A stretch of DNA of 64,000 nucleotides, from positions 52,167 through 116,166 of IMG/VR virus record IMGVR_UViG_3300042991_001118. One strand, 5' to 3'. Below are positions 1-64,000 of the stretch, one piece after another. This DNA comes from a virus. Each line of letters opens with the position of its first letter. Within the stretch, counting starts at the first letter, position 1. The position numbers and the translations under genes were made by a program. Under the pieces are notes generated by a model, which was given only the letters and a program-made list of their open reading frames with translations, was not told the origin of the DNA and did not search any database.

Positions 1-177
1 CTCACAACTGAATGGATTATATTCAATTTTTGGTTTTTTTATGGTCTGCTGGATAATAATCCATTCAGTTGTGTCCATTGAGACACGTATTGATATCTTA
101 AGGGAATATGTCTCCCCGATATCTACGCTTTGCCTTCTCAATTCGTCCCCCAACATTTTAATCAGAGCGCATTTCAT
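1..177 (-). CDS. Unknown protein, C-terminus beyond window edge
   Basis: An open frame reads from an ATG at 175-177 without a stop to the window edge, giving 59 codons that begin MKCALIKMLGDELRR. The ATG overlaps the TGA of the upstream gene in an ATGA arrangement, the coupling style used throughout this window. No family is recognised. The visible part is mixed polar and hydrophobic with no signal peptide. Because the frame is cut, length and function cannot be judged. A second ATG lies in the same frame seven codons on (MLGDELRR), but the coupled first ATG is preferred. Confidence 0.55.
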   Translation of the reverse strand, partial: MKCALIKMLGDELRRQSVDIGETYSLKISIRVSMDTTEWIIIQQTIKKPKIEYNPFSCE

Positions 178-617
178 AATAGTTTCCCTCTAAATATTTT
201 TGCTGTCACGATGGTGTATTCTTCCAGGATTTCAAAACACTTTTTTATAATTGGTGTCCCGTCGGGTATTCCATCCGATGCATAAAGTATCCAGTCTTCT
301 TTCTGGATTTTATCGAATTTTTGATAGATATCAGGGGCATCGGTCGATGCCCAAATTTTTATGCATTTACCCGGATTGCCTTTTTGTGAAAATATCTGGA
401 TCGGAATTTTTTGGTTTGTCTTTGTTATCACGATATCCCCTATAAGAGATATCCTTCGTGCGAAAAACGATGTACCACGCTTTTCGAGATATTGCACCCT
501 TTCACTTTTTTCTCGATTTTTAGATTTTGCATTCCTCCTCAACGCAATCTTTTGTTTCTTGAGATTTCGTGCGCTCTGATTGCGTATCCTTTGTTTTTTT
601 AGACGTGGATTCTCCAT
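174..617 (-). CDS. Hypothetical protein, basic N-terminus
   Basis: This is a 147-aa protein of unknown function. The first 45 residues are very rich in Lys and Arg (KKQRIRNQSARNLKKQK and following), typical of a nucleic-acid contacting tail. The remainder looks like a small beta-rich domain (FFARRISLIGDIVITK, then CIKIWASTD). An SD of AGAGGGA precedes the ATG. It sits eight bases after the QueC-like gene in the same operon, so a role near DNA or RNA modification is possible, but that is inference from position only. Confidence 0.6.
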   Translation of the reverse strand: MENPRLKKQRIRNQSARNLKKQKIALRRNAKSKNREKSERVQYLEKRGTSFFARRISLIGDIVITKTNQKIPIQIFSQKGNPGKCIKIWASTDAPDIYQKFDKIQKEDWILYASDGIPDGTPIIKKCFEILEEYTIVTAKIFRGKLL

Positions 618-625
618 GTTCCCTC

Positions 626-1237
626 TTATTTTCTTATTGATGTATTTGAAAGAGTCAATGCCCTATTGTGGCGAATACAGGATTGGCATTCGCCACATGG
701 TCTGGATTCGTCTCCTTGGCAAAACCAAATGTTTTCTAGGCATTTTTTTTGTACTTTGTCAGACATCATATTCTCTATGATTTCCGATTTTTCCATGTTA
801 ATTATTGGAAAGGAAATAGAGATGCCTTTTCTTGTTATCGAATTGTACTCAGAAGCGATCCCTTTAATTTCGTGGAGATATTGGATCGCCACATCTCCCG
901 AAACATACCCAAGATAAAGAGTCTCTTCTGGCATTGCATGTATTAGTCCTAAAAAAGCCCATATCGCGGGTTGTGCTATTCCATCTTCACCTGCTGGTCC
1001 AAGCCAGTATCTTTTGCTTTCATAAGAAAGAGATATTTCAGTATGAAAGAATTTCCAGCCCTCGTCATTGAGAATTTTTTTGATTTTATTTCGACTTCCC
1101 CTGCATTTCTTCGATCCAGATATCTGCGGGCAATTGAGAGAAATTGTTCTAATTACATGTGGAGAATCTTGCTGTTCTATGAGCGTCTTTATCAAGAGAT
1201 ATGTACTGTCTAGTCCACCAGACCATAAAATCAACAT
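626..1237 (-). CDS. queC: 7-cyano-7-deazaguanine synthase-like (QueC)
   Basis: This is a PP-loop ATP pyrophosphatase of the QueC family. QueC converts 7-carboxy-7-deazaguanine to preQ0 using ATP and ammonia. The N-terminus carries the PP-loop SGGLDST (residues 6-12). The C-terminus carries the QueC zinc site as Cys173, Cys181, Cys184 and Cys187 (spacing C-x7-C-x2-C-x2-C). At 203 aa it is slightly shorter than usual cellular QueC, and the region after the PP-loop (about residues 32-55) looks divergent and has extra cysteines. It lies in an operon with C5-cytosine and N6-adenine methyltransferases. Phage QueC homologues are known to supply deazaguanine bases for phage DNA or queuosine for tRNA. 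The partner genes queD, queE, folE and dpdA are not in this window. SD AAAGGA precedes the start. Confidence 0.85.
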   Translation of the reverse strand: MLILWSGGLDSTYLLIKTLIEQQDSPHVIRTISLNCPQISGSKKCRGSRNKIKKILNDEGWKFFHTEISLSYESKRYWLGPAGEDGIAQPAIWAFLGLIHAMPEETLYLGYVSGDVAIQYLHEIKGIASEYNSITRKGISISFPIINMEKSEIIENMMSDKVQKKCLENIWFCQGDESRPCGECQSCIRHNRALTLSNTSIRK

Positions 1238-1250
1238 GTTTTATTTTCCT

Positions 1251-1670
1251 TTATGATATTGGGTTTGGTACCACTGGTTTTGGTTCAAGAAAAAATTCGA
1301 TGAATTCAGCAGATGTTACCTTGTCTATATCTTTGGGATCGTCCGATGAGGTTTTTATTTTATAACCTAAAACATACATGTCTGAGACATTCAGACTTTT
1401 GGACTCGTACAGTGCCTTCGCGATATATCTGCACGCCGAGTTTTTTCTGGGGCTGTCCAGTATCAATTGGCACTGAACAGATTCTATAACGGAATTTTTT
1501 GGTTTGTCTTTATATGTGCAGAGAAACGAAAATTCCTTTAGTATACCGATTGGATGTCCCTCCAGAAGAATGGGAATTTCTCCATGGTATTTTGCCACGA
1601 TTTTAACAAATTCTTTATGCCAATCAATGCCCTGAATAGGCATTGGCAGCTTGATATTTACATATTCCAT
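1251..1670 (-). CDS. Hypothetical protein
   Basis: A 139-aa soluble protein with no family I recognise. It looks like an alpha/beta fold with alternating strands (IPILLEGHPIGILKEFSFLC, SVQCQLILD) and a proline-rich end. No transmembrane segment, signal peptide or metal motif is seen. A good SD (AGGAG) lies before the ATG, and the gene sits 13 bases upstream of the QueC-like gene and 2 bases after a small zinc-ribbon gene, so all three are cotranscribed. Confidence 0.6.
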   Translation of the reverse strand: MEYVNIKLPMPIQGIDWHKEFVKIVAKYHGEIPILLEGHPIGILKEFSFLCTYKDKPKNSVIESVQCQLILDSPRKNSACRYIAKALYESKSLNVSDMYVLGYKIKTSSDDPKDIDKVTSAEFIEFFLEPKPVVPNPIS

Positions 1671-1672
1671 CG

Positions 1673-1873
1673 CTAATTTTCTCCTAACTTTTCCATCCTC
1701 TTATCAATTTCCATGGCGCATTCCATACAGCAAGTATGCATCTCTAGGATAGAGATTGCGCTAAATTTTACGGTACGGATATACCAATCTTTAGGCTGTA
1801 TGGAACTCCCGTTAATATTTATCCTGGCAGGTTCCTGCTTTCCACATGCGTCACACTGGTATTTTACAGACAT
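1673..1873 (-). CDS. Small zinc-ribbon protein
   Basis: A 66-aa protein with two cysteine pairs, CDAC near residue 7 and CCMEC near residue 48, which together would bind one zinc ion as a treble-clef or zinc-ribbon unit. The protein is too short for an enzyme and resembles small phage zinc-binding adaptors. The SD AAGGA precedes the ATG. It follows the 173-aa unknown gene by 12 bases in the modification operon. The exact partner cannot be inferred. Confidence 0.6.
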   Translation of the reverse strand: MSVKYQCDACGKQEPARININGSSIQPKDWYIRTVKFSAISILEMHTCCMECAMEIDKRMEKLGEN

Positions 1874-1885
1874 ATTGTGTCCTTT

Positions 1886-2407
1886 TTACTGAGCCAACAA
1901 GAGTGTTGTCTTATCAGCCCAGATATCGTATTCGCTCGCATTCTTTTCGTAATCGATATATTTCTTCTCAATTTCTTGTAAAACATCTTGGTATTCATTT
2001 ACATCAAGATGTTTTATTTGAGTTCTCTCCATCTGCTTTTCAATGAACTCTCTCTGCTTTTGTAAGGTTAAAATGTTGTCTTTTTGATATGGGAACAGAG
2101 GCAGAGTTTCCAATATTTCCACGGCATTTTTAAATCCTTTTACATGCCTTCCCGTCCAGGTTTGGAGCAGATATGTATAGGCTTCTAAGAGGTATCCCAA
2201 TAGTCGAAGACTCTTTATTATTGGTTCTATTTTTCGATGTGGTGGATCGACATCTTCTGTGGCATATGTCTTGTCTTTTTTATATTCTCCCTGTTCCAAA
2301 TCCAGGGAATTTTTGATTCCATATATTAGAGGGAGAACCCTTGATTTTTTGTCAAGGAATCTGACGTTGATATATGGAATCAAAGATTCTATTTTTTCTG
2401 TTTTCAT
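1886..2407 (-). CDS. Hypothetical protein, helical C-terminus
   Basis: The frame is open for 193 codons, but the first 20 would overlap the adenine methyltransferase. The ATG at 2405-2407 (MKTEKIESLIPY) lies 10 bases after that gene's stop and is the better start, giving 173 aa. The C-terminal half is strongly helical with charged heptad-like runs (ILTLQKQREFIEKQMERTQ, VLQEIEKKYIDYEK), suggesting a coiled coil. No catalytic motif is visible. It may act with the methyltransferase upstream, but only adjacency supports this. Confidence 0.55.
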   Translation of the reverse strand: MKTEKIESLIPYINVRFLDKKSRVLPLIYGIKNSLDLEQGEYKKDKTYATEDVDPPHRKIEPIIKSLRLLGYLLEAYTYLLQTWTGRHVKGFKNAVEILETLPLFPYQKDNILTLQKQREFIEKQMERTQIKHLDVNEYQDVLQEIEKKYIDYEKNASEYDIWADKTTLLLAQ

Positions 2408-2417
2408 GTTTTGTCTT

Positions 2418-3119
2418 TTACCAGGAGAATATATCCTGGCGTTCCTTCCCTGAAATATGCAGAACAACTTCTGTTGTCTTTTTCCTTAATCCTACGATTT
2501 CTCCCAGTTTAGACTTAAATGGCATCCAGTTTGCGCCAAGAGATTCGCATACTATTTTTTGTCCAAGTCTTGTTTCAATCCAGAATGCCAGGGCTTTATA
2601 GTCCAGGTTGTTCCCGACCTTATAGTTTTTCCCTGCAACTTGGTAAGGCGGATCGATGAACCAAGTTGCTTTTATGTCAGGTGACAGAAGATAACTGCCC
2701 TGGACGAATTTCCAATGGCGTATCTTATAGAGATTTTCCGCTATGTATTTCAATCGTTTCCCTTGGGATTCTGGTCTATCTATCGTCCGCCATCTCGTAG
2801 GCATTCTCCTTGGACTTTCAGGCGCAGCCGAAATAATAAAGCCAACTAGGTCTTTCTGTTCTTTGCAATCCCAGGAGAAGTCATCCACGCATTCTCCTAA
2901 TTTCATTTGGCGTATCCCAAGGATATCTTTCTCGGTACACCCCTGTAGCCATTTCCAAAGATTGATAATGACATCATATGCGTCAACTAGAATGACATCA
3001 TTCTCCCAATATCTCAAGGAATATTGTGCGCTTCCGGCGAATGGTTCAATGATCGTCGAGAATTCTGGTTTTGGATATTTTTTGGCCAGACGAAATTTAG
3101 AACCAAAATATGGGAACAT
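2418..3119 (-). CDS. dam: DNA N6-adenine methyltransferase, Dam/D12 class
   Basis: A 233-aa S-adenosylmethionine-dependent DNA methyltransferase of the D12 (Dam, alpha) class. The N-terminal FPYFGSK (residues 2-8) is the motif X contact to AdoMet, EPFAGS (25-30) is motif I, and DPPY (156-159) is the catalytic motif IV that flips and methylates adenine. The size is a little under the E. coli Dam length. Phages use such enzymes to protect their DNA from host nucleases or to mark it for packaging. It shares an operon with a C5-cytosine methyltransferase and a QueC-like enzyme, so this phage probably carries several DNA modifications. The recognition site cannot be predicted. Confidence 0.88.
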   Translation of the reverse strand: MFPYFGSKFRLAKKYPKPEFSTIIEPFAGSAQYSLRYWENDVILVDAYDVIINLWKWLQGCTEKDILGIRQMKLGECVDDFSWDCKEQKDLVGFIISAAPESPRRMPTRWRTIDRPESQGKRLKYIAENLYKIRHWKFVQGSYLLSPDIKATWFIDPPYQVAGKNYKVGNNLDYKALAFWIETRLGQKIVCESLGANWMPFKSKLGEIVGLRKKTTEVVLHISGKERQDIFSW

Positions 3120-3123
3120 ATCT

Positions 3124-3429
3124 TTACTCCTTCAACAAGGATTCCATTTTTTTAATGATTTCCAGCAGTTTTTCCTTTTCGCTCCTAATCTCTCTGGAAA
3201 GCAGGTAATGCGCAACGCTATATTCCACAGCCCATTCGTCTACTTTGTACATTTTTGAACCAACTTTCAATTGACCTTTTCTTGGGGCATTGAAGTTTAC
3301 TATGACGATTTTCTTTCCATTTTGGTATTGAGCATAGCCTTCACTAATATCTTCTTTCACGAATTTTATTTTTTGCAATCCATTTTTACATGGATTTTTG
3401 AGCAAAAATAGTTCATTTGGGTATTCCAT
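3124..3429 (-). CDS. Hypothetical protein
   Basis: A 101-aa protein not matching a family I know. The middle is beta-rich (KKIVIVNFNAP, QLKVGSKMYKVDEW), and the C-terminus is a charged helix (SREIRSEKEKLLEIIKKMESLL) likely to form a coiled coil. SD AAAGGA precedes the ATG. It lies four bases before the Dam-like gene, so the two may be translationally coupled. Confidence 0.55.
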   Translation of the reverse strand: MEYPNELFLLKNPCKNGLQKIKFVKEDISEGYAQYQNGKKIVIVNFNAPRKGQLKVGSKMYKVDEWAVEYSVAHYLLSREIRSEKEKLLEIIKKMESLLKE

Positions 3430-3431
3430 AT

Positions 3432-3848
3432 TTAGTCCTTTAAATAGGCTGCAAAATATTCCATTTTCCCTGGTCCATAAGTGTGCGATTTTACTCTAAT
3501 TTTTACGGAGGAATCTTCTATAACATGAAAAGAATCAAAGAGCATTTCTGTACTTAGAATATTTTCTAATGCTTTAAGACATGGCAGAAATAATTTCGTC
3601 CTGTCTATAAATTCTGTTTTCAAAATAGGTTCAAAATTCATATAAAATATATGGTGAACTACTGGGGGATTCCCCACAAGGGAACTTTCGTTTTCATATT
3701 TTGAGTAGTGGGAAAACAATATATGGTTTTCTCTTGCCTTTAAATAACTGAAGAGAAACGACCTATTTTGTGGCTTATTGTCTATTTCTTCCTTTCCGTT
3801 TCCACCCTCTCGTTCTATACATAGTTTTTCTAACGCTCTCTCATCCAT
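3432..3848 (-). CDS. Hypothetical protein
   Basis: A 138-aa protein of unknown function. The N-terminal 30 residues are acidic and polar. The rest is mixed alpha/beta with a His pair (VVHHIFYMNF). No signal peptide or membrane helix is seen. The start overlaps the end of the upstream gene by 19 bases and has a clear SD (GAGAGGA) about seven bases before the ATG. Confidence 0.5.
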   Translation of the reverse strand: MDERALEKLCIEREGGNGKEEIDNKPQNRSFLFSYLKARENHILFSHYSKYENESSLVGNPPVVHHIFYMNFEPILKTEFIDRTKLFLPCLKALENILSTEMLFDSFHVIEDSSVKIRVKSHTYGPGKMEYFAAYLKD

Positions 3849-4198
3849 TTAGCATCCTCTCTTTCCATCTTTATCGCTTCTTGTTCTGCCTCGTATCTGA
3901 TAAACCACCACCAGAACTTTCCATCTTCTGTTGTTTCCCATTCCCCAGTTTTCCAGGATTCCCATTTCTTCTCCCATTTGCGCACCATTGCTTCGTCGCT
4001 CATGGTGTCGCATCCTTCGCAAGTGATGGGATTCCCAAAGATTTTTTTATGATTTGTCGTGATGATTCGGAAATAATCTCCCAGAACGAATTTCTTTCCA
4101 CAGAATGCACACCTACAATACTCTCCAGGCTTACCACGAAGCCACCTAGATTTTAAATGTGATTCCGCTATGCGTTGTGGTTTTCCATGAAATTGCAT
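3830..4198 (-). CDS. Zinc-finger protein, tryptophan-rich C-terminus
   Basis: The chosen ATG gives 122 aa (MQFHGKPQR...). A longer open frame reaches 4396 but would lie almost wholly inside the upstream gene. Residues near the middle contain CRCAFCGKKF followed by CEGC about 25 residues on, a likely zinc-binding pair. The C-terminus is rich in Trp and Lys (KWEKKWESWKTGEWE, FWWWF). The fold looks like a small treble-clef nucleic-acid binder. An AGAAGGA sequence serves as SD. It overlaps the upstream gene by 31 bases. Confidence 0.55.
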   Translation of the reverse strand: MQFHGKPQRIAESHLKSRWLRGKPGEYCRCAFCGKKFVLGDYFRIITTNHKKIFGNPITCEGCDTMSDEAMVRKWEKKWESWKTGEWETTEDGKFWWWFIRYEAEQEAIKMEREDAKWMRER

Positions 4199-4485
4199 TT
4201 TTTCCAATCCTTCTCTGCAATAATTTTGCTGCGTAACAAGAATTCTTCTACGTCCTGTAGAAGCGTTTTCTTGATGGATGCTGATTTGGTAATCGCAAAG
4301 CGCACTTTGTTTTCCTGTAAAGAATTTTCTACAGGGACATATATCAGGGTGCAGAGGAATCCAGTGGTTCCAAGTCCCAATTTTGGAACCGTGCATTGCA
4401 GCAAATTTGGGACAAAAACTACTTCTAGTCTTACCCGATAAAGTCTAGATTTCAAATGGGATTCTAAGTTTTCTAAAATATCCAT
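4168..4485 (-). CDS. Hypothetical protein
   Basis: A 105-aa protein with a perfect SD (AGGAGG) six bases before the ATG, which is good evidence that it is expressed. No family is recognised. The N-terminal ESHLKSR peptide is repeated in the next gene downstream (see the finding on this duplicated segment). The C-terminus overlaps the downstream zinc-finger gene. A 8-bp stem hairpin lies directly upstream of its SD. Confidence 0.5.
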   Translation of the reverse strand: MDILENLESHLKSRLYRVRLEVVFVPNLLQCTVPKLGLGTTGFLCTLIYVPVENSLQENKVRFAITKSASIKKTLLQDVEEFLLRSKIIAEKDWKKCNFMENHNA

Positions 4486-4496
4486 ATTCCTCCTAT

Positions 4497-4517
4497 GAGG
4501 TCGCGTATTGCGACCTC
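4497..4517 (-). promoter_or_regulatory. Intergenic hairpin upstream of an SD
   Basis: GAGGTCGC at 4497-4504 pairs perfectly with GCGACCTC at 4510-4517 across a 5-nt loop. On the transcribed strand it is followed by ATAGGAGG, the SD of the next gene, and not by a U-tract, so it is not an intrinsic terminator. It could be an mRNA-stabilising or processing element or a translational control hairpin. Only the structure is seen; the function is inferred. Confidence 0.4.
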
Positions 4518-4521
4518 TCCT

Positions 4522-4953
4522 TTAGAATGGGCATTCAGGTTTTGTTGACGGTTGGAGAATTTTTTCTTCTGTTTGTGGATATTCTATCCCAGATATTTGT
4601 GCTGTTTTTAGTGGTAAAGGTATCTTTAAAGGCACTTCTTGTTTTACGATTTTTTTTGGCTTTGTCTTGTGTTTTTGTTCTTCCGCTGAGACGTACGAAT
4701 ACGAAAGAACAATCCCATCCTTCAATTGAAGGAAAAATTTTGCGATTAAATAAACATCTCCCGTAGAATACTCCACAGTGGAACTCTCATGAATTCCCTT
4801 CCCGCATAAGTATCCCACTCTCTCATCAGATGGGGAGTCCTCGGCAATTACCTTCCCACCCGACATGATTTTAAAGGTACCTGGGACTATCGGAGTAAAC
4901 TCCGTCTTCCCAATAATTTTGGTTTGGCACATTGATTCTTTCTTGATATTCAC
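4522..4953 (-). CDS. Hypothetical protein, GTG start
   Basis: A 143-aa protein starting at a GTG (4951-4953) with SD GGAGG at a good distance. An internal ATG at residue 8 (MCQTKII) is the alternative. The first 85 residues look like a beta-rich domain (GTFKIMSGGKVIAEDSP, GDVYLIAKFFLQLKDG). The last 55 are Lys/Pro-rich and probably disordered. The function is unknown. It follows the 29-aa zinc-ribbon gene, whose stop codon lies a few bases before this SD. Confidence 0.55.
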   Translation of the reverse strand: MNIKKESMCQTKIIGKTEFTPIVPGTFKIMSGGKVIAEDSPSDERVGYLCGKGIHESSTVEYSTGDVYLIAKFFLQLKDGIVLSYSYVSAEEQKHKTKPKKIVKQEVPLKIPLPLKTAQISGIEYPQTEEKILQPSTKPECPF

Positions 4954-4969
4954 TTATTTTTCCTCCAGG

Positions 4970-5059
4970 TTAAGATGTTTTCTTGCATCTCATACAAAAA
5001 ACTTTGTTATTTTGTCTCTCTATCGTCATACGAGACCCACAATTTGGACAAGGTTTCAT
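4970..5059 (-). CDS. 29-aa zinc-ribbon microprotein
   Basis: An open frame of 29 codons (MKPCPNCGSRMTIER, then FCMRCKKTS) holds two CxxC knuckles, CPNC at residues 4-7 and CMRC at 22-25, spaced as in the smallest zinc ribbons. The ATG lies three bases after the thymidylate kinase stop, and its own stop sits just before the SD of the next gene, so it fills the gap exactly. It is probably a free-standing zinc-binding peptide. Function unknown; short zinc ribbons of this kind in phages often contact nucleic acid or a host protein. Confidence 0.6.
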   Translation of the reverse strand: MKPCPNCGSRMTIERQNNKVFCMRCKKTS

Positions 5060-5062
5060 TTT

Positions 5063-5740
5063 TTATCCCCAAAATAATCTTTTGATTTCCTCACAAGAAG
5101 TGTTTAAAACCTCTTCTTGTCCCTTCGCTGCGTCTATCTCTACAATTTTCGTCATGGGCGGGACATGAGAGAAGACGTACTTGTAGTTTTCCTTCACATT
5201 TTCGAGTGTCGCATCGAAAATGTCGCTATGTTGCCCATCTCGCGATTTTCTTCTTTTCCCTGCGACCTCAATCGGCAAATTGAGATACAGCACGATATCT
5301 GGTAGAGGTATTGAAGAGAAAGACATTCCATTTATTCCGATCAGCCAAGACCAAAGACTCCGGTCCTTGTCCAGTTGGTATGCTAGCGTTGAGTATACAT
5401 ACCTGTCACAGATAATGTTGTACCCAGACAATAATGCCGGGCGCAGCACGTTATTGATATGATCTATCCTGTCAGCCGCAAAGAGCAGCGATAGCTCGGC
5501 GATTGCTAATTCATTGTATGTTTTTGCTGCTGATGGGTTATTTAAACCCTCTGCCGTAAAGAGGGAAGTCCTTCCCGTGATGAATTGCTTTAAAAGACAT
5601 CCAACCGGACCGTCCGTTGGCTCTTTTGTTCCTAATATTGGGACTTCTTTACTTTTAAAGTATGACACGATCCCTTTTTGGAGCGTCGTGATTCCGCTAC
5701 CATCAATACCTTCTATCACGATAAATTTCCCAATATTCAT
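5063..5740 (-). CDS. tmk: Thymidylate kinase
   Basis: dTMP kinase makes dTDP from dTMP and ATP for phage DNA synthesis. The chosen ATG (MNIGKFIVIEG) overlaps the upstream stop as ATGA and has SD AGAGG, giving 225 aa, a normal length. Family motifs are EGIDGSG (residues 10-16), EPTDGPVG (about 40-47), DRYVYSTLAYQ (the DR(Y/H) motif) and a basic LID with KRRKSRDG. The P-loop reads GSGITT: the usual Walker A lysine is replaced by isoleucine (codon ATC, checked in the nucleotides). The other motifs are intact, so it is probably a variant subtype and not a pseudogene. Confidence 0.85.
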   Translation of the reverse strand: MNIGKFIVIEGIDGSGITTLQKGIVSYFKSKEVPILGTKEPTDGPVGCLLKQFITGRTSLFTAEGLNNPSAAKTYNELAIAELSLLFAADRIDHINNVLRPALLSGYNIICDRYVYSTLAYQLDKDRSLWSWLIGINGMSFSSIPLPDIVLYLNLPIEVAGKRRKSRDGQHSDIFDATLENVKENYKYVFSHVPPMTKIVEIDAAKGQEEVLNTSCEEIKRLFWG

Positions 5741-6036
5741 ACGTATTCCTCTTTCCATCTTGGTCGTAATAGAGGGAAGGCGTTCTTGTGGTTCCCCTTT
5801 AGCATGTCAAATAACATATACCCTAGTCCTAGTGACTTCAATCCAAAATCTCCTTTCAATTCTTTCAAAAACTCTTTACACAAATCCTCCGGTGGTTCAG
5901 ATTTAAACACCAAGATTCCATTGATGTTTAAATCTGGATTTTTTAAAAACATTACAAAACCACCGCCACTTTCTAAATTTGGCTTTGGATCGAATACAAG
6001 CCTTTTATATTGGCTTTGTTGTTCTAGAATAGGCAT
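5737..6036 (-). CDS. Hypothetical protein
   Basis: A 99-aa soluble protein without recognisable motifs, except a Gly-rich turn (ESGGGFVMFLKN) inside a likely beta-sheet and a helical, basic C-terminus. SD GGAGGG lies before the ATG. It overlaps the cytosine methyltransferase upstream by 13 bases and the thymidylate kinase by 4, so the three genes are coupled. Function unknown. Confidence 0.55.
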   Translation of the reverse strand: MPILEQQSQYKRLVFDPKPNLESGGGFVMFLKNPDLNINGILVFKSEPPEDLCKEFLKELKGDFGLKSLGLGYMLFDMLKGNHKNAFPLLRPRWKEEYV

Positions 6037-6923
6037 TTTTTGCCCTCCATGTAACTAAAAATATGCGCAACTACATCTACGGTCCACCCATTCCCCAGCA
6101 TTTTATACCTCTGAAAATTTGATACACCATAGGTGTACCCAATCGGGACGGTCTGTAATTTTTCGCACTCTTCCGGGGTGAACTTCCGTAGCTCTCCGTG
6201 GACGTTTATTTTATTATTTTCTATCCAACTACCGTTGGATGTAATGGTTGGTGTAATGTCAAAAAACTTTTTACCTTTGTTGTATCCATGTGCCCTTTGG
6301 TCTACATAGACCATCGTCCTCTGCGATCTACCTCGCAGATAGTCGTTTCTCCCACATTTAGCATACGTTGCCGTTAAGCAGTATGCTAACTGTCGGTCTA
6401 CCATGCCGGATTCGATTATGTCTTCCAGCACGACATTTCTCTTATCCGGTTGCGGAAAAGGCCAATTCGCCCAATACATTCTTTTCCTAGACTGTGCTGA
6501 GACTAAGGAGGAATCGACCTTTACTGGACGTATCCCTATCCTGTCTGAAATCACATCTAGCCATTCTTGTTTCATGCATACGTTTTCTAAAAAAACGTAT
6601 TTTGGCTTTATCGCTTGGACAATAGAGATAAATTCCAGAACCAACTGACTTCTTGGGTCTTTAAATCCCAGGGATTTACCACATATTGAAAACCCCTGGC
6701 ATGGAGACCCACCCATGACTAAATCGATTTTCGGTAGCGTTCCGATCCAATCACTCCACTCCTTGATATCTCCAAGCTGAATCGTGGAGGGGAAATTTTT
6801 CTGGGTAATCGAAATACAATATTTATCGGTCTCTGACGAAAAATATTGATCTACCGGAATCCCTGCTTTTTTTAGTGCTATCTGTCCACACGACATCCCA
6901 TCGAAACAAGACAAAACATTCAT
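6024..6923 (-). CDS. dcm: DNA (cytosine-5) methyltransferase
   Basis: A 299-aa C5-cytosine methyltransferase that forms 5-methylcytosine in DNA. The conserved blocks appear in order: LSCFDGMSCGQIAL (AdoMet-binding motif I, residues 4-17), GGSPCQGFS (motif IV with catalytic Cys75), LENV (motif VI, 112-115), QSRKRMYW (motif VIII), RKFTPEECEKLQTVP (motif IX) and GNGWTVDVV (motif X). The DGMSCGQ form of motif I is typical of phage and Dnmt3-like enzymes. It is the first gene after a strong promoter, with SD AGGAGG, so it is likely highly expressed. It is compact, with a short target-recognition region between motifs VIII and IX. The target sequence is unknown. Confidence 0.92.
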   Translation of the reverse strand: MNVLSCFDGMSCGQIALKKAGIPVDQYFSSETDKYCISITQKNFPSTIQLGDIKEWSDWIGTLPKIDLVMGGSPCQGFSICGKSLGFKDPRSQLVLEFISIVQAIKPKYVFLENVCMKQEWLDVISDRIGIRPVKVDSSLVSAQSRKRMYWANWPFPQPDKRNVVLEDIIESGMVDRQLAYCLTATYAKCGRNDYLRGRSQRTMVYVDQRAHGYNKGKKFFDITPTITSNGSWIENNKINVHGELRKFTPEECEKLQTVPIGYTYGVSNFQRYKMLGNGWTVDVVAHIFSYMEGKKCLF

Positions 6924-6947
6924 GTCTAATCCTCCTTTCTAAGGATG

Positions 6948-6976
6948 ATTGTACCTGTTTTGTCTTGTATTGTCAA
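6948..6976 (-). promoter_or_regulatory. Consensus sigma70 promoter
   Basis: On the minus strand a perfect -35 box TTGACA (6971-6976) is separated by exactly 17 bases from a -10 box TACAAT (6948-6953, one mismatch to TATAAT). It stands between a terminator and the cytosine methyltransferase start, giving a short leader with SD AGGAGG. It should be read by the host housekeeping RNA polymerase and drive the whole DNA-modification operon to the left. No operator-like palindrome is seen. Confidence 0.8.
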
Positions 6977-6980
6977 GAAT

Positions 6981-7036
6981 AAAATTATAAAAAATATAGC
7001 ATAAAGGTTAAGAAAATTTTATATGCTATATTTTTT
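6981..7036 (-). terminator. Rho-independent terminator
   Basis: A 15-bp inverted repeat (arms 6989-7003 and 7022-7036, 18-nt loop) follows the stop of the gene ending at 7046. In the minus-strand transcript it ends in a run of six U and then AU-rich sequence. The stem is AT-rich (core AUAGCAUA), so it is not very stable, but it is symmetrical. It marks the end of the kinase/packaging transcription unit just before the next promoter. Confidence 0.65.
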
Positions 7037-7045
7037 ATTAGGATG

Positions 7046-7615
7046 TTATCCGTTTAGGATTTGCCGGATAAAATTCTGTTTCTGTCGTGATAGTAAATGT
7101 TCCAATATCTCGAAGACATCTGGTTCTATTGCATAAAGCAATTCTAGGATTCTAGCATGTGCGGATACCTGCCCAAATTCTTTATCTATTGCTTTTGGCA
7201 GAAGTATCGGACCTGGTGTATAGAGCGCGTCTACTTTGATTTCATAGCTGGTGTAAATCCATGGGAGTTTGAATTTTTTTGCTAAAATCAATTCTGGATA
7301 TTTCTCCAGGTATACATCTTTTTCATATCCAACTGGCAAGACCGTCGTCCCGATTGGAAGGATTTGCCATGTGGATTTTTTCCATTTTTTATTTTTTGCC
7401 CAGTACTGGACATGCAGAGCCTCTTTTAACAAAATCCACTCGTTATTTTTTGTACACCATTTCCCCCAATATTCAAGCCTTTCCGCCACGGTATTAAATG
7501 AAATTAAGTCTCCAATAGAAGCTACAGAGATTTTATCTTCTGTGATATTCCTGTTTTTAATAACAGAATTTACCCAATCAATCGAGCTTCCTCGTGGAAT
7601 AGAAAATCCTATCAT
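7046..7615 (-). CDS. Hypothetical protein
   Basis: A 189-aa protein, starting at MIGFSIPRG, whose ATG overlaps the upstream stop (ATGA). A longer frame would overlap that gene by 34 bases. No family is recognised. It is rich in Trp, Lys and Ile and has no transmembrane segment. The C-terminal helix (ARILELLYAIEPDVFEILEHLL) is amphipathic. As last gene of its transcription unit it is followed by a terminator. Confidence 0.55.
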   Translation of the reverse strand: MIGFSIPRGSSIDWVNSVIKNRNITEDKISVASIGDLISFNTVAERLEYWGKWCTKNNEWILLKEALHVQYWAKNKKWKKSTWQILPIGTTVLPVGYEKDVYLEKYPELILAKKFKLPWIYTSYEIKVDALYTPGPILLPKAIDKEFGQVSAHARILELLYAIEPDVFEILEHLLSRQKQNFIRQILNG

Positions 7616-8055
7616 ATCAATTTCCTTGGCCAATATTGTACACATTCATGTCCATTGGCTAAAAAACACTCCGTTGTATGGAACCTATTTAGTTTAATAG
7701 CAAAATCGATATCGTCTTTTTTTGCGATTAAATCTGGGAGAACGCCAGAAAACAAACGCTCTTCTGGCATCCTGCAATCGAAACAACGTACACATATAAA
7801 TTTTCGGAACACTACCATTTTGGATATTGGGACATCTTTGTCTAAATTTGGGACATTTTTGTCTGGAGTAGATGCCGTGGTATACCAAGCCTTCTGTGGA
7901 ATTTTGTTCCCAGACAATGCGATAATGCAGAGAATTTCATTACAAGAATCAATAAAGCCTAAATCTAGCATGGCTTTGTGTATTTCGTTAGGTTTACTGA
8001 TTGGTGATATTCCAATTTTTTTATTCAATACATGTTCGGACATGACATGCCACAT
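7612..8055 (-). CDS. Hypothetical protein with CxxC motif
   Basis: A 147-aa protein with a CVRCFDC cluster near residue 93 and further Cys and His residues near the C-terminus (HTTECFLANGHEC), which could form a zinc site. The N-terminal region is hydrophobic-helical but not a clear membrane segment. SD GAGGG precedes the ATG (MWHVMSEH); an ATG at the fifth codon is an alternative. Unknown function. Confidence 0.55.
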   Translation of the reverse strand: MWHVMSEHVLNKKIGISPISKPNEIHKAMLDLGFIDSCNEILCIIALSGNKIPQKAWYTTASTPDKNVPNLDKDVPISKMVVFRKFICVRCFDCRMPEERLFSGVLPDLIAKKDDIDFAIKLNRFHTTECFLANGHECVQYWPRKLI

Positions 8056-8059
8056 TGCC

Positions 8060-8467
8060 TTACCCTCGAAATATATCCTTTAGTCTACTTGGTGGTGATT
8101 CTTGTTCTTTTTGTTTTTGCTTGCCAGTTTCTTGTTCCGGTTGTTCGACGGTTGCGCCACTATTTAGCAACAAGAGAGAGACAATTGAGTCTAGTGAATC
8201 TTTGATTTCCTGCAAAGTCTTCATGACTTTGTCGTCTGTTTCATGTGAAAGGATGGCTGAAATAACTTTGCAAACGTATACTTTGTCCTGGCTATTGCCA
8301 TTCTTGGCATACAAAATCAATTCTGGAATTAACCCAGCCAGATCAAATCCGGTATCTTTAAGCTGTACTTTTATCCCAGTTCCATAGAGAAGTTGTAGGG
8401 CAGATTCTTTTTCATCATGCACCTGGCTAAACATCATTTCTTTCAGAAAATTTAACAAATTATCCAT
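8060..8467 (-). CDS. Hypothetical helical protein
   Basis: A 135-aa, nearly all-helical protein (MDNLLNFLKEMMF..., VMKTLQEIKDSLDSIVSLLLL) with a Gln/Glu/Lys-rich tail. No enzyme motif. It overlaps the end of the coiled-coil gene upstream by eight bases, with SD GGAG inside that gene. Together with its neighbour it may form a structural or adaptor pair downstream of the kinase; this is inference from order alone. Confidence 0.55.
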   Translation of the reverse strand: MDNLLNFLKEMMFSQVHDEKESALQLLYGTGIKVQLKDTGFDLAGLIPELILYAKNGNSQDKVYVCKVISAILSHETDDKVMKTLQEIKDSLDSIVSLLLLNSGATVEQPEQETGKQKQKEQESPPSRLKDIFRG

Positions 8468-8927
8468 TTCCGAACTCCAATATTTCCGTAAGGACTTCCT
8501 TTGATTTTTGTTTTGACTTTGGAATAGATTCCTGAGATTTGGAAATTGTATTTTCCAATACCTTCACGCTTTTCCAAAGCTGCATGATTTGCATTTCTTG
8601 TTTCACGTCTTCTGAGTTTAGATTCCCTGCCATGGATTTCAATGATTCGATAGATAGAGTTGTTTCCCTAACGGAGGATAATTCATGTCCCAATGAGGAC
8701 ACCTTTTGCTCCAATATAGAAACCCTAGAAATCAAAGCTATCACCTCCTGCGATAGCTTGTCGTTAATAATGACTTCTAGCCTTTCCCTTGTTAGGGAGT
8801 CTAGTCTTTTTAACAGTGCTTCGGATTCTGGGTCTTTGTCGCTTTTGATTTCAGTATTGAATGCCTGGAAAATTGGCTTTATGATAGTCCGCATAATCCA
8901 AACGATAATTCCTACTTTGTCCGACAT
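8460..8927 (-). CDS. Coiled-coil protein
   Basis: A 155-aa protein starting at MSDKVGIIVWIMR; the longer frame would overlap the kinase. The N-terminal VGIIVWIMRTIIKPIF is hydrophobic and could associate with a membrane. The remainder holds long heptad stretches (ALLKRLDSLTRERLEVII, ISRVSILEQKVSSLGHEL), predicting an extended coiled coil. It starts 17 bases after the protein kinase stop, and Ser/Thr-rich segments make it a plausible kinase substrate, though this is speculative. Confidence 0.6.
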   Translation of the reverse strand: MSDKVGIIVWIMRTIIKPIFQAFNTEIKSDKDPESEALLKRLDSLTRERLEVIINDKLSQEVIALISRVSILEQKVSSLGHELSSVRETTLSIESLKSMAGNLNSEDVKQEMQIMQLWKSVKVLENTISKSQESIPKSKQKSKEVLTEILEFGNG

Positions 8928-8944
8928 AAATACACCTTCCCATA

Positions 8945-9997
8945 TCACTTTGTTTCGTCCTTAATTGGGGCAAAATTTAGGACGTTTTCCTTGGCCATTT
9001 GCATTAGAAGTTCCCATTCGGCCAAATTCATGTTAAATATTTTTTTTACCTTTCCCGTGTTCCCCCCACACAGGATTAAAAAATCAGAAAATGCCCTAGC
9101 TACAGACAACGCATCTTGCGCTATGATTTTCTTTTCTTCTCCAAGATTAAATTCTGGGAATGCGTCTATAATGTCCTGAAAAAATTCGACAGTATTTCCT
9201 GGTCTTCGTTCTCTATCATCTTGCCATGCTTTTGGCAAGGTCATTAGGAGTTCTACCGGGAGATTTTCTGGGGCAAATTCATCGTCATTCGCAACCATGA
9301 AATAACATATCTTTGCGAGTGCAAAGATATCTGCTCTTTCATCGACATTCCCAGCGTCCTCCATCTGTTCTGGTGCGGCATATCCAGGCGTGCCAAGAAT
9401 TGCATTAGTCCTCGTCAGGACATTTTCTATTCCAGACATCGCTATACCGAAATCTATGAGCTTTGCCTGTCCAGATTCCGTTATGATGATATTGTCAGGT
9501 TTTAAGTCCCGATGCACGACGTTATATGAATGCAGTAGCCCGACTCCCTGCACTATTTGTTTAAATAACAACAACTTGTCTTTTAGAGACAAGGACGCAC
9601 CCTGTGTTTGTATATATTTTCTTAGGTTGCTTCCTTTGCAATACTCGCATACAAAGTAGAATGGGGATTCTCTTAAGTCATATACCAGGGGGAATGGAGG
9701 AATTCTTCCAGACAAGATTTCACTATCTGATATCGTTGCCATTATTCTAGTGCTTCTGATAAACCTTTTTTCGTTCTCTTGACTGAGGTCAGGGAGTCTA
9801 ATATTGAGAACTCTCTTTTGATTCAAAAGCATGTCTTTGTATAAAATGACTAGTTTTTCAGATCCCATTCCGAGGGTTTCTAAATACTCTCCCTGTGGTA
9901 CGCAATCCCGTATCATGGAATTTGCATACATATCGACATTCCCAGCCATGAAGAGTTTTAATTTTTCGTAAAAATTTTTGTCTTTTCTCCCCAACAT
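8945..9997 (-). CDS. Hanks-type Ser/Thr protein kinase
   Basis: A 350-aa soluble protein kinase. The catalytic loop VVHRDLKPDN (160-169, base Asp164), metal-binding IDFG (181-184), activation segment GTPGYAAPEQ (202-211) and DIFALA of helix F are all intact, so an active kinase is expected. The N-lobe is unusual. The glycine loop is LGMGSEKLV (42-50), and the beta-3 strand reads VLNIRLPDL where VAxK is expected, so the usual lysine is missing. A lysine (Lys48) sits instead in the glycine loop, as in WNK kinases. No transmembrane or PASTA domain follows; about 100 residues after the kinase core are of unknown fold. SD AGGAG precedes the ATG. It is 10 bases downstream of the FHA-GAF gene, suggesting they work together. 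Confidence 0.9.
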   Translation of the reverse strand: MLGRKDKNFYEKLKLFMAGNVDMYANSMIRDCVPQGEYLETLGMGSEKLVILYKDMLLNQKRVLNIRLPDLSQENEKRFIRSTRIMATISDSEILSGRIPPFPLVYDLRESPFYFVCEYCKGSNLRKYIQTQGASLSLKDKLLLFKQIVQGVGLLHSYNVVHRDLKPDNIIITESGQAKLIDFGIAMSGIENVLTRTNAILGTPGYAAPEQMEDAGNVDERADIFALAKICYFMVANDDEFAPENLPVELLMTLPKAWQDDRERRPGNTVEFFQDIIDAFPEFNLGEEKKIIAQDALSVARAFSDFLILCGGNTGKVKKIFNMNLAEWELLMQMAKENVLNFAPIKDETK

Positions 9998-10007
9998 AGT
10001 TCGCTCC

Positions 10008-11492
10008 TCATTTACTTGGTGTGGGGTTTTTCTTTTCTTCTATTGGTGTCCATTTACAGACAACTCCACCAGAATTTTTTAAAAGCAAATCTTTAAATTC
10101 GATTGGAGTTTTTTTCTTATCGAAATAATCTACCAAAGTTTGTGGATCCGTGGTGGACAGAACACATATCGTCTCTTCTGTTAATCCAGAAAATTGAGAT
10201 TCTGCATTGACCTTGTCTTTTATCCCAGAACCCCATTTTGCCCTAGACTCTGAATAGAACGCCGAGTTTTTATTTTTTGTTTTTAATACGATATTGCATT
10301 CTTCAAGTCCTATAAAATTGGCAGAATTTCCTAAAATAGAGACGATTCCGATAGAGCAAATAGCTTTTCCGCGAAGTTGGGGACACCAGTACGAGTCTAA
10401 TTTATGCAAAAATAATGGGCCAGAACTATAAACAAATTCTGTAGTTTGTATCAGAGAGAATAGCCCAGCGAATAGCATAAGCTGTGTTGTAAAATCTCCT
10501 CCTGTTTGGTTCTGGAAGGAACAAAAAATTAAATTATTGCTGTTGTCTACGCCTTTCTTCCCTATCGAAAAATTTTGCAATTGCTTATCAAATGCAGTAC
10601 ACGTGATATTGGTATCCACATCGAATCTTTGCAGCGATAAAATCATTGTTGCAGCTTGTTGTCTCACGGTTTCTTGATATAGCAAGACAGAGAAAACCCC
10701 TTCCATTCCGGGCATTAAGGCACTTAAAAGCAATAAGTCTTCTTGTGTTAGGGCTTCTTTGTCCTCTAATGTGTCAATGTATAGAATTCCGATAAGTGTA
10801 TCGCTATGGAACATAGGAAAGCATATGGAGCTACAAACCTTATTTTCAACAATGCTCCTGGATAGGTCGTCAGGGTCTTCGACTTCTGTTGTCGAGAATC
10901 TTTTTGCTTCTTTCGTCTCCCAAACTTGATCTAAGATATACCGTGGCGGAACGAAGTTTTGTGGTGCTTTTGCTACGATAGGTATCCATTTTTTATTATC
11001 TACACGGTATACCACGCCACGATTGATATGGAAATTTTGTTCTAGGAAGTCCAATAAAAATTTTGAAAATTGTGAAAGACTCCTGGGCATCCGGTTAAAA
11101 AAATCGCGTGACAATTTTTCTGCCACGTTCTTTTTATTGATTAGCTCCACGCCAATAGCCCGGACCTTACTTGTCTCCATTCTCCTGGTAGCCTGAGCTT
11201 CGTCTTTAAAAATTACAATGCACCCCTGTTTGGGATGCCCCAAGACAATCACGTCGTTGTGATTTATCTTTATCGTGCTACTTGGTGCGATGGATACCCC
11301 ATTGACCCAGGTGGATCCATCTAGAGTTTCCATTATGACGCTTTCTGAATCGCGTCGTATTCTCGCATGTGCTGCCGATACGTTTTTACATTTTAATCCT
11401 AATGCTTGTAGCCATTCTAGGCTAAAAATGACAGGGTCATCACCTAGTATGATATTTTTCCCTGATTCTTGCAAGACGATATATGCGGGCAT
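10008..11492 (-). CDS. FHA-GAF protein with SpoIIE-like C-terminus
   Basis: A 494-aa cytosolic signalling protein. Residues 1-100 fit an FHA domain: VSAAHARIRR (38-47), STWVNGVSI and a final DVIVLGH. The GR motif that normally contacts phosphothreonine reads GDD, so binding may be altered. Residues 115-280 fit a GAF domain (SICFPMFHSDTLIGILYID, LLSALMPGMEGVF). The last 200 residues remotely resemble the PP2C/SpoIIE fold (LMLFAGLFSLIQ, GLTEETICVLSTTD), but the metal-binding Asp positions appear lost, so it is probably not a working phosphatase. Located just upstream of the Ser/Thr kinase, it is likely its sensor or adaptor. The FHA and GAF calls are fairly firm; the C-terminal call is weak. 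Confidence 0.7.
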   Translation of the reverse strand: MPAYIVLQESGKNIILGDDPVIFSLEWLQALGLKCKNVSAAHARIRRDSESVIMETLDGSTWVNGVSIAPSSTIKINHNDVIVLGHPKQGCIVIFKDEAQATRRMETSKVRAIGVELINKKNVAEKLSRDFFNRMPRSLSQFSKFLLDFLEQNFHINRGVVYRVDNKKWIPIVAKAPQNFVPPRYILDQVWETKEAKRFSTTEVEDPDDLSRSIVENKVCSSICFPMFHSDTLIGILYIDTLEDKEALTQEDLLLLSALMPGMEGVFSVLLYQETVRQQAATMILSLQRFDVDTNITCTAFDKQLQNFSIGKKGVDNSNNLIFCSFQNQTGGDFTTQLMLFAGLFSLIQTTEFVYSSGPLFLHKLDSYWCPQLRGKAICSIGIVSILGNSANFIGLEECNIVLKTKNKNSAFYSESRAKWGSGIKDKVNAESQFSGLTEETICVLSTTDPQTLVDYFDKKKTPIEFKDLLLKNSGGVVCKWTPIEEKKNPTPSK

Positions 11493-11496
11493 GCCT

Positions 11497-12075
11497 TTAC
11501 CCCTTTCTCTTCGTCACCCAGACCTTTACTTTGTCTTCACGCTCTTCTGATGCGTTTAATTGCAAACATCTGATGACGCAAACAACAAAAACACCATGCA
11601 ACGCGATGTATTTTGTATTGTTAGACGAAAAGTCAATCCCGAATAAAATTGCGGAGAACATGAGAAGGAAAATCAACAACATGAATGTTGAAGACCACAA
11701 AACAAACATAAATCCTTTCGTCGCTACGATAAATTCGTACAACAAGGAAGCAAATTTTTTCTGCACCACAACGCAATTATCCGTACGCTTTTTTTGTTCT
11801 GTATGATTTTCCTTTTGTGTTTCTTGTGATGTTTTTGGGTTTTCCACGATAGGTTCCGGTGTTTCTTGTGATGTTTTTGGGTTTTCCACGATAGGTTCCG
11901 GTGTTTCTTGCTCTATTTTGGGATTTTCCACAATAGGTACCTGTGTTACCTTTGGTGTCCCGATTACAAATTCGTCCTGTAGTATTGGTTTTTTAAAATT
12001 CATGAGCATTGTTTGATCTACTGGGGATGTTTCACACACCGTTGATGCCGCATCATTCTTTTCTTCGTTTTGCAT
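11497..12075 (-). CDS. Membrane protein with Pro/Glu repeats
   Basis: A 192-aa protein. The N-terminal 90 residues are acidic and disordered and carry three copies of a 14-residue PIVENPK repeat. Residues about 118-165 form two hydrophobic segments (FMFVLWSSTFMLLIFLLMF and YIALHGVFVVCVI) with a short loop, followed by a basic tail (KVKVWVTKRKG). This is a hairpin topology as seen in holins or small phage membrane anchors, but the long Thr/Pro-rich arm is unusual and offers sites for the neighbouring kinase or FHA domain. SD AAAGGAG precedes the ATG. Confidence 0.65.
   Translation of the reverse strand: MQNEEKNDAASTVCETSPVDQTMLMNFKKPILQDEFVIGTPKVTQVPIVENPKIEQETPEPIVENPKTSQETPEPIVENPKTSQETQKENHTEQKKRTDNCVVVQKKFASLLYEFIVATKGFMFVLWSSTFMLLIFLLMFSAILFGIDFSSNNTKYIALHGVFVVCVIRCLQLNASEEREDKVKVWVTKRKG
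11817..11940 (-). repeat. 42-bp tandem repeat in coding sequence
   Basis: Two identical 42-bp units (from 11817 and 11859) and a third diverged unit encode the repeated PIVENPKTSQETPE-type peptide of the membrane protein. Because units are whole codons, copy number changes keep the frame. Near-identity of the first two copies suggests recent expansion by slippage or recombination. Confidence 0.8.
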
Positions 12076-12229
12076 CTAAAAACTCCTTTATTATATTCAT
12101 ACATGTCAACATATGACGGGCTGTTCCTGCTGGCTGTTGTGATATCCAGGCGCATTCTATCGGGATAAGAGCGTCTGGATATTTCATAGAAACCAGCATC
12201 TCTCGATATAAAGATGCTTCTGTGGACAT
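12053..12229 (-). CDS. Small hypothetical protein (58 aa)
   Basis: An open frame of 58 codons (MSTEASLYREMLVSMKYPDA...) exactly fills the gap between two genes: its ATG lies one base after the upstream stop, and it overlaps the next start by 23 bases. It is helical with Cys and Trp in the middle and a basic end (DAKRRKE). The next gene's SD (AAGGAG) lies inside its coding sequence. No family is recognised. Confidence 0.55.
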   Translation of the reverse strand: MSTEASLYREMLVSMKYPDALIPIECAWISQQPAGTARHMLTCMNIIKEFLDAKRRKE

Positions 12230-12230
12230 T

Positions 12231-12866
12231 TTATTGAGCCTTTAACGTCAAAGATATTCCTCTCAAGGATTCGATACCTTCCTTCACGGATAAGGAAAAA
12301 ATTTCTTGCATGGATGCGATCACTTTGTTTGAATTTTCGGATATTGCTGATGCGAATTCACGTGATGCAAAGTATTCCTTTAGCCTGGTCGAAAATCCAT
12401 TGAGTATCAAATTGACAACATTGGTCATGTCTTGAGACGCAATCATTTTTCCACCTATTGTCACAATGTTCTTTTGAGCATCTGCATCGGCTACTAGCCG
12501 TTTGAATCCAGCGTATACTCCTTCTGACACTACTCCCTTGGCATTCTCACTTGTGATTGCAGCGTTTAGAATATTGGTTATTCCCGTTTTAGAACTTTCA
12601 TCAGTTAGTAGGTTTTTCAAAACCCCTGTAATGGTTTTTTCTAAACTTCCATTCGCTACGATATTGCTCCAACCTGTTTTTAATGCGGAGCTAAATTTTT
12701 CCGTTACGGACTCTGAGGTAAGGGCAGAGACAATCGCATCCTGAAATTGGTCCACCAAATTTGATAGTCCAAGCAGGTTTTGCAAAACCTTGCTTGCATC
12801 ATTATTGGATTGGTTGGATACAGCATTGGATGCGGTATTGTTTGGAATTGTTGGAACTGTTGGCAT
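12231..12866 (-). CDS. Helical protein with imperfect repeats
   Basis: The ATG at 12864-12866 (MPTVPTIPNN) with SD AGGAG gives 211 aa; a longer open frame would run through the small membrane-protein gene upstream. After a Asn/Ser-rich start, residues 45-211 consist of repeated amphipathic helices with similar spacing (SALTSESVTEKFSSAL, LLTDESSKTGITNILN, AITSENAKGVVSEGV, MIASQDMTNVVNLIL), suggesting an elongated helical repeat protein. Function unknown. Confidence 0.6.
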   Translation of the reverse strand: MPTVPTIPNNTASNAVSNQSNNDASKVLQNLLGLSNLVDQFQDAIVSALTSESVTEKFSSALKTGWSNIVANGSLEKTITGVLKNLLTDESSKTGITNILNAAITSENAKGVVSEGVYAGFKRLVADADAQKNIVTIGGKMIASQDMTNVVNLILNGFSTRLKEYFASREFASAISENSNKVIASMQEIFSLSVKEGIESLRGISLTLKAQ

Positions 12867-12876
12867 ATTTTTTCTC

Positions 12877-13035
12877 CTATTTGAACGCAGCCCATATAAA
12901 CACTCGAACACTGAATCCAATGATCGCCGCGATTATGGGCGCAAATAACAATGACAAGACCATAAGGCTTATTATAGCCTTACAGTATTCCTCGAAAGTT
13001 TTTTCACTTTTAGCTTTTTCATTTTTGTCTTCCAT
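12877..13035 (-). CDS. Small membrane protein (52 aa)
   Basis: A 52-codon frame begins MEDKNEKAKSEKTF, a charged cytoplasmic-type end, followed by a hydrophobic stretch (IISLMVLSLLFAPIIAAIIG and beyond) long enough for one or two membrane passes. It starts three bases after the upstream stop and ends just before the SD of the next gene, so it fits the operon. A small holin- or anchor-like protein is possible, but nothing proves it. Confidence 0.6.
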   Translation of the reverse strand: MEDKNEKAKSEKTFEEYCKAIISLMVLSLLFAPIIAAIIGFSVRVFIWAAFK

Positions 13036-13038
13036 CGC

Positions 13039-13416
13039 TTAAGTTTCCTTACTGTCCTTACCTATTTTTTTCGCAGAAGTTATAACAAATTGATTATAGC
13101 TTATTTCTTCAATCTTGTCTAGTTTCTTTGTAACTTTAGACAAATTTGTATCTATTGATGACAAAACATCTAAGAGGAAAAGGCACAAAACACAAAGATA
13201 AATCAATATGCAAAGTCCAATAATACATGCGTTCCGCACAAGAAGAGTTAAACCAGCCGTTAAAACATAAAATAGCCCTACTATCAGCATTAAAATAGCC
13301 AGGACAAACAAGGCAAAGACAATCGCCCCCAAGATGCTAGATGCAGAAGAAAACTTCCGTGTTAGGAAAAAAGTTGGAGTGCATATTGTTGAATTCTTTT
13401 CATTCCTATCGTTCAT
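13039..13416 (-). CDS. Two-helix membrane protein
   Basis: A 125-aa protein, starting at the ATG that overlaps the upstream TGA (ATGA). Residues about 25-60 and 62-85 are strongly hydrophobic (ILGAIVFALFVLAILMLIVG; NACIIGLCILIYLCVLCLFL), giving two or three membrane helices. A coiled-coil tail follows (LSKVTKKLDKIEEI). Topology and size would allow a holin, but genes for an endolysin or spanins are not adjacent. Forms a membrane gene pair with the next small gene. Confidence 0.6.
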   Translation of the reverse strand: MNDRNEKNSTICTPTFFLTRKFSSASSILGAIVFALFVLAILMLIVGLFYVLTAGLTLLVRNACIIGLCILIYLCVLCLFLLDVLSSIDTNLSKVTKKLDKIEEISYNQFVITSAKKIGKDSKET

Positions 13417-14336
13417 TTTAATCTCTTTCTCGCCTTTCCATTCCATGGGTTAGCCTCTTTTGATAACCGAATTGGGCGGTATTTCATAAAACGCTTTAAA
13501 TCAGCAATCATTGAATCTTTTCCTGGAAGCTCAGATTCCCTCTTTAGCATAACGTCCTCAGAGACCACCCTGACGATTACTTTATGTACACACCTCATAA
13601 GACAAGGCGTATCGCCTCCGCGTGGCACAGTGGGCATTGTGCGCTGCGTGAAGGGTGAATGATTCACCATGTAGGTACATCCAGGACACATTCTTCCTAG
13701 TTTCTTTTCTGGATACCAAAATAGTAGGACGTTTTTAGGCAATCCTGACAGCCTTCCGGCATTGAATACAGCCTGCATATTTTTTACGTACATTTCAAGT
13801 CTTAAAGCTGGGTCAAATTTCGTTTTTTTCTCGTTGTAGGAATCTGACATGAATTTTTGCCAGAACGCAGCTTCCGTTGATACCAGATTATTGAACCACT
13901 TGGTTTCCTTAGCCGTAATCGGTATTGGTGTATCATAAAATGTTCCGGATGATTTTCGACCTAGCTCCCAGGCTTTTCTGTAATATTTATCGAATAGCCT
14001 AGAACCCCGTAGTTGGTTCAATTTAGATAGAGAATCTCTATCTAGAATTTTTATGAGAGATTTTTCAAAATCTAGTTCTAACTCGGCATATTGTTTAGCT
14101 GCGTCATTTTCTTCTTTCTGAACGAATTTTTTATATTCTTCTCCATCTTCAATACTTGGATGTCTTTTGGACATCGGTTGTCCGGCAAATGACCTGATCC
14201 CCTCCATCAAATGGAAGGATTTGCAATGTTTTAGATACGCGATGTCAAATTGTTGTCCTTCTGATATCCCAGATAATGGAGATTTACCATCGCATCCGTC
14301 CTCATGGCAGTAGATAAACATTCCAGCCTCAATCAT
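13413..14336 (-). CDS. Putative MuF-like minor head protein
   Basis: A 307-aa protein. The C-terminal part has the pattern CPGC, then HSPFTQRTMPTVPRGGDTPCLMRCVHKVIV, which resembles the zinc-binding end of phage Mu gpF-type head morphogenesis proteins. The N-terminus has its own Cys/His set (CHEDGCDG, then HCKSFH). The middle is helical. Its place two genes after the portal agrees with MuF proteins, which sit next to the portal and enter the capsid. The start has SD AAAGGGA and overlaps the previous stop by eight bases. The family call is from motif shape and position only. Confidence 0.55.
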   Translation of the reverse strand: MIEAGMFIYCHEDGCDGKSPLSGISEGQQFDIAYLKHCKSFHLMEGIRSFAGQPMSKRHPSIEDGEEYKKFVQKEENDAAKQYAELELDFEKSLIKILDRDSLSKLNQLRGSRLFDKYYRKAWELGRKSSGTFYDTPIPITAKETKWFNNLVSTEAAFWQKFMSDSYNEKKTKFDPALRLEMYVKNMQAVFNAGRLSGLPKNVLLFWYPEKKLGRMCPGCTYMVNHSPFTQRTMPTVPRGGDTPCLMRCVHKVIVRVVSEDVMLKRESELPGKDSMIADLKRFMKYRPIRLSKEANPWNGKARKRLK

Positions 14337-14754
14337 TTTTCCCTTTCTTCATGCTTTTTCTTTCGGCCTTGGATTTAACCGATCCATCGTCTAGGATATC
14401 ACAATAGTTGTAAATTGCCTTCCGGATATTTGCTCTTCCATTTGGATTTAGGTATATGTGTACCGACATACCAAATTTCTTTTCGTATCCTTTATACTTC
14501 CTGGCAGCCTGTACCGTGGCATTTGGTGCCGTTGTTTTGACTTGTAACCATCCTATTCCATGTAGGACAACGGGGTATGTCGTTCCTAATGCAAATCGTA
14601 AAGTTTCTAAGTATGTCATAATGATTTGTTGAAGTTTTTTCTTGGAATATCCCAATTTTTTCAGTTTATTGACAGTGCTATCCATAATTTCTTTTTGGCT
14701 AATCCTGGCACGAATTTGTGTAGGAATTTTTTTTTCTTTGTTATAGTCACGCAT
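14329..14754 (-). CDS. HU/IHF-like DNA-binding protein
   Basis: A 141-aa protein; the ATG at 14752-14754 has SD GGAGA and overlaps the portal stop by eight bases. Residues about 25-125 follow the HU/IHF layout: two helices (KEIMDSTVNKLKKLGYSKKKL), a strand with VVLHGIGWLQVK (compare HU VxLxGFGxFxV), a basic arm region, and a final helix (GRANIRKAIYNY). The basic, disordered ends extend it beyond the usual 90 aa. It probably bends or compacts DNA; its place between portal and MuF-like genes suggests a role in DNA packaging or as a capsid-internal DNA-binding protein. Confidence 0.55.
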   Translation of the reverse strand: MRDYNKEKKIPTQIRARISQKEIMDSTVNKLKKLGYSKKKLQQIIMTYLETLRFALGTTYPVVLHGIGWLQVKTTAPNATVQAARKYKGYEKKFGMSVHIYLNPNGRANIRKAIYNYCDILDDGSVKSKAERKSMKKGKND

Positions 14755-16459
14755 ATGTTTTCTCCGAAATTCCCGCATAACGTTTTTTACAACGTTCAAT
14801 TACGAGATTTTTTATAAACGATTTTGTCGTAGAATTTTCGACTAAATTAGACAATTCTACGGGATTTATATCTTTTGGCAGATAGAAATTTGAAGAAGAG
14901 ACCACTGCACTTGCTCCTCCATCACGCAAAAGTTCTATCGCTTTTTTTGATCGTGGTCTACTTTCCAATAAAGAAAAGACCTCCATTCTTTCTTTTTCTT
15001 CATTTTCAATACTCTCTAAGGTGTCCATCGCTTGTCCTATTTCTTCTTTTGGTTCTTCTGGCGGTTTTTGCAACAATTTCTCCACCATAGAAGGTGTAAA
15101 TTGGGCATATTCCGTCATAACGTGTTTGGTCCAGAATTCGGAATTCCACTCGTGCTCTTTCCCTAAACTTAGTGCTCTATCCAATAAATCAAATCTGAGA
15201 GCTAAAAGCTCCTTCCGTTCCAATTCTTGGTAGACAGATACAGGCTGCATCATCAAGACGAAACTATTTTGTGGATCTCGGGTATTGATATTGTGCCAGG
15301 CAAGATGGGTTTCTAGAATTGTCGCGAGGGTTTTTAAAAATGCATGTTGCGGACGGATACATGCTGTCGAGAATCCAACGTCCTGTTTTGCTAGGGATTC
15401 TTTCCTATCATATGACCCACCCAAATCAAGACCGAGATACCCGGCAGGGAAGTTCAATACGGCAAATAGCCTAGCCATAATCATATTTGCATCGTCCAAA
15501 GACGCTACGTTTCCGGCAGAAACGTGAGAAATTGATGTCCTATTATCACCGCATGTCGGGATGACGAAAGCCCGCATTTCACCCCAGGCGGCAGGTGATG
15601 TCAACATCTCTCCAGTTTCTGGATTAGAATACAACGTTTGGTACATCCGTTCCTGCCATTCTTTACATGCTAAGAATGCGTCTTCTGTGGACATTCCACC
15701 TACATCCAACGTAATCATTTCTTTGTCTGAACGTCGCAGCCTTTCTATCAAAATTTTATCCCAGCACCATTGTAGTTCTTGCCAGTATTCTCGAATATTG
15801 AAAAGTAAGGAGCATTCAGACCCATACCAGGCTGTCCTCTTTCTATTTGGCATTCTAAAATGTGCGACAGAATAGTATGGGACACTATTTGTCGCGTCCA
15901 CAGGTTTCCCTTCATTGTCCGCATGAGAATAAGCAGATACTTTTCTGCTTTCATCAAAACAACACGCAAGTTCCCATGGTTCGTATGGAAGTAAAGATAT
16001 AATTCCCTGGTCTTGATTTGCTGGCAAATATTCAAAATGGTCGCCGAGATGGTACATTGTCCGCAACATCGCGAATGTATTTTCATCGAGGGCATGGGTG
16101 TCTAAAAATTTGTAAAGAATATTTTCGATGTCTTTATTCGCAGAATAAAGCCAAACTGCTCTACCAGCCTCCACACCCGAAGTATCTGTGTTGAACTGTG
16201 TACAGGCACCAGCATATGCGTCCAAGACTCTTCCTATCAATGGGTCTTGTTCTATCTCGACATATGTGGCGTAAAGCTGAATGCGATTGTAATCATGTAA
16301 TGCCCTAAAGTAGTCGTGCATTACATTGTGTGCTGTTCGATGTGGATTTATGCTGCTACCTTTTGAGAACGAATTTTGCACCACGGGTTCCCTATAAAAG
16401 TTGTGGACTGCCCGGAGCGCACTAATGGGATGTGCGATATATTCCAAAATCTTATCCAT
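14747..16459 (-). CDS. Portal protein (T4 gp20-like)
   Basis: The portal forms the dodecameric ring at the capsid vertex through which DNA is packaged. The chosen ATG (MDKILEYIAHP) has SD GGAAG and overlaps the terminase stop by eight bases, giving 570 aa. The sequence YATYVEIEQDPLIGRVLDAY matches the gp20-type N-terminal pattern of helix plus acidic-Pro motif. The central GMSTEDAFLACKEWQERMY and NFPAGYLGLDLGGSYDRKES are typical of the stem and clip region. The C-terminus is acidic and helical. Immediately downstream of the large terminase, as in most tailed phages. Confidence 0.85.
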   Translation of the reverse strand: MDKILEYIAHPISALRAVHNFYREPVVQNSFSKGSSINPHRTAHNVMHDYFRALHDYNRIQLYATYVEIEQDPLIGRVLDAYAGACTQFNTDTSGVEAGRAVWLYSANKDIENILYKFLDTHALDENTFAMLRTMYHLGDHFEYLPANQDQGIISLLPYEPWELACCFDESRKVSAYSHADNEGKPVDATNSVPYYSVAHFRMPNRKRTAWYGSECSLLFNIREYWQELQWCWDKILIERLRRSDKEMITLDVGGMSTEDAFLACKEWQERMYQTLYSNPETGEMLTSPAAWGEMRAFVIPTCGDNRTSISHVSAGNVASLDDANMIMARLFAVLNFPAGYLGLDLGGSYDRKESLAKQDVGFSTACIRPQHAFLKTLATILETHLAWHNINTRDPQNSFVLMMQPVSVYQELERKELLALRFDLLDRALSLGKEHEWNSEFWTKHVMTEYAQFTPSMVEKLLQKPPEEPKEEIGQAMDTLESIENEEKERMEVFSLLESRPRSKKAIELLRDGGASAVVSSSNFYLPKDINPVELSNLVENSTTKSFIKNLVIERCKKRYAGISEKTYA

Positions 16460-19400
16460 GTGATCTTCCTTTGATAATTTGTAGATATTCGTCATACGCT
16501 AATTTGTTTGGAACATGAACGTCTTTTACGTCTGTAGGGCTTATTGTGTCAATAAGACAAGCGTATGTCGCACCAGCAAGAGCATCGGATGTGTCTTTTG
16601 ACCCGCCCTCTGGGTGATCTACTTTGTTTTCAGCCAAGTTAAAATCTAAGTCTAGCAATTCCTGTTCTAGAATCGGGATAATTGGCATATTCATTTTTTT
16701 TGCATTTATTGTGTTTCGCGTGATTAAGTATGGCTTCACATCCCGGTCGATCGAAATCACGACAGCCTTAATTCCTGCTTCTGTTAATCTTTGGATAGAG
16801 TCTTCCGATTGCCATGAATCGTATGATACTTGGCGTATCCAAAAATTTAATTTTCGTAAAAAAAAGATTAGTCTTCTGATATTGTCAAAATCAATTGGCT
16901 GTTTATTACGACCGCCTTCCAATGCAATAACGAAATCTACCTCTATTTCTTTGCATATGTCCAGTAAATTCAAGTCTTCATTTTGTGTCGAATAGGGTGT
17001 CAGGATATGCTTGCTAGGATGTACACAAGCGATTCCAGCACGACATGTGTTTTTAGCCAAGTCAACATGTAGATATCTTGGACAATCGGGATGCCTTCTT
17101 GGGTAGTATTGGCTACCACGAATCGTGCAGCCTATTTTTTCCAAAAACAAAGAGGCCAATTCAATTCCACAACCCAAATGAATCTGCATTATATCAGATT
17201 CAAATAAATTCTTCAAATCCTTATTTTGACAAGAGAGCACCCGTTCTTTATTTGAGAAGAGTTTCATAAAGCTCTTGGTTGAAATCCCTGCGAGATTCCT
17301 TGTCGCGCTTTCGCAGTCAATATCGAAAGCGTCGAAATGCTCTACAGGAACTTCAAAAACCTGACAATTTACGTTTGCTTCACATCGTGGAGAGGTTGTG
17401 TAGTTGCCTAGTTCATCTTTTATCACGTCATCTAAAACCTTACAGTCGGATGTGTTATTTCCCAGTTGTACATGGAATTTCTTTCCGCAATACGCAACTT
17501 TTTGATTGAAATCCCAAATAGATCCTCGGACGACATATCTACCAGCCTTATTCTTTACGGTTTTGATTCTTTTTTCAATAAAGTCGTCTTCCGATCCAGC
17601 ACTCCCTATAAAGACCGCAACTCCAGGGATATCTCCACTTCTTTGTATAAAACGTGATTCTAGACGTGTTGCCACGGCATTGGCTAAGTCGTATGCTCGT
17701 TTTGCGGTAGCCTGCCCTTTCCTCATCAGGTTCATTTCATCGACGGAGATAAAAAACAAGTTTTTTCCAGCCGCATGCAATGCCTGTGATCCCGTCATCA
17801 CGACTAAGGATTTTGGGAATATCATTTCTTCTGTGCCAAAAGGGCTTCTACGATAGAGGTTTTGGAAAAAGGGTGAGTCTTTGAGAATTTGGTCACGGAG
17901 AATATAAAATCCAGTATCCTCTGCACTTTTTAGGTCGTAAGAATAAATTCCAAAGACGATTTTTGATTTGCGTCCAAGTCCAAAAAATTTAGCTGGGTCA
18001 CGGAGGCACAGCACACGATGCAGTTGGTATGCCGCGATTACTCCATTTGCGATTGTGCTATTATGCGTTACAAAGCCATTTGCCACATATGACGGATTTC
18101 CATCGACTGTTAAATCAAAACATGGAGCACATCCCTTCGTGATAGAAATAACCTTATTTTGGCAAATGTCTCCATCAACTATCTTTTTTAGCAGACATGG
18201 CATCCCATTTCCCAAGATGCTGTCTATTTTTTCAAGAATTCCAATCGTTATATCTTGCGATCCCATCTTGCAATTTACAAACATATTCCTATATGGTTTT
18301 CTACTCGGTACTCTTCCTTTTAAATTTTCCCATGCCATTCTTATAAGATTGGAGCAGTTGTAAATAGATTCGCAATCATTTTTCCCACCACAATTAAGCT
18401 GCTGGCTGATTTTTTCAAGTTTTCTTTTATTGGAAAATCCGATTTTTTTGAGAAACGTTATCTTAGAACGATTCCCTTTAATCCTTATAGTCCATGCCCT
18501 GTTATGTCCGATACCTTTAATTTGTGGTATTTTACTTGTTCTACTTGTTCTAATCCCTAAAGCCAATAATGCTATTTGTGCTTGTCTTCCTAATTCTTCG
18601 CTTATCGTAGTAAATTCGATAATGTTTTTTCCATATACCGTACCATCCGTATCGAATAATCCACGTAAAAATGCACATAGCAAATCAGGATGAGACAAAA
18701 CGCATCCTGGTATACTTTTATTGATAGCCCCAGTTTTTATGCCAAATGATTTCCATCGAAGGTATATTGTTTTGTTTGTCTGTTTTAACGCAAATCTGTA
18801 ACATTGATATTCCTTTATGTTGTATCTAAAATTTATTTTGTTGCATAATTGCGATAAATGTTCGATGTATTGTTTGTCTTGGAATCCTATTGATATGGAA
18901 ATTGCACCAGAATCTTCATACCAATGTCCATTTCCTGTCCAGCTACCAAGAATTTCTGCTTCAGCCAAATCCATCACGGCTTTGTATTCACAATTTGCCC
19001 TTTTATCTTCCAAAGAAAATACTAGGACATCATCAATTGATATGTCCTGTAAAAATTTCCATATCAATTCTCCATTTTTGTTCCAGGCACGGACTCTATG
19101 CTCTCCCCTTCCTTCTATCTCATATCCATCTAAAGTCTTTATTTTAATTGTATCGGATACCCCAGCATCATATACGCCATCCACTCTTCTAAATCCATCT
19201 TCGGTTAAAACTTTTTTACCAATTTCAATCTTCCCTAATTCGCATAGGAAATCAGCACTGGATTTACATAATGTATTATCTCTTAGGCATTTGCCTATAC
19301 CCATTGCGCCCGTTAGAATTACCTCAAATACTGGCTTAACGGGATCGCATATTTTGAGGATATGCGGCCACCAAGCCTTAAAAATTTCCTCTTTGAAATG

Positions 19401-19649
19401 TCCTAGATAATCCTGGTGCGTGAAAAAGGTTTCTGGATCTACCCTTTTGTGTTCGTAGTCCACGCTATAGAGTTCGTCCAAGAGGGCATCGTTTCCAGCC
19501 ATCATAGAATCCATTACTTGCCGGACGTACTCTCTAGATTCTGGATTAAGACCCTTAAACATCTCTGAGTATCCCTTATGGAATTCATTGAGGCATTTCT
19601 CCAGGACTTCGTCCGTCACTAATTTCTGCTGGTTTTCTATCGTGTTCAT
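16452..19649 (-). CDS. Terminase large subunit, intein-interrupted
   Basis: The motor ATPase and nuclease that packages phage DNA. The frame encodes 1065 aa from MNTIENQQK; an in-frame ATG 84 bases upstream is possible but would overlap the upstream gene by 148 bases. The Walker A loop GAMGIGK-ST is split by a 410-aa intein between Lys and Ser. After splicing the protein is about 655 aa, normal for TerL. Walker B is LFFISVDE. The RNaseH-like nuclease keeps its three acidic sites: YLHVDLAKN, VSYDSWQS and DTSDALAGA. The gene lies directly before the portal. The start remains uncertain. Confidence 0.92.
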   Translation of the reverse strand: MNTIENQQKLVTDEVLEKCLNEFHKGYSEMFKGLNPESREYVRQVMDSMMAGNDALLDELYSVDYEHKRVDPETFFTHQDYLGHFKEEIFKAWWPHILKICDPVKPVFEVILTGAMGIGKCLRDNTLCKSSADFLCELGKIEIGKKVLTEDGFRRVDGVYDAGVSDTIKIKTLDGYEIEGRGEHRVRAWNKNGELIWKFLQDISIDDVLVFSLEDKRANCEYKAVMDLAEAEILGSWTGNGHWYEDSGAISISIGFQDKQYIEHLSQLCNKINFRYNIKEYQCYRFALKQTNKTIYLRWKSFGIKTGAINKSIPGCVLSHPDLLCAFLRGLFDTDGTVYGKNIIEFTTISEELGRQAQIALLALGIRTSRTSKIPQIKGIGHNRAWTIRIKGNRSKITFLKKIGFSNKRKLEKISQQLNCGGKNDCESIYNCSNLIRMAWENLKGRVPSRKPYRNMFVNCKMGSQDITIGILEKIDSILGNGMPCLLKKIVDGDICQNKVISITKGCAPCFDLTVDGNPSYVANGFVTHNSTIANGVIAAYQLHRVLCLRDPAKFFGLGRKSKIVFGIYSYDLKSAEDTGFYILRDQILKDSPFFQNLYRRSPFGTEEMIFPKSLVVMTGSQALHAAGKNLFFISVDEMNLMRKGQATAKRAYDLANAVATRLESRFIQRSGDIPGVAVFIGSAGSEDDFIEKRIKTVKNKAGRYVVRGSIWDFNQKVAYCGKKFHVQLGNNTSDCKVLDDVIKDELGNYTTSPRCEANVNCQVFEVPVEHFDAFDIDCESATRNLAGISTKSFMKLFSNKERVLSCQNKDLKNLFESDIMQIHLGCGIELASLFLEKIGCTIRGSQYYPRRHPDCPRYLHVDLAKNTCRAGIACVHPSKHILTPYSTQNEDLNLLDICKEIEVDFVIALEGGRNKQPIDFDNIRRLIFFLRKLNFWIRQVSYDSWQSEDSIQRLTEAGIKAVVISIDRDVKPYLITRNTINAKKMNMPIIPILEQELLDLDFNLAENKVDHPEGGSKDTSDALAGATYACLIDTISPTDVKDVHVPNKLAYDEYLQIIKGRSHG
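18060..19289 (-). mobile_element. Intein with LAGLIDADG endonuclease domain
   Basis: A 410-aa protein-splicing element lies in frame within the terminase gene. It begins with Cys (CLRDNTLC, block A), contains a block B-like RGEHRVRAW, and ends with the block F/G pattern DLTVDGNPSYVANGFVTHN followed by Ser, the +1 nucleophile. A homing endonuclease domain is present: FLRGLFDTDGTVYG is a clear second LAGLIDADG helix, and ILGSWTGNGHW is the probable first one. In the first motif Asn replaces the expected acidic residue, so the endonuclease may be weakened or dead. The target is the most conserved site of the host gene, as inteins usually choose. Splicing should be intact. Confidence 0.92.
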
Positions 19650-20409
19650 TGCTGGAATCCCCAGGAATGGAGGAGGACATGATTCCTTTTTGTTCGTCTT
19701 GTCTTTCAGTTGCTGTTCCATTTGCTGTTCCATTTGGTTCCATTTCTATCACGGTTCTCTGTACCAACGCCATTTTTTCCGCTAAAATCTCGGTTAAAAG
19801 GCGTATTTTTTCTCTTTGCTGCGGGTCTGGTATCAAGCTCGGTAATTTGTCAAATTTTCCAGAGAAAACGCTTTCCGTTCCGGTCTGTGGTTTACCTAGT
19901 ACCGCCTTATTTTCGGATATCGCCCAGGTCATCAGATTTGATATCCCGCCAGAAATTTTATCTATCACGGAATTCGCATATTCTCCTATGCGAATTTTAT
20001 CTGCTATTTTTAACGGTTTCCCGTCGTCATCCATTTGTACACGCCAATTGTGATTCAGGTCATTCAGCACCCTCGTCGCGAGTTCGACAGATTTTGTAAA
20101 CATTTCTAGACGGGATACCAGCGTTGTGAAATACAATTGGGATGCGTGTTTTGTAAAATTTTTCGTTATGACACGCATCTCTGATTTGACAATTGTGTCC
20201 CGTTGTTCTTCCGGCGACAACTCTTGCATAGCCTTTGAAATAATTTCTTTCATTGGGAAGACCGAGACAGCATGCATTTGCTTTTGTGGAGAGATAATGT
20301 CTCCATGTTTTTCCTTGTATTGTCGCATATTCATGTCATGACAGCTTTGGAGATGAAACTCCGTTATCGTCATGAAATACTCGCCACATTCTCTGCATTG
20401 CACTCTCAT
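19585..20409 (-). CDS. Zinc-finger protein, possible small terminase
   Basis: A 274-aa protein with an N-terminal C2H2/MucR-like finger (CRECGEYFMTITEFHLQSCHD, residues 4-24) of the kind used to bind DNA. Then comes a helical middle (about 50-225) and a Gly/Ser/Glu-rich disordered tail. It directly precedes the large terminase and overlaps it by 65 bases, and a DNA-binding N-terminus with helical oligomerisation region fits a small terminase subunit. This is inferred from context; no family signature for TerS is seen. Confidence 0.5.
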   Translation of the reverse strand: MRVQCRECGEYFMTITEFHLQSCHDMNMRQYKEKHGDIISPQKQMHAVSVFPMKEIISKAMQELSPEEQRDTIVKSEMRVITKNFTKHASQLYFTTLVSRLEMFTKSVELATRVLNDLNHNWRVQMDDDGKPLKIADKIRIGEYANSVIDKISGGISNLMTWAISENKAVLGKPQTGTESVFSGKFDKLPSLIPDPQQREKIRLLTEILAEKMALVQRTVIEMEPNGTANGTATERQDEQKGIMSSSIPGDSSNEHDRKPAEISDGRSPGEMPQ

Positions 20410-20741
20410 TCTTTTCCGCCTTCCAACTCAACGAATAAGAAATTTTGTACCCAATAATGAACACGACCGTCTGGTAGAACTATGTTGAGGTTTAACAAAT
20501 TTTCGCATTTATTGAGATTCATCTCACTGTCTGGAAGACCAGCCAATGCACACCATTGGGACAAAGAGATGGCATTGAGAGAATCTCTGTTTTTTCCATG
20601 TGGCATTGCTGCCCAGACTGATACTAATTTTCTCATCGCGATATCGTCTTTTATCACAAGGCACTTCATCTGTTCCGATGGTGCCTTTGTCCCCTTAAAA
20701 ATTTCTCCACACCACTTCTCGAATTCTTCTAATTCTGTCAT
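20406..20741 (-). CDS. Hypothetical protein
   Basis: A 111-aa protein; the ATG at 20739-20741 (MTELEEFEKW) has SD GGAG, whereas the upstream in-frame ATG lacks one. Mixed alpha/beta with no motif recognised. Its end overlaps the zinc-finger gene start (ATGA) and its start overlaps the gene before by 47 bases. Part of the packaging gene cluster, so a role there is possible. Confidence 0.5.
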   Translation of the reverse strand: MTELEEFEKWCGEIFKGTKAPSEQMKCLVIKDDIAMRKLVSVWAAMPHGKNRDSLNAISLSQWCALAGLPDSEMNLNKCENLLNLNIVLPDGRVHYWVQNFLFVELEGGKE

Positions 20742-21246
20742 TTGCTTTATCTCCATATAGTAAAATCAAAAATTCCTCTAGGGATACCATATCAAAACTT
20801 GTATACCCCACATCTTTGCATTGTGTAAGTAATTCTGATATGGGGAAAAAGGATATAAATTGATTTAACGAAAATTCTTTATCGTCGAATTGCGTAAATT
20901 GAATTGTTTCAATATCGCCCAATATCGATAAAAAGGTACATAAAACACCAAATTTCTTGGGACTTTCCAAATATTGTATAAATGGCCAAGATTCCGTTTT
21001 ATAAAAAAATCTTTGCAAAGCCGTCTCAACATTGATTTTTTTCATGGCGGATTTCCACCAATTTTCGTTCTGATAATATATCGTCTTTGAGTGTGCAAAT
21101 TCGGCGTAAAAATAATCTATTATCCTTTTACATTCTAGTGGTGAAATTAACAGTTGTGCCGAGATTCCTACATAGTCTAGCACTTTCCTATATTGTGCCA
21201 AATGTAGAGTTTCCATCTTAATGTATTCATTTGTTTTCAAGTTCAT
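20695..21246 (-). CDS. Hypothetical protein
   Basis: A 183-aa mostly helical and aromatic-rich protein of unknown function. Neither possible ATG (21246, MNLKTNEY, or 21216, METLHLAQ) has a strong SD; the first overlaps the small HTH gene by 20 bases, the second begins 11 bases after it. AT-rich composition matches its two upstream neighbours. Confidence 0.5.
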   Translation of the reverse strand: MNLKTNEYIKMETLHLAQYRKVLDYVGISAQLLISPLECKRIIDYFYAEFAHSKTIYYQNENWWKSAMKKINVETALQRFFYKTESWPFIQYLESPKKFGVLCTFLSILGDIETIQFTQFDDKEFSLNQFISFFPISELLTQCKDVGYTSFDMVSLEEFLILLYGDKANDRIRRIREVVWRNF

Positions 21247-21397
21247 CTTTATATTTTTTGAATAATTTGATGTATAAATTGATTGAGATTCCCAACAATG
21301 CGGATATCTCTTTTATATTTTTGTGAAAATTCAATGTCATGAAAACAGGATACGATTTATATCCAGAATTTATTGAATATTGATTTAGGGAATCCAT
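21227..21397 (-). CDS. Small HTH-like protein (56 aa)
   Basis: A 56-codon frame begins MDSLNQYSINSGYK and ends in KDELENK. It starts one base after the stop of the gene upstream and fits the gap fully. Residues 28-52 (NIKEISALLGISINLYIKLF) have the spacing of a helix-turn-helix: hydrophobic-helix, GIS turn, recognition helix. It may be a small DNA-binding regulator or part of a small-terminase pair. Function not proven. Confidence 0.5.
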   Translation of the reverse strand: MDSLNQYSINSGYKSYPVFMTLNFHKNIKEISALLGISINLYIKLFKKYKDELENK

Positions 21398-21398
21398 T

Positions 21399-21902
21399 TT
21401 ACACAACGCCTATACAAAAAATTTTTTCTTGTAGTATGACCTTTTTTGTCTTTTTAATTGCCTCTTTTTTTTCTTTCAGAGATAAGTCTTTGAAATTGAT
21501 TTTCCTCAACCTTTTAATCACAACATCTGGTATCCATATGCCTTGTTTCAAATCAATCAATGTTGGTAATTTCCCACATTCTATCCAATTCAATATTGTT
21601 TTATATGAGACATATAAAATTTTTTGTAATTGGAATGGTGGATATAATAACGACACGGAATTATCTGATAAATGTATAATCCTTGGCATGTTGCTACCTC
21701 TTGGACTTTTGCTTTTCTTATTCTTTTCTCTATATTTTTTTAGTCTATCTATTATCCCTTTTCGGTATGTCTCATCCATTTCCCATTTATTCTTTTTCTT
21801 TTCCTGTATTCTTTTTTTGTTTTCTTGATAATATAGTTTGTTGTACTCTTTTTGAGAGAGATTTCTCTTCAAAATTTTTTTAGTATGTATCAATTTGGGC
21901 AT
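21399..21902 (-). CDS. HTH DNA-binding protein, basic N-terminus
   Basis: A 167-aa protein. The first 70 residues are extremely basic with repeats of the type SQKEYNKLYYQENKKR, predicted to be helical and to bind nucleic acid. Residues 90-135 (LQKILYVSYKTILNWIECG, then IWIPDVVIKRL) fit a MerR/excisionase-type HTH. The third part is another basic helix. Could regulate transcription or recognise packaging sites. Composition is more AT-rich than neighbouring enzymes, suggesting separate acquisition. Confidence 0.6.
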   Translation of the reverse strand: MPKLIHTKKILKRNLSQKEYNKLYYQENKKRIQEKKKNKWEMDETYRKGIIDRLKKYREKNKKSKSPRGSNMPRIIHLSDNSVSLLYPPFQLQKILYVSYKTILNWIECGKLPTLIDLKQGIWIPDVVIKRLRKINFKDLSLKEKKEAIKKTKKVILQEKIFCIGVV

Positions 21903-23287
21903 ATATTTCCCCTGTTGAAATCAAATTTTACATCCAAATGTGGAATCTGTATTTCTGAGAATGATGCATTTTCGGCAAGCCATTTCCATTTCCTGGATAT
22001 CCCTTTATTCTTTAACGGAATCCAGTAGTCATCGATTATATCGATGATTATAGGGGTTTTCTTATCAGGGTATTCTCTTTCTATCCTACCCTTAAGCTGT
22101 TTGATATTCGATGGTGGTGGTGTCGCGCAAATTATTGTGTCTTTCCATGGCGCGTTAAGCCCCTCGTTCCCCATAGAATATGTCGTAAAAGTTATTTTTT
22201 TATTTACTGCATCATTGAGTTGTTTTGCAGTTTCATCCCCTGTGAATTTTCCACTTTCCTCTAAAATATTTTGCGGTAGACTAGATATCAATCTTTCCAG
22301 TGGCAATTTCAATGCGTGAAAAACTAAAATGTTTCGTCCCATCTCCCATAATTGGGTAATTATCGTGGTGATTATTTGGTTTCTTTTGTGGTTCGCTGCT
22401 AATTTTTTAGCGACGATGACCCTTAATTCTGTTTTCCCTTGACATGATTTATGCGCAAAAAAATTTGATAGTGATAGCTGGATTACTTTAGTCTTTTCCG
22501 CGCATGTTGGTGCCTTAGCCTCCGCTAGGGTTTCCCCTATCAGCAAGGAAAACATGTTTTGTAAATTATCGCTGCGATGGAAAGACGCAGTCAATCCAAA
22601 CATGTATTGGCTTCTCAGCCTTCCCAGTGCAGACAAATACATCCCTGCTGGTAAATGGTGGCACTCATCAAATAAAACCACGCCAAATCGATTGTAAAAA
22701 TCGGTATCATTGTTATCCATGAGAGAGTTTATGACGCATAACACAATGGAATGCTCGATGTCTTTCACGCCAGATTTAATTACTCCTAATTGCAACGGGG
22801 ATCCATTTTCTGTAAAACTTTCATTTCCTTCTTTTTTCCATTGATCTATTTGAAATTGTCTGCTGACGATAACGAGAGCAGACATTCCCATGCGTCGAAT
22901 CAATTCCAATCCCATCAAGGTTTTTCCTACACCACATGGTGCCAATCCATATCCACCAATTCCATTTTGTAGAGCCTTTTGCCTCATATTTTCTATCCAA
23001 TTTTCTTGATCTACTCCTTTCCAATTCAACGACTTCCCTGGCACCATGGAAATATCTAGTTTTGTAAATTTTTGGGTATAATCTTGCTGGATTATATTTA
23101 TCGGATAGCATCTCGGCACGACGAATAAGTAAGAGTCTTCCTTCTTCGTCTCTGACCAACAATGGAACGGGACATTTCTCTTTTCTATGTAGTCAAATCT
23201 TTGGTATGTTAAATCCGTCCTTATTTTTTCTGCATCTTGTTCTGACGCTTTAATCCAGGAAACTCCGCCTTTTATCACGGCTTTCAA
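21890..23287 (-). CDS. SF2 DNA helicase, UvsW/XPB-like
   Basis: A 465-aa superfamily 2 helicase expected to act in recombination or replication fork restart. Motifs are present in order: Walker A GVGKT (119-123), motif II DECHH (207-211), motif III LTAS (232-235), motif V-like SMGNEGLNAP and motif VI QLKGRIER (about 392-399). The N-terminal 90 residues are a phage-specific domain. It resembles T4 UvsW and bacterial/archaeal XPB-like helicases in motif form. The start is TTG with SD AGGAG seven bases before, which explains why no ATG is seen. A hairpin terminator lies between this and the upstream gene. Confidence 0.85.
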   Translation of the reverse strand: MKAVIKGGVSWIKASEQDAEKIRTDLTYQRFDYIEKRNVPFHCWSETKKEDSYLFVVPRCYPINIIQQDYTQKFTKLDISMVPGKSLNWKGVDQENWIENMRQKALQNGIGGYGLAPCGVGKTLMGLELIRRMGMSALVIVSRQFQIDQWKKEGNESFTENGSPLQLGVIKSGVKDIEHSIVLCVINSLMDNNDTDFYNRFGVVLFDECHHLPAGMYLSALGRLRSQYMFGLTASFHRSDNLQNMFSLLIGETLAEAKAPTCAEKTKVIQLSLSNFFAHKSCQGKTELRVIVAKKLAANHKRNQIITTIITQLWEMGRNILVFHALKLPLERLISSLPQNILEESGKFTGDETAKQLNDAVNKKITFTTYSMGNEGLNAPWKDTIICATPPPSNIKQLKGRIEREYPDKKTPIIIDIIDDYWIPLKNKGISRKWKWLAENASFSEIQIPHLDVKFDFNRGNICPN

Positions 23288-23300
23288 TTTTTTCTCCTAA

Positions 23301-23324
23301 TAAAATGGGCGGCATTTGCCGCCC
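23301..23324 (-). terminator. Leaky-looking intrinsic terminator
   Basis: GGGCGGC (23307-23313) pairs with GCCGCCC (23318-23324) across a 4-nt loop; on the transcribed strand it is followed by AUUUUAUU. The stem is very GC-rich for this genome. It sits between the putative SSB and the helicase with no visible promoter after it, so helicase and downstream genes must rely on read-through. This would give high SSB relative to downstream proteins. Confidence 0.7.
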
Positions 23325-23363
23325 GTAAGCTGAAAGGAAATCATAAAAAAGGAGTATTGCATT

Positions 23364-24350
23364 CTAGGAAGGTTTTTGCCCTATGGACTGTTGTGGTTGA
23401 GAACCTGCCAAGACTTGGGGCGGTGGTTGAATATTTTCAAAATCAAAATTGTTTATGTCTTCCGTTGTTCCGAAGGCATTTCCGGAAATGGTCGGGTTCT
23501 GTTGATGTAAAAATGCCGTTCCTCCTGACGACGTATCTTTCTGAGAAGCGTATTGTGTATTTTCCCATCCATGCTCCATAGATGGTGGAGGTGTTGATGG
23601 TGAACTACCACTAAATGTCCGTTTTCTCCGAATCGCCGCCATGAAATATTGAATTTTCTTTTGATCTGGGGTAAAGGCATCAATGCTCCAATTCAGAAAG
23701 TATTCTTGTACCCCTTGTTCTGCCGTCAATTGCTTGCCTTCACCTGCACACTTCTTTAGGTACCATGCTAATCTTGGACTTCCAAGGCAGTACTGGTTGA
23801 TATCAAATGTCTTCACGTAGACAAATGTATCCCCATATTGTGGAGCGTTTTGTTTAACACGTGAGACCTTAAATCCCATGCCCAGACATTTTCCATCTGG
23901 ATTCACGGCTTTGATGTACTTTTCTAGCATCGTGATAGTGTCTTTTCGTGCCATCATCCATTTAGGCGTGTCCGTCCAGGTCGTACCTGTTTCGTCTTTA
24001 AATGGGGTGTGGTCTATCACTCTTAGCGGAACAACGAGAGTTCTCTTTATTGTGCTGTCGAATAGCCCCTCGTTACATATTGGGCATACTTTGGGGTCTG
24101 TCCCGTCGCTGCTGAAAGATGCACAAGTTACTCTCAACTTACTCGCATCTTTATCACGGAACTGATTTGCGTGGTCATAAATATAGTGTTCGTAAAAGAA
24201 TGAAATTTCGTTTATGTTTGGTGTAAGGAAAACAATTTGGCTTTCCTTTTCCTTAAAGACTATAAGTCTTTTTTCAAACTCAGGAGTCATGTGGGTATTT
24301 ATAGCCGCATCCTTAAGATTGGCCAGCCCAGTTTTAAAAAATTGAGTCAT
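23364..24350 (-). CDS. Putative ssDNA-binding protein
   Basis: A 328-aa protein. An N-terminal part contains a single CPIC knuckle (KVCPICNEGLF, about residue 88) and a beta-rich core (LVVPLRVIDHTPF, GMGFKVSRV), which recall phage ssDNA-binding proteins with a zinc site such as T4 gp32. The C-terminal 90 residues are Pro/Gln/Ser-rich and end with an acidic segment (TTEDINNFDFENIQPPP), like the protein-recruiting tail of SSBs. First gene after its own strong promoter and followed by a terminator, consistent with abundant expression. No signature gives certainty. Confidence 0.45.
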   Translation of the reverse strand: MTQFFKTGLANLKDAAINTHMTPEFEKRLIVFKEKESQIVFLTPNINEISFFYEHYIYDHANQFRDKDASKLRVTCASFSSDGTDPKVCPICNEGLFDSTIKRTLVVPLRVIDHTPFKDETGTTWTDTPKWMMARKDTITMLEKYIKAVNPDGKCLGMGFKVSRVKQNAPQYGDTFVYVKTFDINQYCLGSPRLAWYLKKCAGEGKQLTAEQGVQEYFLNWSIDAFTPDQKKIQYFMAAIRRKRTFSGSSPSTPPPSMEHGWENTQYASQKDTSSGGTAFLHQQNPTISGNAFGTTEDINNFDFENIQPPPQVLAGSQPQQSIGQKPS

Positions 24351-24385
24351 TGACTCTTCCTTTCAAAATAGAGAACATGATAATA

Positions 24386-24413
24386 TCTATATCATTTTAT
24401 TTTGTTTTGTCAA
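24386..24413 (-). promoter_or_regulatory. Sigma70-type promoter
   Basis: On the minus strand a perfect -35 box TTGACA (24408-24413) is followed after 16 bases by TATAGA (24386-24391), a moderate -10 box. It stands between a terminator and the putative SSB gene, whose SD is AAAGGAAG. The match supports a host-RNA-polymerase promoter for the leftward replication and packaging unit. Confidence 0.7.
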
Positions 24414-24425
24414 GAAGGTATGTGC

Positions 24426-24460
24426 TAAAAAATAAAAAAGGGTTGGTGGTGCCAACCCTT
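24426..24460 (-). terminator. Strong Rho-independent terminator
   Basis: Nine-base arms AAGGGTTGG (24438-24446) and CCAACCCTT (24452-24460) flank a 5-nt loop, and the minus-strand transcript then runs into UUUUUAUUUUUUAG. It ends the long late unit of head, tail and fibre genes just before the next promoter. The 50 bases between this hairpin and the last late gene hold nothing else I can identify. Confidence 0.85.
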
Positions 24461-24511
24461 ACTTATGCGTACTATGTACTATCGGTAAGGTGTAAGGGAC
24501 GCATAGAAAAT

Positions 24512-24829
24512 CTATATGGCTATTGCAGATTTTATCAAAATGGATATTGCTACGGTCGCAACTCTTCTAACTGTTTCCCAAAATATTTTTTTAATCGGGA
24601 AATATTTTGCGACTGTAATATTTCCAAGTGTCGCATTAACGATTTTTATTTCTTGCTGTAGTGAATCAGAATTATCAGATAAAGCTCTAATCTGTAATTT
24701 TGCGGCATCTGATGCGCATGATTTTAAAAGTTCTAAGTCTTTTTTTGTTAAAGAATCCCATGCGGATCCCATAAATTCTTTCAGGTTCCCTTGTATTTCT
24801 TGCTCCAGTTTAGATAGATTTACTTCCAT
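24512..24829 (-). CDS. Small helical protein with C-terminal membrane segment
   Basis: A 105-aa protein; the ATG at 24827-24829 (MEVNLSKLEQEIQ) follows the lipoprotein gene stop by seven bases. Coiled-coil-like helices (LKEFMGSAWDSLTKKDLELLKS, SLQQEIKIVNATL) precede a C-terminal hydrophobic helix (ATVAISILIKSAIAI). Together with the lipoprotein gene it is the last pair of the late operon, a place where lysis genes are often found. The order of parts is opposite to a classical inner-membrane spanin, so identity is open. Confidence 0.55.
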   Translation of the reverse strand: MEVNLSKLEQEIQGNLKEFMGSAWDSLTKKDLELLKSCASDAAKLQIRALSDNSDSLQQEIKIVNATLGNITVAKYFPIKKIFWETVRRVATVAISILIKSAIAI

Positions 24830-24836
24830 GGGACAC

Positions 24837-25103
24837 CTATTTCGGGCTTTCTTTGAGAGAAGATTCTGTGTTTTCAATCCTCAATTTCCAGGATTGAATT
24901 AAACTTTCACGTCGGCTGATTTGTTCCGATGAAAATTTTGCTGTTTTTCCATCATCTTCTTTCGCGTTTTTAACAAGCCCAATATATTCTTCTGCGATTG
25001 AATCCATTGTCGCTTTGTCTGCGACAATATACCCACGCAATTCCTCATTGGCGCATCCAGAAATCAACAATATACAAAGTATACAAAAAAATATTTTCTT
25101 CAT
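24837..25103 (-). CDS. Small lipoprotein, possible outer-membrane spanin
   Basis: An 88-aa protein with a classical lipoprotein signal: basic KK, hydrophobic IFFCILCILLIS, lipobox ISGC with Cys17 as lipidation site. The mature part is short and helical with charged residues (EEYIGLVKNAKEDDGK, ESLIQSWKLRIENTESSLKE), suggesting a coiled coil. Phage lipoproteins of this size are often Rz1-type spanins or superinfection-exclusion proteins. A lipoprotein implies a Gram-negative host or a surface-exposed role. The specific role is inferred. Confidence 0.6.
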   Translation of the reverse strand: MKKIFFCILCILLISGCANEELRGYIVADKATMDSIAEEYIGLVKNAKEDDGKTAKFSSEQISRRESLIQSWKLRIENTESSLKESPK

Positions 25104-25115
25104 CTTTGATATCTC

Positions 25116-25649
25116 CTAAATAATTTCGATTGTTGCCAAAGGCGTTTTTGCTGTAGTTCTCAATGCGTTGAACGCTCTTTGTGATATTGATAACCTAATT
25201 GTTTTGTTCTCTGCCGGAGCAGTAAATATTGTGTCGAGAAAATTAAGGGTTCCACTTAAAATCCATTTTTTTTGTGATAATACTCCACCATCATTCTTTA
25301 ATGAGACTTCTCCATTTGGGTAAAAATCGACATCATTGTCTGTTTTAAATTTAACTCTCAACGTTAGGGCATTTCCCATGTCTAATTCTTCCGGTGTTGA
25401 GAGTTCTATTTCCGAACCATTTATCATTTTGTAAAGATAGATGTAATATTTTGGTGCCAAGACGACTTCACCACTTTCTACAATATATAAATTTGGATTT
25501 TCTACAACGGTTAAGTTGTTTGGCTTTTCTAATGTGGCACAATTCTCGTCAAGCGATAGCCCAGGGAAATCTTCTAAACTCGGTGTTTTGTTCGGTCCAT
25601 ATAAAATCGTTACGATTTCTTTCGTATTTGTGTTGTAAATAATAAGCAT
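25116..25649 (-). CDS. Hypothetical structural protein
   Basis: A 177-aa beta-rich protein with repeated short strand patterns (LIIYNTNTKEIVTILYGPN, LYIVESGEVVLAPKYY), typical of phage fibre-associated or tail accessory proteins. No signal peptide or membrane helix. It is next to fibre genes at the end of the late operon. Family not recognised. Confidence 0.5.
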   Translation of the reverse strand: MLIIYNTNTKEIVTILYGPNKTPSLEDFPGLSLDENCATLEKPNNLTVVENPNLYIVESGEVVLAPKYYIYLYKMINGSEIELSTPEELDMGNALTLRVKFKTDNDVDFYPNGEVSLKNDGGVLSQKKWILSGTLNFLDTIFTAPAENKTIRLSISQRAFNALRTTAKTPLATIEII

Positions 25650-25663
25650 TTCATTCCCCTCAA

Positions 25664-26161
25664 TTATCTTACGTCAAATTTTAATTCGACAGCAAACCAG
25701 TATGTTCCCTGATGTACATGATCTCCATAACTGTTTTCTGCTATTCTAAAAACATATGGACTTGTAGAATATGGATTGGATGAGATGAGAGAATTTCCTG
25801 GACCCCAAGACTCAGAGTTAGATGCACCCGCAAAGCATACTAAGACTAATGTCTTTTTATAATCAAATCCTGAACTCCCAAGTATAACACCACTTGTTGT
25901 TGTCAAATCCGTTAAATTTATTGATACGGTTCTCGAACTGTCTCCACTTCCACCAAAACCTATCGTTTTTCCCTGTGCAAATTTTATAGGGTCTAAAAAT
26001 TTGGGGTCAGTTTCTGTTACAAATTTATTGTCTGTTCCAGGGGTACCATATGTTCCAGTTAAGGCTTGTTTAATTGCGTCCGTTGGAATATTTTCATGAT
26101 TAAAAGTCGGACCAACAAATAAATGTCCATCTTCAAATGCGGGATATAATAAATTAGCCAT
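25664..26161 (-). CDS. Tail fibre-like protein, short paralog
   Basis: A 165-aa protein. The C-terminal 100 residues match the end of the next upstream fibre gene: FGGSGD.SRTVSINLT near residue 70, WGPG near 120 and SYGDHVHQGTYW near 147. The N-terminal third carries ALTGTYGTPGTDNKFVTETD, which also appears in a structural protein near 44.6 kb. So it is a mosaic of an attachment module and a tip-domain. It could be a fibre tip or cap acting as receptor binder. SD present. Confidence 0.6.
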   Translation of the reverse strand: MANLLYPAFEDGHLFVGPTFNHENIPTDAIKQALTGTYGTPGTDNKFVTETDPKFLDPIKFAQGKTIGFGGSGDSSRTVSINLTDLTTTSGVILGSSGFDYKKTLVLVCFAGASNSESWGPGNSLISSNPYSTSPYVFRIAENSYGDHVHQGTYWFAVELKFDVR

Positions 26162-26176
26162 AAAAATTCTCCATTA

Positions 26177-27298
26177 TCATCGGACTGCTATATTTAATTC
26201 TAATGCCATCCAATACGTACCCCTGTGTATATGATCTCCATAACTCTCTTCATATACATTAAAGACAAATGGGCTTGTCGTTGCTGGGACAGCCGATACC
26301 TGAGAATATCCAGGACCCCAAATTTCTGCATTCCCACCACCAGAAAATGAGCCATACATTAAAGTTTTTGTTGGTTCAAAATTATCATGCCCCAAAATTG
26401 TTCCATTTGATGCAGTCTTGCTTGTAAGGTTGATACTAACAGTTCTTGTGGCATCCCCTGAACCTCCAAATGGCGTGGTTTTTCCCATTATGGCTTTCGT
26501 TATGGCAATTTGAGATGTAACCCACGGCATCGTTGCAAAAAGATTTGCTGCGGATGGTTTGTATGGTGCTGATGGTCCGAGCATCGCTGCGGCCTGTGCC
26601 GCATTTGCGTGATATAATTCATCTAAAACACCTTCGGGTGCCCGTTGTAGCCCCTCGTGTTTGTTGTGGGGGTGTTCAAATAGAGCCTGATCTAATTTCC
26701 CAATTGCGTTTCGGACTGGATCATTCTCTAAGATGTAATTGTGATCCGTAAAGGCAGAATAATCTGGTAGTGTCTGTATGAGAGAATCTTTTCCTATAAA
26801 CCCGGATTTTCTGGCTGTTTCCTGGTCTAAGGCTTCTAATGCATTCTTATAATATAGCCCTACGGCGAGGGAATATAAGGATGTAAAAGCCCTATCCTCC
26901 ATTAAATTGCTCATGGTTCGGAGGTCTATAATATCACTTTGCTCTACAATCACTGTTCCAGTCTCTGTGATTTTTATTCCAGCAACAGGACATCCATAAG
27001 CAGGAATTAAAGGAAGCCCAAACAAATCTGGTATGGGATTCACGTTTTCAGTACCAGGAAGAATTCTTGCATCTCCAAGTAAATCAATATAAACCAAATC
27101 CCATCTGGTTCTATTTGATGTAGTCACAGGATTGAATCCAACAGTGTTCTGTTGTTCGGGTTTCCAAATCAAATTGGATCCATCCTTTAACACACCTTTT
27201 CCTACACGAATTTGGTTTCCTACTGGGTCTTCTGCTTGTGGTATAAAACTTTCCGCAAATCCTAATTCAAGTTGTCTTGCAGTTAATTTTGTTAGCAT
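26177..27298 (-). CDS. Tail fibre protein
   Basis: A 373-aa putative fibre. N-terminal 140 residues fit the baseplate-facing domain of P2/Mu-type fibres (WDLVYIDLLGDARI, IDLRTMSN). The middle is helical-trimeric. The C-terminal 110 residues are the tip-domain shared with the downstream paralog (FGGSGDATRTVSINLT, SYGDHIHRGTYW), ending ALELNIAVR. Likely a host-recognition fibre or a part of it. Nearest genes are other fibre components and baseplate proteins. Confidence 0.65.
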   Translation of the reverse strand: MLTKLTARQLELGFAESFIPQAEDPVGNQIRVGKGVLKDGSNLIWKPEQQNTVGFNPVTTSNRTRWDLVYIDLLGDARILPGTENVNPIPDLFGLPLIPAYGCPVAGIKITETGTVIVEQSDIIDLRTMSNLMEDRAFTSLYSLAVGLYYKNALEALDQETARKSGFIGKDSLIQTLPDYSAFTDHNYILENDPVRNAIGKLDQALFEHPHNKHEGLQRAPEGVLDELYHANAAQAAAMLGPSAPYKPSAANLFATMPWVTSQIAITKAIMGKTTPFGGSGDATRTVSINLTSKTASNGTILGHDNFEPTKTLMYGSFSGGGNAEIWGPGYSQVSAVPATTSPFVFNVYEESYGDHIHRGTYWMALELNIAVR

Positions 27299-27307
27299 AG
27301 GTATCTC

Positions 27308-28129
27308 CTACATCAATTCTCTATTTACGACGTATATTTCATTGTCTGGATTTAACGAAAAGCCCATAAATTTAATTCCTTTTGATGTTCCAGTCAGGAC
27401 GCTTTCATAATAATTCTTGTTATAAGCTAATCTTTGTCCATTTAGGAAAACATCGAGATTTTTTGTTCCAGGAGTAAAATCGATTGGGATAACCAACTCT
27501 GTTTCGCCTCCGGTAGCTTCGTAAAAATAATCATAGCAAATCGTATCTCTGCCTACAATAGATACGCCAGAACATCCACTTTGCCCTGAATTATTGATTT
27601 GAAAAACGATTGTCCAGGTAAACTGGAGTGAAAATGCATTTGTCTTTGTTATTTTACCAAAAGTTTTCCTTGCGAACAATAGCCCAGTTAGGAATGGAGA
27701 AGTAAAAACTCCTGCCTCTGTATAGTCATATCCATTCCCGTCGTCCACTCCCCATGTGGCTTCTAGAATTACAGAATTGCTATTTATCGTTCCTGTAACT
27801 GCTTTGCTTTGTCCTGTCGATTGCTGTAACGTTGTGTCGGCTAAATCAGGTGCTTGTGCTGGGTCTGGATCGCCCAATTCTATATATGAAAATTGTCTTA
27901 ATCCCGCAGACATTTGCGCCATGACAATTTCGCTTTGTTTTACCACGAGATTTTTCTCATCGACTATTTTCTCTTTTTTCCCGTTTGGATAAATAGCCGT
28001 AATTTCTAAATTTCCTTTAATTTTGAATGGGCTATTTTCCTTATTTTCCGTGGTAACAGAACCACGAATGCGATTTTCTTTTTTTAAAATTTCTTGTCGA
28101 GTTCTTTGTATTTCCTGGAAGAAATTCAT
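27308..28129 (-). CDS. Tail-associated structural protein
   Basis: A 273-aa protein with a helical N-terminus (EIQRTRQEILKKEN) and a beta-rich body including YIELGDPDP, WGVDDGNGYDYTEAGVFTS and NGQRLAYNKNYYES. The pattern of TEAGVF and FARKTF resembles phage baseplate-attached fibre-connector domains. Between gpI and fibre genes, so likely a fibre connector. The family is not certain. Confidence 0.5.
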   Translation of the reverse strand: MNFFQEIQRTRQEILKKENRIRGSVTTENKENSPFKIKGNLEITAIYPNGKKEKIVDEKNLVVKQSEIVMAQMSAGLRQFSYIELGDPDPAQAPDLADTTLQQSTGQSKAVTGTINSNSVILEATWGVDDGNGYDYTEAGVFTSPFLTGLLFARKTFGKITKTNAFSLQFTWTIVFQINNSGQSGCSGVSIVGRDTICYDYFYEATGGETELVIPIDFTPGTKNLDVFLNGQRLAYNKNYYESVLTGTSKGIKFMGFSLNPDNEIYVVNRELM

Positions 28130-28132
28130 TTT

Positions 28133-28570
28133 TTACCCTACCACTATAATTTTCCCAGTTATCCCTAATCTATGCTGAACGATAACTCGGTTTACAGATG
28201 CATGCGTAATTGATTCTGGCACGACGACGTTCCCTTCGTTATCCAACACTTCTGTTGAAGGGAAATTACCCAAATCATGATCAAAAACCCATGTCGGTGT
28301 TGCTGTATCAAAACTCTTTTCTTTCACTCTTGCCGATTTCGTTGCATTCCCAGTTTGGAATAAGGTGATCCAGCCATCAATATACGTCTGCAAGTAAACT
28401 ATTTTTAACACTTTGTCATAATAGATACGGAGCATGCCATTCCTTGGTGTTTTGGGATATTCAGGATCGGTCGTGTAGTTAGACCGTCCTAATGCCTCAA
28501 AGTTTTCCCGTATCAACTTTGCCGTTGCCATTGTATTATTTTGCGGCAAATCAAACCTGAATTGCTCCAT
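28133..28570 (-). CDS. Fibre-associated protein
   Basis: A 145-aa protein from ATG 28568-28570 (MEQFRFDLP); the longer frame overlaps the gpI gene. The last 60 residues contain WVFDHDLGNFPSTEVLDNEGN followed by VNRVIVQHRLGITGKIIV, a pattern found in many phage and prophage tail-fibre attachment proteins that fold as a small beta-sandwich. No chaperone features. Probably a short tail-fibre component near the baseplate. Confidence 0.6.
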   Translation of the reverse strand: MEQFRFDLPQNNTMATAKLIRENFEALGRSNYTTDPEYPKTPRNGMLRIYYDKVLKIVYLQTYIDGWITLFQTGNATKSARVKEKSFDTATPTWVFDHDLGNFPSTEVLDNEGNVVVPESITHASVNRVIVQHRLGITGKIIVVG

Positions 28571-28581
28571 GTAAAAATTCC

Positions 28582-29769
28582 TTACCAATATTGTATCTCT
28601 TCACCAATTCTGATCTTTAATGTTTCAGGGAAATATGTGTTGATAAGACAGTTGTCGTCTAATATCGCAATCTTTTCCTCGTTATTTTTTGTCAAAATTA
28701 AGATTTCATCTTGGTTTAGAGGAACTCCATCAACAGGGTATGCACGATAATTATCATCTCTCGGATCCATCGCGATTAACTGTCCACAAGATACCGAATC
28801 CGTGGCGAAATCGTTGACTATGTCTTCTGGCAATAACGCCAAGACAACCAATCTTAATAAGACATGGATCGGACGGACTTCCTCTGCCATCGCAATAATT
28901 TTGTCCAGCAATTTTGTCGTCAAAAATTCAGAAGAATCTTCATGTGCAGCAAAATAGACATCTAGATCTATTCTCGCAGCAGAATATGGGAATTCATCTG
29001 TAATATGTTCGTAATCTGTTTTCACGTCTTCTGTCGTCGCAGACGTGAAAGATAAGGAAAATTTTCCAGTCGCATAATTTATCTTTCCAGAACAATTCTG
29101 ACCTAACAAAGAACCATATTTTTCGTCTAGAGAATTTCCGATATCTCTTAAAGAATAATCGCTAGAATAGACGAACACACTACCAGGCTTAATTGGAAGC
29201 TTTGCAAAGAATCCAGTATACTCCGCACTGCCCATTGTTGCAAGAACTTCTTTAGTTATTTTTTCCGTTGTATATCTATGCCTGGAATATTGATTATTTG
29301 ACTCGTGAATGTTTTTTTTGTAGAGAGGAATCGGGTTGACCTTTATCCCCAATGTCCGATAAAAAGCTGTCCAAGAAATTGGCGTACCTCTCGTTTTATT
29401 TAAAGCCACGATGCTTTTTACAATTTCACGTTGCTCTATCTCTGGCTTCGACGTATCCAGGGGATACCCAAAAGATTCTGATAAATTTCGTAAAAATTTC
29501 AATGGGCATCTATCTGGGTCTATAAGGTCTGTCAGCTTAGAGATTTCCATCTCGTCATGGGTCTCTTCCTGCTCGATACCATAATATAGATTTTTTATTA
29601 CTGGAAGGAGTCCTATTTCATCCCAGAACTTACCCTCATCCCATACAAACAAAGGGTCATCCCAAAATGTTATGTTAGAATATACTCCGGTCTTTATGTC
29701 TTCTCTTATGATTGCAGGAATTAACCGCCCATACAAATCTACCGGAAGATGATTTCCAGGATTTGTCAT
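28582..29769 (-). CDS. Baseplate protein gpI-like
   Basis: A 395-aa protein of the P2 gpI tail-protein family (baseplate wedge that joins the fibre to gpJ). The N-terminal 140 residues carry the hallmark LLPVIKNLYYG, DRCPLKFLRNLSESFGYPLD and KTRGTPISWTAFYRTLG. A middle insertion (about 195-270) holds one copy of the phage-wide INYATG module, so the length is about twice that of P2 gpI. Its start overlaps the gpJ stop by four bases, as in P2/Mu-like clusters. Confidence 0.8.
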   Translation of the reverse strand: MTNPGNHLPVDLYGRLIPAIIREDIKTGVYSNITFWDDPLFVWDEGKFWDEIGLLPVIKNLYYGIEQEETHDEMEISKLTDLIDPDRCPLKFLRNLSESFGYPLDTSKPEIEQREIVKSIVALNKTRGTPISWTAFYRTLGIKVNPIPLYKKNIHESNNQYSRHRYTTEKITKEVLATMGSAEYTGFFAKLPIKPGSVFVYSSDYSLRDIGNSLDEKYGSLLGQNCSGKINYATGKFSLSFTSATTEDVKTDYEHITDEFPYSAARIDLDVYFAAHEDSSEFLTTKLLDKIIAMAEEVRPIHVLLRLVVLALLPEDIVNDFATDSVSCGQLIAMDPRDDNYRAYPVDGVPLNQDEILILTKNNEEKIAILDDNCLINTYFPETLKIRIGEEIQYW

Positions 29770-32657
29770 ATGTCTAACTCCTCAATAGTTTCAGTTAGGG
29801 ATACCACAGACAATGCAGGCATGATGTGAGATGGGACATTCAAATTTCTATATCTTGAGGAAAAATATGTATCGTAATCAATTGTGAAATTCTTTCCCAC
29901 AATGGGTTGATATGTAAGGTCTGCCTTTAAATGCCCTGTATCGTAGTCCAGATTGGAATATGGATAAGCGTTCGATAAGGTTCCAAACAGATGTCCGGAA
30001 TTCTCTGCCAAGAGAATCTTTCTAGTCGAACCAAAATAATAGCCTACTAAAGGCGTGTACAACAACAAGGTTGTCCCGATAAATACTACAGGGAAATTCC
30101 TTGATGCCCCCACAGGTAAAGCCTCCTTAAAATATACAAGACCTGTACCCGTAGAATAGTCTACAGTATTCTGTTCATGCGCATCTATATTTACCCCATC
30201 AAAATTCCCAGTTCCATTGTCATAAGCCGCATCATAGCTTGCAACAATGGTGTCTAGATATAGTTTTATCCTGCCATAATTTTCCTGAAAATTTACCTGT
30301 GTTCCGTCCTTGTCTGGGAGTGTCCAGGTTGAAAAGGTGAATTTTTTACGGATGCCATCGGGAGTTTCCTCAAGATATCCAAATCGAAATGTTTCTATTT
30401 CTGGTGCCGGATTAGTATTCCAAACAAAATTTACTTGCCCAGAATCATAGTTGATTTTTCCTCCGGACGCAACATCTCCAAGAATATTGCCTTCGCCATC
30501 ATCATACGCTAGAAGCTGTCCACCAGATTGCATACCATAATGGTCATATCCCCCAATGAACGCAACATGGTGTTTCTGGAATGGCAGATACTCTTCAGGC
30601 AAAATTAAAGAGACATCCGTTCCAGAACACAACCCAATATTCCTACGTTTTAAAATTGGGCTATATGCTGCGATAAAATCTACAGAATTTGTTTCTGGTA
30701 TCTTTAAAGACTCAACCGTATTCATTTTCGCTTCAAAACGGCATTCTGCCATGACGAATTCCGCTACACCTGGAGCATTTTTAAATGTTGCAGTAAATTT
30801 CCCGCCAAGATAATCTATTGCGTTCTCTCCACTTTCGTCTATATCTCCACCCAACGTTCCATCGCCATTGTCGGATATCTTTTGCAGTCCTCCTGAAATC
30901 GCAAAGGATTTTGGGATTATTTGTTGTCCACGAGGGAAATTGAATACGCCTTCAAATGTCGTTTTTAAAGAGGTATTTTGCCCATAATCGATTGAAGTTT
31001 TTGTTGTCCCAATGATGTTTTTAATCGTAACATGAGAAATCTGTGGAGCTTCTAATATTTTGTCTACTAGTAAGGACATCGCTAAATCCACGCCTGGTCT
31101 AACCACGGCGGAATTAAAATAGTTCTCCAATAAAGTTGATACTGCCTCCGACGCATCGGACAACGAATACCCAGATTTTAAAGCGACATCAAGTTCAATA
31201 TCAAAATAAAGAACCTCTCCATCTATAATTTCTATCGTTACACACGTGGATTTATGCGCATTCATGAAATTCAAAAGTCCATATTTCAAAGCAGAGGTCG
31301 CTTTGGAAATTCTTCCATCCGAATCTCTACTCCAAAGTGCCAGTTGTACAGTGTTCAATTCTGGAATTTTTTGTTTCAATTTAGCATGTGCAAATGATGG
31401 CGAACCATATTTTTCATCATTGTATGACATCGCCAAGACTGAATAATCCTGCGACCTTACAGCCTTTTTGGAAGTCATGGCGTATTTAGGAGCAAGAAAT
31501 TTGACCCTGTCAAAACTTTCAGCATCCTCTCCACCACTTCCAGATTCCGCATTGAATACCAAGACATTTACCCCAGAACCAGACGATATGTAACCCCTGA
31601 TCGACGTGTTGATAAGACCACGCGATATATTACCCTTCACGCCATTTCCTACACGATATGTGCATTCAATAGACGCACCTTCTTGAGGTATTCTTCCATA
31701 TGTCCCATCGCCAAAACGAATAGAAATTTTTCCATCAAGAGAATGGCTTGTAACAAATCTCTTTTGTGAACCAGAGATCAAATAGTGGACATCTATCGCC
31801 ACACCATCGCCTGGTGCCGATGCACTGTCTACATCACCAAACATTATCACGGATTCCCCATCTTCGTTTTGGTCTATCTTATACTCCATCGGAGAACCCG
31901 AAAATTCATCTACCATAGCCCAGCTTTGATTTCCGATGGAGACAGAAGGTGTATGCTCTTCCTTGTTTATTATAGCGTTGAGCAACGTCAATTTGTATGA
32001 TTGAGAACTCTCTCCATTGCCGAAAAAAATATCACTTGCTATAGTATTTCCCTCTATAAGGATGAGAGAATCTGTCTTCTCCCAAGATTCGCCATCAATT
32101 TCTATTTTGAGAGAATTTTGTAGAAAATTAGGCTGTGACAACTGAAATGTTTGGAACGGCGTACCAGATGAAATAAAGTTTTCTTTCTTAGTTTCCCCCT
32201 CGCTAAAAATTGCTATAGTTGAGTCCTCTTCTCTTGGCCAGGAAACAGCGTTCGGCGGAATAACGTAAGTTTCAATTGATTCAAAATAAAGGCCATCTGC
32301 TGTAATCTTTTCTCCTTTTTTGATAGTTATCGGAACATGCTGCGTAGGCTGTGGAGAAAATATAACAGGGACTGACGCACCCGTAGATAATCTACGTTCA
32401 TATCCTAGCTGCCTAGCCAATACCAGGATGTGTTCAGGCAACGTTGCAGTTTCTAAAAAGCTGTTCCTCGCCTGCATATCGTAATAATAAGCCCTTTGCC
32501 CATGCGCCCAGGCTACGGAATCTATCAAGGCCATACCAATTCCAGTATCAACAATCTCTGGCCAGTCCTTCGGAAATCTGATTTTAATCCAATTTATTAA
32601 AGCCGCACGGACGCTTTGAAAACTTCGATCTGTATAGGAAATTTTAGGCTCAACCAT
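29766..32657 (-). CDS. Baseplate J-like protein
   Basis: A 963-aa gpJ/gp6-like baseplate wedge. The N-terminus SFQSVRAALINWIKIRFP and DTGIGMALIDSVAWAHGQRAYYYDMQARNSFL is the typical entry. The central part has FGDGTYGRIPQEGASIECTYRVGNG, the hallmark of the family, then KKAVRSQDYSVLAMSY. The C-terminal third is extended by four copies of the INY/IDY.TG module (about 29.9-30.9 kb), absent from P2 gpJ. It is followed by the gpI gene and preceded by gpW/gp25. Confidence 0.88.
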   Translation of the reverse strand: MVEPKISYTDRSFQSVRAALINWIKIRFPKDWPEIVDTGIGMALIDSVAWAHGQRAYYYDMQARNSFLETATLPEHILVLARQLGYERRLSTGASVPVIFSPQPTQHVPITIKKGEKITADGLYFESIETYVIPPNAVSWPREEDSTIAIFSEGETKKENFISSGTPFQTFQLSQPNFLQNSLKIEIDGESWEKTDSLILIEGNTIASDIFFGNGESSQSYKLTLLNAIINKEEHTPSVSIGNQSWAMVDEFSGSPMEYKIDQNEDGESVIMFGDVDSASAPGDGVAIDVHYLISGSQKRFVTSHSLDGKISIRFGDGTYGRIPQEGASIECTYRVGNGVKGNISRGLINTSIRGYISSGSGVNVLVFNAESGSGGEDAESFDRVKFLAPKYAMTSKKAVRSQDYSVLAMSYNDEKYGSPSFAHAKLKQKIPELNTVQLALWSRDSDGRISKATSALKYGLLNFMNAHKSTCVTIEIIDGEVLYFDIELDVALKSGYSLSDASEAVSTLLENYFNSAVVRPGVDLAMSLLVDKILEAPQISHVTIKNIIGTTKTSIDYGQNTSLKTTFEGVFNFPRGQQIIPKSFAISGGLQKISDNGDGTLGGDIDESGENAIDYLGGKFTATFKNAPGVAEFVMAECRFEAKMNTVESLKIPETNSVDFIAAYSPILKRRNIGLCSGTDVSLILPEEYLPFQKHHVAFIGGYDHYGMQSGGQLLAYDDGEGNILGDVASGGKINYDSGQVNFVWNTNPAPEIETFRFGYLEETPDGIRKKFTFSTWTLPDKDGTQVNFQENYGRIKLYLDTIVASYDAAYDNGTGNFDGVNIDAHEQNTVDYSTGTGLVYFKEALPVGASRNFPVVFIGTTLLLYTPLVGYYFGSTRKILLAENSGHLFGTLSNAYPYSNLDYDTGHLKADLTYQPIVGKNFTIDYDTYFSSRYRNLNVPSHIMPALSVVSLTETIEELDI

Positions 32658-32659
32658 AT

Positions 32660-33043
32660 TTATTCCTTCGCGAACTGTAAAGTCGTTTGTTGTTGGATTC
32701 GATCATGGTCGTCTTGATCTTCATAATTTATTACGATGACAATCTTTTTTTGCTCACGCTTAATGGAAATATTCGTTACTTTAATCCTAGAATCTTGTTC
32801 TAAATCTTTTTGGACATAAAAATAGATCAAATTGATCACGGAATCCGTAATTAAATCGAATACGAGATATGGTATCCAGGAACCGAATTCTGGATTCCAA
32901 ACAACCGTACCCTTGGGTGTCGTTAAAATCAATTCTATTGAAGTCCGAAGCGAATCTCTCCGTTTTTTATTCCCAATGATACCTTTTATCGTCGTACCAA
33001 AAGGAAATGCGGCATCCGATTTTTTTTCGCTTATCTGTCCCAT
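32660..33043 (-). CDS. Baseplate wedge gpW/gp25-like
   Basis: A 127-aa protein with the GPW/gp25 pattern: helical LRTSIELILTTPKGTVVWNPEFGSWIPYLVFD (T.kGe.....fG) and terminal strand KKIVIVINYED. In T4 gp25 and P2 gpW it starts sheath assembly from the baseplate. Adjacent to gpV and gpJ genes as expected. The stop is followed two bases on by the gpJ start. Confidence 0.8.
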   Translation of the reverse strand: MGQISEKKSDAAFPFGTTIKGIIGNKKRRDSLRTSIELILTTPKGTVVWNPEFGSWIPYLVFDLITDSVINLIYFYVQKDLEQDSRIKVTNISIKREQKKIVIVINYEDQDDHDRIQQQTTLQFAKE

Positions 33044-33044
33044 A

Positions 33045-33758
33045 TTACGATCCCTTTATATTCACTGTTGCGTGTTCATCTTCTGTTGCTTGTTGCTCTG
33101 GAATCCCCGTAGTAGTCACAGTACCATCTCCTGGTATATACTTGTGAGTGTGAGAATTGTATAAATCCAACATCGCTTTCGTTAGTAATTTTTTTGCCTG
33201 TGCTTCCTGTCCTAAAATAATATTTGTACACACTAAAGTGAAAACTCCAGAAACCGTCGCTGTCAATGCAGCAGAAAACGATAGCATTGCAGCCGCAATC
33301 ACGGACATGGTAAATGTCGCTCCGAGTGTTATTTTTAACGCCATGGCCTTTAAATTCATATCCTGCGATGCAACAATGTCTATCTTCCGATTTTTATCGT
33401 CAAGCAAAAGATAATTTCCGCCAGGAGATTGTATCAGATAATTTTTTGGATCTGGGGTATACGCAATATTGGATAATTTTTCCTTATTACTTACCCAAGA
33501 ACCAATCCAAATAGGAGAATCTGTATATCCAGCGAGGAACATAATCCATATCCCAGTCCCAATTTCTGGAATCATGAAAAACCCAGAATTTTTTCCAATA
33601 AATGGAAAACATGGGAAGGCCCAGGGTAAATCAGAATTCGATATTCCATCTTGTTCTGTTCCAAAAATTTGTTCAACTCGTATCTTAACCCGTCCTTGTT
33701 GCAGTGGGTCTTTATTATCAATGACAATTCCTGGATAGATTCCGTGATAATTTTTCAA
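33045..33758 (-). CDS. Baseplate spike gpV-like
   Basis: A 237-aa protein with an OB-fold N-terminus (HGIYPGIVIDNKDPLQQGRVKIRV, then PWAFPCFPFIG, GTGIWIMFLAG) as in gpV, T4 gp5 and VgrG. The second half is beta-helix-like repeats and hydrophobic strands (MALKITLGATFTMSVIAAA), then HTHKYIPGDGT, which may bind a metal ion in the spike. No lysozyme domain is present. Encoded between gpW and the hub gene. Confidence 0.8.
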   Translation of the reverse strand: MKNYHGIYPGIVIDNKDPLQQGRVKIRVEQIFGTEQDGISNSDLPWAFPCFPFIGKNSGFFMIPEIGTGIWIMFLAGYTDSPIWIGSWVSNKEKLSNIAYTPDPKNYLIQSPGGNYLLLDDKNRKIDIVASQDMNLKAMALKITLGATFTMSVIAAAMLSFSAALTATVSGVFTLVCTNIILGQEAQAKKLLTKAMLDLYNSHTHKYIPGDGTVTTTGIPEQQATEDEHATVNIKGS

Positions 33759-34975
33759 TTTAGCCTCCTAGCCGAAATTTTAGAAGACATATCCCTTTCT
33801 GATTCTGTTGGAATATACGAATCACTTCCCTGTGCTGAGTAAACCTGTCCATCAACATTTAATGTTCCATAATTGAAAGTTTGCCTAAAGCCAGCAATTG
33901 TCGTTGTGAAAACTAAAGGATTTTCAGCAGGGCTATACTGGTATAGGATTTCATGTACAGGGTATTTCCCATTCATGCAAGAAACTCCCTTAGAATCCTT
34001 AGCCACTAATTCTACCATGTCTCCTAGTGAAATGTCAACCTCTCCGATAAGGGTAGCCTGATAGTCGAATTTCTTTTGTGCTGTATAGGAAAAAAACGCA
34101 TTGGACATCATCTGCAATTCAGAATAACTCTGTTTCCCAGTAATAATTCTCTTTATCCCCGTACCAATTTGAGAATGCATTTTTTGTGATAGAGATGGGA
34201 ATTCTCCCTTCTTTGGGGATGCATCTAGGAGTTTTTTATTTAAGATATCGTATCCGATAACATGGAGTTCAGACCCACCATTATTATCAATCTCGTCACC
34301 ATTACACGAAAAATTTATACTATCTATTCTGTCATCTCCGGATCCTATCCCGTATTTCTTACTGATTGGATTGGCGTATTTTAAAGACCTCAAAAATATC
34401 GTCCGATTCTTGACGTAAAGATATGGATAAAATGCTCCACCTGTAAATGCAATGTCTTCCCTCAAAGCCTGCAACATTTCCCAATCCGTCATGCTTGTTT
34501 GATACCATGTTCCAGAATACGGGATGTCATCCGAGTCTACTAATAACCCATATTCATTTGCTATTAAAGACAAAACGTTCCGGACTGGCATTTGAACAAA
34601 TGCACGAAATTTTTCTTTTTGTTGGAGTAGAGAACTCAAAGATTTTCCATGTACCGCAACAACAGGCGTTGTCCCATAAAAAAAAAGAGTTGTTTTAACA
34701 ACTCTAAATAATCTCCAGGCTGTTGATTGCTCAAAATTATTCTTTTTTACGGATATCTTCACGGCGTGAATTTGCTTACTGAATTGCAATTCTTCATCGG
34801 ATGAGACATTGGATGGGATGAATTGAAAATTAAAATAGGATTCTCCCGAAAGAATAGATTCCAACATCGTGAAATTGATAATTTTATCAGTATAGTCAAT
34901 TCCAATCAGTTTTGTGTCTATAAAATCCGGAACATTTAACGCTAAATTGATAGAAACAGAATTTATTTTCCCCAT
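33755..34975 (-). CDS. Baseplate hub gpD/gp27-like
   Basis: A 406-aa protein that fits the hub family: NVLSLIANEYGL (150s) and TSMTDWEMLQALREDIAFTGG are the gpD/gp27 hallmark where tube and spike meet. The C-terminus has GDMVELVAKDSKGVSCMNGKYPV, typical of the hub's second barrel. Its start is two bases before the next gene's stop, and it overlaps the spike gene by four bases, as in the P2/Mu type cluster. Confidence 0.8.
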   Translation of the reverse strand: MGKINSVSINLALNVPDFIDTKLIGIDYTDKIINFTMLESILSGESYFNFQFIPSNVSSDEELQFSKQIHAVKISVKKNNFEQSTAWRLFRVVKTTLFFYGTTPVVAVHGKSLSSLLQQKEKFRAFVQMPVRNVLSLIANEYGLLVDSDDIPYSGTWYQTSMTDWEMLQALREDIAFTGGAFYPYLYVKNRTIFLRSLKYANPISKKYGIGSGDDRIDSINFSCNGDEIDNNGGSELHVIGYDILNKKLLDASPKKGEFPSLSQKMHSQIGTGIKRIITGKQSYSELQMMSNAFFSYTAQKKFDYQATLIGEVDISLGDMVELVAKDSKGVSCMNGKYPVHEILYQYSPAENPLVFTTTIAGFRQTFNYGTLNVDGQVYSAQGSDSYIPTESERDMSSKISARRLN

Positions 34976-34976
34976 T

Positions 34977-35291
34977 TTACTGTCCCAATAATGCAGATTT
35001 AATATTTTCCAATTTAGGGATAACCAAAGGTTTCCCTGGGACTACTTCTGTATTCAAATTTTTGATTCCATTTACGTATGCAATACACCACCATAGGTCG
35101 CTATCACCATATTCTTTGAATGCTATAGTATTCAATTGACCAAGCATCCCTCTGTTGACCGTGATGATTTTCTCATCACCATCTAATCGAATGTATGGTG
35201 GATTCCACATCCCAAAAAACGCCTTCCCACTGGATGTGTACAGCGATGTCGTTTTAAATCTGGACGTGAAAGGGAGTGTTAATTCTATCAT
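34977..35291 (-). CDS. LysM-type baseplate protein, gp53-like
   Basis: A 104-aa protein with QLNTIAFKEYGDSDLWWCIAYVNGI (48-75) in the form of T4 gp53 and gpX-type LysM tail proteins, followed by VVPGKPLVIPKLENI, the end of the LysM domain. It likely joins hub and wedge, not peptidoglycan. The gene lies between tape measure-linked CIS tube protein and hub. Confidence 0.75.
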   Translation of the reverse strand: MIELTLPFTSRFKTTSLYTSSGKAFFGMWNPPYIRLDGDEKIITVNRGMLGQLNTIAFKEYGDSDLWWCIAYVNGIKNLNTEVVPGKPLVIPKLENIKSALLGQ

Positions 35292-35914
35292 GACTTCACT
35301 CCTAGCGAACTATCTGATCCTAATGGTGGAAGCGATTCTCTACAACTTGCCCGTTGCACGATGTCATACCAGTCTGAATAGTAAGATGCCACTCTTTTAA
35401 TCGATAAAGAGACCTCTGCAACTTTTGGTCTGACGGTTTCTGGCTGTAATTGAGACCATTGAATATTTACGCGTTGAACAACGCCTTGGACTCGCGTAAA
35501 CTGTCCAAACGTTACCAAAACGAATGGCGGAGAACCGACCGCCATAAATCTTTTTTCAGAAGATGATCGTCGAATCGTAGGCTTTGGGAAGGCTAATGCC
35601 TGTAGCCAACGCGCCTTATTCTCTAGGTCTATTAAGTCCTGTTCAAGATTTTGTTTTCTTTGAGCATCATTTTGTGCTGGGACTCTAGAAACATGCATCC
35701 CCGCAACGAAAACCAATTTCAAATCTAAATCTCCAAAATCTCCGCCAGAATATTGCGCCGTTACAGCTTCTGAGGCTCTTCCTCGTTTCCCACTATAACT
35801 ACAGCCGTAATTCTCGTCTAGCCCGTCAGGAGGAAATGACTCGAATGCCATTCTCTGAGTTGGATCATCAAGTAAAGCGATAGAGCATTCAATGGGTGGT
35901 CCCTGTGTCGCCAT
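35288..35914 (-). CDS. CIS tube-cap/tail protein
   Basis: A 208-aa protein resembling the conserved tube-initiation protein of contractile injection systems (Afp7/Pvc7-like). Shared features are AFESFPPDGLDENYGCSYS at the start, followed by a polar linker and FVLVTFGQFTRVQGVVQRVNI near the end, then AEVSLSIKRV. Position between tape measure and LysM gene agrees. Assignment from pattern and order. Confidence 0.6.
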   Translation of the reverse strand: MATQGPPIECSIALLDDPTQRMAFESFPPDGLDENYGCSYSGKRGRASEAVTAQYSGGDFGDLDLKLVFVAGMHVSRVPAQNDAQRKQNLEQDLIDLENKARWLQALAFPKPTIRRSSSEKRFMAVGSPPFVLVTFGQFTRVQGVVQRVNIQWSQLQPETVRPKVAEVSLSIKRVASYYSDWYDIVQRASCRESLPPLGSDSSLGVKS

Positions 35915-38197
35915 TTAGCTTCCGCCTCCAATAAATCCTGTTAATGCGAATTTGATATCTGGTCCGGTACGTATCGGGACATCCTGTGATGCTTTTTGAC
36001 GTAATAAGTCTTTCAACAATGCGACCTCTTCTCTCAATAAAGAGATGATTGTCCGATTGATTTCCGTGTTATCATCCACCACGATTTTAGATTGTGTCGG
36101 GAACATCGTTGGTAAAATTTCTTGGATAATCTCTGGCTTTAACGGCAAAATCATTTCTGGACCAGCTTCTCCGACAATTGCCCTGGTCGGAGTGCGAACT
36201 ACCCCACCTTCGGCAAAAGGCGTTGGAAGTTCTAATCCGAACAAAGAGGCTAAAGATTCGCCGATAATGGGAATTTGTCCTGTTAAGGCATATCGTAATG
36301 GTTCAACGAGAGATGTATTGATAAGGCTTTTCATTATCTCTAAAGGCGATTGAATTAGGGATAGCATAGATGAGAAAACGCTTCCGACATTGTCAATGGC
36401 TGAATCGAAGCCGAGCACAGACATCACGCTGGAACCGAAACTTGAGAAAAAATCTAAGACAGCATTGAATGCGTCAGATACAGCCGTAGGCAACCACGTA
36501 AAAAATTTCCCAATATTGACGAAAATATCATCGAATACCCCGACAACGGTTTCGCCATATTCTCGGAAAACATCCCCTAAGATTTCAGAAAACCACTCGA
36601 CCACAAATGCTGCAAGTTCCAAAATCTTCGACAAAGCCCAAATCACAGGAGGCAAAACTTTGCTGAACACATTGGCTAAGATTTTTACGATTGCGCTTAG
36701 TGCTGGTGCCAATGCGATAGCTAATTGCCCTATCGCTCTAAATGCCTTTTCCAACACAGGCATGACATCCACTAAGGCTTCGCCAATGGTCTTTAGGAGA
36801 GGAGGCAACGCAGTCGCCAATGTCGAGAAAACGGTCTTCCATACCGAGAATATTGTCTGTAAAAGTGTGCGAATTGCTGGCAGCAAAGAATTTACCAAAT
36901 TTTTAAAAACCGGAGCCAAGACCGTTCCAATTTCTCTAAAAATAGGGACTAAGGTCTTTGCCATTTCCTGAACAATTCCAATCATTTCGGAAAACAATGG
37001 TGTCAGGATAGGGATAATTGTCTCCATGATAAAAGAAAACATCCCGACTAAAATCTCTCCTATTCCAGACACCACTTGGCTCATGAAATTTAATCCTTCT
37101 GAAAATCCTTTGCTTTCAGTCATGAGTTTATTGACATAATCCAATGATTTCAAAAGAATTTCTGATATTGCCAAGAAAAATGGAGTCAAAACTCTGGCAA
37201 CAACTTCCGAAAGCCTGCCCGCCAGTTGCAGTAGAATATTTGACATTGGTTCAAAAACTGTTTCTATCGTTTCTGAAACTACAGAAAATGCTTCAAACAT
37301 GCTTCCAAATTCGTCGCCTGAACCCCAGACAAATTTTTTAATCATCGCGAGGGCGGCACCGACACCAGTCACTTGAAGTGCAAAAGTCACAAATTTCTGG
37401 GCTCCCATGAGGGCATAAGTAATCCCAGATATTTTCCCAAGGAATAGCGTAATATCTTTGCTTTTTTGGTAAAGTGTAACCCCTAAATCTAAGGCAATTT
37501 TGCCGACAGCCAACATAGAAATCCCTGCATTTTGGAAGGTATTTAAAATTGCGGATCCATAAGATTTTAAAAAATCGATACCCTTTCCGATCATTTGAGG
37601 TATTTCTACTACGGTCTTCGCTACACCTAAACTCGCAACCTTTGCCATTAACCAGGTACCTTCGATTGCCTTTGCGACTTTGGGATAGTTTGTTAATACG
37701 TGGTTGATTGTTGTATCATATATTTCTTTAGACAGTTGATATGCTTTTCCTATCGTCGCAGCATAAGTTTTTTCCGCAAAATCCGAGACGAATCCATATG
37801 CAATATTAAATTTCTCTTTCACGAAATCCACTGCTATGGATGCCTTATCTTTCATTTCAGAAATCGCCTTATTCAAAGGCGATAAAAAACTGTTTTGCAA
37901 TTGCGTGAAAATAGCAGGTTGAGAAATTCCCATAACCTTTGCCAGGTCTGCATACCAAATCTCTAAATTAGACAATGCTTTATTATATTGGATAGACAGA
38001 GATTGATTTATCCCAGACGTGCTTTTATCTATAAGTTCTACGGCTTTTTCTGGAAGACTCTTAGCGGACTCAAATCCATCCTGAATCCCTTTAATAATGT
38101 CTAAAGAGGCTTTTTCAACTCTTGAAAGTTGACTCTCAAAAGCTGGTAACTCCCTTAGTCCAAACAAAACCTCTATTGTGTTCAATGTGTCTGACAT
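35915..38197 (-). CDS. Tail tape measure protein
   Basis: A 760-aa protein with long helical, hydrophobic stretches in the middle (VASLGVAKTVVEIPQMIGKG, AGISMLAVGKIALDLGVTLY) and repeated amphipathic segments of about 35 residues (FREIGTVLAPVFKNLVNSLL, LPPLLKTIGEALVDVMPVL). The C-terminus has the diagnostic FAEGGVVRTPTRAIVGEAGPEMILPL. It sets tail length and enters the cell on injection. No lytic domain is recognised. It follows a small chaperone-like gene, as usual. Confidence 0.9.
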   Translation of the reverse strand: MSDTLNTIEVLFGLRELPAFESQLSRVEKASLDIIKGIQDGFESAKSLPEKAVELIDKSTSGINQSLSIQYNKALSNLEIWYADLAKVMGISQPAIFTQLQNSFLSPLNKAISEMKDKASIAVDFVKEKFNIAYGFVSDFAEKTYAATIGKAYQLSKEIYDTTINHVLTNYPKVAKAIEGTWLMAKVASLGVAKTVVEIPQMIGKGIDFLKSYGSAILNTFQNAGISMLAVGKIALDLGVTLYQKSKDITLFLGKISGITYALMGAQKFVTFALQVTGVGAALAMIKKFVWGSGDEFGSMFEAFSVVSETIETVFEPMSNILLQLAGRLSEVVARVLTPFFLAISEILLKSLDYVNKLMTESKGFSEGLNFMSQVVSGIGEILVGMFSFIMETIIPILTPLFSEMIGIVQEMAKTLVPIFREIGTVLAPVFKNLVNSLLPAIRTLLQTIFSVWKTVFSTLATALPPLLKTIGEALVDVMPVLEKAFRAIGQLAIALAPALSAIVKILANVFSKVLPPVIWALSKILELAAFVVEWFSEILGDVFREYGETVVGVFDDIFVNIGKFFTWLPTAVSDAFNAVLDFFSSFGSSVMSVLGFDSAIDNVGSVFSSMLSLIQSPLEIMKSLINTSLVEPLRYALTGQIPIIGESLASLFGLELPTPFAEGGVVRTPTRAIVGEAGPEMILPLKPEIIQEILPTMFPTQSKIVVDDNTEINRTIISLLREEVALLKDLLRQKASQDVPIRTGPDIKFALTGFIGGGS

Positions 38198-38198
38198 C

Positions 38199-38399
38199 TT
38201 AGCGACTCCTCATTTTATGCTCTTGTGCATGCTGCGCGTCTTCCATTTGTTTCTTTTGCTCTTTGGCTCTTTTTACATATCTTCGGATATAGTCGTCTCT
38301 TTGCCATGGAACCATCGTTGCCCATTCATCATAAGACCGTGAACAATAGAACATTAAATCTGCTCTTTGTTCACGGATATCTTCTAATCTAGGAACCAA
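38199..38399 (-). CDS. Small tail assembly protein
   Basis: A 66-aa protein with WQRDDYIRRYVKRAKEQKKQMEDAQ, a helical basic end. It is between gp26-like and tape measure genes, the place of small tail assembly chaperones. Overlap with the gene upstream is 11 bases, so a programmed frameshift between them could exist as in other phages, but no slippery run is obvious. Confidence 0.55.
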   Translation of the reverse strand: MVPRLEDIREQRADLMFYCSRSYDEWATMVPWQRDDYIRRYVKRAKEQKKQMEDAQHAQEHKMRSR

Positions 38400-39129
38400 G
38401 GCTCCGAAAAAAGTCTAAAGGCAACTCCACTGCGAATTTAGCGTTGCACTCCGGACAGGCAACCTCTGTTCGCGTATTGTAACCAGTCTCTTTTTCTTTA
38501 ATTGCACGGCGGAACACACGCAAGTCGCCACCTAGTGCCTTTTCAATCCAAGACATCTTTTCCATATCCGTCATGTTTTGATTCCCGTTAATCGCAATAA
38601 TATGCTGTGCCAAAGTATACGTTTCTGTTTTATTCTTGGGCAAATTGAAACGGGATTGCTCTGAACTGAAATTTTCGATGATTTGCCAATCTCTCATCCT
38701 TAACATCCGAAACGTAACTTTGTGTTTTTCCATTGGCAATTCTTCTGTATCAAATGGCTCTTGCCATTTAGCACCAGTTGGAGCCATAACACATTTTAAA
38801 TCGGTCATTTTCTTAGAGACAGACACGCTTTTATTGCATCCAGGACATGTTGGATTCAATTTTACGTCAGGGCCGTAAGAAAAAGAAAAAATATTTATGA
38901 GTAAAGCAAACCAGTCATTGATGAGGAGGTCTTGAGAATTGAATTTTTGTGGAAATTGCACAAGCTCAGAAATCAAATGGTGAAGCAAAACTATATGATT
39001 TTGCTTTCCACTTCCCGCAAATAATTCTTCTTGTTCTCCACGGATTGGTAAAATAATCACATTCCCATCTGGGATCGCTCCTTGGTACAGGATACCACGT
39101 GATGGCAATGTATATGGTAATGATAACAT
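38389..39129 (-). CDS. Tail assembly chaperone, gp26-like
   Basis: A 246-aa protein. The start LPYTLPSRGILYQGAIPDG matches the gp26-type baseplate assembly chaperone motif (LPSRG.Y). Two cysteine knuckles, CPGC near 94 and CPEC near 225, form a zinc ribbon. It lies between tube and tape measure genes. In T4 such proteins help hub assembly. Confidence 0.7.
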   Translation of the reverse strand: MLSLPYTLPSRGILYQGAIPDGNVIILPIRGEQEELFAGSGKQNHIVLLHHLISELVQFPQKFNSQDLLINDWFALLINIFSFSYGPDVKLNPTCPGCNKSVSVSKKMTDLKCVMAPTGAKWQEPFDTEELPMEKHKVTFRMLRMRDWQIIENFSSEQSRFNLPKNKTETYTLAQHIIAINGNQNMTDMEKMSWIEKALGGDLRVFRRAIKEKETGYNTRTEVACPECNAKFAVELPLDFFRSLGS

Positions 39130-39154
39130 TCTGTGTCCCTTTCACCTTATGCTT

Positions 39155-39757
39155 TTATATTTGGCTTGTCTCGCCTTGGAATGCTGGAGTTCCAATCGTT
39201 ACAACTTCGACAATATCGCTAAATTTTTCTTCAAACCAGTCTACCGAAAAACTCATATCGATTGTGACTAGACTTCCAGACTTGTAGTCCACATTAGGGA
39301 ATGAAGGGTCTTGCGTTGGCCAAAGCCCATGCATCTCATATTTCATTCTTGGCATGCCATTCCGGTCAAAAAGTATCGCCACACCATCTGCTTTTAAATC
39401 AGATACTGGTGCGCCAAGTCCTGTTCTCTCGTCAAAAACTAGGTCAAACCATTTATGCAATACCCTGCGCTGTCTACCATTTATGTAGTCATTAAAAGTG
39501 CAAGACAAATCACCAGCTTTCCCAACTTTCCCAGGATAATTGACGCTGCCAAACAAATAATTGATCGTCTCAGGAGATACTTTTCGAGTTTCAGGCAATT
39601 TAAAATCAGATAAGCCAATCATTAGGGCCGCCTTACCTTCCGGTATACCAATTCGTGAAAGATGCAATTCTAGCATCCCCATATTGGACATCTGAGGCGC
39701 AAGACCAAGAGACCCCAATGCCGTCGCATTGAAATCATAATTTAATTGTACCGCCAT
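39155..39757 (-). CDS. Tail tube protein
   Basis: A 200-aa protein with the features of contractile-tail tube proteins (gp19/gpFII): a beta-rich body, SDFKLPETRKVSPETINYLFG early, a central DYINGRQRRVLHKWFDLVFD and a repeated strand (MKYEMHGLWPTQDPSF) in which the final hairpin sits. It immediately follows the sheath gene, as in all contractile systems. Confidence 0.8.
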   Translation of the reverse strand: MAVQLNYDFNATALGSLGLAPQMSNMGMLELHLSRIGIPEGKAALMIGLSDFKLPETRKVSPETINYLFGSVNYPGKVGKAGDLSCTFNDYINGRQRRVLHKWFDLVFDERTGLGAPVSDLKADGVAILFDRNGMPRMKYEMHGLWPTQDPSFPNVDYKSGSLVTIDMSFSVDWFEEKFSDIVEVVTIGTPAFQGETSQI

Positions 39758-39767
39758 TTTTTACTCC

Positions 39768-42746
39768 TTAACCTGCTGGCGCAACATCGGCAAAACTTGC
39801 ATTTGTCGGTGTATAAATCATTTGGAATTCGATTTCTTCCGCAGCCTCAGCGAACTGTAAGAAAATTTTACACAAGGCTTTCTTTTGGGCAATAGAATCT
39901 GCCGTATTCGTTGTGCTGTCACACAATACCTGGAAATCATATATCCCACGTGCGGCTTTTATAGGACGCAATATACTCTCGACCATTGCTGAAATTTCAC
40001 GCCACAAAATCGAGTCGTTTAGCTCAAAGACAAAAGAACGGCCAATTCTGACAAGTTCCGCAGCAATTAAATTTGCAGTCCAACGGGAATGTATCCTATC
40101 CATCGATGTGGCTTTCCTCGCCATGGTATTTTCACCATACAGATAAATTCCATCACCGATAAACTCGACGATAGGATTGACAACCTCTATGTTGTCTCCA
40201 TACAGCCCTAGCATGCGTTCTCTCTCACCCTCATCTGGTGAATACCGGAGATCATCGACGTTGATATTCCCACGACCAATTCCGGACATCGGATACCATG
40301 GTTTGAACTGGATGTCAATTCGGGCCATCAATGCTAAAATATCTCCCTCAGGAGGCTCCCAGACATTTTTGTCTGAATACTGGTCGTAGTAATTTAGCCA
40401 GCCATAGAAACACATTGCCTGGTCTGAATTGATAGAGGCGAGAGGAGGATAAGGAACATCTGCCATAGGGATTGCTGAACCACCAGGTGTAATGGCATTG
40501 TATTCTCCATTCACGAAGGCTTTTGCATTATCACTATGCGGCAAATCCGGAATAGAGAAAATCCACATCCCTCTTCTGGCTTCCATCATCTCAATTCCTG
40601 CCAATTGTATCTGTCGATGGAATAGCCCTGGAGCCGTAGCGACATGTAGTGGCACTAATTCTGGATTAGCGAATAACTGTAATCCAGTCGAAACAGCTTC
40701 GATTTTTGTCCCAATTACATCCGACAACGTAAAAGCCCCAGACATCCCAATCTTTTGTCCGACGTAAGAATCATAGGAGACATCAGGTTCGCCCTGGAAA
40801 GCAGTTTCTTCCAATGTGATATACCTGGAACCATTTTCAGAATCATTCACTGTTTCAACTAATTCCTTCATGGTTTTCAAGCTATCAAAAGTTTCAATCG
40901 CCGTGGTTCCGGATCCATGGTTAAACATAACTCGTAATCGATACCATTGTGAAGATTCAGGGTCTTCTGGCGAGGATTCGCTTTTATCAATCCAAACGTA
41001 TAGTCCATCTGACAATATATCTCTCTCGTTTCCAATCGGACCAGGATATTTACTCGTGCTATGCAAAACTATTGCGTCTGAATAAATTTGGATAGGGTAA
41101 GCCAACGCGGGTGCGCCTATAAACGTGATAGAGAATTCTCCTGTGTTGTAATCAATCGAACCCGAACCACCAGAACCCTCAATATTCCCATCCCCATCAT
41201 CTACTAACGGAGATGTTCCGACTGCATAATAAATTTCTAAAGAACCAAGCTTTACAGGATATTCCTCAAGTGTTCCAGAAAACTCTAAGGTTGTTGAATC
41301 GCCATAAAAAACCGTCGCATGTCTGAAAAACGCATCATATGATCCGCCATCTTCTAGTCCAGGGATGTAATCTCCAAGTGTCACAAAAGTGTGTACCAAC
41401 GTCCACGAACCGGTTTGGTAATTTAAAGCACCAATAACCGAGCTTCCAGATAGAACGCCAGTGCCATCATCTCGGACAAAAATGTCATATCTCGCGATGA
41501 TAAGGGCTAAATTCTTCACGTTTGAGTTGAACTGGAACGCCACGGAACCACTTTGGTAATTGATGGTGCCAGGAATCGCCACATCTCCACTAAAGGTGCC
41601 ATCGACTGCATCTGTCGCGGTCATTTCGATAGAAGATGTGTTTAAGGCTTTTATACTCAAAGAACCAGGCTTAATATTCGCTCCCAAATTTATCGCATAT
41701 GAAGCCGATGCTCCATCGCCGATATCGCATTGATCTTTACGGGGAACCAAAACCGTAAAAAATCCTGGACGTATTCCATTCCTAGATATTATTCCAGAAT
41801 AACTCAATTGTGTAGACGACGTACTCCCAATAATTTCATTCGTTCCACTCTTATAGGAGACTATAATATTCGCGGTCGGCGCAGCATTGAATGTGACAGT
41901 CCAATCTCCTGTTTCGTAATTTATCCTGCCTGTACCACCATCATCTCCTGTTAAAATCCCTAGTCCGTTATCCGTAAAAGATTCGGCAGGCGTGGCGGTG
42001 CTTATTGTAAAAGTCCCTGGAGCAATCACCCTACCTTCGGAACGGGAAAATTCTAATTCCGTGTTCGCTGGGATTGTATAGCCCCAAGAATTCCTAGCGG
42101 AAATTCCTCCGGAAGATGAGCTACTTGATTTAGATGACGCGAAGGCACCATCATTTCCACCATTCAGCACCATTGGAACCATAACACCAGAAATCGGATC
42201 CAATGTCGAATCAGGGAACAACGCACCAGCATCTTCATGAAGTTCAACCGTGACATATGAAGGGGATGCGTTCATCACGTTCTTTATCGTAGAATTCGTA
42301 AGGTTAATAAATTTTTGTACTGGTTTGTCCAAAAAATAAATGTACACGTTGTATGAAGTCGCTGGACTTCCATTATGCGTAATGTTGATTTTTACCTGCC
42401 CGTTTGCCCAGGTACCAGCAGACGCTGCCTTAAACGTGATAATTGGGATATTCTGTCCAGAAACAACTTTGTATTGCGATACCGACGCGTATTCCAACAA
42501 GGTACCAGCGATGCGAATCGCATTGAGCCTATTCCCATATCGCAAATATCGTATTCCCGCACACACCATGTGTTCGCCATCTATTGGGCGACCAAAGGCA
42601 GAAACTAAATTACCCTCATCTGTAAAGGTAAGCCGTTGGTTCACTGGACCCTTGGCCGCCGCACCAATTATCCCAACAATTGCGTTAGAATTAGCTGGCG
42701 CGTACGCCGATAGGTCAAATTCTCGTACTTTAACTCCTGCAACCAT
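39768..42746 (-). CDS. Tail sheath protein
   Basis: A 992-aa contractile sheath. The N-terminus VREFDLSAYAPANSNAIVGIIG, AAKGPVNQRLTFTDEG and FGRP is standard for sheath proteins, and the C-terminus AARGIYDFQVLCD with EFQMIYTPTNA is the conserved handshake end. Between them, residues 258-555 carry four copies of the INY/IDY.TG module (see findings), making it about 300-400 aa longer than simple sheaths. A Ser-rich linker (KSSSSSSGG, about 205) precedes them. The modules are probably outward-facing decorations. Confidence 0.9.
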   Translation of the reverse strand: MVAGVKVREFDLSAYAPANSNAIVGIIGAAAKGPVNQRLTFTDEGNLVSAFGRPIDGEHMVCAGIRYLRYGNRLNAIRIAGTLLEYASVSQYKVVSGQNIPIITFKAASAGTWANGQVKINITHNGSPATSYNVYIYFLDKPVQKFINLTNSTIKNVMNASPSYVTVELHEDAGALFPDSTLDPISGVMVPMVLNGGNDGAFASSKSSSSSSGGISARNSWGYTIPANTELEFSRSEGRVIAPGTFTISTATPAESFTDNGLGILTGDDGGTGRINYETGDWTVTFNAAPTANIIVSYKSGTNEIIGSTSSTQLSYSGIISRNGIRPGFFTVLVPRKDQCDIGDGASASYAINLGANIKPGSLSIKALNTSSIEMTATDAVDGTFSGDVAIPGTINYQSGSVAFQFNSNVKNLALIIARYDIFVRDDGTGVLSGSSVIGALNYQTGSWTLVHTFVTLGDYIPGLEDGGSYDAFFRHATVFYGDSTTLEFSGTLEEYPVKLGSLEIYYAVGTSPLVDDGDGNIEGSGGSGSIDYNTGEFSITFIGAPALAYPIQIYSDAIVLHSTSKYPGPIGNERDILSDGLYVWIDKSESSPEDPESSQWYRLRVMFNHGSGTTAIETFDSLKTMKELVETVNDSENGSRYITLEETAFQGEPDVSYDSYVGQKIGMSGAFTLSDVIGTKIEAVSTGLQLFANPELVPLHVATAPGLFHRQIQLAGIEMMEARRGMWIFSIPDLPHSDNAKAFVNGEYNAITPGGSAIPMADVPYPPLASINSDQAMCFYGWLNYYDQYSDKNVWEPPEGDILALMARIDIQFKPWYPMSGIGRGNINVDDLRYSPDEGERERMLGLYGDNIEVVNPIVEFIGDGIYLYGENTMARKATSMDRIHSRWTANLIAAELVRIGRSFVFELNDSILWREISAMVESILRPIKAARGIYDFQVLCDSTTNTADSIAQKKALCKIFLQFAEAAEEIEFQMIYTPTNASFADVAPAG

Positions 42747-42761
42747 TTTGTATCCTCTCTA

Positions 42762-43463
42762 CTATTCTGGTTCAGTTTCCGCTTTAAAAATCGTCTCTTC
42801 TGAGACTTTATCGATAAATTCGCATACTATCCCATGCGCGACTGGTACGGAATAGTATTGATGTGGAATCCATCCAAATAGAGTAAATGTGAAGGTTAGC
42901 CTGATTTCTGATTGTCTAAGTCCGCTATCCTCTAACGAGGAATTATCTACTAGACTATCTTCCTGTAAGAGTAAATCTTGATATCCTAAGATTTTAGCAA
43001 AAGAAAAAACATCATTGGGCGGTTGATACCATCTAGAATCTGTAAAATCTACAGGGATACCCGACCATCCGTCAACAAATAATCTTCTGAGTTGGAATTC
43101 AATAATCCCAGATTGCGTTAAATCTTTGCAATAAATATTGACTTCGCATTTTGATTTTACATACGATGGACTCCTCATCGCGTATCCAAACGAGGAATTT
43201 TTATTTGGAGTTATCCTATAAATTCCCTGTCCAGATAATTCTTTCGCTTCAACAAATGGGTCTCTCCAGGCCGCCATGAATGGACGTGGTATAGATGCCT
43301 CTCCGGAGGATACGCTGATTTCAACATTCCTTTCACGTTTGTACCACTCTCTGATTTGCGCATAGGCACGATCGCCTCCAGACCAGACACATGGTACGGC
43401 CTTCCCGTTCCATTTTATCTGTTGCATAAACCTCAAGATTGCATCGTTATATATTTCCATCAT
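42762..43463 (-). CDS. Tail completion/terminator-like protein
   Basis: A 233-aa protein with a helical start (DAILRFMQQIKWNGK), a beta-rich body and terminal FTFTLFGWIPHQYYSVPVAHG. It lies directly upstream of the sheath, where tail terminator proteins are found. The identity is by position and size, so it is moderate at best. Confidence 0.45.
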   Translation of the reverse strand: MMEIYNDAILRFMQQIKWNGKAVPCVWSGGDRAYAQIREWYKRERNVEISVSSGEASIPRPFMAAWRDPFVEAKELSGQGIYRITPNKNSSFGYAMRSPSYVKSKCEVNIYCKDLTQSGIIEFQLRRLFVDGWSGIPVDFTDSRWYQPPNDVFSFAKILGYQDLLLQEDSLVDNSSLEDSGLRQSEIRLTFTFTLFGWIPHQYYSVPVAHGIVCEFIDKVSEETIFKAETEPE

Positions 43464-43479
43464 GGCCTATATTCCAGTC

Positions 43480-44679
43480 CTATTCTTCGATATAGAAAAC
43501 AGCATAGAGATCAATTGTGATATTTTCATTTCCTGCCGTAGTCGCCCACGTTGCAGATGTGTCAATCATCGCGCCTAATTTTTGTCCAGAACCGAATACA
43601 GGCGTTCCACTATAATGACTAATAGGTATCGAATTTATTTGTTCAGAAGGAGCTATAGAATCAAGCTGTATCTGCAATTCTGTATCAGTAGATGCAACCC
43701 CCTCAAAAGACGGCTTCGCCGTAAGGATACCAGCCGACCTAGGAGAAGATGATTGGACTGCTATTCCAACGATGAATCCGGCTAGTGGCATAACGATTGA
43801 TTGTCTTGAACCACTTTCGGAATGAACTGGAGCATCGACTTGGCTTTGGCCTGCGCCATTCCATTTCACGAAGGTGTATCTTATCGGAACAGTAATTTTG
43901 TCCGCTAAAGACAAAACAGGGTTGGTAGAATTTAAAGCATATTGAGAATGCTCTATAGCGTCAAAATCATTCTGTACCAAGTGGTAATATCCAGACGATG
44001 GGTCTCCACCATCTAGTCCAGACAACCCATTATGGTTCGCACCACTGCTCCACAGTACAATTTCGGATCCATTATAGGTATAGTGATTGCTGTCAGATTC
44101 TAGTAAAAATGCTGCTCCTGCCGTTAGGGTAATCGCGACAACAGATGTCCCGTTGTACTGGTATATCTTATTATCATGAGCATACGCACCACTATCTCCA
44201 GAAGTATCACTTCCATCAGACATGAAAACATAGCGTTCCCCAGTTGGGATGTCTGTTGCTGCACCCCACGCGCCAGAAGCTGATATGTAGATTTTCTTGT
44301 CAAAAGTATTTAGGCATATCTCGCCATCAACTGTAGGAGTTCCAGTTGGAGCACCAGTCGTGCTTTTTACATACTGAATTGGGAACTGCACTGAATTTTG
44401 CCAATCAAGACCATTGATATTGTCTTGTAAATACTGGACAGTTGCGAACCGATCTGTATTGCTTGGAGTATAACCTGTAGGTCCAAAGGCCGCAGCTTTT
44501 TGATCTGCTGTGAGCATCCTTGTGTCTGTTGTTGTAACAAATGCGTTCAACGCACCAGGTGTTCCATAAGAACCAGCCAATGCAGCCTTTTCTCCAGACG
44601 ATGGCACCAACGTTGGGTCAATCACGACATCGGGAGTCATCGTTCCATTTAAAACGCGAAAAATCTTTTCGTTCGCCAT
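43480..44679 (-). CDS. Fibre or head decoration protein
   Basis: A 399-aa protein with an N-terminal attachment part that shares ALAGSYGTPGALNAFVTTTDTR with the fibre gene near 26 kb, a central Ser/Gly/Asp-rich region (GEICLNTFDKKIYISASGAWG) and a C-terminal beta-sandwich. The C-terminal PLAGFIVGIAVQSSSPRSAGILTAKPSF also resembles the next downstream gene. Likely a capsid or tail fibre bearing an exchangeable tip. Confidence 0.6.
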   Translation of the reverse strand: MANEKIFRVLNGTMTPDVVIDPTLVPSSGEKAALAGSYGTPGALNAFVTTTDTRMLTADQKAAAFGPTGYTPSNTDRFATVQYLQDNINGLDWQNSVQFPIQYVKSTTGAPTGTPTVDGEICLNTFDKKIYISASGAWGAATDIPTGERYVFMSDGSDTSGDSGAYAHDNKIYQYNGTSVVAITLTAGAAFLLESDSNHYTYNGSEIVLWSSGANHNGLSGLDGGDPSSGYYHLVQNDFDAIEHSQYALNSTNPVLSLADKITVPIRYTFVKWNGAGQSQVDAPVHSESGSRQSIVMPLAGFIVGIAVQSSSPRSAGILTAKPSFEGVASTDTELQIQLDSIAPSEQINSIPISHYSGTPVFGSGQKLGAMIDTSATWATTAGNENITIDLYAVFYIEE

Positions 44680-44689
44680 GAATTTTCCT

Positions 44690-45250
44690 TTATGTTTTGA
44701 TAGTTAAATTTACCGTGATATTCGATTCTTGCGGTTCTGAAACAGGATCGCCAGTTAAAGAAACCTCAAGAAACGAACCCAAAACAAAACTATGTGTTAC
44801 CGTTGCTTCAAAAAAGCTCCGTGATGGATTTCCAGAATTTAAAATCAGTTCCATTTCAGGAATAACCACCCCGTTTATTGAAGGGGATGCCTTAACGAAA
44901 CCAGCAGTAATTGGATTAGAGGACAAGATTTCAATAGATGATAATTTTCCAGAAGAAGGCGGATAAATTTTTGTGTCATTTCCTAATGCGTCATAACATA
45001 CAACAATAGGACTTCTTGTGTTAAAAAGCCAATATTTGAAAGTAAAAATACACAGGCCATTTGAACTGCCGCCTCCGCCATTTGACAACACAACAAATCC
45101 AGATTCAAGTCCAGCGACAACACCAATTCCAGGCACAAAAAAAATTCTGCCTATTTGCTCTGGTCCAAAAGTTGGAATTATAGAAACGTGTTCTAATTTA
45201 AAATTCCAAGCCTGGAATAATTGATAATTTTCATTTCCTGTGTGTTTCAT
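44690..45250 (-). CDS. Structural protein, paralog of preceding tip
   Basis: A 186-aa beta-rich protein. The last 100 residues repeat the pattern of the upstream 399-aa protein's tip: LSSIEILSSNPITAGFVKASPSINGV, then ELILNSGNP and ITVNLTIKT. Gly-rich turn NGGGGSSNG in the middle. No N-terminal fibre shaft. A second copy of the same tip fold, possibly a distinct surface decoration. Confidence 0.55.
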   Translation of the reverse strand: MKHTGNENYQLFQAWNFKLEHVSIIPTFGPEQIGRIFFVPGIGVVAGLESGFVVLSNGGGGSSNGLCIFTFKYWLFNTRSPIVVCYDALGNDTKIYPPSSGKLSSIEILSSNPITAGFVKASPSINGVVIPEMELILNSGNPSRSFFEATVTHSFVLGSFLEVSLTGDPVSEPQESNITVNLTIKT

Positions 45251-45260
45251 GCTGTGCCTT

Positions 45261-45464
45261 TTAGCTTATTGGAGTTTCTTGAAATTTCTGGATTCCAGAA
45301 TTCCAATACGCATCTTTTTCTTCAATGGAATATCCTATATTTTCGACAGTGGATATGATTTCCTCTGTGTCCGGGAGAAAACTCCCATCATTTGTAAAAT
45401 CACAATATCCATATCTGAGTACTTTTTTAGTCAATTTATCTAATACAAATGATTGCTCTATCAT
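45261..45464 (-). CDS. Hypothetical small protein
   Basis: A 67-aa acidic protein (MIEQSFVLDKLTKKVLRYG) with no family. The start overlaps the previous stop (ATGA). Situated between fibre genes; it may be a tail-fibre chaperone because of size and acidic nature, but nothing else supports that. Confidence 0.5.
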   Translation of the reverse strand: MIEQSFVLDKLTKKVLRYGYCDFTNDGSFLPDTEEIISTVENIGYSIEEKDAYWNSGIQKFQETPIS

Positions 45465-45682
45465 TTTATATCTTTGCTATGGTTTTCCCTGCTCCAGGAA
45501 TCCAAAATTCTATATTGCAAATCCAACATATGGTGATCGTTGTACACGTTAATTTGAGAATCAAATTTCGCGATTTCTCCACTTCGATAAATCGCTGCGG
45601 AAAAAATAAAATCTACACCAGCTTCCCTTAATTCCTGTAACATAGATAGAGATTCTTTTAAAATTTCTTCTTTCTCTTTCAT
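45461..45682 (-). CDS. Hypothetical small protein
   Basis: A 73-aa helical protein (KEKEEILKESLSMLQELREAG) with a polar end. It lies directly after the 249-aa structural protein gene and is coupled to the next by ATGA overlap. May be a chaperone for a neighbour. No motif recognised. Confidence 0.5.
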   Translation of the reverse strand: MKEKEEILKESLSMLQELREAGVDFIFSAAIYRSGEIAKFDSQINVYNDHHMLDLQYRILDSWSRENHSKDIK

Positions 45683-45685
45683 AAT

Positions 45686-46435
45686 TTACTCCACATATCC
45701 CAAAACATCGACATATGATGCCCCGCCACCACCACCACTTGTCATTCTATAATCAATACTAGCAGATGATATTATTGGAAAACAAAGCATATTACATGCA
45801 TTAACTTCAACTCTGTTATATACATTTACATTAGAATCCGTTGGTCTAAAATATCCGATCTTCCTTGTGCATCTTATTTGTACAAATATTTTCTTTGCGG
45901 TAACTGGTACCAATGTTGAGCAATCTATCGTTGTATATATAGTCGCAGAACCGCCCGCAAGTACCCTTAGAACAGTATCGCTCTCATTTATCCAAACATA
46001 TTCTAAATTTTGTTGGTTCCGTCCAGAAAAAAAATTGTAAAAATGTCCCGAAAGATTATTTCTAACTATGCCCACACGCCTTTTCTTTGTAAATCCAGAT
46101 GGTAAAGTTGGAGTGGTATCGCTAATTGAAAAAACACCTGCAATTTCTTTCGTAGTCGGGTTGTATATCACGAAAACATAATACCATGTAGAGACTGCCT
46201 CAGAACCTGAATCCAATCCATTTTTACCGGAAACGGATATGTCCATGGATATCTGCGACGTTATAGATAAATTGGTATACTCCTCATCATCCAAAACTAT
46301 ATGCCCCGTATCAATTTTAATGGAGGAATTAGAAATCCAAATTAAACGACAATTATAAATATATCCAGGAGGATATGATGGATCGAATTCTTCATACCCA
46401 ACGGCATGTATAGCTATCGGTAATCTCTTTCCCAT
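45686..46435 (-). CDS. Structural or fibre protein
   Basis: A 249-aa beta-rich protein with strand-turn repeats (CRLIWISNSSIKIDTGHIVLDD, YYVFVIYNPTTKEIAGVFS) and a Gly-rich end (TSGGGGGASYVDVLG). The NPTTKEIAGVFS region resembles fibre-type domains. Located in the cluster of head or fibre genes; function not determined. Confidence 0.5.
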   Translation of the reverse strand: MGKRLPIAIHAVGYEEFDPSYPPGYIYNCRLIWISNSSIKIDTGHIVLDDEEYTNLSITSQISMDISVSGKNGLDSGSEAVSTWYYVFVIYNPTTKEIAGVFSISDTTPTLPSGFTKKRRVGIVRNNLSGHFYNFFSGRNQQNLEYVWINESDTVLRVLAGGSATIYTTIDCSTLVPVTAKKIFVQIRCTRKIGYFRPTDSNVNVYNRVEVNACNMLCFPIISSASIDYRMTSGGGGGASYVDVLGYVE

Positions 46436-46438
46436 TTA

Positions 46439-46885
46439 CTATCCTCTTTTTATCGGAGTTCCTGGTGTTATAAGCAATTCTGTAGCCGTCAATGCTTTTC
46501 CAATAGACTGGACCACTGAACCAACACCAGAAGGAATACTTGTCGAAATAGCACCAGCCGTTACGCTACTTACAAAGTATACAGCAGCAGGTGTTAATCC
46601 TGTAAATCCAGAAAGGACATTAGTAAGCTGGACAGATATCGTTTCACCAGCAGCAGTTGCTGCCTGTATTGCCACTCCAATCGCCGACATGGTTCCTTCT
46701 GCATCAGCACGTGCTTTATATGCCCTGCTATCCGATGATTTAATATAAACTACATCATTTATCGCTAATGCCTCTCCTGCGATAATAGAGATTATATTTG
46801 GCGATGCATCATAAATATAATCAGTTGACTGCAATTCTTCTAATAGCCCATTCGATCCTAAAACAATTGGTTTTTTTAAAGCCAT
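46439..46885 (-). CDS. Capsid decoration-like protein
   Basis: A 148-aa protein with the DUF2190-like pattern found in phage capsid cement and head-fibre proteins: AGEALAINDVVYIKSSDSRAY, IGVAIQAATAAGETISVQL, GLTPAAVYFVSSVTAGAIS and a hydrophobic end. Probably a trimeric surface decoration. In a cluster with other fibre genes. Confidence 0.6.
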   Translation of the reverse strand: MALKKPIVLGSNGLLEELQSTDYIYDASPNIISIIAGEALAINDVVYIKSSDSRAYKARADAEGTMSAIGVAIQAATAAGETISVQLTNVLSGFTGLTPAAVYFVSSVTAGAISTSIPSGVGSVVQSIGKALTATELLITPGTPIKRG

Positions 46886-46886
46886 T

Positions 46887-47399
46887 TTACGCTCTCTTTA
46901 TGTAAATATCTAAATCAACTAAAATCTTAGTAGAAGTCAAAACATAACCAAGTTTTTGTAAATAACCAGATGTTGGAAATGGTGTCCCGAAAGCCCCGTT
47001 CCGTAAAACAAATAAAATTGCCCTTGGACTCAATGCCCATTCTGAATTTTCAAGAGTTCCAGAAAGCAATACTGGCCCTCGATTAAATGGTTCTATGTGT
47101 TGCATCGATATGCCATATGCAGGCATTGTAGATGCATCCAGACAATCACACAATTGCAAAACACCACTTCCAGACATGGAAACAACTGCCCCTTTAGGAA
47201 TTGGATAACTTGGTGCCAATTCTCTAGAAATTACATTTTGATTTACCTCTCCATGCGACAAAACTTTGATTACGCCTTCTTCTATATCTCTTAACGTCGC
47301 GATAGGATTAAATTTGCTTGGATCGTTAGCGTAATCAATCCCTTCCTTTTGTCTAGGAGAAATAAACACATTCGTCAAATTCTGTTGAACTTGTACCAT
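46887..47399 (-). CDS. Structural protein, decoration-like
   Basis: A 170-aa protein from the ATG at 47397-47399 (MVQVQQNLTNVF); the longer frame overlaps the gene upstream. The body has AVVSMSGSGVLQLCDCLD and AILFVLRNGAFGTPFP, similar in strand pattern to the downstream decoration-like gene. No membrane segment. Probably a capsid or fibre part. Confidence 0.5.
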   Translation of the reverse strand: MVQVQQNLTNVFISPRQKEGIDYANDPSKFNPIATLRDIEEGVIKVLSHGEVNQNVISRELAPSYPIPKGAVVSMSGSGVLQLCDCLDASTMPAYGISMQHIEPFNRGPVLLSGTLENSEWALSPRAILFVLRNGAFGTPFPTSGYLQKLGYVLTSTKILVDLDIYIKRA

Positions 47400-47400
47400 G

Positions 47401-48144
47401 CTACACCAACTTTGAAATCTCTTCTGTAAGTTTTTTTGAACCCAAATAATTTCCAAACTTAGACAGCACATCAGTCAACGTTGCTAAAAGTGGTCGCCAG
47501 TGAGGACGCGCTGGCAGTTTTATCCTAGTTCTCGTAAGGGTACCATCTAGATTTTTATGAACAATTGAGTAAGATGAAGTCCCAAACTCATGTATTTTCG
47601 CTAGTTTATTATACGTTATACTTGTGTTTGGTACTAATTTCCTCGGAACCGTTATGGTATAAAAAATATCCTTAGTATTTGCTGTAACTTTCCTTTTCAC
47701 GCAAATGCTTTCGATGTACCGCCCCGTGGCTATCAAAATCCTGGTGTCTAATCCAGCCTTTGCTTTGCGTTCCAAATATTTTTTATTGAGTTCCTTCAAG
47801 ATAAATGGGGATCGAGATTGCAATGGGACTTTAGACTCTCGAAATAAAACAATCTTTTTCCCAGTACCTTCTTTAGAAGACTCATTCAATTTTTGGAATT
47901 CTGGATCGGCATTGTTTTTATTCAAAGCTTCCTGCCGATAAATAAAAACTCGTTCAGGCTTCGGAACTGACGACAATAATTTGTCTACCAGATAGTCTTT
48001 CCCTGCATACGCTAAAGCCCTGATTTGTTCTGTTGAACCCCTGATATAACTGTCTTTTAAAGCAGAAAAAAAATTATTCACAGACTTAACTTTATATGTC
48101 TTCCCTGCGATTTTTAATGTACACAAAACCGTTACAGAACCCAT
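47401..48144 (-). CDS. Neck protein, HK97 gp10-like
   Basis: A 247-aa protein. The C-terminal ARPHWRPLLATL and LAKIHEFGTSSY match the conserved 'HEFGT...RPHWRP' signature of tail completion or gpG/HK97 gp10 neck proteins, which join tail to head. The N-terminal half is basic and helical. Located between head-completion genes and fibre genes. Confidence 0.7.
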   Translation of the reverse strand: MGSVTVLCTLKIAGKTYKVKSVNNFFSALKDSYIRGSTEQIRALAYAGKDYLVDKLLSSVPKPERVFIYRQEALNKNNADPEFQKLNESSKEGTGKKIVLFRESKVPLQSRSPFILKELNKKYLERKAKAGLDTRILIATGRYIESICVKRKVTANTKDIFYTITVPRKLVPNTSITYNKLAKIHEFGTSSYSIVHKNLDGTLTRTRIKLPARPHWRPLLATLTDVLSKFGNYLGSKKLTEEISKLV

Positions 48145-48710
48145 AAAGGATGCTCCCCTTTAATCGGGTATTCCATCGGAGATAATGGTGTCCCGGTACC
48201 AACAGAATCCACTCTTAATTGGGTTGCATCGCCTTTCCATGTAACATATCTCTCGACAGGCGCGTAATATCTATCTGGGGCTAATTCGTGAATTTCATAA
48301 AGCGTATTGTTCCATTGATAAATATCCCCAGGGATTGGAAGATAGAATGAAAAATCTAATTTGGCATCATGCATTTTAAAAACTTCGCCTAGCCGAATAC
48401 ACTCTCCCAGGTCTATTCTGATTGAATGCTCAATCACGTCCTCAACACCTGATTTCTCTAATGGCTTTTTTGCACTTCCAACGTCTAATGCCAAATAAAT
48501 CGCGATAGGAGAAGAGTATTTTCTCTTAGAATATCCACTGCTTCTAAAAACAGACTCTTGCCCACTCTTTTCTATTTCAAATCTCCAAAACCAGATAGGC
48601 AACATTCTTCTCGCAGACATAATTTGAGTTCGGACTACATGCTCAAACATATGATCTGCTCGATACGCCCACATTCCATGTATATTTAAAATAGAAGAAA
48701 GTGTTTTCAC
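48132..48710 (-). CDS. Putative neck or stopper protein
   Basis: A 192-aa protein. GDIYQWNNTLYEIHELAPDRYY and YAPVERYVTWKGDATQLRV have the beta-barrel rhythm of head-tail stopper proteins, and size and position between neck and head completion genes agree. Assignment is mostly by order. It overlaps the gene upstream by 4 bases. Confidence 0.45.
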   Translation of the reverse strand: MKTLSSILNIHGMWAYRADHMFEHVVRTQIMSARRMLPIWFWRFEIEKSGQESVFRSSGYSKRKYSSPIAIYLALDVGSAKKPLEKSGVEDVIEHSIRIDLGECIRLGEVFKMHDAKLDFSFYLPIPGDIYQWNNTLYEIHELAPDRYYAPVERYVTWKGDATQLRVDSVGTGTPLSPMEYPIKGEHPLWVL

Positions 48711-48922
48711 GTCTTGAATCCTTCAAAAAGGTCGATCCAATACTGACATCTTTGATGGTGAATCGGCAAAAGTTTTTCTTTCAATTCCTGGGCATTTTGC
48801 AATAATCTTGGATTTTGTGTCGCTAAAACCTTGGGGATAATATTTTCGCTTTCGCCTTCGTGAAGAATAATTTTAGTAACCCAGGAGTAAAAAGATCTAG
48901 CCAATGCAAGTTGATTTGCCAT
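48707..48922 (-). CDS. Hypothetical small protein
   Basis: A 71-aa helical protein (LARSFYSWVTKIILHEG, LQNAQELKEKLLPIHHQ). Located between two head completion genes; may be a connector subunit or chaperone. Unrecognised family. Confidence 0.5.
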   Translation of the reverse strand: MANQLALARSFYSWVTKIILHEGESENIIPKVLATQNPRLLQNAQELKEKLLPIHHQRCQYWIDLFEGFKT

Positions 48923-48930
48923 ATGAACCT

Positions 48931-49662
48931 CTAAAAAATAGGCTTTGGCGGCATATGCCGCAAATTCTTATCTAGTTTTTTTTCTATCTCTTCAATGGCC
49001 TTTTCGCCCTCATTTTGGAGTTCATTACCATCTAAAGAAACATCACCACCAGCCGTGGGAATTGCTCCAAATTTTCTCAATTTCCTACCTAATGGCCTTT
49101 TAGCATACCCGACGGCACACTCCAAAAAATCAATTTCTAGAGAAAATGGAATATTTTCAATCGTCATTGGGGTTAAAAATAAGGCCGTCGCTAAAACCCC
49201 ACCAACATTGGCACAATTCGTGATAAATAGAGTCCTGGTCTTCTCATCCCAATGCCAGGTAGGCTGTATGCCGAGAAACGAGCTATACCTATCGTCAGCT
49301 TGTAATCTCTGGAAAACACGGCGTGGTTCACGAATACCCCAATACTGATCTGGCAGAGGATGATGGAATGGACGATAAAAATGATTGTGATGATTCTGAA
49401 ATTTTACATCCACCACACGTGTTCCCTGTTCCTCCATGGAGCAATCAAGTCTTAAATCCTGCGTTAAATGTCCGAGAGGTTTCCATCGCCATTCCGGATG
49501 GTATTTGTTAAATAGTGATAGAGCACACGCGATTGCATGATCTATATCTTTTTCAGACAATTCCTCGTTCCACGCAAATCCTCCGAGTGACATGACTATT
49601 TTCTCACGCCATTCTGAGAGCGTTTTTGATCTTGCACTTGTTGGTGGTGGAGTATTGTTCAT
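48931..49662 (-). CDS. Head completion protein, neck-like
   Basis: A 243-aa protein with an N-terminal helix pair SLGGFAWNEELSEKDIDHAIACALSLFNKYHPEW, the pattern of T4 gp13/gp14 and head-tail adaptor proteins ('ID.AI..AL..Y..Y'). The central part has paired strands and VFLTPMTIENIPFSLE; the C-terminal 50 residues are helical. It sits between a capsid-neighbour gene and small connector genes. Confidence 0.6.
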   Translation of the reverse strand: MNNTPPPTSARSKTLSEWREKIVMSLGGFAWNEELSEKDIDHAIACALSLFNKYHPEWRWKPLGHLTQDLRLDCSMEEQGTRVVDVKFQNHHNHFYRPFHHPLPDQYWGIREPRRVFQRLQADDRYSSFLGIQPTWHWDEKTRTLFITNCANVGGVLATALFLTPMTIENIPFSLEIDFLECAVGYAKRPLGRKLRKFGAIPTAGGDVSLDGNELQNEGEKAIEEIEKKLDKNLRHMPPKPIF

Positions 49663-49665
49663 GGC

Positions 49666-50070
49666 TTACTTCTTCTTCTTTACGATTTCTTCGCCAGACT
49701 TTTTCAAAGCCCATGCTTCTTTAATCCATTGTTCAGGCTTTATTCCATGCCTTTCTTGCCTGACCTCTTCCATTTCAATCAAAGTTTTTGCGGAGCATTT
49801 GCAACAAAGTTGTAATCGTGGAATTTTATGCACAATGACTAAATCGACGAAGTTTTTCCCACGTAGTCTATCGCCCTTCAACATCCGTACCGTAGTATTG
49901 TTGTTCTTACCCGAAGGTAACAGATATGGAGCATCCCCTAAATTTATGACCATATTTTCTGGACATTTTGTCGGGTCTGTCTCATAGGAAACTTCTTCTT
50001 CCTGTGCCTTTTCTGTATCAGCATTCAAAACGATTACATCCTCAGATTCTATTTTTTTTGAACTTACCAT
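49666..50070 (-). CDS. Hypothetical protein downstream of MCP
   Basis: A 134-aa protein with a acidic disordered N-terminus (EDVIVLNADTEKAQEEEVS), central beta-rich part, a CCKC cluster near residue 90 and a basic Lys-rich end. May be a capsid-associated or packaging helper protein. No family assigned. Confidence 0.5.
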   Translation of the reverse strand: MVSSKKIESEDVIVLNADTEKAQEEEVSYETDPTKCPENMVINLGDAPYLLPSGKNNNTTVRMLKGDRLRGKNFVDLVIVHKIPRLQLCCKCSAKTLIEMEEVRQERHGIKPEQWIKEAWALKKSGEEIVKKKK

Positions 50071-50090
50071 TTTACGTCCCTTATTTATAC

Positions 50091-50112
50091 CCCACCCGCA
50101 GCGCGGGTAGGG
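50091..50112 (-). promoter_or_regulatory. Intercistronic hairpin after capsid gene
   Basis: ACCCGC and GCGGGT (50094-50099 and 50103-50108) form a GC-rich stem with a 3-nt loop, extended by three more G-C pairs beyond a bulge. It lies between the major capsid gene stop and the next SD. No U-tract follows in the transcript (GGGGUAUAAAU), so it is more likely an mRNA 3'-end stabiliser or partial terminator that raises capsid protein levels. Confidence 0.45.
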
Positions 50113-50122
50113 CGATAGAAGA

Positions 50123-51568
50123 TTACAAATTGATAACCTGGATTGTCCCCATCATCTCTGCATTCATAACGTGAATGGCATACTCAGTAAGCATTGCAGC
50201 GTCTTTGTGGAATCCCTTTTGATGAACTGGAGATTTGTAAAGCGGAAGATACATTCCAACAGTCGCGGCTGTGTTAAAAATTTCCATCCCTCTAAATGTC
50301 AGGACTGCTGATCCCCCTGGAAAACTAGGATCGGCTATGCAAAGAATATTGTGCTCAGACAAAGTACCAACAATCTTTGGACCAGCCAATGCATCGCTTT
50401 GCCCTGGGGTACCTTCGCCCTGGAATCCTTTGGTGTGTTGGAACAAGAACCAGATATCAGGAGAAAGAACACAAACGTTTGGCCTTACCTTTTGTGTATG
50501 TTGCCAAATCTCATGCTGTAGTCTTCCCAACATTATACCGAACGCGTCAATGTGCTCTCTGTAAGTCAATGCAGGAGGTGTGGCGTTGTCAAAAACAAAA
50601 GAACCACCAGATGCCTTCCGGTACAAATGATTGACTACATGTCTGAACTTCTCAGCCGTGATGATCTTTCCACCAGCATCTAGTATGGTAGGCTCCGCAT
50701 CAATGCCCCAGTCGTTAATCAAATCGACAACCGCTTGATGTGACCACTCTGTCGATATTGCCCTTGGCAATGCCTCTACTTGGACACCACGCAACGCGAT
50801 TCCATACTTAGGATATTCCGTAGCAGCCTCGATATTGTATCCATAATTAGCCTCTACGTTTCCTGTAGTGGCTGCCGCAAATTGCAATGAAACATCACCT
50901 GTGACGTAATTGACAGTGTTCGTTATTCCACCGCCACCTGCTCCAACATCTCCAATCAAGTTTCCATTCCCATCATCCTGTACAACTTGATTTCCATCCG
51001 TGATTTCCACGGAACGTGGAAGGCAAGGTCTATATTCTAATCTGACAACATAATCCGTCGCACCAATCGCACCAATTGGCTCCCCATTGATTTTGTGAGA
51101 TCCAAAATCCTCAGTACCAGCAAAGCCACGGAGCGCATCAAACATGTGCAGCCCAGCAGGTATTCGTCCTTTGGCTTTCTCTGTCTGAATATCTAGGTAG
51201 TGAATTTTTCCACTTCGGCTTTGTAAAGGCTGTTCTGAAATGACTTTATCCGTCAAATCGTCAGCCTGGCTCGTCGTGATTAAAGCAAGTCCAGTCTTTA
51301 CCCATTTTGGGAGATCGGCACGCGATGTTTCGTCTAGGGAAGCCTTTGTTTCTCTGACGAAATTTTCGCAAAGAATTGCCACCTTCGTCATCTTATAGTC
51401 GTTAGAATTTCCGCCCAGTGGAGCCAAGACGTTCATGGGCCTTGTTATTCCTAGCGAATCGTCCGTGAAATTTGAAAAGTGTTCGACAATGTATTTGTTT
51501 GTTGTGATAAATTGATCTTCGGAATACGAAGGTCTAGAGGGTTCTGTTTTCTTAGATTTGATAAGCAT
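50123..51568 (-). CDS. Major capsid protein
   Basis: A 481-aa protein directly downstream of the prohead protease. N-terminal TRPMNVLAPLGG and central YGIALRGVQVEALPRAIS, and C-terminal DAAMLTEYAIHVMNAEMMGTIQVINL fit T4 gp23-type capsid proteins. One INYVTG-type module (about residues 197-245) is inserted in the middle. The length is near that of gp23. SD GGAG precedes the ATG. The HK97-fold call rests on order and general pattern, but I am fairly sure. Confidence 0.8.
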   Translation of the reverse strand: MLIKSKKTEPSRPSYSEDQFITTNKYIVEHFSNFTDDSLGITRPMNVLAPLGGNSNDYKMTKVAILCENFVRETKASLDETSRADLPKWVKTGLALITTSQADDLTDKVISEQPLQSRSGKIHYLDIQTEKAKGRIPAGLHMFDALRGFAGTEDFGSHKINGEPIGAIGATDYVVRLEYRPCLPRSVEITDGNQVVQDDGNGNLIGDVGAGGGGITNTVNYVTGDVSLQFAAATTGNVEANYGYNIEAATEYPKYGIALRGVQVEALPRAISTEWSHQAVVDLINDWGIDAEPTILDAGGKIITAEKFRHVVNHLYRKASGGSFVFDNATPPALTYREHIDAFGIMLGRLQHEIWQHTQKVRPNVCVLSPDIWFLFQHTKGFQGEGTPGQSDALAGPKIVGTLSEHNILCIADPSFPGGSAVLTFRGMEIFNTAATVGMYLPLYKSPVHQKGFHKDAAMLTEYAIHVMNAEMMGTIQVINL

Positions 51569-51604
51569 AATTGCGTCTCCAACGAAATTCTGTCCAGTGA
51601 AAAT

Positions 51605-53380
51605 CTATTTTCTAGATTTATGATCGGCCAGCCTTGTAAAAATATCTGGCACAGTTTTCACTCTACCTGGTTCGTCGGTGACGTGTGAGGCAGGTTTTAA
51701 CGTAGTCTCAACTAACTTTGGTTTAGATATAGTTTCATCCATAGGGACACCCTTACGGCGTTCTTTTACAACCATGGAAGGTTTCTTACGAAGGGCTTGA
51801 AGCAAAGCACTAGTTGTTTCTTGAAGTTTTGGCAACGTTTTGCATTTAGCTAAAATAGACCTGAACTCATGCAGTTCGGGAGTCTTCGCTAAAATACTTC
51901 CCAGTTCAAATCCAGTTACTTTTTCTTCAAAAATCTTTGCCATCTCAGTATTTATTATTTTAAGATTTGTGTTCTCGTTTTGCAAGAGCAAATTTTTCTT
52001 TCTTAGTGAAGAAATTTCTTCCTGCAATGATTTTTGGTATTGATTTTGTGCAACGCTTCTAGACTTTATAGATTCATTCCTTCCCATTTCTTTTCGTAAT
52101 GCACGTCTATAGGACTCGGTGGTTGGTTCGACGATAGTTTCTGGAGGAAGAGACGATTGCGGTTCTTCTGGTGCCTGGACATTATTTAACACTGGGATAG
52201 TAGCGTCAACCACAGGAACACTCGAAGCAGCCGGACTAACAGCAAAAATTGTACACAAAATGCCCTGCACAGCCTCTGGCGTGGCTGATTCATTTTTCTC
52301 TAGCTCTAAAGACAACTCAATAACATTGTCCTTCCACAACGCCACAATCTCTTTCGGGGCTAAATTCCTAGACGACAATTCTGACTTTATCAAGACCACA
52401 AGAGTTTCTAGACTTTCCCCAGGACGAAAAAGATTAAATTTCTTTTTGATATCCTCTCCTAATGCATCCAACGCGACACTAAAATTCGTAAGGAAAGTTA
52501 CCTTCGTCGTCGCTACGGCTGTGTCTACAGATGGAGGAGTGTCAATAGGTGTTGAAATAGGAATCTCCTCTTCATACATTCGACCATTTCGATATACGAC
52601 CTTTTTCGATCGTTTCATCACGCTATCTCCTATATTACGTTTTGTGTGCCGGACAAGAGTTTTCAATGTCTCCACGAGCAAACACAATTCATTTTTCCTA
52701 GAACTACGCTCGGCCAAAAATTTAGCATCGCTTAACCGAGGATCCCATGTCGGATTCCAACCTTCTTTTGTAATTTCTTCCTGTAAAGCACTTAGCTTCT
52801 CATAGCACAACTCGGCAGCCTCCTCTTTACGAACGGCATCCTCTCCGAGTGTATTAAGAGTTTTTTGCAAACTCTCGTGCAGCACTGCGCCAGGAGTAGA
52901 TGGCTCGGCTACTAAATCAAACGTCTCAGGCTCAAAATCCTCCATTACTTCGTCTACACCCGAACCTAAACGTTTTGTGCTTCCGTGCGCTCTGGATGAA
53001 ACTCCTATAGAAAGACCATCCTCGAACAACGCAGCCGCCGTTTTCCCCGCTTGTGTACGCAAAGTCTCTAACGTCCCCCATATCTCTCCATTTTCTTTTA
53101 GCTGCAAATCCGTAATGATAATAGCCGCCTCTTTAAGGTCCGGTCTTCCATCTTTAGGATGCTCTAGATGCCCCCATACACTCCTGGCTTTTATGGCACG
53201 CATAAATGGGCTATCCTCTTTGCAATGCCTTTCCCAAATATGCCGTGGATATATCCTGTTATTTTTGTTTACGACACCACAATGCTGAAACTTTCCACGG
53301 ACTCTCACTTTTCCGTCTGCTAACTTTGTAATCCCCTCCTGTAACATCTGCAAAGGGATTGTGTCTTCCAAAAGCAGCAT
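51605..53380 (-). CDS. Prohead protease fused to scaffold-like tail
   Basis: A 591-aa protein from the ATG at 53378-53380 with SD GGAGG. The first 170 residues match T4 gp21-type prohead protease: NKNNRIYPRHIWERH (39-53), VWGHLEHP with His74, SIGVSSRAHG with Ser128 or Ser129, and VAEPSTPGA. The next 420 residues are a mixture of disordered Pro/Thr-rich and coiled-coil stretches (KSLQEEISSLRKKNLLLQ), similar to scaffold proteins. The protein thus may serve as protease and core. The protease would cut scaffold and capsid proteins. A coding overlap of 122 bases with the next gene is unusual. Confidence 0.8.
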   Translation of the reverse strand: MLLLEDTIPLQMLQEGITKLADGKVRVRGKFQHCGVVNKNNRIYPRHIWERHCKEDSPFMRAIKARSVWGHLEHPKDGRPDLKEAAIIITDLQLKENGEIWGTLETLRTQAGKTAAALFEDGLSIGVSSRAHGSTKRLGSGVDEVMEDFEPETFDLVAEPSTPGAVLHESLQKTLNTLGEDAVRKEEAAELCYEKLSALQEEITKEGWNPTWDPRLSDAKFLAERSSRKNELCLLVETLKTLVRHTKRNIGDSVMKRSKKVVYRNGRMYEEEIPISTPIDTPPSVDTAVATTKVTFLTNFSVALDALGEDIKKKFNLFRPGESLETLVVLIKSELSSRNLAPKEIVALWKDNVIELSLELEKNESATPEAVQGILCTIFAVSPAASSVPVVDATIPVLNNVQAPEEPQSSLPPETIVEPTTESYRRALRKEMGRNESIKSRSVAQNQYQKSLQEEISSLRKKNLLLQNENTNLKIINTEMAKIFEEKVTGFELGSILAKTPELHEFRSILAKCKTLPKLQETTSALLQALRKKPSMVVKERRKGVPMDETISKPKLVETTLKPASHVTDEPGRVKTVPDIFTRLADHKSRK

Positions 53381-53654
53381 TTTTATCCTCCAATACTTCA
53401 AATGTTCCATTACTCCTGTATAGGATATGGCAATGGAGCTTCAGGCAATCTAACATCTCCATGCCATTTTTTAAATGCAAAATATAAGCAGTATCCCTTG
53501 CATTGTCTAAACGCAAATAATAAGTGTCTGACTCTTCAAACTTCTCATCCGGTATTTGCAAGACAATGCGATTCTTATTCTTCTCTGGATTATAATGAAA
53601 ACAAACAATGCTAAATTTTGCTAAACTTTCCGGTGGCTTTAAATTACTGTTCAT
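53259..53654 (-). CDS. Hypothetical protein with long overlap
   Basis: A 131-aa protein from ATG 53652-53654 (MNSNLKPPESLAKF). Body is beta-strand rich (RIVLQIPDEKFEESDTYYLRLD, ILHLKNGMEMLDCLK) and looks like a compact folded domain. The last 40 residues overlap the start of the prohead protease. The gene fills an otherwise empty gap. No function can be given. Confidence 0.5.
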   Translation of the reverse strand: MNSNLKPPESLAKFSIVCFHYNPEKNKNRIVLQIPDEKFEESDTYYLRLDNARDTAYILHLKNGMEMLDCLKLHCHILYRSNGTFEVLEDKNAAFGRHNPFADVTGGDYKVSRRKSESPWKVSALWCRKQK

Positions 53655-54504
53655 AATCCCAGTTGACCGAAATACTTGACTGGTCTTCTTTCCCATCAGA
53701 TGCATATTCGTACGACACTAAAATATTCGTGCCATTCTTGGGAACAAAATCTGGCGAAAAATGGAGTACACCCTTGCCTGTCCTGTAATCTATCAAACTC
53801 TCTTTGTCATTTAAGGCAAAAAATTCAGTTGGAACAGAACCAAACTTTCCATATCCATTATCTCGTATTCCATCTAAATATGTGTCCGACGATCCCGTAA
53901 AAGTGATCTTTATCGATGATGGACATATTGGAGCATTCGCTAAGGAAAAATTAAATTCTGTTTTTGTCCCATCTCCAATTCCCAATACCTCGTCAATAAT
54001 ATCGGAATCATATGCCCTTCTGATTTTCAACACAGGGGTTTTTAATGGTTTAGAACCAGAGGCGTAAATAATCAGTGTTGTCGTAGAATAAGCACATGGA
54101 AGTTTTAATCTATTTCCGACCAATAATCCAGCATCTCCTAAGATAGAAATGTCCGATCCGTTCCAGGCACAAACCTGTACAGCGTGAAGGATTGGAATAT
54201 CTTTATAAGATGTGCTGCTAGCAGTTCTCTTTTGCACCAACGTTCCCAATCCTTTATCAAAATTTCTAATCTCAAGCTCTTTGGTGTCGTATTTGTAAAA
54301 AAATGGAGGTAAGGCGGATTCACATCGGACGTAACATGGGAAGCGGTTCGATTCTGCTGGTTGAATATTGATACGAATTGGGCGGAACCCAACAATCGGA
54401 TGTAAGACTAGACCCTTTTCCCATAACTGGGTAAAAACAACCTGTGGAATATTTGCGCCCAATCGGCCTTCTTCACTACTACTGTGAACTACCGTCGTAT
54501 ACAT
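53644..54504 (-). CDS. Structural protein with INY module
   Basis: A 286-aa beta-rich protein. The C-terminal half has KTEFNFSLANAPICPSSIKITF followed by DNGYGKFGSV, IDYRTGKGVLHFSPDF and ILVSYEYA, a clear copy of the module found across the virion. N-terminal half has LHPIVGFRPIRINIQ and no known domain. Likely a capsid decoration or core-associated protein in the head gene cluster. Confidence 0.6.
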   Translation of the reverse strand: MYTTVVHSSSEEGRLGANIPQVVFTQLWEKGLVLHPIVGFRPIRINIQPAESNRFPCYVRCESALPPFFYKYDTKELEIRNFDKGLGTLVQKRTASSTSYKDIPILHAVQVCAWNGSDISILGDAGLLVGNRLKLPCAYSTTTLIIYASGSKPLKTPVLKIRRAYDSDIIDEVLGIGDGTKTEFNFSLANAPICPSSIKITFTGSSDTYLDGIRDNGYGKFGSVPTEFFALNDKESLIDYRTGKGVLHFSPDFVPKNGTNILVSYEYASDGKEDQSSISVNWDYEQ

Positions 54505-54515
54505 CGTATTCTCCT

Positions 54516-54559
54516 AAAATCTCCACTAGGACAATAGCGTTCTAGTGGAGATTTTTTTT
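54516..54559 (-). terminator. Hairpin, possible attenuator
   Basis: Arms AAAATCTCCACTAG (54516-54529) and CTAGTGGAGATTTT (54542-54555) pair over 14 bases with a 12-nt loop. On the plus strand it would be a strong terminator with a run of eight T. On the coding minus strand only four U follow the stem, so it is probably a partial terminator or 3' stabiliser after the 250-aa structural gene. Confidence 0.55.
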
Positions 54560-55310
54560 AGTTGTTATGGTAAGGATATCCTGTGATCTCACCCTTTACG
54601 AGAACCGTTCCGACATGCGAATCATCTCCAAAATAGGAAACACAAAGATTCATCGTGGTAGATGGGTCTCCAGAAGTTTTCTTTTGAGCAAAAAATCCGA
54701 TCTCTTCCTGATCTTTGATTCCATCGATATAATTCTCGGCACCGTCTGGATAGACAATAACACTGCGTCTAGCTCCACCGCTAGATACATCAAAACCAAT
54801 TGGTGTCGTAAAATCGGACCAATCAGAATGTTTGTATCCAGATGAAACAGGCAACGTAACGGCATTATAAAACGTAAAATCAATTTTCCCTTCGTTATAA
54901 TTTACCGTTCCGACTTTCATTGGATATGTCGGTCCAACTGGTCCATTCGTTTGCCACAGGACTCCATCGCCATTGGTGTCTTCTACTCTTTGCGGAACAA
55001 CGGCATTCGTATCGACAATCACGACTGTCTGTGGAACAATTCGACGATTCTCGAAAATTCCACGGAATCTATCTGATGCAGCGACTCTCAAAGTTGTAAT
55101 AACCTCTGCCGGAATGGTGGAAACCACTCCTCTTTTTTTCAAAGAAAAAGTCAATACTCCACGTCCAGTGTTTTGGATATCAAAACCTTGTAATTGTTTG
55201 CAGCTAGGGAATGGCATCCTGGCGATGCATCGAGGGACAACATCATTTACTCCAAGCCCATTCATTTCCGCAGATTTATTCATGTATTCAGACATTTTAA
55301 TATCTACCAT
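54558..55310 (-). CDS. Structural protein with INY module
   Basis: A 250-aa protein. After a helical N-terminal part it has DTNGDGVLWQTNGP, then GTVNYNEGKIDFTFYNAV, one copy of the repeated virion module, and a second half with YPDGAENYIDGIKDQEEIG. Situated in the head gene cluster before the 286-aa relative; likely a capsid-associated protein. SD GAAAGG precedes the ATG. Confidence 0.55.
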   Translation of the reverse strand: MVDIKMSEYMNKSAEMNGLGVNDVVPRCIARMPFPSCKQLQGFDIQNTGRGVLTFSLKKRGVVSTIPAEVITTLRVAASDRFRGIFENRRIVPQTVVIVDTNAVVPQRVEDTNGDGVLWQTNGPVGPTYPMKVGTVNYNEGKIDFTFYNAVTLPVSSGYKHSDWSDFTTPIGFDVSSGGARRSVIVYPDGAENYIDGIKDQEEIGFFAQKKTSGDPSTTMNLCVSYFGDDSHVGTVLVKGEITGYPYHNN

Positions 55311-55320
55311 GGTATACCTT

Positions 55321-55647
55321 TCAATTTAAATTTGGATTATCACCATTATGCACTCTAATAACCGTGATAAGAAGTTGAACATTGCCCTGGGCAAATAAAG
55401 CCAAGTCCCTGCTACTTGACTGGATTATTTGCCCATCGGACTGATTTGGAGGAATGGATTTGGATGTCCCCACAATTGTGGACCACGTTGTCCCGTCATT
55501 GGAAGACTCATAGTGAATTGCAGCAGACAAAGCATCATCCAAATTTTCCACGATTACATATACAGGAATAGCCGAATAATTTTTAAAAAACAAAATTCTA
55601 TTCCCAATACCGGGAGCTAACAAGGTTTGCCCTTCGGATTTTAACAT
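55321..55647 (-). CDS. Small beta-rich structural protein
   Basis: A 108-aa protein with strands FFKNYSAIPVYVIVENLDD, AIHYESSNDGTTWSTIVG and LLITVIRVHNGD, fitting a small Ig-like or jelly-roll decoration protein. SD AGGAG. It lies between the giant protein gene and other head proteins. Family not certain. Confidence 0.5.
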   Translation of the reverse strand: MLKSEGQTLLAPGIGNRILFFKNYSAIPVYVIVENLDDALSAAIHYESSNDGTTWSTIVGTSKSIPPNQSDGQIIQSSSRDLALFAQGNVQLLITVIRVHNGDNPNLN

Positions 55648-55649
55648 TT

Positions 55650-58600
55650 TTAATAACTCCTGGCAACATATTCTAGTTTATGCCATAAATGCTTCATTTC
55701 TAAAGCCGACAAGTGGGAACACTCCTGATTCAACAACCGACCAATTTTAGCCTTATGCTGTCTGTGTACCATTTCAACTAAAGGGTATTTTTGAAGCAAC
55801 ATCGACAATGTCTTATCGACCCTTTCGCTCGCGACATCGGGCGATGTTCCAGCCTTATTCTCTATATCAGTAGTAGCTTCACCTGGGATGCTATCCTCTG
55901 TTTCATCCGGCACAGACGGTTCTTCTAATGGTTCAGGTTCCGTCGTAGAAGCGACTTCTGCTCCAATGCCAGACTCGACTGGTTCTGGTGCTTTAGGAAA
56001 TTCTTGAGTAAATTTCTCGTGAACATCCGAAAAATCAGACGCGGCCTTTTTTAATTCATCAGACGTTGCTAAAATCTGTTCTGAAAATTTCTCTAAACTA
56101 TCAGTCGTTTTCTTTCCCTGATCAATGCTTTTCAACAAAGCGGTTGCCTTCCCTATAATCCCTTGGAACTCCACAATGGATTTCATCGCGGCACCAAGAA
56201 GGGAAATTCCATCCGCAAAAGTGTTCGATATCACAGTAATCTCTTCACCTTCAGGGACTGACAACTGTTCAAAAAGCGTTCCATTCGGGTTAATCTCTAG
56301 TGCTGAATACGCCGGAACAATCTGCACAGAAACCGCAGCAAGAGACTCTACCAAATCGCGATATCGTGAATTACTAAGATTGGATATCGGAACCACAGCA
56401 GTCGTCCCATTTACGATATATCCAGAATTCTCTCGAACAATGGATTCAATTTTGAATTTCCCGACATTCTCTCTCAGATATGCGACAAGATATCTACGCT
56501 TTGTTTCTGATACATCTCGAAATTTTTGCAAATCCACAGACCGTATTGGCGTTGCCTGTACACGGCTGTACAGCCTCCGCCTTGCGATTTCTCTTAGCAT
56601 TCTTGGATTTCTAGCCATTTCATAAAGACAAGAGACTATAGAGGCATTCCCTGGGATTAAACGGACATGCTCAGACGAAATTTTACGTTTACCCGATTCC
56701 GTGCTTACTTCACATATTGTCCCTAAATTTGACAAGAGAATAGCTTCGGATTCCTGCTCAATGGGATTTTCGTAATCAATCTCAACAGAAGTTGTGTCCA
56801 TCTCTGGTGCAATTTCTATCGTAACATCACTTTTTTGTGGATTCTCGCCCATCGCGATTTCTGCCGTAGGATTTTCTGCTGCGACATCAGACACGCTAAA
56901 AATAGACTCAATCGCAGCGACAATGGTTTCCTCTGAGGCTTCAGGACAAATTGCTTTTGCCTTTTCTATAAGCAAAGCGTTTTCGACATCACTGTGTACC
57001 AAATCTAAAAATTCAGGATTACTGGTCAATTTCTGTATCACGTCATCGAGTCCAATTTCCTTTAAAGAATCAGGATTTTCTGTCGTGATAGGGGTTGTTG
57101 CTGTTGCGATGGCAGAGGCCGTTGCCACGGTTTCTACACCAGACATTGTTTCCTGTGCCGCCTGCATTTCTGGCGAAGTCTTAATCGCGACAACTTGGGT
57201 ATTCCCAGAGGCTGCAACAATTGGAGTTATCTCTGCCTGTTGAATTTCTTGCTCAAAAAGGAACCGATTAGAAAGACTCGATGTCCGGATTTGTCCGATT
57301 CCAAATCCCAATTCTTGTGGAGTATAGCTTCCAAGAACAGGAGATGACAAAGCCAAAGACAAAGCCTCGTGCATTCTTCCCTGAGAAATCTTTGATACTA
57401 TCCGGGGATTCTCAAGAATTCTTGAACAACACATACCCTGAGAAGCCGTTTTCAGAACATTGAAAGCCTCTATAATATCAGATTTATGGCATTTTTTACG
57501 TCCAATTTTTTGAAACAGATTTAATTCTTTGGAAGTAATTGGTGTCTTACTCTCTATGAGCAATGCCCGTTTATATCCCAGGAACTTCTTTATATTGTTT
57601 CGACACAATGATTCAACAGCACCTGCTGTACCTTCTTCTGGAACAGGTACGCCTCCTTTTTCTTCCGGAGGAGCGTCTTGTTGTTCTGGTACTTTTTCTT
57701 CGTCTTCATCATCTTCATCGTCTTTAGAATCCACATTAACAGGTTCTTCATCTTCAATTCCAGCATTCAACTGGTCAACCTCGTTTTGCAAAATCTTCGC
57801 GGCGATTTTCTTCGCGGTCTGCTTGTCGATAACATTTCCGTTAATTACGATATCCCCAGGATTTCCGCTTTCTCCATTATCTCCAGATTCAGAAGAATAC
57901 TCTGTTGGTGTAGCGTTTTCAGCTTCTGGAGAAACAGCATCGCTAGTCCCTGACATATCTTCTTCATGAAGCCGTTTTCTCCTAGACTTTATCATGCTAA
58001 CCCCTTCTTTCAAAACTTGCGCTTTTACTTTTTTATAATCTTGCGGCGGTTTATTATTGGTATAATCTTCCGATTTCAGCCAATTCTGAATTTTTCCCAT
58101 AAAATTGGATACATGTTTTTTCCCAGAAAATTTTTCTTTCCATTTTTCTATATCTGATTCATTAAAAATCTTCTCGTAAGCAAGAATTTGCAGCAAAATT
58201 CCAAATCCTGCTTCGACTTTTTGTTCTACATTTGGAAGATTATCATAAGAATCAGATAAAATTTCTATTATTTTTTTATCAGATTTTAAAATAGATATAC
58301 AATGAAAAAGATCAAGAGGATTATCAAATAATAAAAAAAATATTGCTAAGTTTCTGATATAATTATGGCGAGACTCTAACATCCCTTTATACAACTTAGC
58401 TCTAGCTTGTCCCGAAAAAGCATCTATTACGGTATATAAAAGTTTATACCTTTTTTCATTATGTGTTTTTTCTATAATTTCTGTCGCAATATACTCATCA
58501 ATCTCAAGAATCGCGGATATTGTTTTTTCCACATCCCGGCTATCTAGAATCAAGTCTTTTTCCACCACATTAGATAACTCTACGTCAAGATTATTCATTT

Positions 58601-61600
58601 TTAAACTATCTTCTTCTATATTTTGCGCAATGATAGCTTCTATAAAATCAGCTAATCCATGAGTATCCTTTTTATCGCCTGTATAGCCTCTAGCTTTCTT
58701 TGTATCATCTTTACCTTCCTCTGTATCATCTTCACCTTCCTCTGTATCATCTTCACCTTCCTCTGTATCATCTTCACCTTCCTCTGTATCATCTTCACCT
58801 TCCTCTGTATTGGCTTCATCACTAATAACAAAAGAATCCCCAAAATCACACTCTTTTCGTATAAAATCAGCGTCATCTTCTGAAACAGAATTGTTCCCTA
58901 CTAGTATCTCTTCAAATATACTTTCAAAATCTGCAAAATTTGATTTTATAATATTAGAAAAATTCCTAACTCTATCCCTATTCTTGGATAAAAGCTCTTT
59001 TAATGTCTTAACAGCTAAATCTTTAGCTTCCTTACGCGGAAAAACTTCATTCCCAAAAGCAGCATCTATAGCCGCAAATTTAACATCTAAATCACCAGAA
59101 TTAGAAGCATCCTCAATAGATTGCAATATATACTGTCTATCACGAGATTCTGCAATATGTTGAGCTACAATAGCTGCCTTGTCATCACTAGGAATATTCT
59201 CATTCTCCATGGACTTGGAATGTATTTCCTGCTTCTGCTCTGGTGGTACCTCTTTATCTGTAACCATACTTTTCACAAAGTCAGTTTTTTCTTTCGTAGT
59301 GATATCTTCTGCATCCATGATTTTATCAAATACATTAGGATTTTTCGCAGCCGCCTTAAGAAATTTTTTAGGTTCTCTCTTCTGAACTCCTGGCGCACAT
59401 CCCGGGAATTCTTCTAAAGCATTACCCATATCTTCTATAGAAAGACCACTTATTCCTTTCTCAACATCTTTCTTCGCCGAAGGAGATTGAGCAACAACAT
59501 CTAAAACTACTGGAGGGTTCCATGTTATAAAATCTTTGACGACTACGTTACCAATACCTACTTGAACACCTTTTGCTATCATATTCTGAGCATGTTCTGT
59601 TGTAGAATTCGTAGTTACATATTTTCTGAAATCAGACAGACTAATTCCTGCTACATCAAAAAATTCTGCTGGTGTTAATTTGAAATAATCTGCGCGAGTA
59701 GACGCAACTCCGCCTCGCGTTGAAGATGGAACAGTGTATACATGCCGTACCCACCAATTTTCAAGACCATCTAGAAAAATCAATTCCAAATTCCAGGCAG
59801 ATTGCAACGGGGTATCCTCGACATTTATTAAATATCCTGCTGGCAATGATGACTGGATAGACTGTTCTAATTCTCTAATTGCATTTTCTGTGTATATAGC
59901 AGCATCTTTATATTTTTCGTTCTTTATAAACTCTTGCTGTGTTTTCTCCAATTCTTCCCTAGCATCAATAATCTTCTTTACCACATCTGCTAGAGGGAAA
60001 AGACTCTTAGACGATGGCGGACGCTGATCGGTGGGGAAAATATTATAATCGCCAACTAGATTACCAAGGATAGAAGCCACTTTATTTTTAAATTTTTGGA
60101 AAATATTAGAGTCTCCAATTACAGGAAAATTCTCCAATTTTTTCAAAAATTCTACCTTACCGAACGCGACTTCTCCACCGCGAAAAGCATAAACATATCT
60201 CGGATATTTTTTAGCTGTGGTTTGTGCAACAATAATACTGCCAGACTGTACCAAACTTTTAGCGTCAGAAGGAACTACCTTTTTTTTACTCAAAAAACCA
60301 GAAAGCCATCCGCCAATGGTTCCTACTGCTAATGTCGTAAACCAAATAATCCCAGTAGTAGTCAAGAAATCAAAAAATTCTAATATTTTTCCATGTTTTC
60401 TTGTGCAACTTTCCTGCAATATTGTAGGGAGGCTAGTGTAAGTTTCACTGCTTTTATCAAGTACAATATTTGTATATTGATCATTTGAGAAATCAACATT
60501 AGAAAAATTATTTTTCAGATCTGGAATGATATTAGGATTTACTTCCCGAACAACCCTGATAAATTTCACATTAACTGGGGATTTAGTGTTCAATGGGAAA
60601 GAGAACTTGAAAACATATTCCAAATGCAACTGCGAATAATCTCCGACCCTGAAAAATTCTTTATTTAATGCCTTTATTAAAAAACCAAGCATAAAATCTG
60701 TTGCTTTTAATCCAGTAACTTTCGCTACGTTGAGCACACTCCAAAATCGACATTTCAAAGAAAAAACAACATAAATTTCAGGAGTATATTGCGACTTCGT
60801 TTCATTATATTTAGATATAAGTTCTTCTGCATCCACATTCCCTATAACACGCGCCGAAATATCAACAGCCTTGTCTGTTAAATTTTTAACAGACAATTCG
60901 CTGAATGGGTAATTATCTGGAGACATATTTTTAAAATCTATAACCATTCTATTAAATTTTGTAATATTCTCCTGTTTCTTTACCCACTCTGGATTTTCCC
61001 TATCTCCCTTTCTAGTAGGAACTCCAGTAGTATCTATGTCGTAAATTGAATTCTTGTCCTTTAACATACTAGGATTAGAATTCATATCTAATAACAAATC
61101 CAGAAGATTAGAATCTTGTTGTGTTTTTGACAGTGTATCTTTTAAAAAGGGGGCGTTTATTATTGCTAATAAATCATCCCTTAATTGTCTATAACAAAGA
61201 GAATTTAGTTCGGAGAACAATCCAGCAATACAAGAATATGCAAGTTTATAATGTTCAGACACAATTTTCATAACACCAGCATTCTCAATTGCTATAATAG
61301 CTGGTTGCAAAGAAGATTTTAAATTTGAGATATCAACCAAAAGATCACTTCTTAAATTATTAAAAGATCTCTCAATCTCCTTTGCCTTTATCTCTTTTTG
61401 CGAAACAGCCTGATCAATTGCCCTTTGGAATTTTAGAAGTTCAGAGTTGGACGATTTTTTTAATTCATCCTCGCGATCTTCTGCCGCCGAAATAAGTCTC
61501 TTTTCTACATCGTTAATTTGTATCTGAAATGCTTCTGGAGATTTAATTGTGTCTAAATCAACAAGTGCATCTACCATCTCTAACTTACCATCTTTATATG

Positions 61601-62195
61601 TATAACTTCCATCAGTATCTGCTTTTGGTACTTTATACTTTACAGAATATGCACTTTTGACCTTATCAACAAAATTTTCCCCAGTTTTTATAAGTTTTCC
61701 AGCGTCAGCAGCCTTAATCCTTATAATTTCTTCCGTCAAAGATGGTGTGGCATTCATCAGGACATGCAGTTTGTCTAGCAATTCCGGAGACGAAGACTGA
61801 ATTCGATTCTCCTTTAAAGCCTTCTCGTATCCCTCGTCAGAAAAAGAATAACGCAAATGCCTCTCAACGACCTTCGGATCGTAAACCTCACATAAAGATT
61901 GGAGATACGTCAAGGGAAGCCCTGCGTCCTCAACTCTCGGCAAATCGGATTCAATTTTGTTTTCACGAAGATAAGATTTTAAATCAAATGGCGCACACGA
62001 CCCTAATAAGGACCGTATTGCCTTTTGATTCTTCACGGAGCATTTTTTATATGCCTGTAGCAATCCAGGACTACTGTTCTGTATGGCACCCTCAAATAGG
62101 GCATCATTAAGAAGAACAGCCTCGTCAATTTCCTGGTCGCTAGACTGCAAACTAGCATATATCTGCCCGACCAAATGGTACAAAGAAATCTTCAT
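55650..62195 (-). CDS. Giant virion-associated protein (2181 aa)
   Basis: The longest gene in the window. Start MKISLYHLVGQIY has SD GAAGGG; an upstream Met is possible. Most of the protein is helical with charged stretches, with one likely membrane or buried helix about residue 620-640 (FLTTTGIIWFTTLAVGTIGG). An acidic repeat (EEGEDD) lies near 1140-1175, and a Pro/Glu-rich linker near 1490-1550. No polymerase, lysozyme or protease motif is recognised. Its place directly before head genes suggests an internal head or ejected protein, perhaps matured by the gp21-type protease. Codon use and composition look like the neighbouring genes. Confidence 0.7.
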   Translation of the reverse strand: MKISLYHLVGQIYASLQSSDQEIDEAVLLNDALFEGAIQNSSPGLLQAYKKCSVKNQKAIRSLLGSCAPFDLKSYLRENKIESDLPRVEDAGLPLTYLQSLCEVYDPKVVERHLRYSFSDEGYEKALKENRIQSSSPELLDKLHVLMNATPSLTEEIIRIKAADAGKLIKTGENFVDKVKSAYSVKYKVPKADTDGSYTYKDGKLEMVDALVDLDTIKSPEAFQIQINDVEKRLISAAEDREDELKKSSNSELLKFQRAIDQAVSQKEIKAKEIERSFNNLRSDLLVDISNLKSSLQPAIIAIENAGVMKIVSEHYKLAYSCIAGLFSELNSLCYRQLRDDLLAIINAPFLKDTLSKTQQDSNLLDLLLDMNSNPSMLKDKNSIYDIDTTGVPTRKGDRENPEWVKKQENITKFNRMVIDFKNMSPDNYPFSELSVKNLTDKAVDISARVIGNVDAEELISKYNETKSQYTPEIYVVFSLKCRFWSVLNVAKVTGLKATDFMLGFLIKALNKEFFRVGDYSQLHLEYVFKFSFPLNTKSPVNVKFIRVVREVNPNIIPDLKNNFSNVDFSNDQYTNIVLDKSSETYTSLPTILQESCTRKHGKILEFFDFLTTTGIIWFTTLAVGTIGGWLSGFLSKKKVVPSDAKSLVQSGSIIVAQTTAKKYPRYVYAFRGGEVAFGKVEFLKKLENFPVIGDSNIFQKFKNKVASILGNLVGDYNIFPTDQRPPSSKSLFPLADVVKKIIDAREELEKTQQEFIKNEKYKDAAIYTENAIRELEQSIQSSLPAGYLINVEDTPLQSAWNLELIFLDGLENWWVRHVYTVPSSTRGGVASTRADYFKLTPAEFFDVAGISLSDFRKYVTTNSTTEHAQNMIAKGVQVGIGNVVVKDFITWNPPVVLDVVAQSPSAKKDVEKGISGLSIEDMGNALEEFPGCAPGVQKREPKKFLKAAAKNPNVFDKIMDAEDITTKEKTDFVKSMVTDKEVPPEQKQEIHSKSMENENIPSDDKAAIVAQHIAESRDRQYILQSIEDASNSGDLDVKFAAIDAAFGNEVFPRKEAKDLAVKTLKELLSKNRDRVRNFSNIIKSNFADFESIFEEILVGNNSVSEDDADFIRKECDFGDSFVISDEANTEEGEDDTEEGEDDTEEGEDDTEEGEDDTEEGKDDTKKARGYTGDKKDTHGLADFIEAIIAQNIEEDSLKMNNLDVELSNVVEKDLILDSRDVEKTISAILEIDEYIATEIIEKTHNEKRYKLLYTVIDAFSGQARAKLYKGMLESRHNYIRNLAIFFLLFDNPLDLFHCISILKSDKKIIEILSDSYDNLPNVEQKVEAGFGILLQILAYEKIFNESDIEKWKEKFSGKKHVSNFMGKIQNWLKSEDYTNNKPPQDYKKVKAQVLKEGVSMIKSRRKRLHEEDMSGTSDAVSPEAENATPTEYSSESGDNGESGNPGDIVINGNVIDKQTAKKIAAKILQNEVDQLNAGIEDEEPVNVDSKDDEDDEDEEKVPEQQDAPPEEKGGVPVPEEGTAGAVESLCRNNIKKFLGYKRALLIESKTPITSKELNLFQKIGRKKCHKSDIIEAFNVLKTASQGMCCSRILENPRIVSKISQGRMHEALSLALSSPVLGSYTPQELGFGIGQIRTSSLSNRFLFEQEIQQAEITPIVAASGNTQVVAIKTSPEMQAAQETMSGVETVATASAIATATTPITTENPDSLKEIGLDDVIQKLTSNPEFLDLVHSDVENALLIEKAKAICPEASEETIVAAIESIFSVSDVAAENPTAEIAMGENPQKSDVTIEIAPEMDTTSVEIDYENPIEQESEAILLSNLGTICEVSTESGKRKISSEHVRLIPGNASIVSCLYEMARNPRMLREIARRRLYSRVQATPIRSVDLQKFRDVSETKRRYLVAYLRENVGKFKIESIVRENSGYIVNGTTAVVPISNLSNSRYRDLVESLAAVSVQIVPAYSALEINPNGTLFEQLSVPEGEEITVISNTFADGISLLGAAMKSIVEFQGIIGKATALLKSIDQGKKTTDSLEKFSEQILATSDELKKAASDFSDVHEKFTQEFPKAPEPVESGIGAEVASTTEPEPLEEPSVPDETEDSIPGEATTDIENKAGTSPDVASERVDKTLSMLLQKYPLVEMVHRQHKAKIGRLLNQECSHLSALEMKHLWHKLEYVARSY
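58694..58812 (-). repeat. 21-bp tandem repeat in giant gene
   Basis: About five and a half copies of a 21-bp unit (coding strand GAAGATGATACAGAGGAAGG), encoding DDTEEGE repeats, lie inside the 2181-aa protein gene. The central copies are identical, while the outer copies have a few changes. The unit keeps the reading frame, so length variation between strains is expected. It also leaves an open frame on the other strand, which is an artefact. Confidence 0.85.
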
Positions 62196-62211
62196 TTCTT
62201 TCCCTTCTTTC

Positions 62212-63315
62212 TTAATCACTCATACTATTAACTAAGGCATCCAAATCGATATCCTTAGCAGCCTGATCTAAAACAGTATCGCTTTTTATCCCAATATCCC
62301 CAGCAATACTTGTATCTGACGATATTGTATCATTTTGTCCAGAATTTTTCATCAAATTTGTTGTTTTTTCTTCACGATAAATCGCAATACACCAGACATC
62401 ATCATCCTGTTCCGAAGACACCAACATCGCTGTACTATATTTCTGCTTAATCGTCATGAGGATAAACTCAATCTCTAATTTCTTCAAGATTGGGTCAAAA
62501 CAGAGAACAAGTCCAGTTTCCTCCTCATCGATTACCACATCGCACAAAGCGTCCAACATGTCAATTAAAACTAAACTCTGGATGACCTTATCCAGAACCT
62601 CATCAGCCGTCTCGTTCTCAATAGACTCTTTAAGAGAATTCCTGCTTAAATAATGCTTGTGTTCTGAGGAAAAATAAAACTCTGCACCACAAGACTCCAC
62701 GATAAAATCTGGAACAAAGACAACCTCGTCTACCTGAAAAAAATCCCTAAAAACACCAGGCAATGAATCTGGAACCCTACCCTGGTCTTTAAATCCAGTA
62801 AGGCGTAATTTATTATCCGAGAAGGTATAAATCGAACTGACATCCTTTGTGGATGAATAGACGACGATCTTGGCAGGATGAGAAACGTAAAAAATCATCT
62901 GGACATCATTTGGCAATGGATCCGAGGAAAAATAAACCTTCATAGCATGTTTAAATTGCTCAGAAAGTAACGTAAAGATGAATTGACCATCTCTTGTAAA
63001 AAGCACTCGCAATTCCCTACAAAAATCCTGGTATAGATTTGTCGGGAATGCCGATAACGTATTTAAGAAATAATCAAAATTTTGAGAGATAACTTCTGCG
63101 GACCCACGAAAAGTCTTATTCAATGCAGCATATTTACGAAAATCGTTGTCCCCCGTCACGGATATCGTCTTGGGCTTAGAGGACGCACAAATCGCGACAC
63201 TCATGTTCGCGTTCTCTCCATTCAGCACAGGAAGCGTAAGGTTTACTTCTGGGTTGTCCTTTTGGAGAAGCTCGTAAACAGCTTGTCCTTTGTTAAAAAT
63301 CGAAAATATGTCCAC
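62212..63315 (-). CDS. Hypothetical structural-region protein
   Basis: A 367-aa protein of alpha/beta type (VSVAICASSKPKTISVTGDND, MIFYVSHPAKIVVYSSTKD) with an acidic disordered C-terminus. No family recognised. SD AAGGAG precedes the ATG. The stop lies 17 bases before the giant gene start, so they are cotranscribed; both may be internal virion components or the head core. Confidence 0.5.
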   Translation of the reverse strand: MDIFSIFNKGQAVYELLQKDNPEVNLTLPVLNGENANMSVAICASSKPKTISVTGDNDFRKYAALNKTFRGSAEVISQNFDYFLNTLSAFPTNLYQDFCRELRVLFTRDGQFIFTLLSEQFKHAMKVYFSSDPLPNDVQMIFYVSHPAKIVVYSSTKDVSSIYTFSDNKLRLTGFKDQGRVPDSLPGVFRDFFQVDEVVFVPDFIVESCGAEFYFSSEHKHYLSRNSLKESIENETADEVLDKVIQSLVLIDMLDALCDVVIDEEETGLVLCFDPILKKLEIEFILMTIKQKYSTAMLVSSEQDDDVWCIAIYREEKTTNLMKNSGQNDTISSDTSIAGDIGIKSDTVLDQAAKDIDLDALVNSMSD

Positions 63316-63332
63316 AACAACTCCTTTAACAT

Positions 63333-63911
63333 TTAAATAACGTAGTGCATTTCTCTAATTTTCCATCCATATGATTTATATTTTTTCTCAATATTGTTTA
63401 ATTCACGATTCGCATCATCAATAAGTTTTTTAGCACGAGATATGTGATTTTCTTTTGCTACTCCCTTAAATTTGGGCCAATGAGAATCAACATATTTTTT
63501 AACAGAAGCAACCTCCTCTTCAAATTTTTTTCTAGCAGATTCCTTCTCATCCTTTTCCTTCTGACTCCATCCGAATATCTCATTTAACTCAACAGACTCA
63601 GCCTGTACACTCGCCTGCATAGAATTCAATGCCTTGGTCTTTCTAGCCTCTATCTCCGCTAATCTCTCTTTAAACTTCTGCTCTTCCAATTCCATTTCTT
63701 CTCTGGTTGATGCAATATTATTCTGGAACTCAGTTTTCATCTTGTTCCATTCAGATTTCAACATCAATATCTCATTTTTATATCTTGCCATGACGATTGC
63801 GCGTTCTTTATCTTCAAAAAGCAACCCACATGGAAACTCTGCTAAAAGTGATTTTCCATGTGATTTTTGGGACAAACTCAATGATTCTTGAAGCTGCACA
63901 AAATCTGTCAT
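63333..63911 (-). CDS. Coiled-coil protein near window edge
   Basis: A 192-aa highly helical protein (LKSEWNKMKTEFQNN, EEMELEEQKFKERLAEIEARK) typical of scaffold or core proteins. ATG at 63909-63911 has SD AGGTG. The frame stays open upstream to the window edge, so a longer gene cannot be excluded. Next to head genes, so an internal scaffold-like role is plausible. Confidence 0.55.
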   Translation of the reverse strand: MTDFVQLQESLSLSQKSHGKSLLAEFPCGLLFEDKERAIVMARYKNEILMLKSEWNKMKTEFQNNIASTREEMELEEQKFKERLAEIEARKTKALNSMQASVQAESVELNEIFGWSQKEKDEKESARKKFEEEVASVKKYVDSHWPKFKGVAKENHISRAKKLIDDANRELNNIEKKYKSYGWKIREMHYVI

Positions 63912-64000
63912 GTCATTATAACACCTGATTACGCAATCTTTCTTAGGAATAAATCCACATGATTGCTTCAATCCCCTAAACAATGCACCGATAATTCGCT

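Follow-up and report, generated by a model that had tools for sequence, protein, structure and literature searches.

Promiscuous Ig-like domains are small β domains found in several unrelated virion proteins of tailed phages. A second kind of added domain, the insertion domain of the capsid protein, has a published role in the capsids of P1, T4 and phi29, where it bridges neighbouring molecules (PMC12810830, PMC3185693). The insertion domain (I-domain) of P1 is rich in β-sheet; it projects from the capsid and touches the P-domain of an adjacent capsomer, without cement proteins (PMC12810830). Structural similarity to the insertion domains of the T4 gp23/gp24, N4 and phiKZ capsid proteins was reported by the same authors (PMC12810830), and the T4 capsid proteins likewise carry an insertion domain (PMC3185693, PMC12810830).

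The window analysed here, a stretch of 64,000 nucleotides, corresponds to bases 52167-116166 of a 116,166-base IMG/VR virus record and belongs to a T4-like contractile-tail phage. A motif search covered all six frames of the window and was combined with a reading of its open reading frames (ORFs) and with a profile built from twelve copies of the motif. Profile searches place about 13 copies of a β-sheet module of ~60 residues in seven proteins, one of them a doubtful fourth copy in the J-like baseplate protein. The strands of the module lie around PGSxxI, xDDG, GxLxG, GxINYxTG, xxxxF and xxIxxY, and conservation is highest at Gly, Asp and Tyr. All six virion proteins named in the preliminary description are recovered by the twelve-copy profile, together with a seventh that it had missed, ORF 4525-4953 on the minus strand. 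The proteins that carry the module are the following.

39768-42746, minus strand: tail sheath protein, 992 aa (phrog_23, E = 5.9e-63; Phage_sheath_1C; match to T4 gp18 in the PDB)
29766-32657, minus strand: baseplate wedge J-like protein, 963 aa, modules C-terminal (phrog_219, E = 1.3e-39)
28582-29769, minus strand: baseplate protein with a Tail_P2_I domain (I-like), 395 aa (Tail_P2_I, E = 7.4e-7)
50123-51568, minus strand: gp23-type major capsid protein (MCP), 481 aa (Pfam Gp23, E = 3.5e-15)
53644-54504, minus strand: head-cluster ORF, 286 aa, one module
54558-55310, minus strand: head-cluster ORF, 250 aa, one module
4525-4953, minus strand: ORF of 143 aa with a Pro/Lys-rich tail, one module, outside the virion cluster

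The MCP scores 56.7 bits against Pfam Gp23, above the cut-off of 24.4, and the two head-cluster ORFs match no named family. ORF 4525-4953 lies near genes that, by eye, are a putative thymidylate kinase (5063-5758) and putative DNA methyltransferases (2418-3119 and 6024-6923). Elsewhere in the window, two adjoining minus-strand ORFs (25664-26161 and 26177-27298) appear by eye to have in common a C-terminal domain of ~100 residues, FGGSGD.(S/A)RTVSINLT ... SYGDH(V/I)H.GTYW, which, judged from its sequence, resembles a fibre-tip or receptor domain that has been duplicated.

Because a profile recovers its own members in any case, leave-one-protein-out profiles were run, as was an external profile whose 50 module copies all come from other phages, neither the window nor its close relatives contributing any. 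Every protein is still recovered by the profile from which it was omitted, with E-values of 3.6e-24 for the sheath, 1.5e-19 for J, 2.8e-11 for I, 3.1e-10 for the MCP, 0.0025 for ORF 54558-55310 and 0.015 for ORF 53644-54504; the leave-out runs detect ORF 4525-4953 with E-values between 1e-6 and 2e-3. The external profile recovers seven of the seven proteins at E-values from 1e-46 to 0.004 (sheath 1e-46, J 4e-21, MCP 8e-15, ORF 54558-55310 3e-8, I 4e-8, ORF 4525-4953 2e-5, ORF 53644-54504 0.004). Controls in which all 677 window ORFs were shuffled 20 times or reversed reach an E-value of 0.08 at best, and a search of the whole 116,166-base record gives no protein beyond the seven at an E-value of 0.01. 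The individual copies are listed here with their external-profile E-values, except where another source is given.

41844-42026, minus strand: sheath module copy 1, E = 4.6e-19; strand order from AlphaFold2
41478-41675, minus strand: sheath module copy 2, E = 1e-11
41340-41525, minus strand: sheath module copy 3, partial, E = 3.7e-5; orthologous in L003, L075 and L078
41070-41255, minus strand: sheath module copy 4, E = 4.2e-13
30732-30920, minus strand: J-like baseplate module copy 1, E = 9.8e-9
30369-30557, minus strand: J-like baseplate module copy 2, E = 3e-8
30078-30275, minus strand: J-like baseplate module copy 3, E = 6.7e-4
29868-30035, minus strand: J-like baseplate module copy 4, doubtful, E = 9e-13 solely with a profile containing the copy itself
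29002-29193, minus strand: module in the Tail_P2_I-like baseplate protein, E = 1e-7
50834-51025, minus strand: module in the gp23-type MCP, at the insertion-domain position, E = 1.9e-14; AlphaFold2 model; P1 gp23 in register
53701-53928, minus strand: module in ORF 53644-54504, leave-out E = 0.015, external E = 0.0042 for the whole protein
54825-55040, minus strand: module in ORF 54558-55310, E = 7.9e-8
4690-4890, minus strand: module in ORF 4525-4953, E = 2.8e-5

The motif is therefore present at its described places in the six virion proteins, as the leave-out and external profiles and the controls bear out. The earlier count of about 12 copies stands for the four copies of the sheath, three of J and the single copies; it does not for the fourth J copy, which reaches E-values of 3.5 and 12 with independent profiles, the latter with the external one. 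The first strand of sheath copy 3 is also the last strand of sheath copy 2, so that the two overlap, and the module of ORF 53644-54504 has its nearest copy, in the tree described below, in the relative L059.

The fold of the module was predicted with AlphaFold2. For the 353-residue sheath insert the model (mean pLDDT of 73.0) is all β, with an identical strand order in each copy, and the MCP copy agrees with the four sheath copies in this order. The proposal first made from the motif, that otherwise unrelated virion proteins have a homologous β domain in common, is supported. The MCP model has a mean pLDDT of 54.4. The module (residues 161-240, pLDDT of 84-91) is its sole long stretch above 80, the model being poor elsewhere. 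Fold matches in the PDB and in BFVD, a set of predicted viral structures, were taken as local, within multi-domain chains, because the TM-scores are low and the r.m.s.d. values large. With that reading, the sheath modules match in BFVD, among others, a tail sheath (E = 5e-8) and major capsid proteins (E = 1.9e-5 and 3.8e-4). Searched against the PDB with foldseek, the sheath model gives nothing significant, and its matches, with probabilities below 0.4 and r.m.s.d. of 15 Å and more, were set aside.

For the MCP model, the only PDB match below an E-value of 0.001 is chain A of entry 9ukm, a P1 head protein (E = 2.7e-5, probability of 1.00); the alignment spans 389 columns at an r.m.s.d. of 20.6 Å and is thus a local match only. 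At the sequence level, a profile of the window copies matches residues 233-292 of the same chain (E = 8.7e-4), and a broader module profile does so more weakly (E = 0.026). The name Gp23 of this entry was at one stage taken for a T4-type gp23; this was dropped, as the chain is absent from the MCP-profile matches and tblastn of the matched stretch identifies it as the product of P1 gene 23. Alignment of the MCP family with P1 gp23 by hhalign extends over 342 columns (probability of 90%, E = 1.5e-6). The module falls in register in this alignment, ahead of a similar stretch and then the spine helix. The capsid module lies just ahead of the long spine helix of the HK97 fold, the place of the I-domain, and does so also in the gp23-type relatives that bear it. 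It agrees with the P1 type of I-domain in being inserted before this helix and in its β-rich, P1 gp23-like fold, the latter as a local match. Residues ~205-302 of P1 gp23 (PDB entries 9ukm and 9vl4) resemble the window MCP in sequence profile, fold search and position. This stretch is probably the P1 I-domain, a correspondence that we infer because the published description gives the domain without residue numbers (PMC12810830).

P1 has the module in its capsid protein, whereas the phage of the window has it also in sheath, baseplate and small proteins; the P1 sheath, gene 22, gives no significant module match. The insertion domains of T4 gp23/gp24, N4 and phiKZ occupy the same region of the HK97-type capsid protein as the window module (T4 gp23 was aligned). 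No copy is recognizable by profile search in T4 gp23 or gp18, so other sequences can occupy the I-domain position.

In the window sheath, the match to T4 gp18 covers residues 3-79 and 781-988, and the modules lie at about residues 240-560, flanked by the N- and C-terminal parts of the sheath core. We take this stretch, from the domain layout of gp18, to correspond to the part of T4 gp18 that carries its outward domains. An alignment also indicates that an ordinary sheath domain is seemingly present twice, at residues ~103-200 and 563-660, on either side of the modules. Independent insertion of modules at differing points of the sheath is not claimed here, because of this apparent duplication of the flanking domain.

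Scans of Pfam, NCBIfam and PHROG assign no domain name to the module. The label Ig-like, used in the preliminary description, is not supported: Ig-like profiles (Big_2, I-set and similar) match none of ten copies up to an E-value of 1, and structure comparison with the PDB gives no significant Ig match, the models being partial and the alignments spanning several domains. The module resembles the promiscuous Ig-like domains as a small β domain in several unrelated virion proteins, but differs from them in matching no Ig family or fold and in having old and conserved positions. PHROG 6128 (1200 positions, annotated as of unknown function), whose member L040 carries several module copies, matches five window proteins; it describes a separate large protein and not a domain. 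The C-terminal half of Pfam DUF2460 is matched weakly, along the same stretch of the profile, by several module proteins of other phages (E = 2e-4 to 2e-3), all below the Pfam cut-off, and this family is at most a candidate homologue of the module.

A consensus query returned 46 IMG/VR loci, and a profile search of the fetched loci and the window finds the module in 78 distinct ORFs. Outside the window it occurs in gp23-type capsid proteins, sheaths, J-like and I-like baseplate proteins (phrog_219, phrog_48), PHROG 6128 proteins and proteins of ~200 residues, and at least four module-bearing proteins occur in each of several other phage records. Among isolated phages, most matches are in annotated major capsid proteins (QdP_Psa3, SP-15, the Maribacter phages Colly and Molly, and Rhizobium RHph_TM phages), and a profile check confirms the module in QdP_Psa3, SP-15 and Colly_1. 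The same query returned nine loci from bacterial and archaeal genomes. In Bacillus phage SP-15 (L099), the major capsid gene is annotated as two joined pieces with an endonuclease gene between them, which suggests that this module-bearing gene contains an intron. Six loci of other phages (L022, L016, L021, L023, L026 and L031) have ORFs of ~200 aa with one module in a head-decoration-like frame; three of the ~200-aa module ORFs match no Pfam family at an E-value of 0.05.

In a tree of 98 copies, those of the sheath, the capsid and two of J group with copies of relatives that occupy the equivalent position, although many deep forks are unresolved. Sheath copies 1-4, the MCP copy and two J copies pair by position in phages whose sheath and capsid proteins are ~50-67% identical. 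Because copies from different phages group according to host protein and position, the spread of the module within the virion, judged from these sequences, probably predates the divergence of these phages and was kept vertically; a recent spread does not agree with this grouping.

The homology of the copies, the shared strand order of those modelled, the capsid position, the local fold match to P1 and the conservation of position are observed here, and they are best explained, with a probability that we put at about two in three, by a single homologous family of β domains of the I-domain type that braces the capsid and forms outward knobs on sheath and baseplate. By analogy with P1, the capsid module would be an outward-facing knob that braces neighbouring subunits. 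The domain is present as well in the outer part of the sheath, in the J-like and I-like baseplate wedge proteins and in small proteins that are virion components or accessory, and on the outside of sheath and baseplate it would most likely add bulk or contacts. Both the bracing in the present phage and the roles on sheath and baseplate are inferred, as the most likely ones. The opposite reading, that the copies are non-homologous and that a generic β-hairpin signature (a Gly-rich turn, then INYxTG) arose repeatedly, could draw on the shortness of the domain and its few invariant residues (Gly, Tyr, Gly); the leave-one-protein-out and external-profile E-values, the shuffled controls and the shared strand order strongly disfavour it, and we consider it very improbable.

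Two other readings accept homology and differ in function. The module may be an adhesion domain: its many copies on head, sheath and baseplate would each bind a glycan or another surface polymer weakly, and together they would help to keep the phage near its hosts. Surface decoration as such is plausible by analogy, since the P1 insertion domain protrudes outward (PMC12810830); moreover, a chitin-binding-like character has been ascribed to the T4 capsid insertion domain (PMC3185693), the head fibers of RcGTA bind the host capsule (PMC7296036), and the curated GTA head spike fiber model (NF048003) matches the capsid module weakly (E = 0.037, below its cut-off). That model was nevertheless rejected as a family for the module, with 14.6 bits for the MCP against a curated cut-off of 36 and nothing in the record at an E-value of 1. 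Neither carbohydrate-binding nor Ig-like families match the module, and its most conserved residues, Gly, Asp and Tyr, look like turn or core positions, so that adhesion appears unlikely, if the least so of the alternatives. Somewhat less probable again is that the module is a spacer, neutral or selfish, which recombination carries from one virion gene to another and which has no common function. The presence of the module in many otherwise unrelated proteins would fit such a spacer, as would the frequent sharing of domains among unrelated phage proteins (PMC10684548), but its positions are kept in orthologs at ~50-67% identity, which argues for selection at each place.

The module links a domain from a solved capsid protein with the tail sheath and baseplate in viruses of the same kind, at ~13 places in one phage. 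It has no Pfam model; a profile of it would help to annotate many uncharacterized virion proteins and would allow a test of whether a single bracing domain serves phages in both head and tail. A further idea, which we regard as doubtful and slightly less probable than the spacer, is that the modules on capsid, sheath and baseplate recognise each other or a shared partner and form a common virion interaction layer; if so, head stability and tail behaviour would be tuned by one fold.
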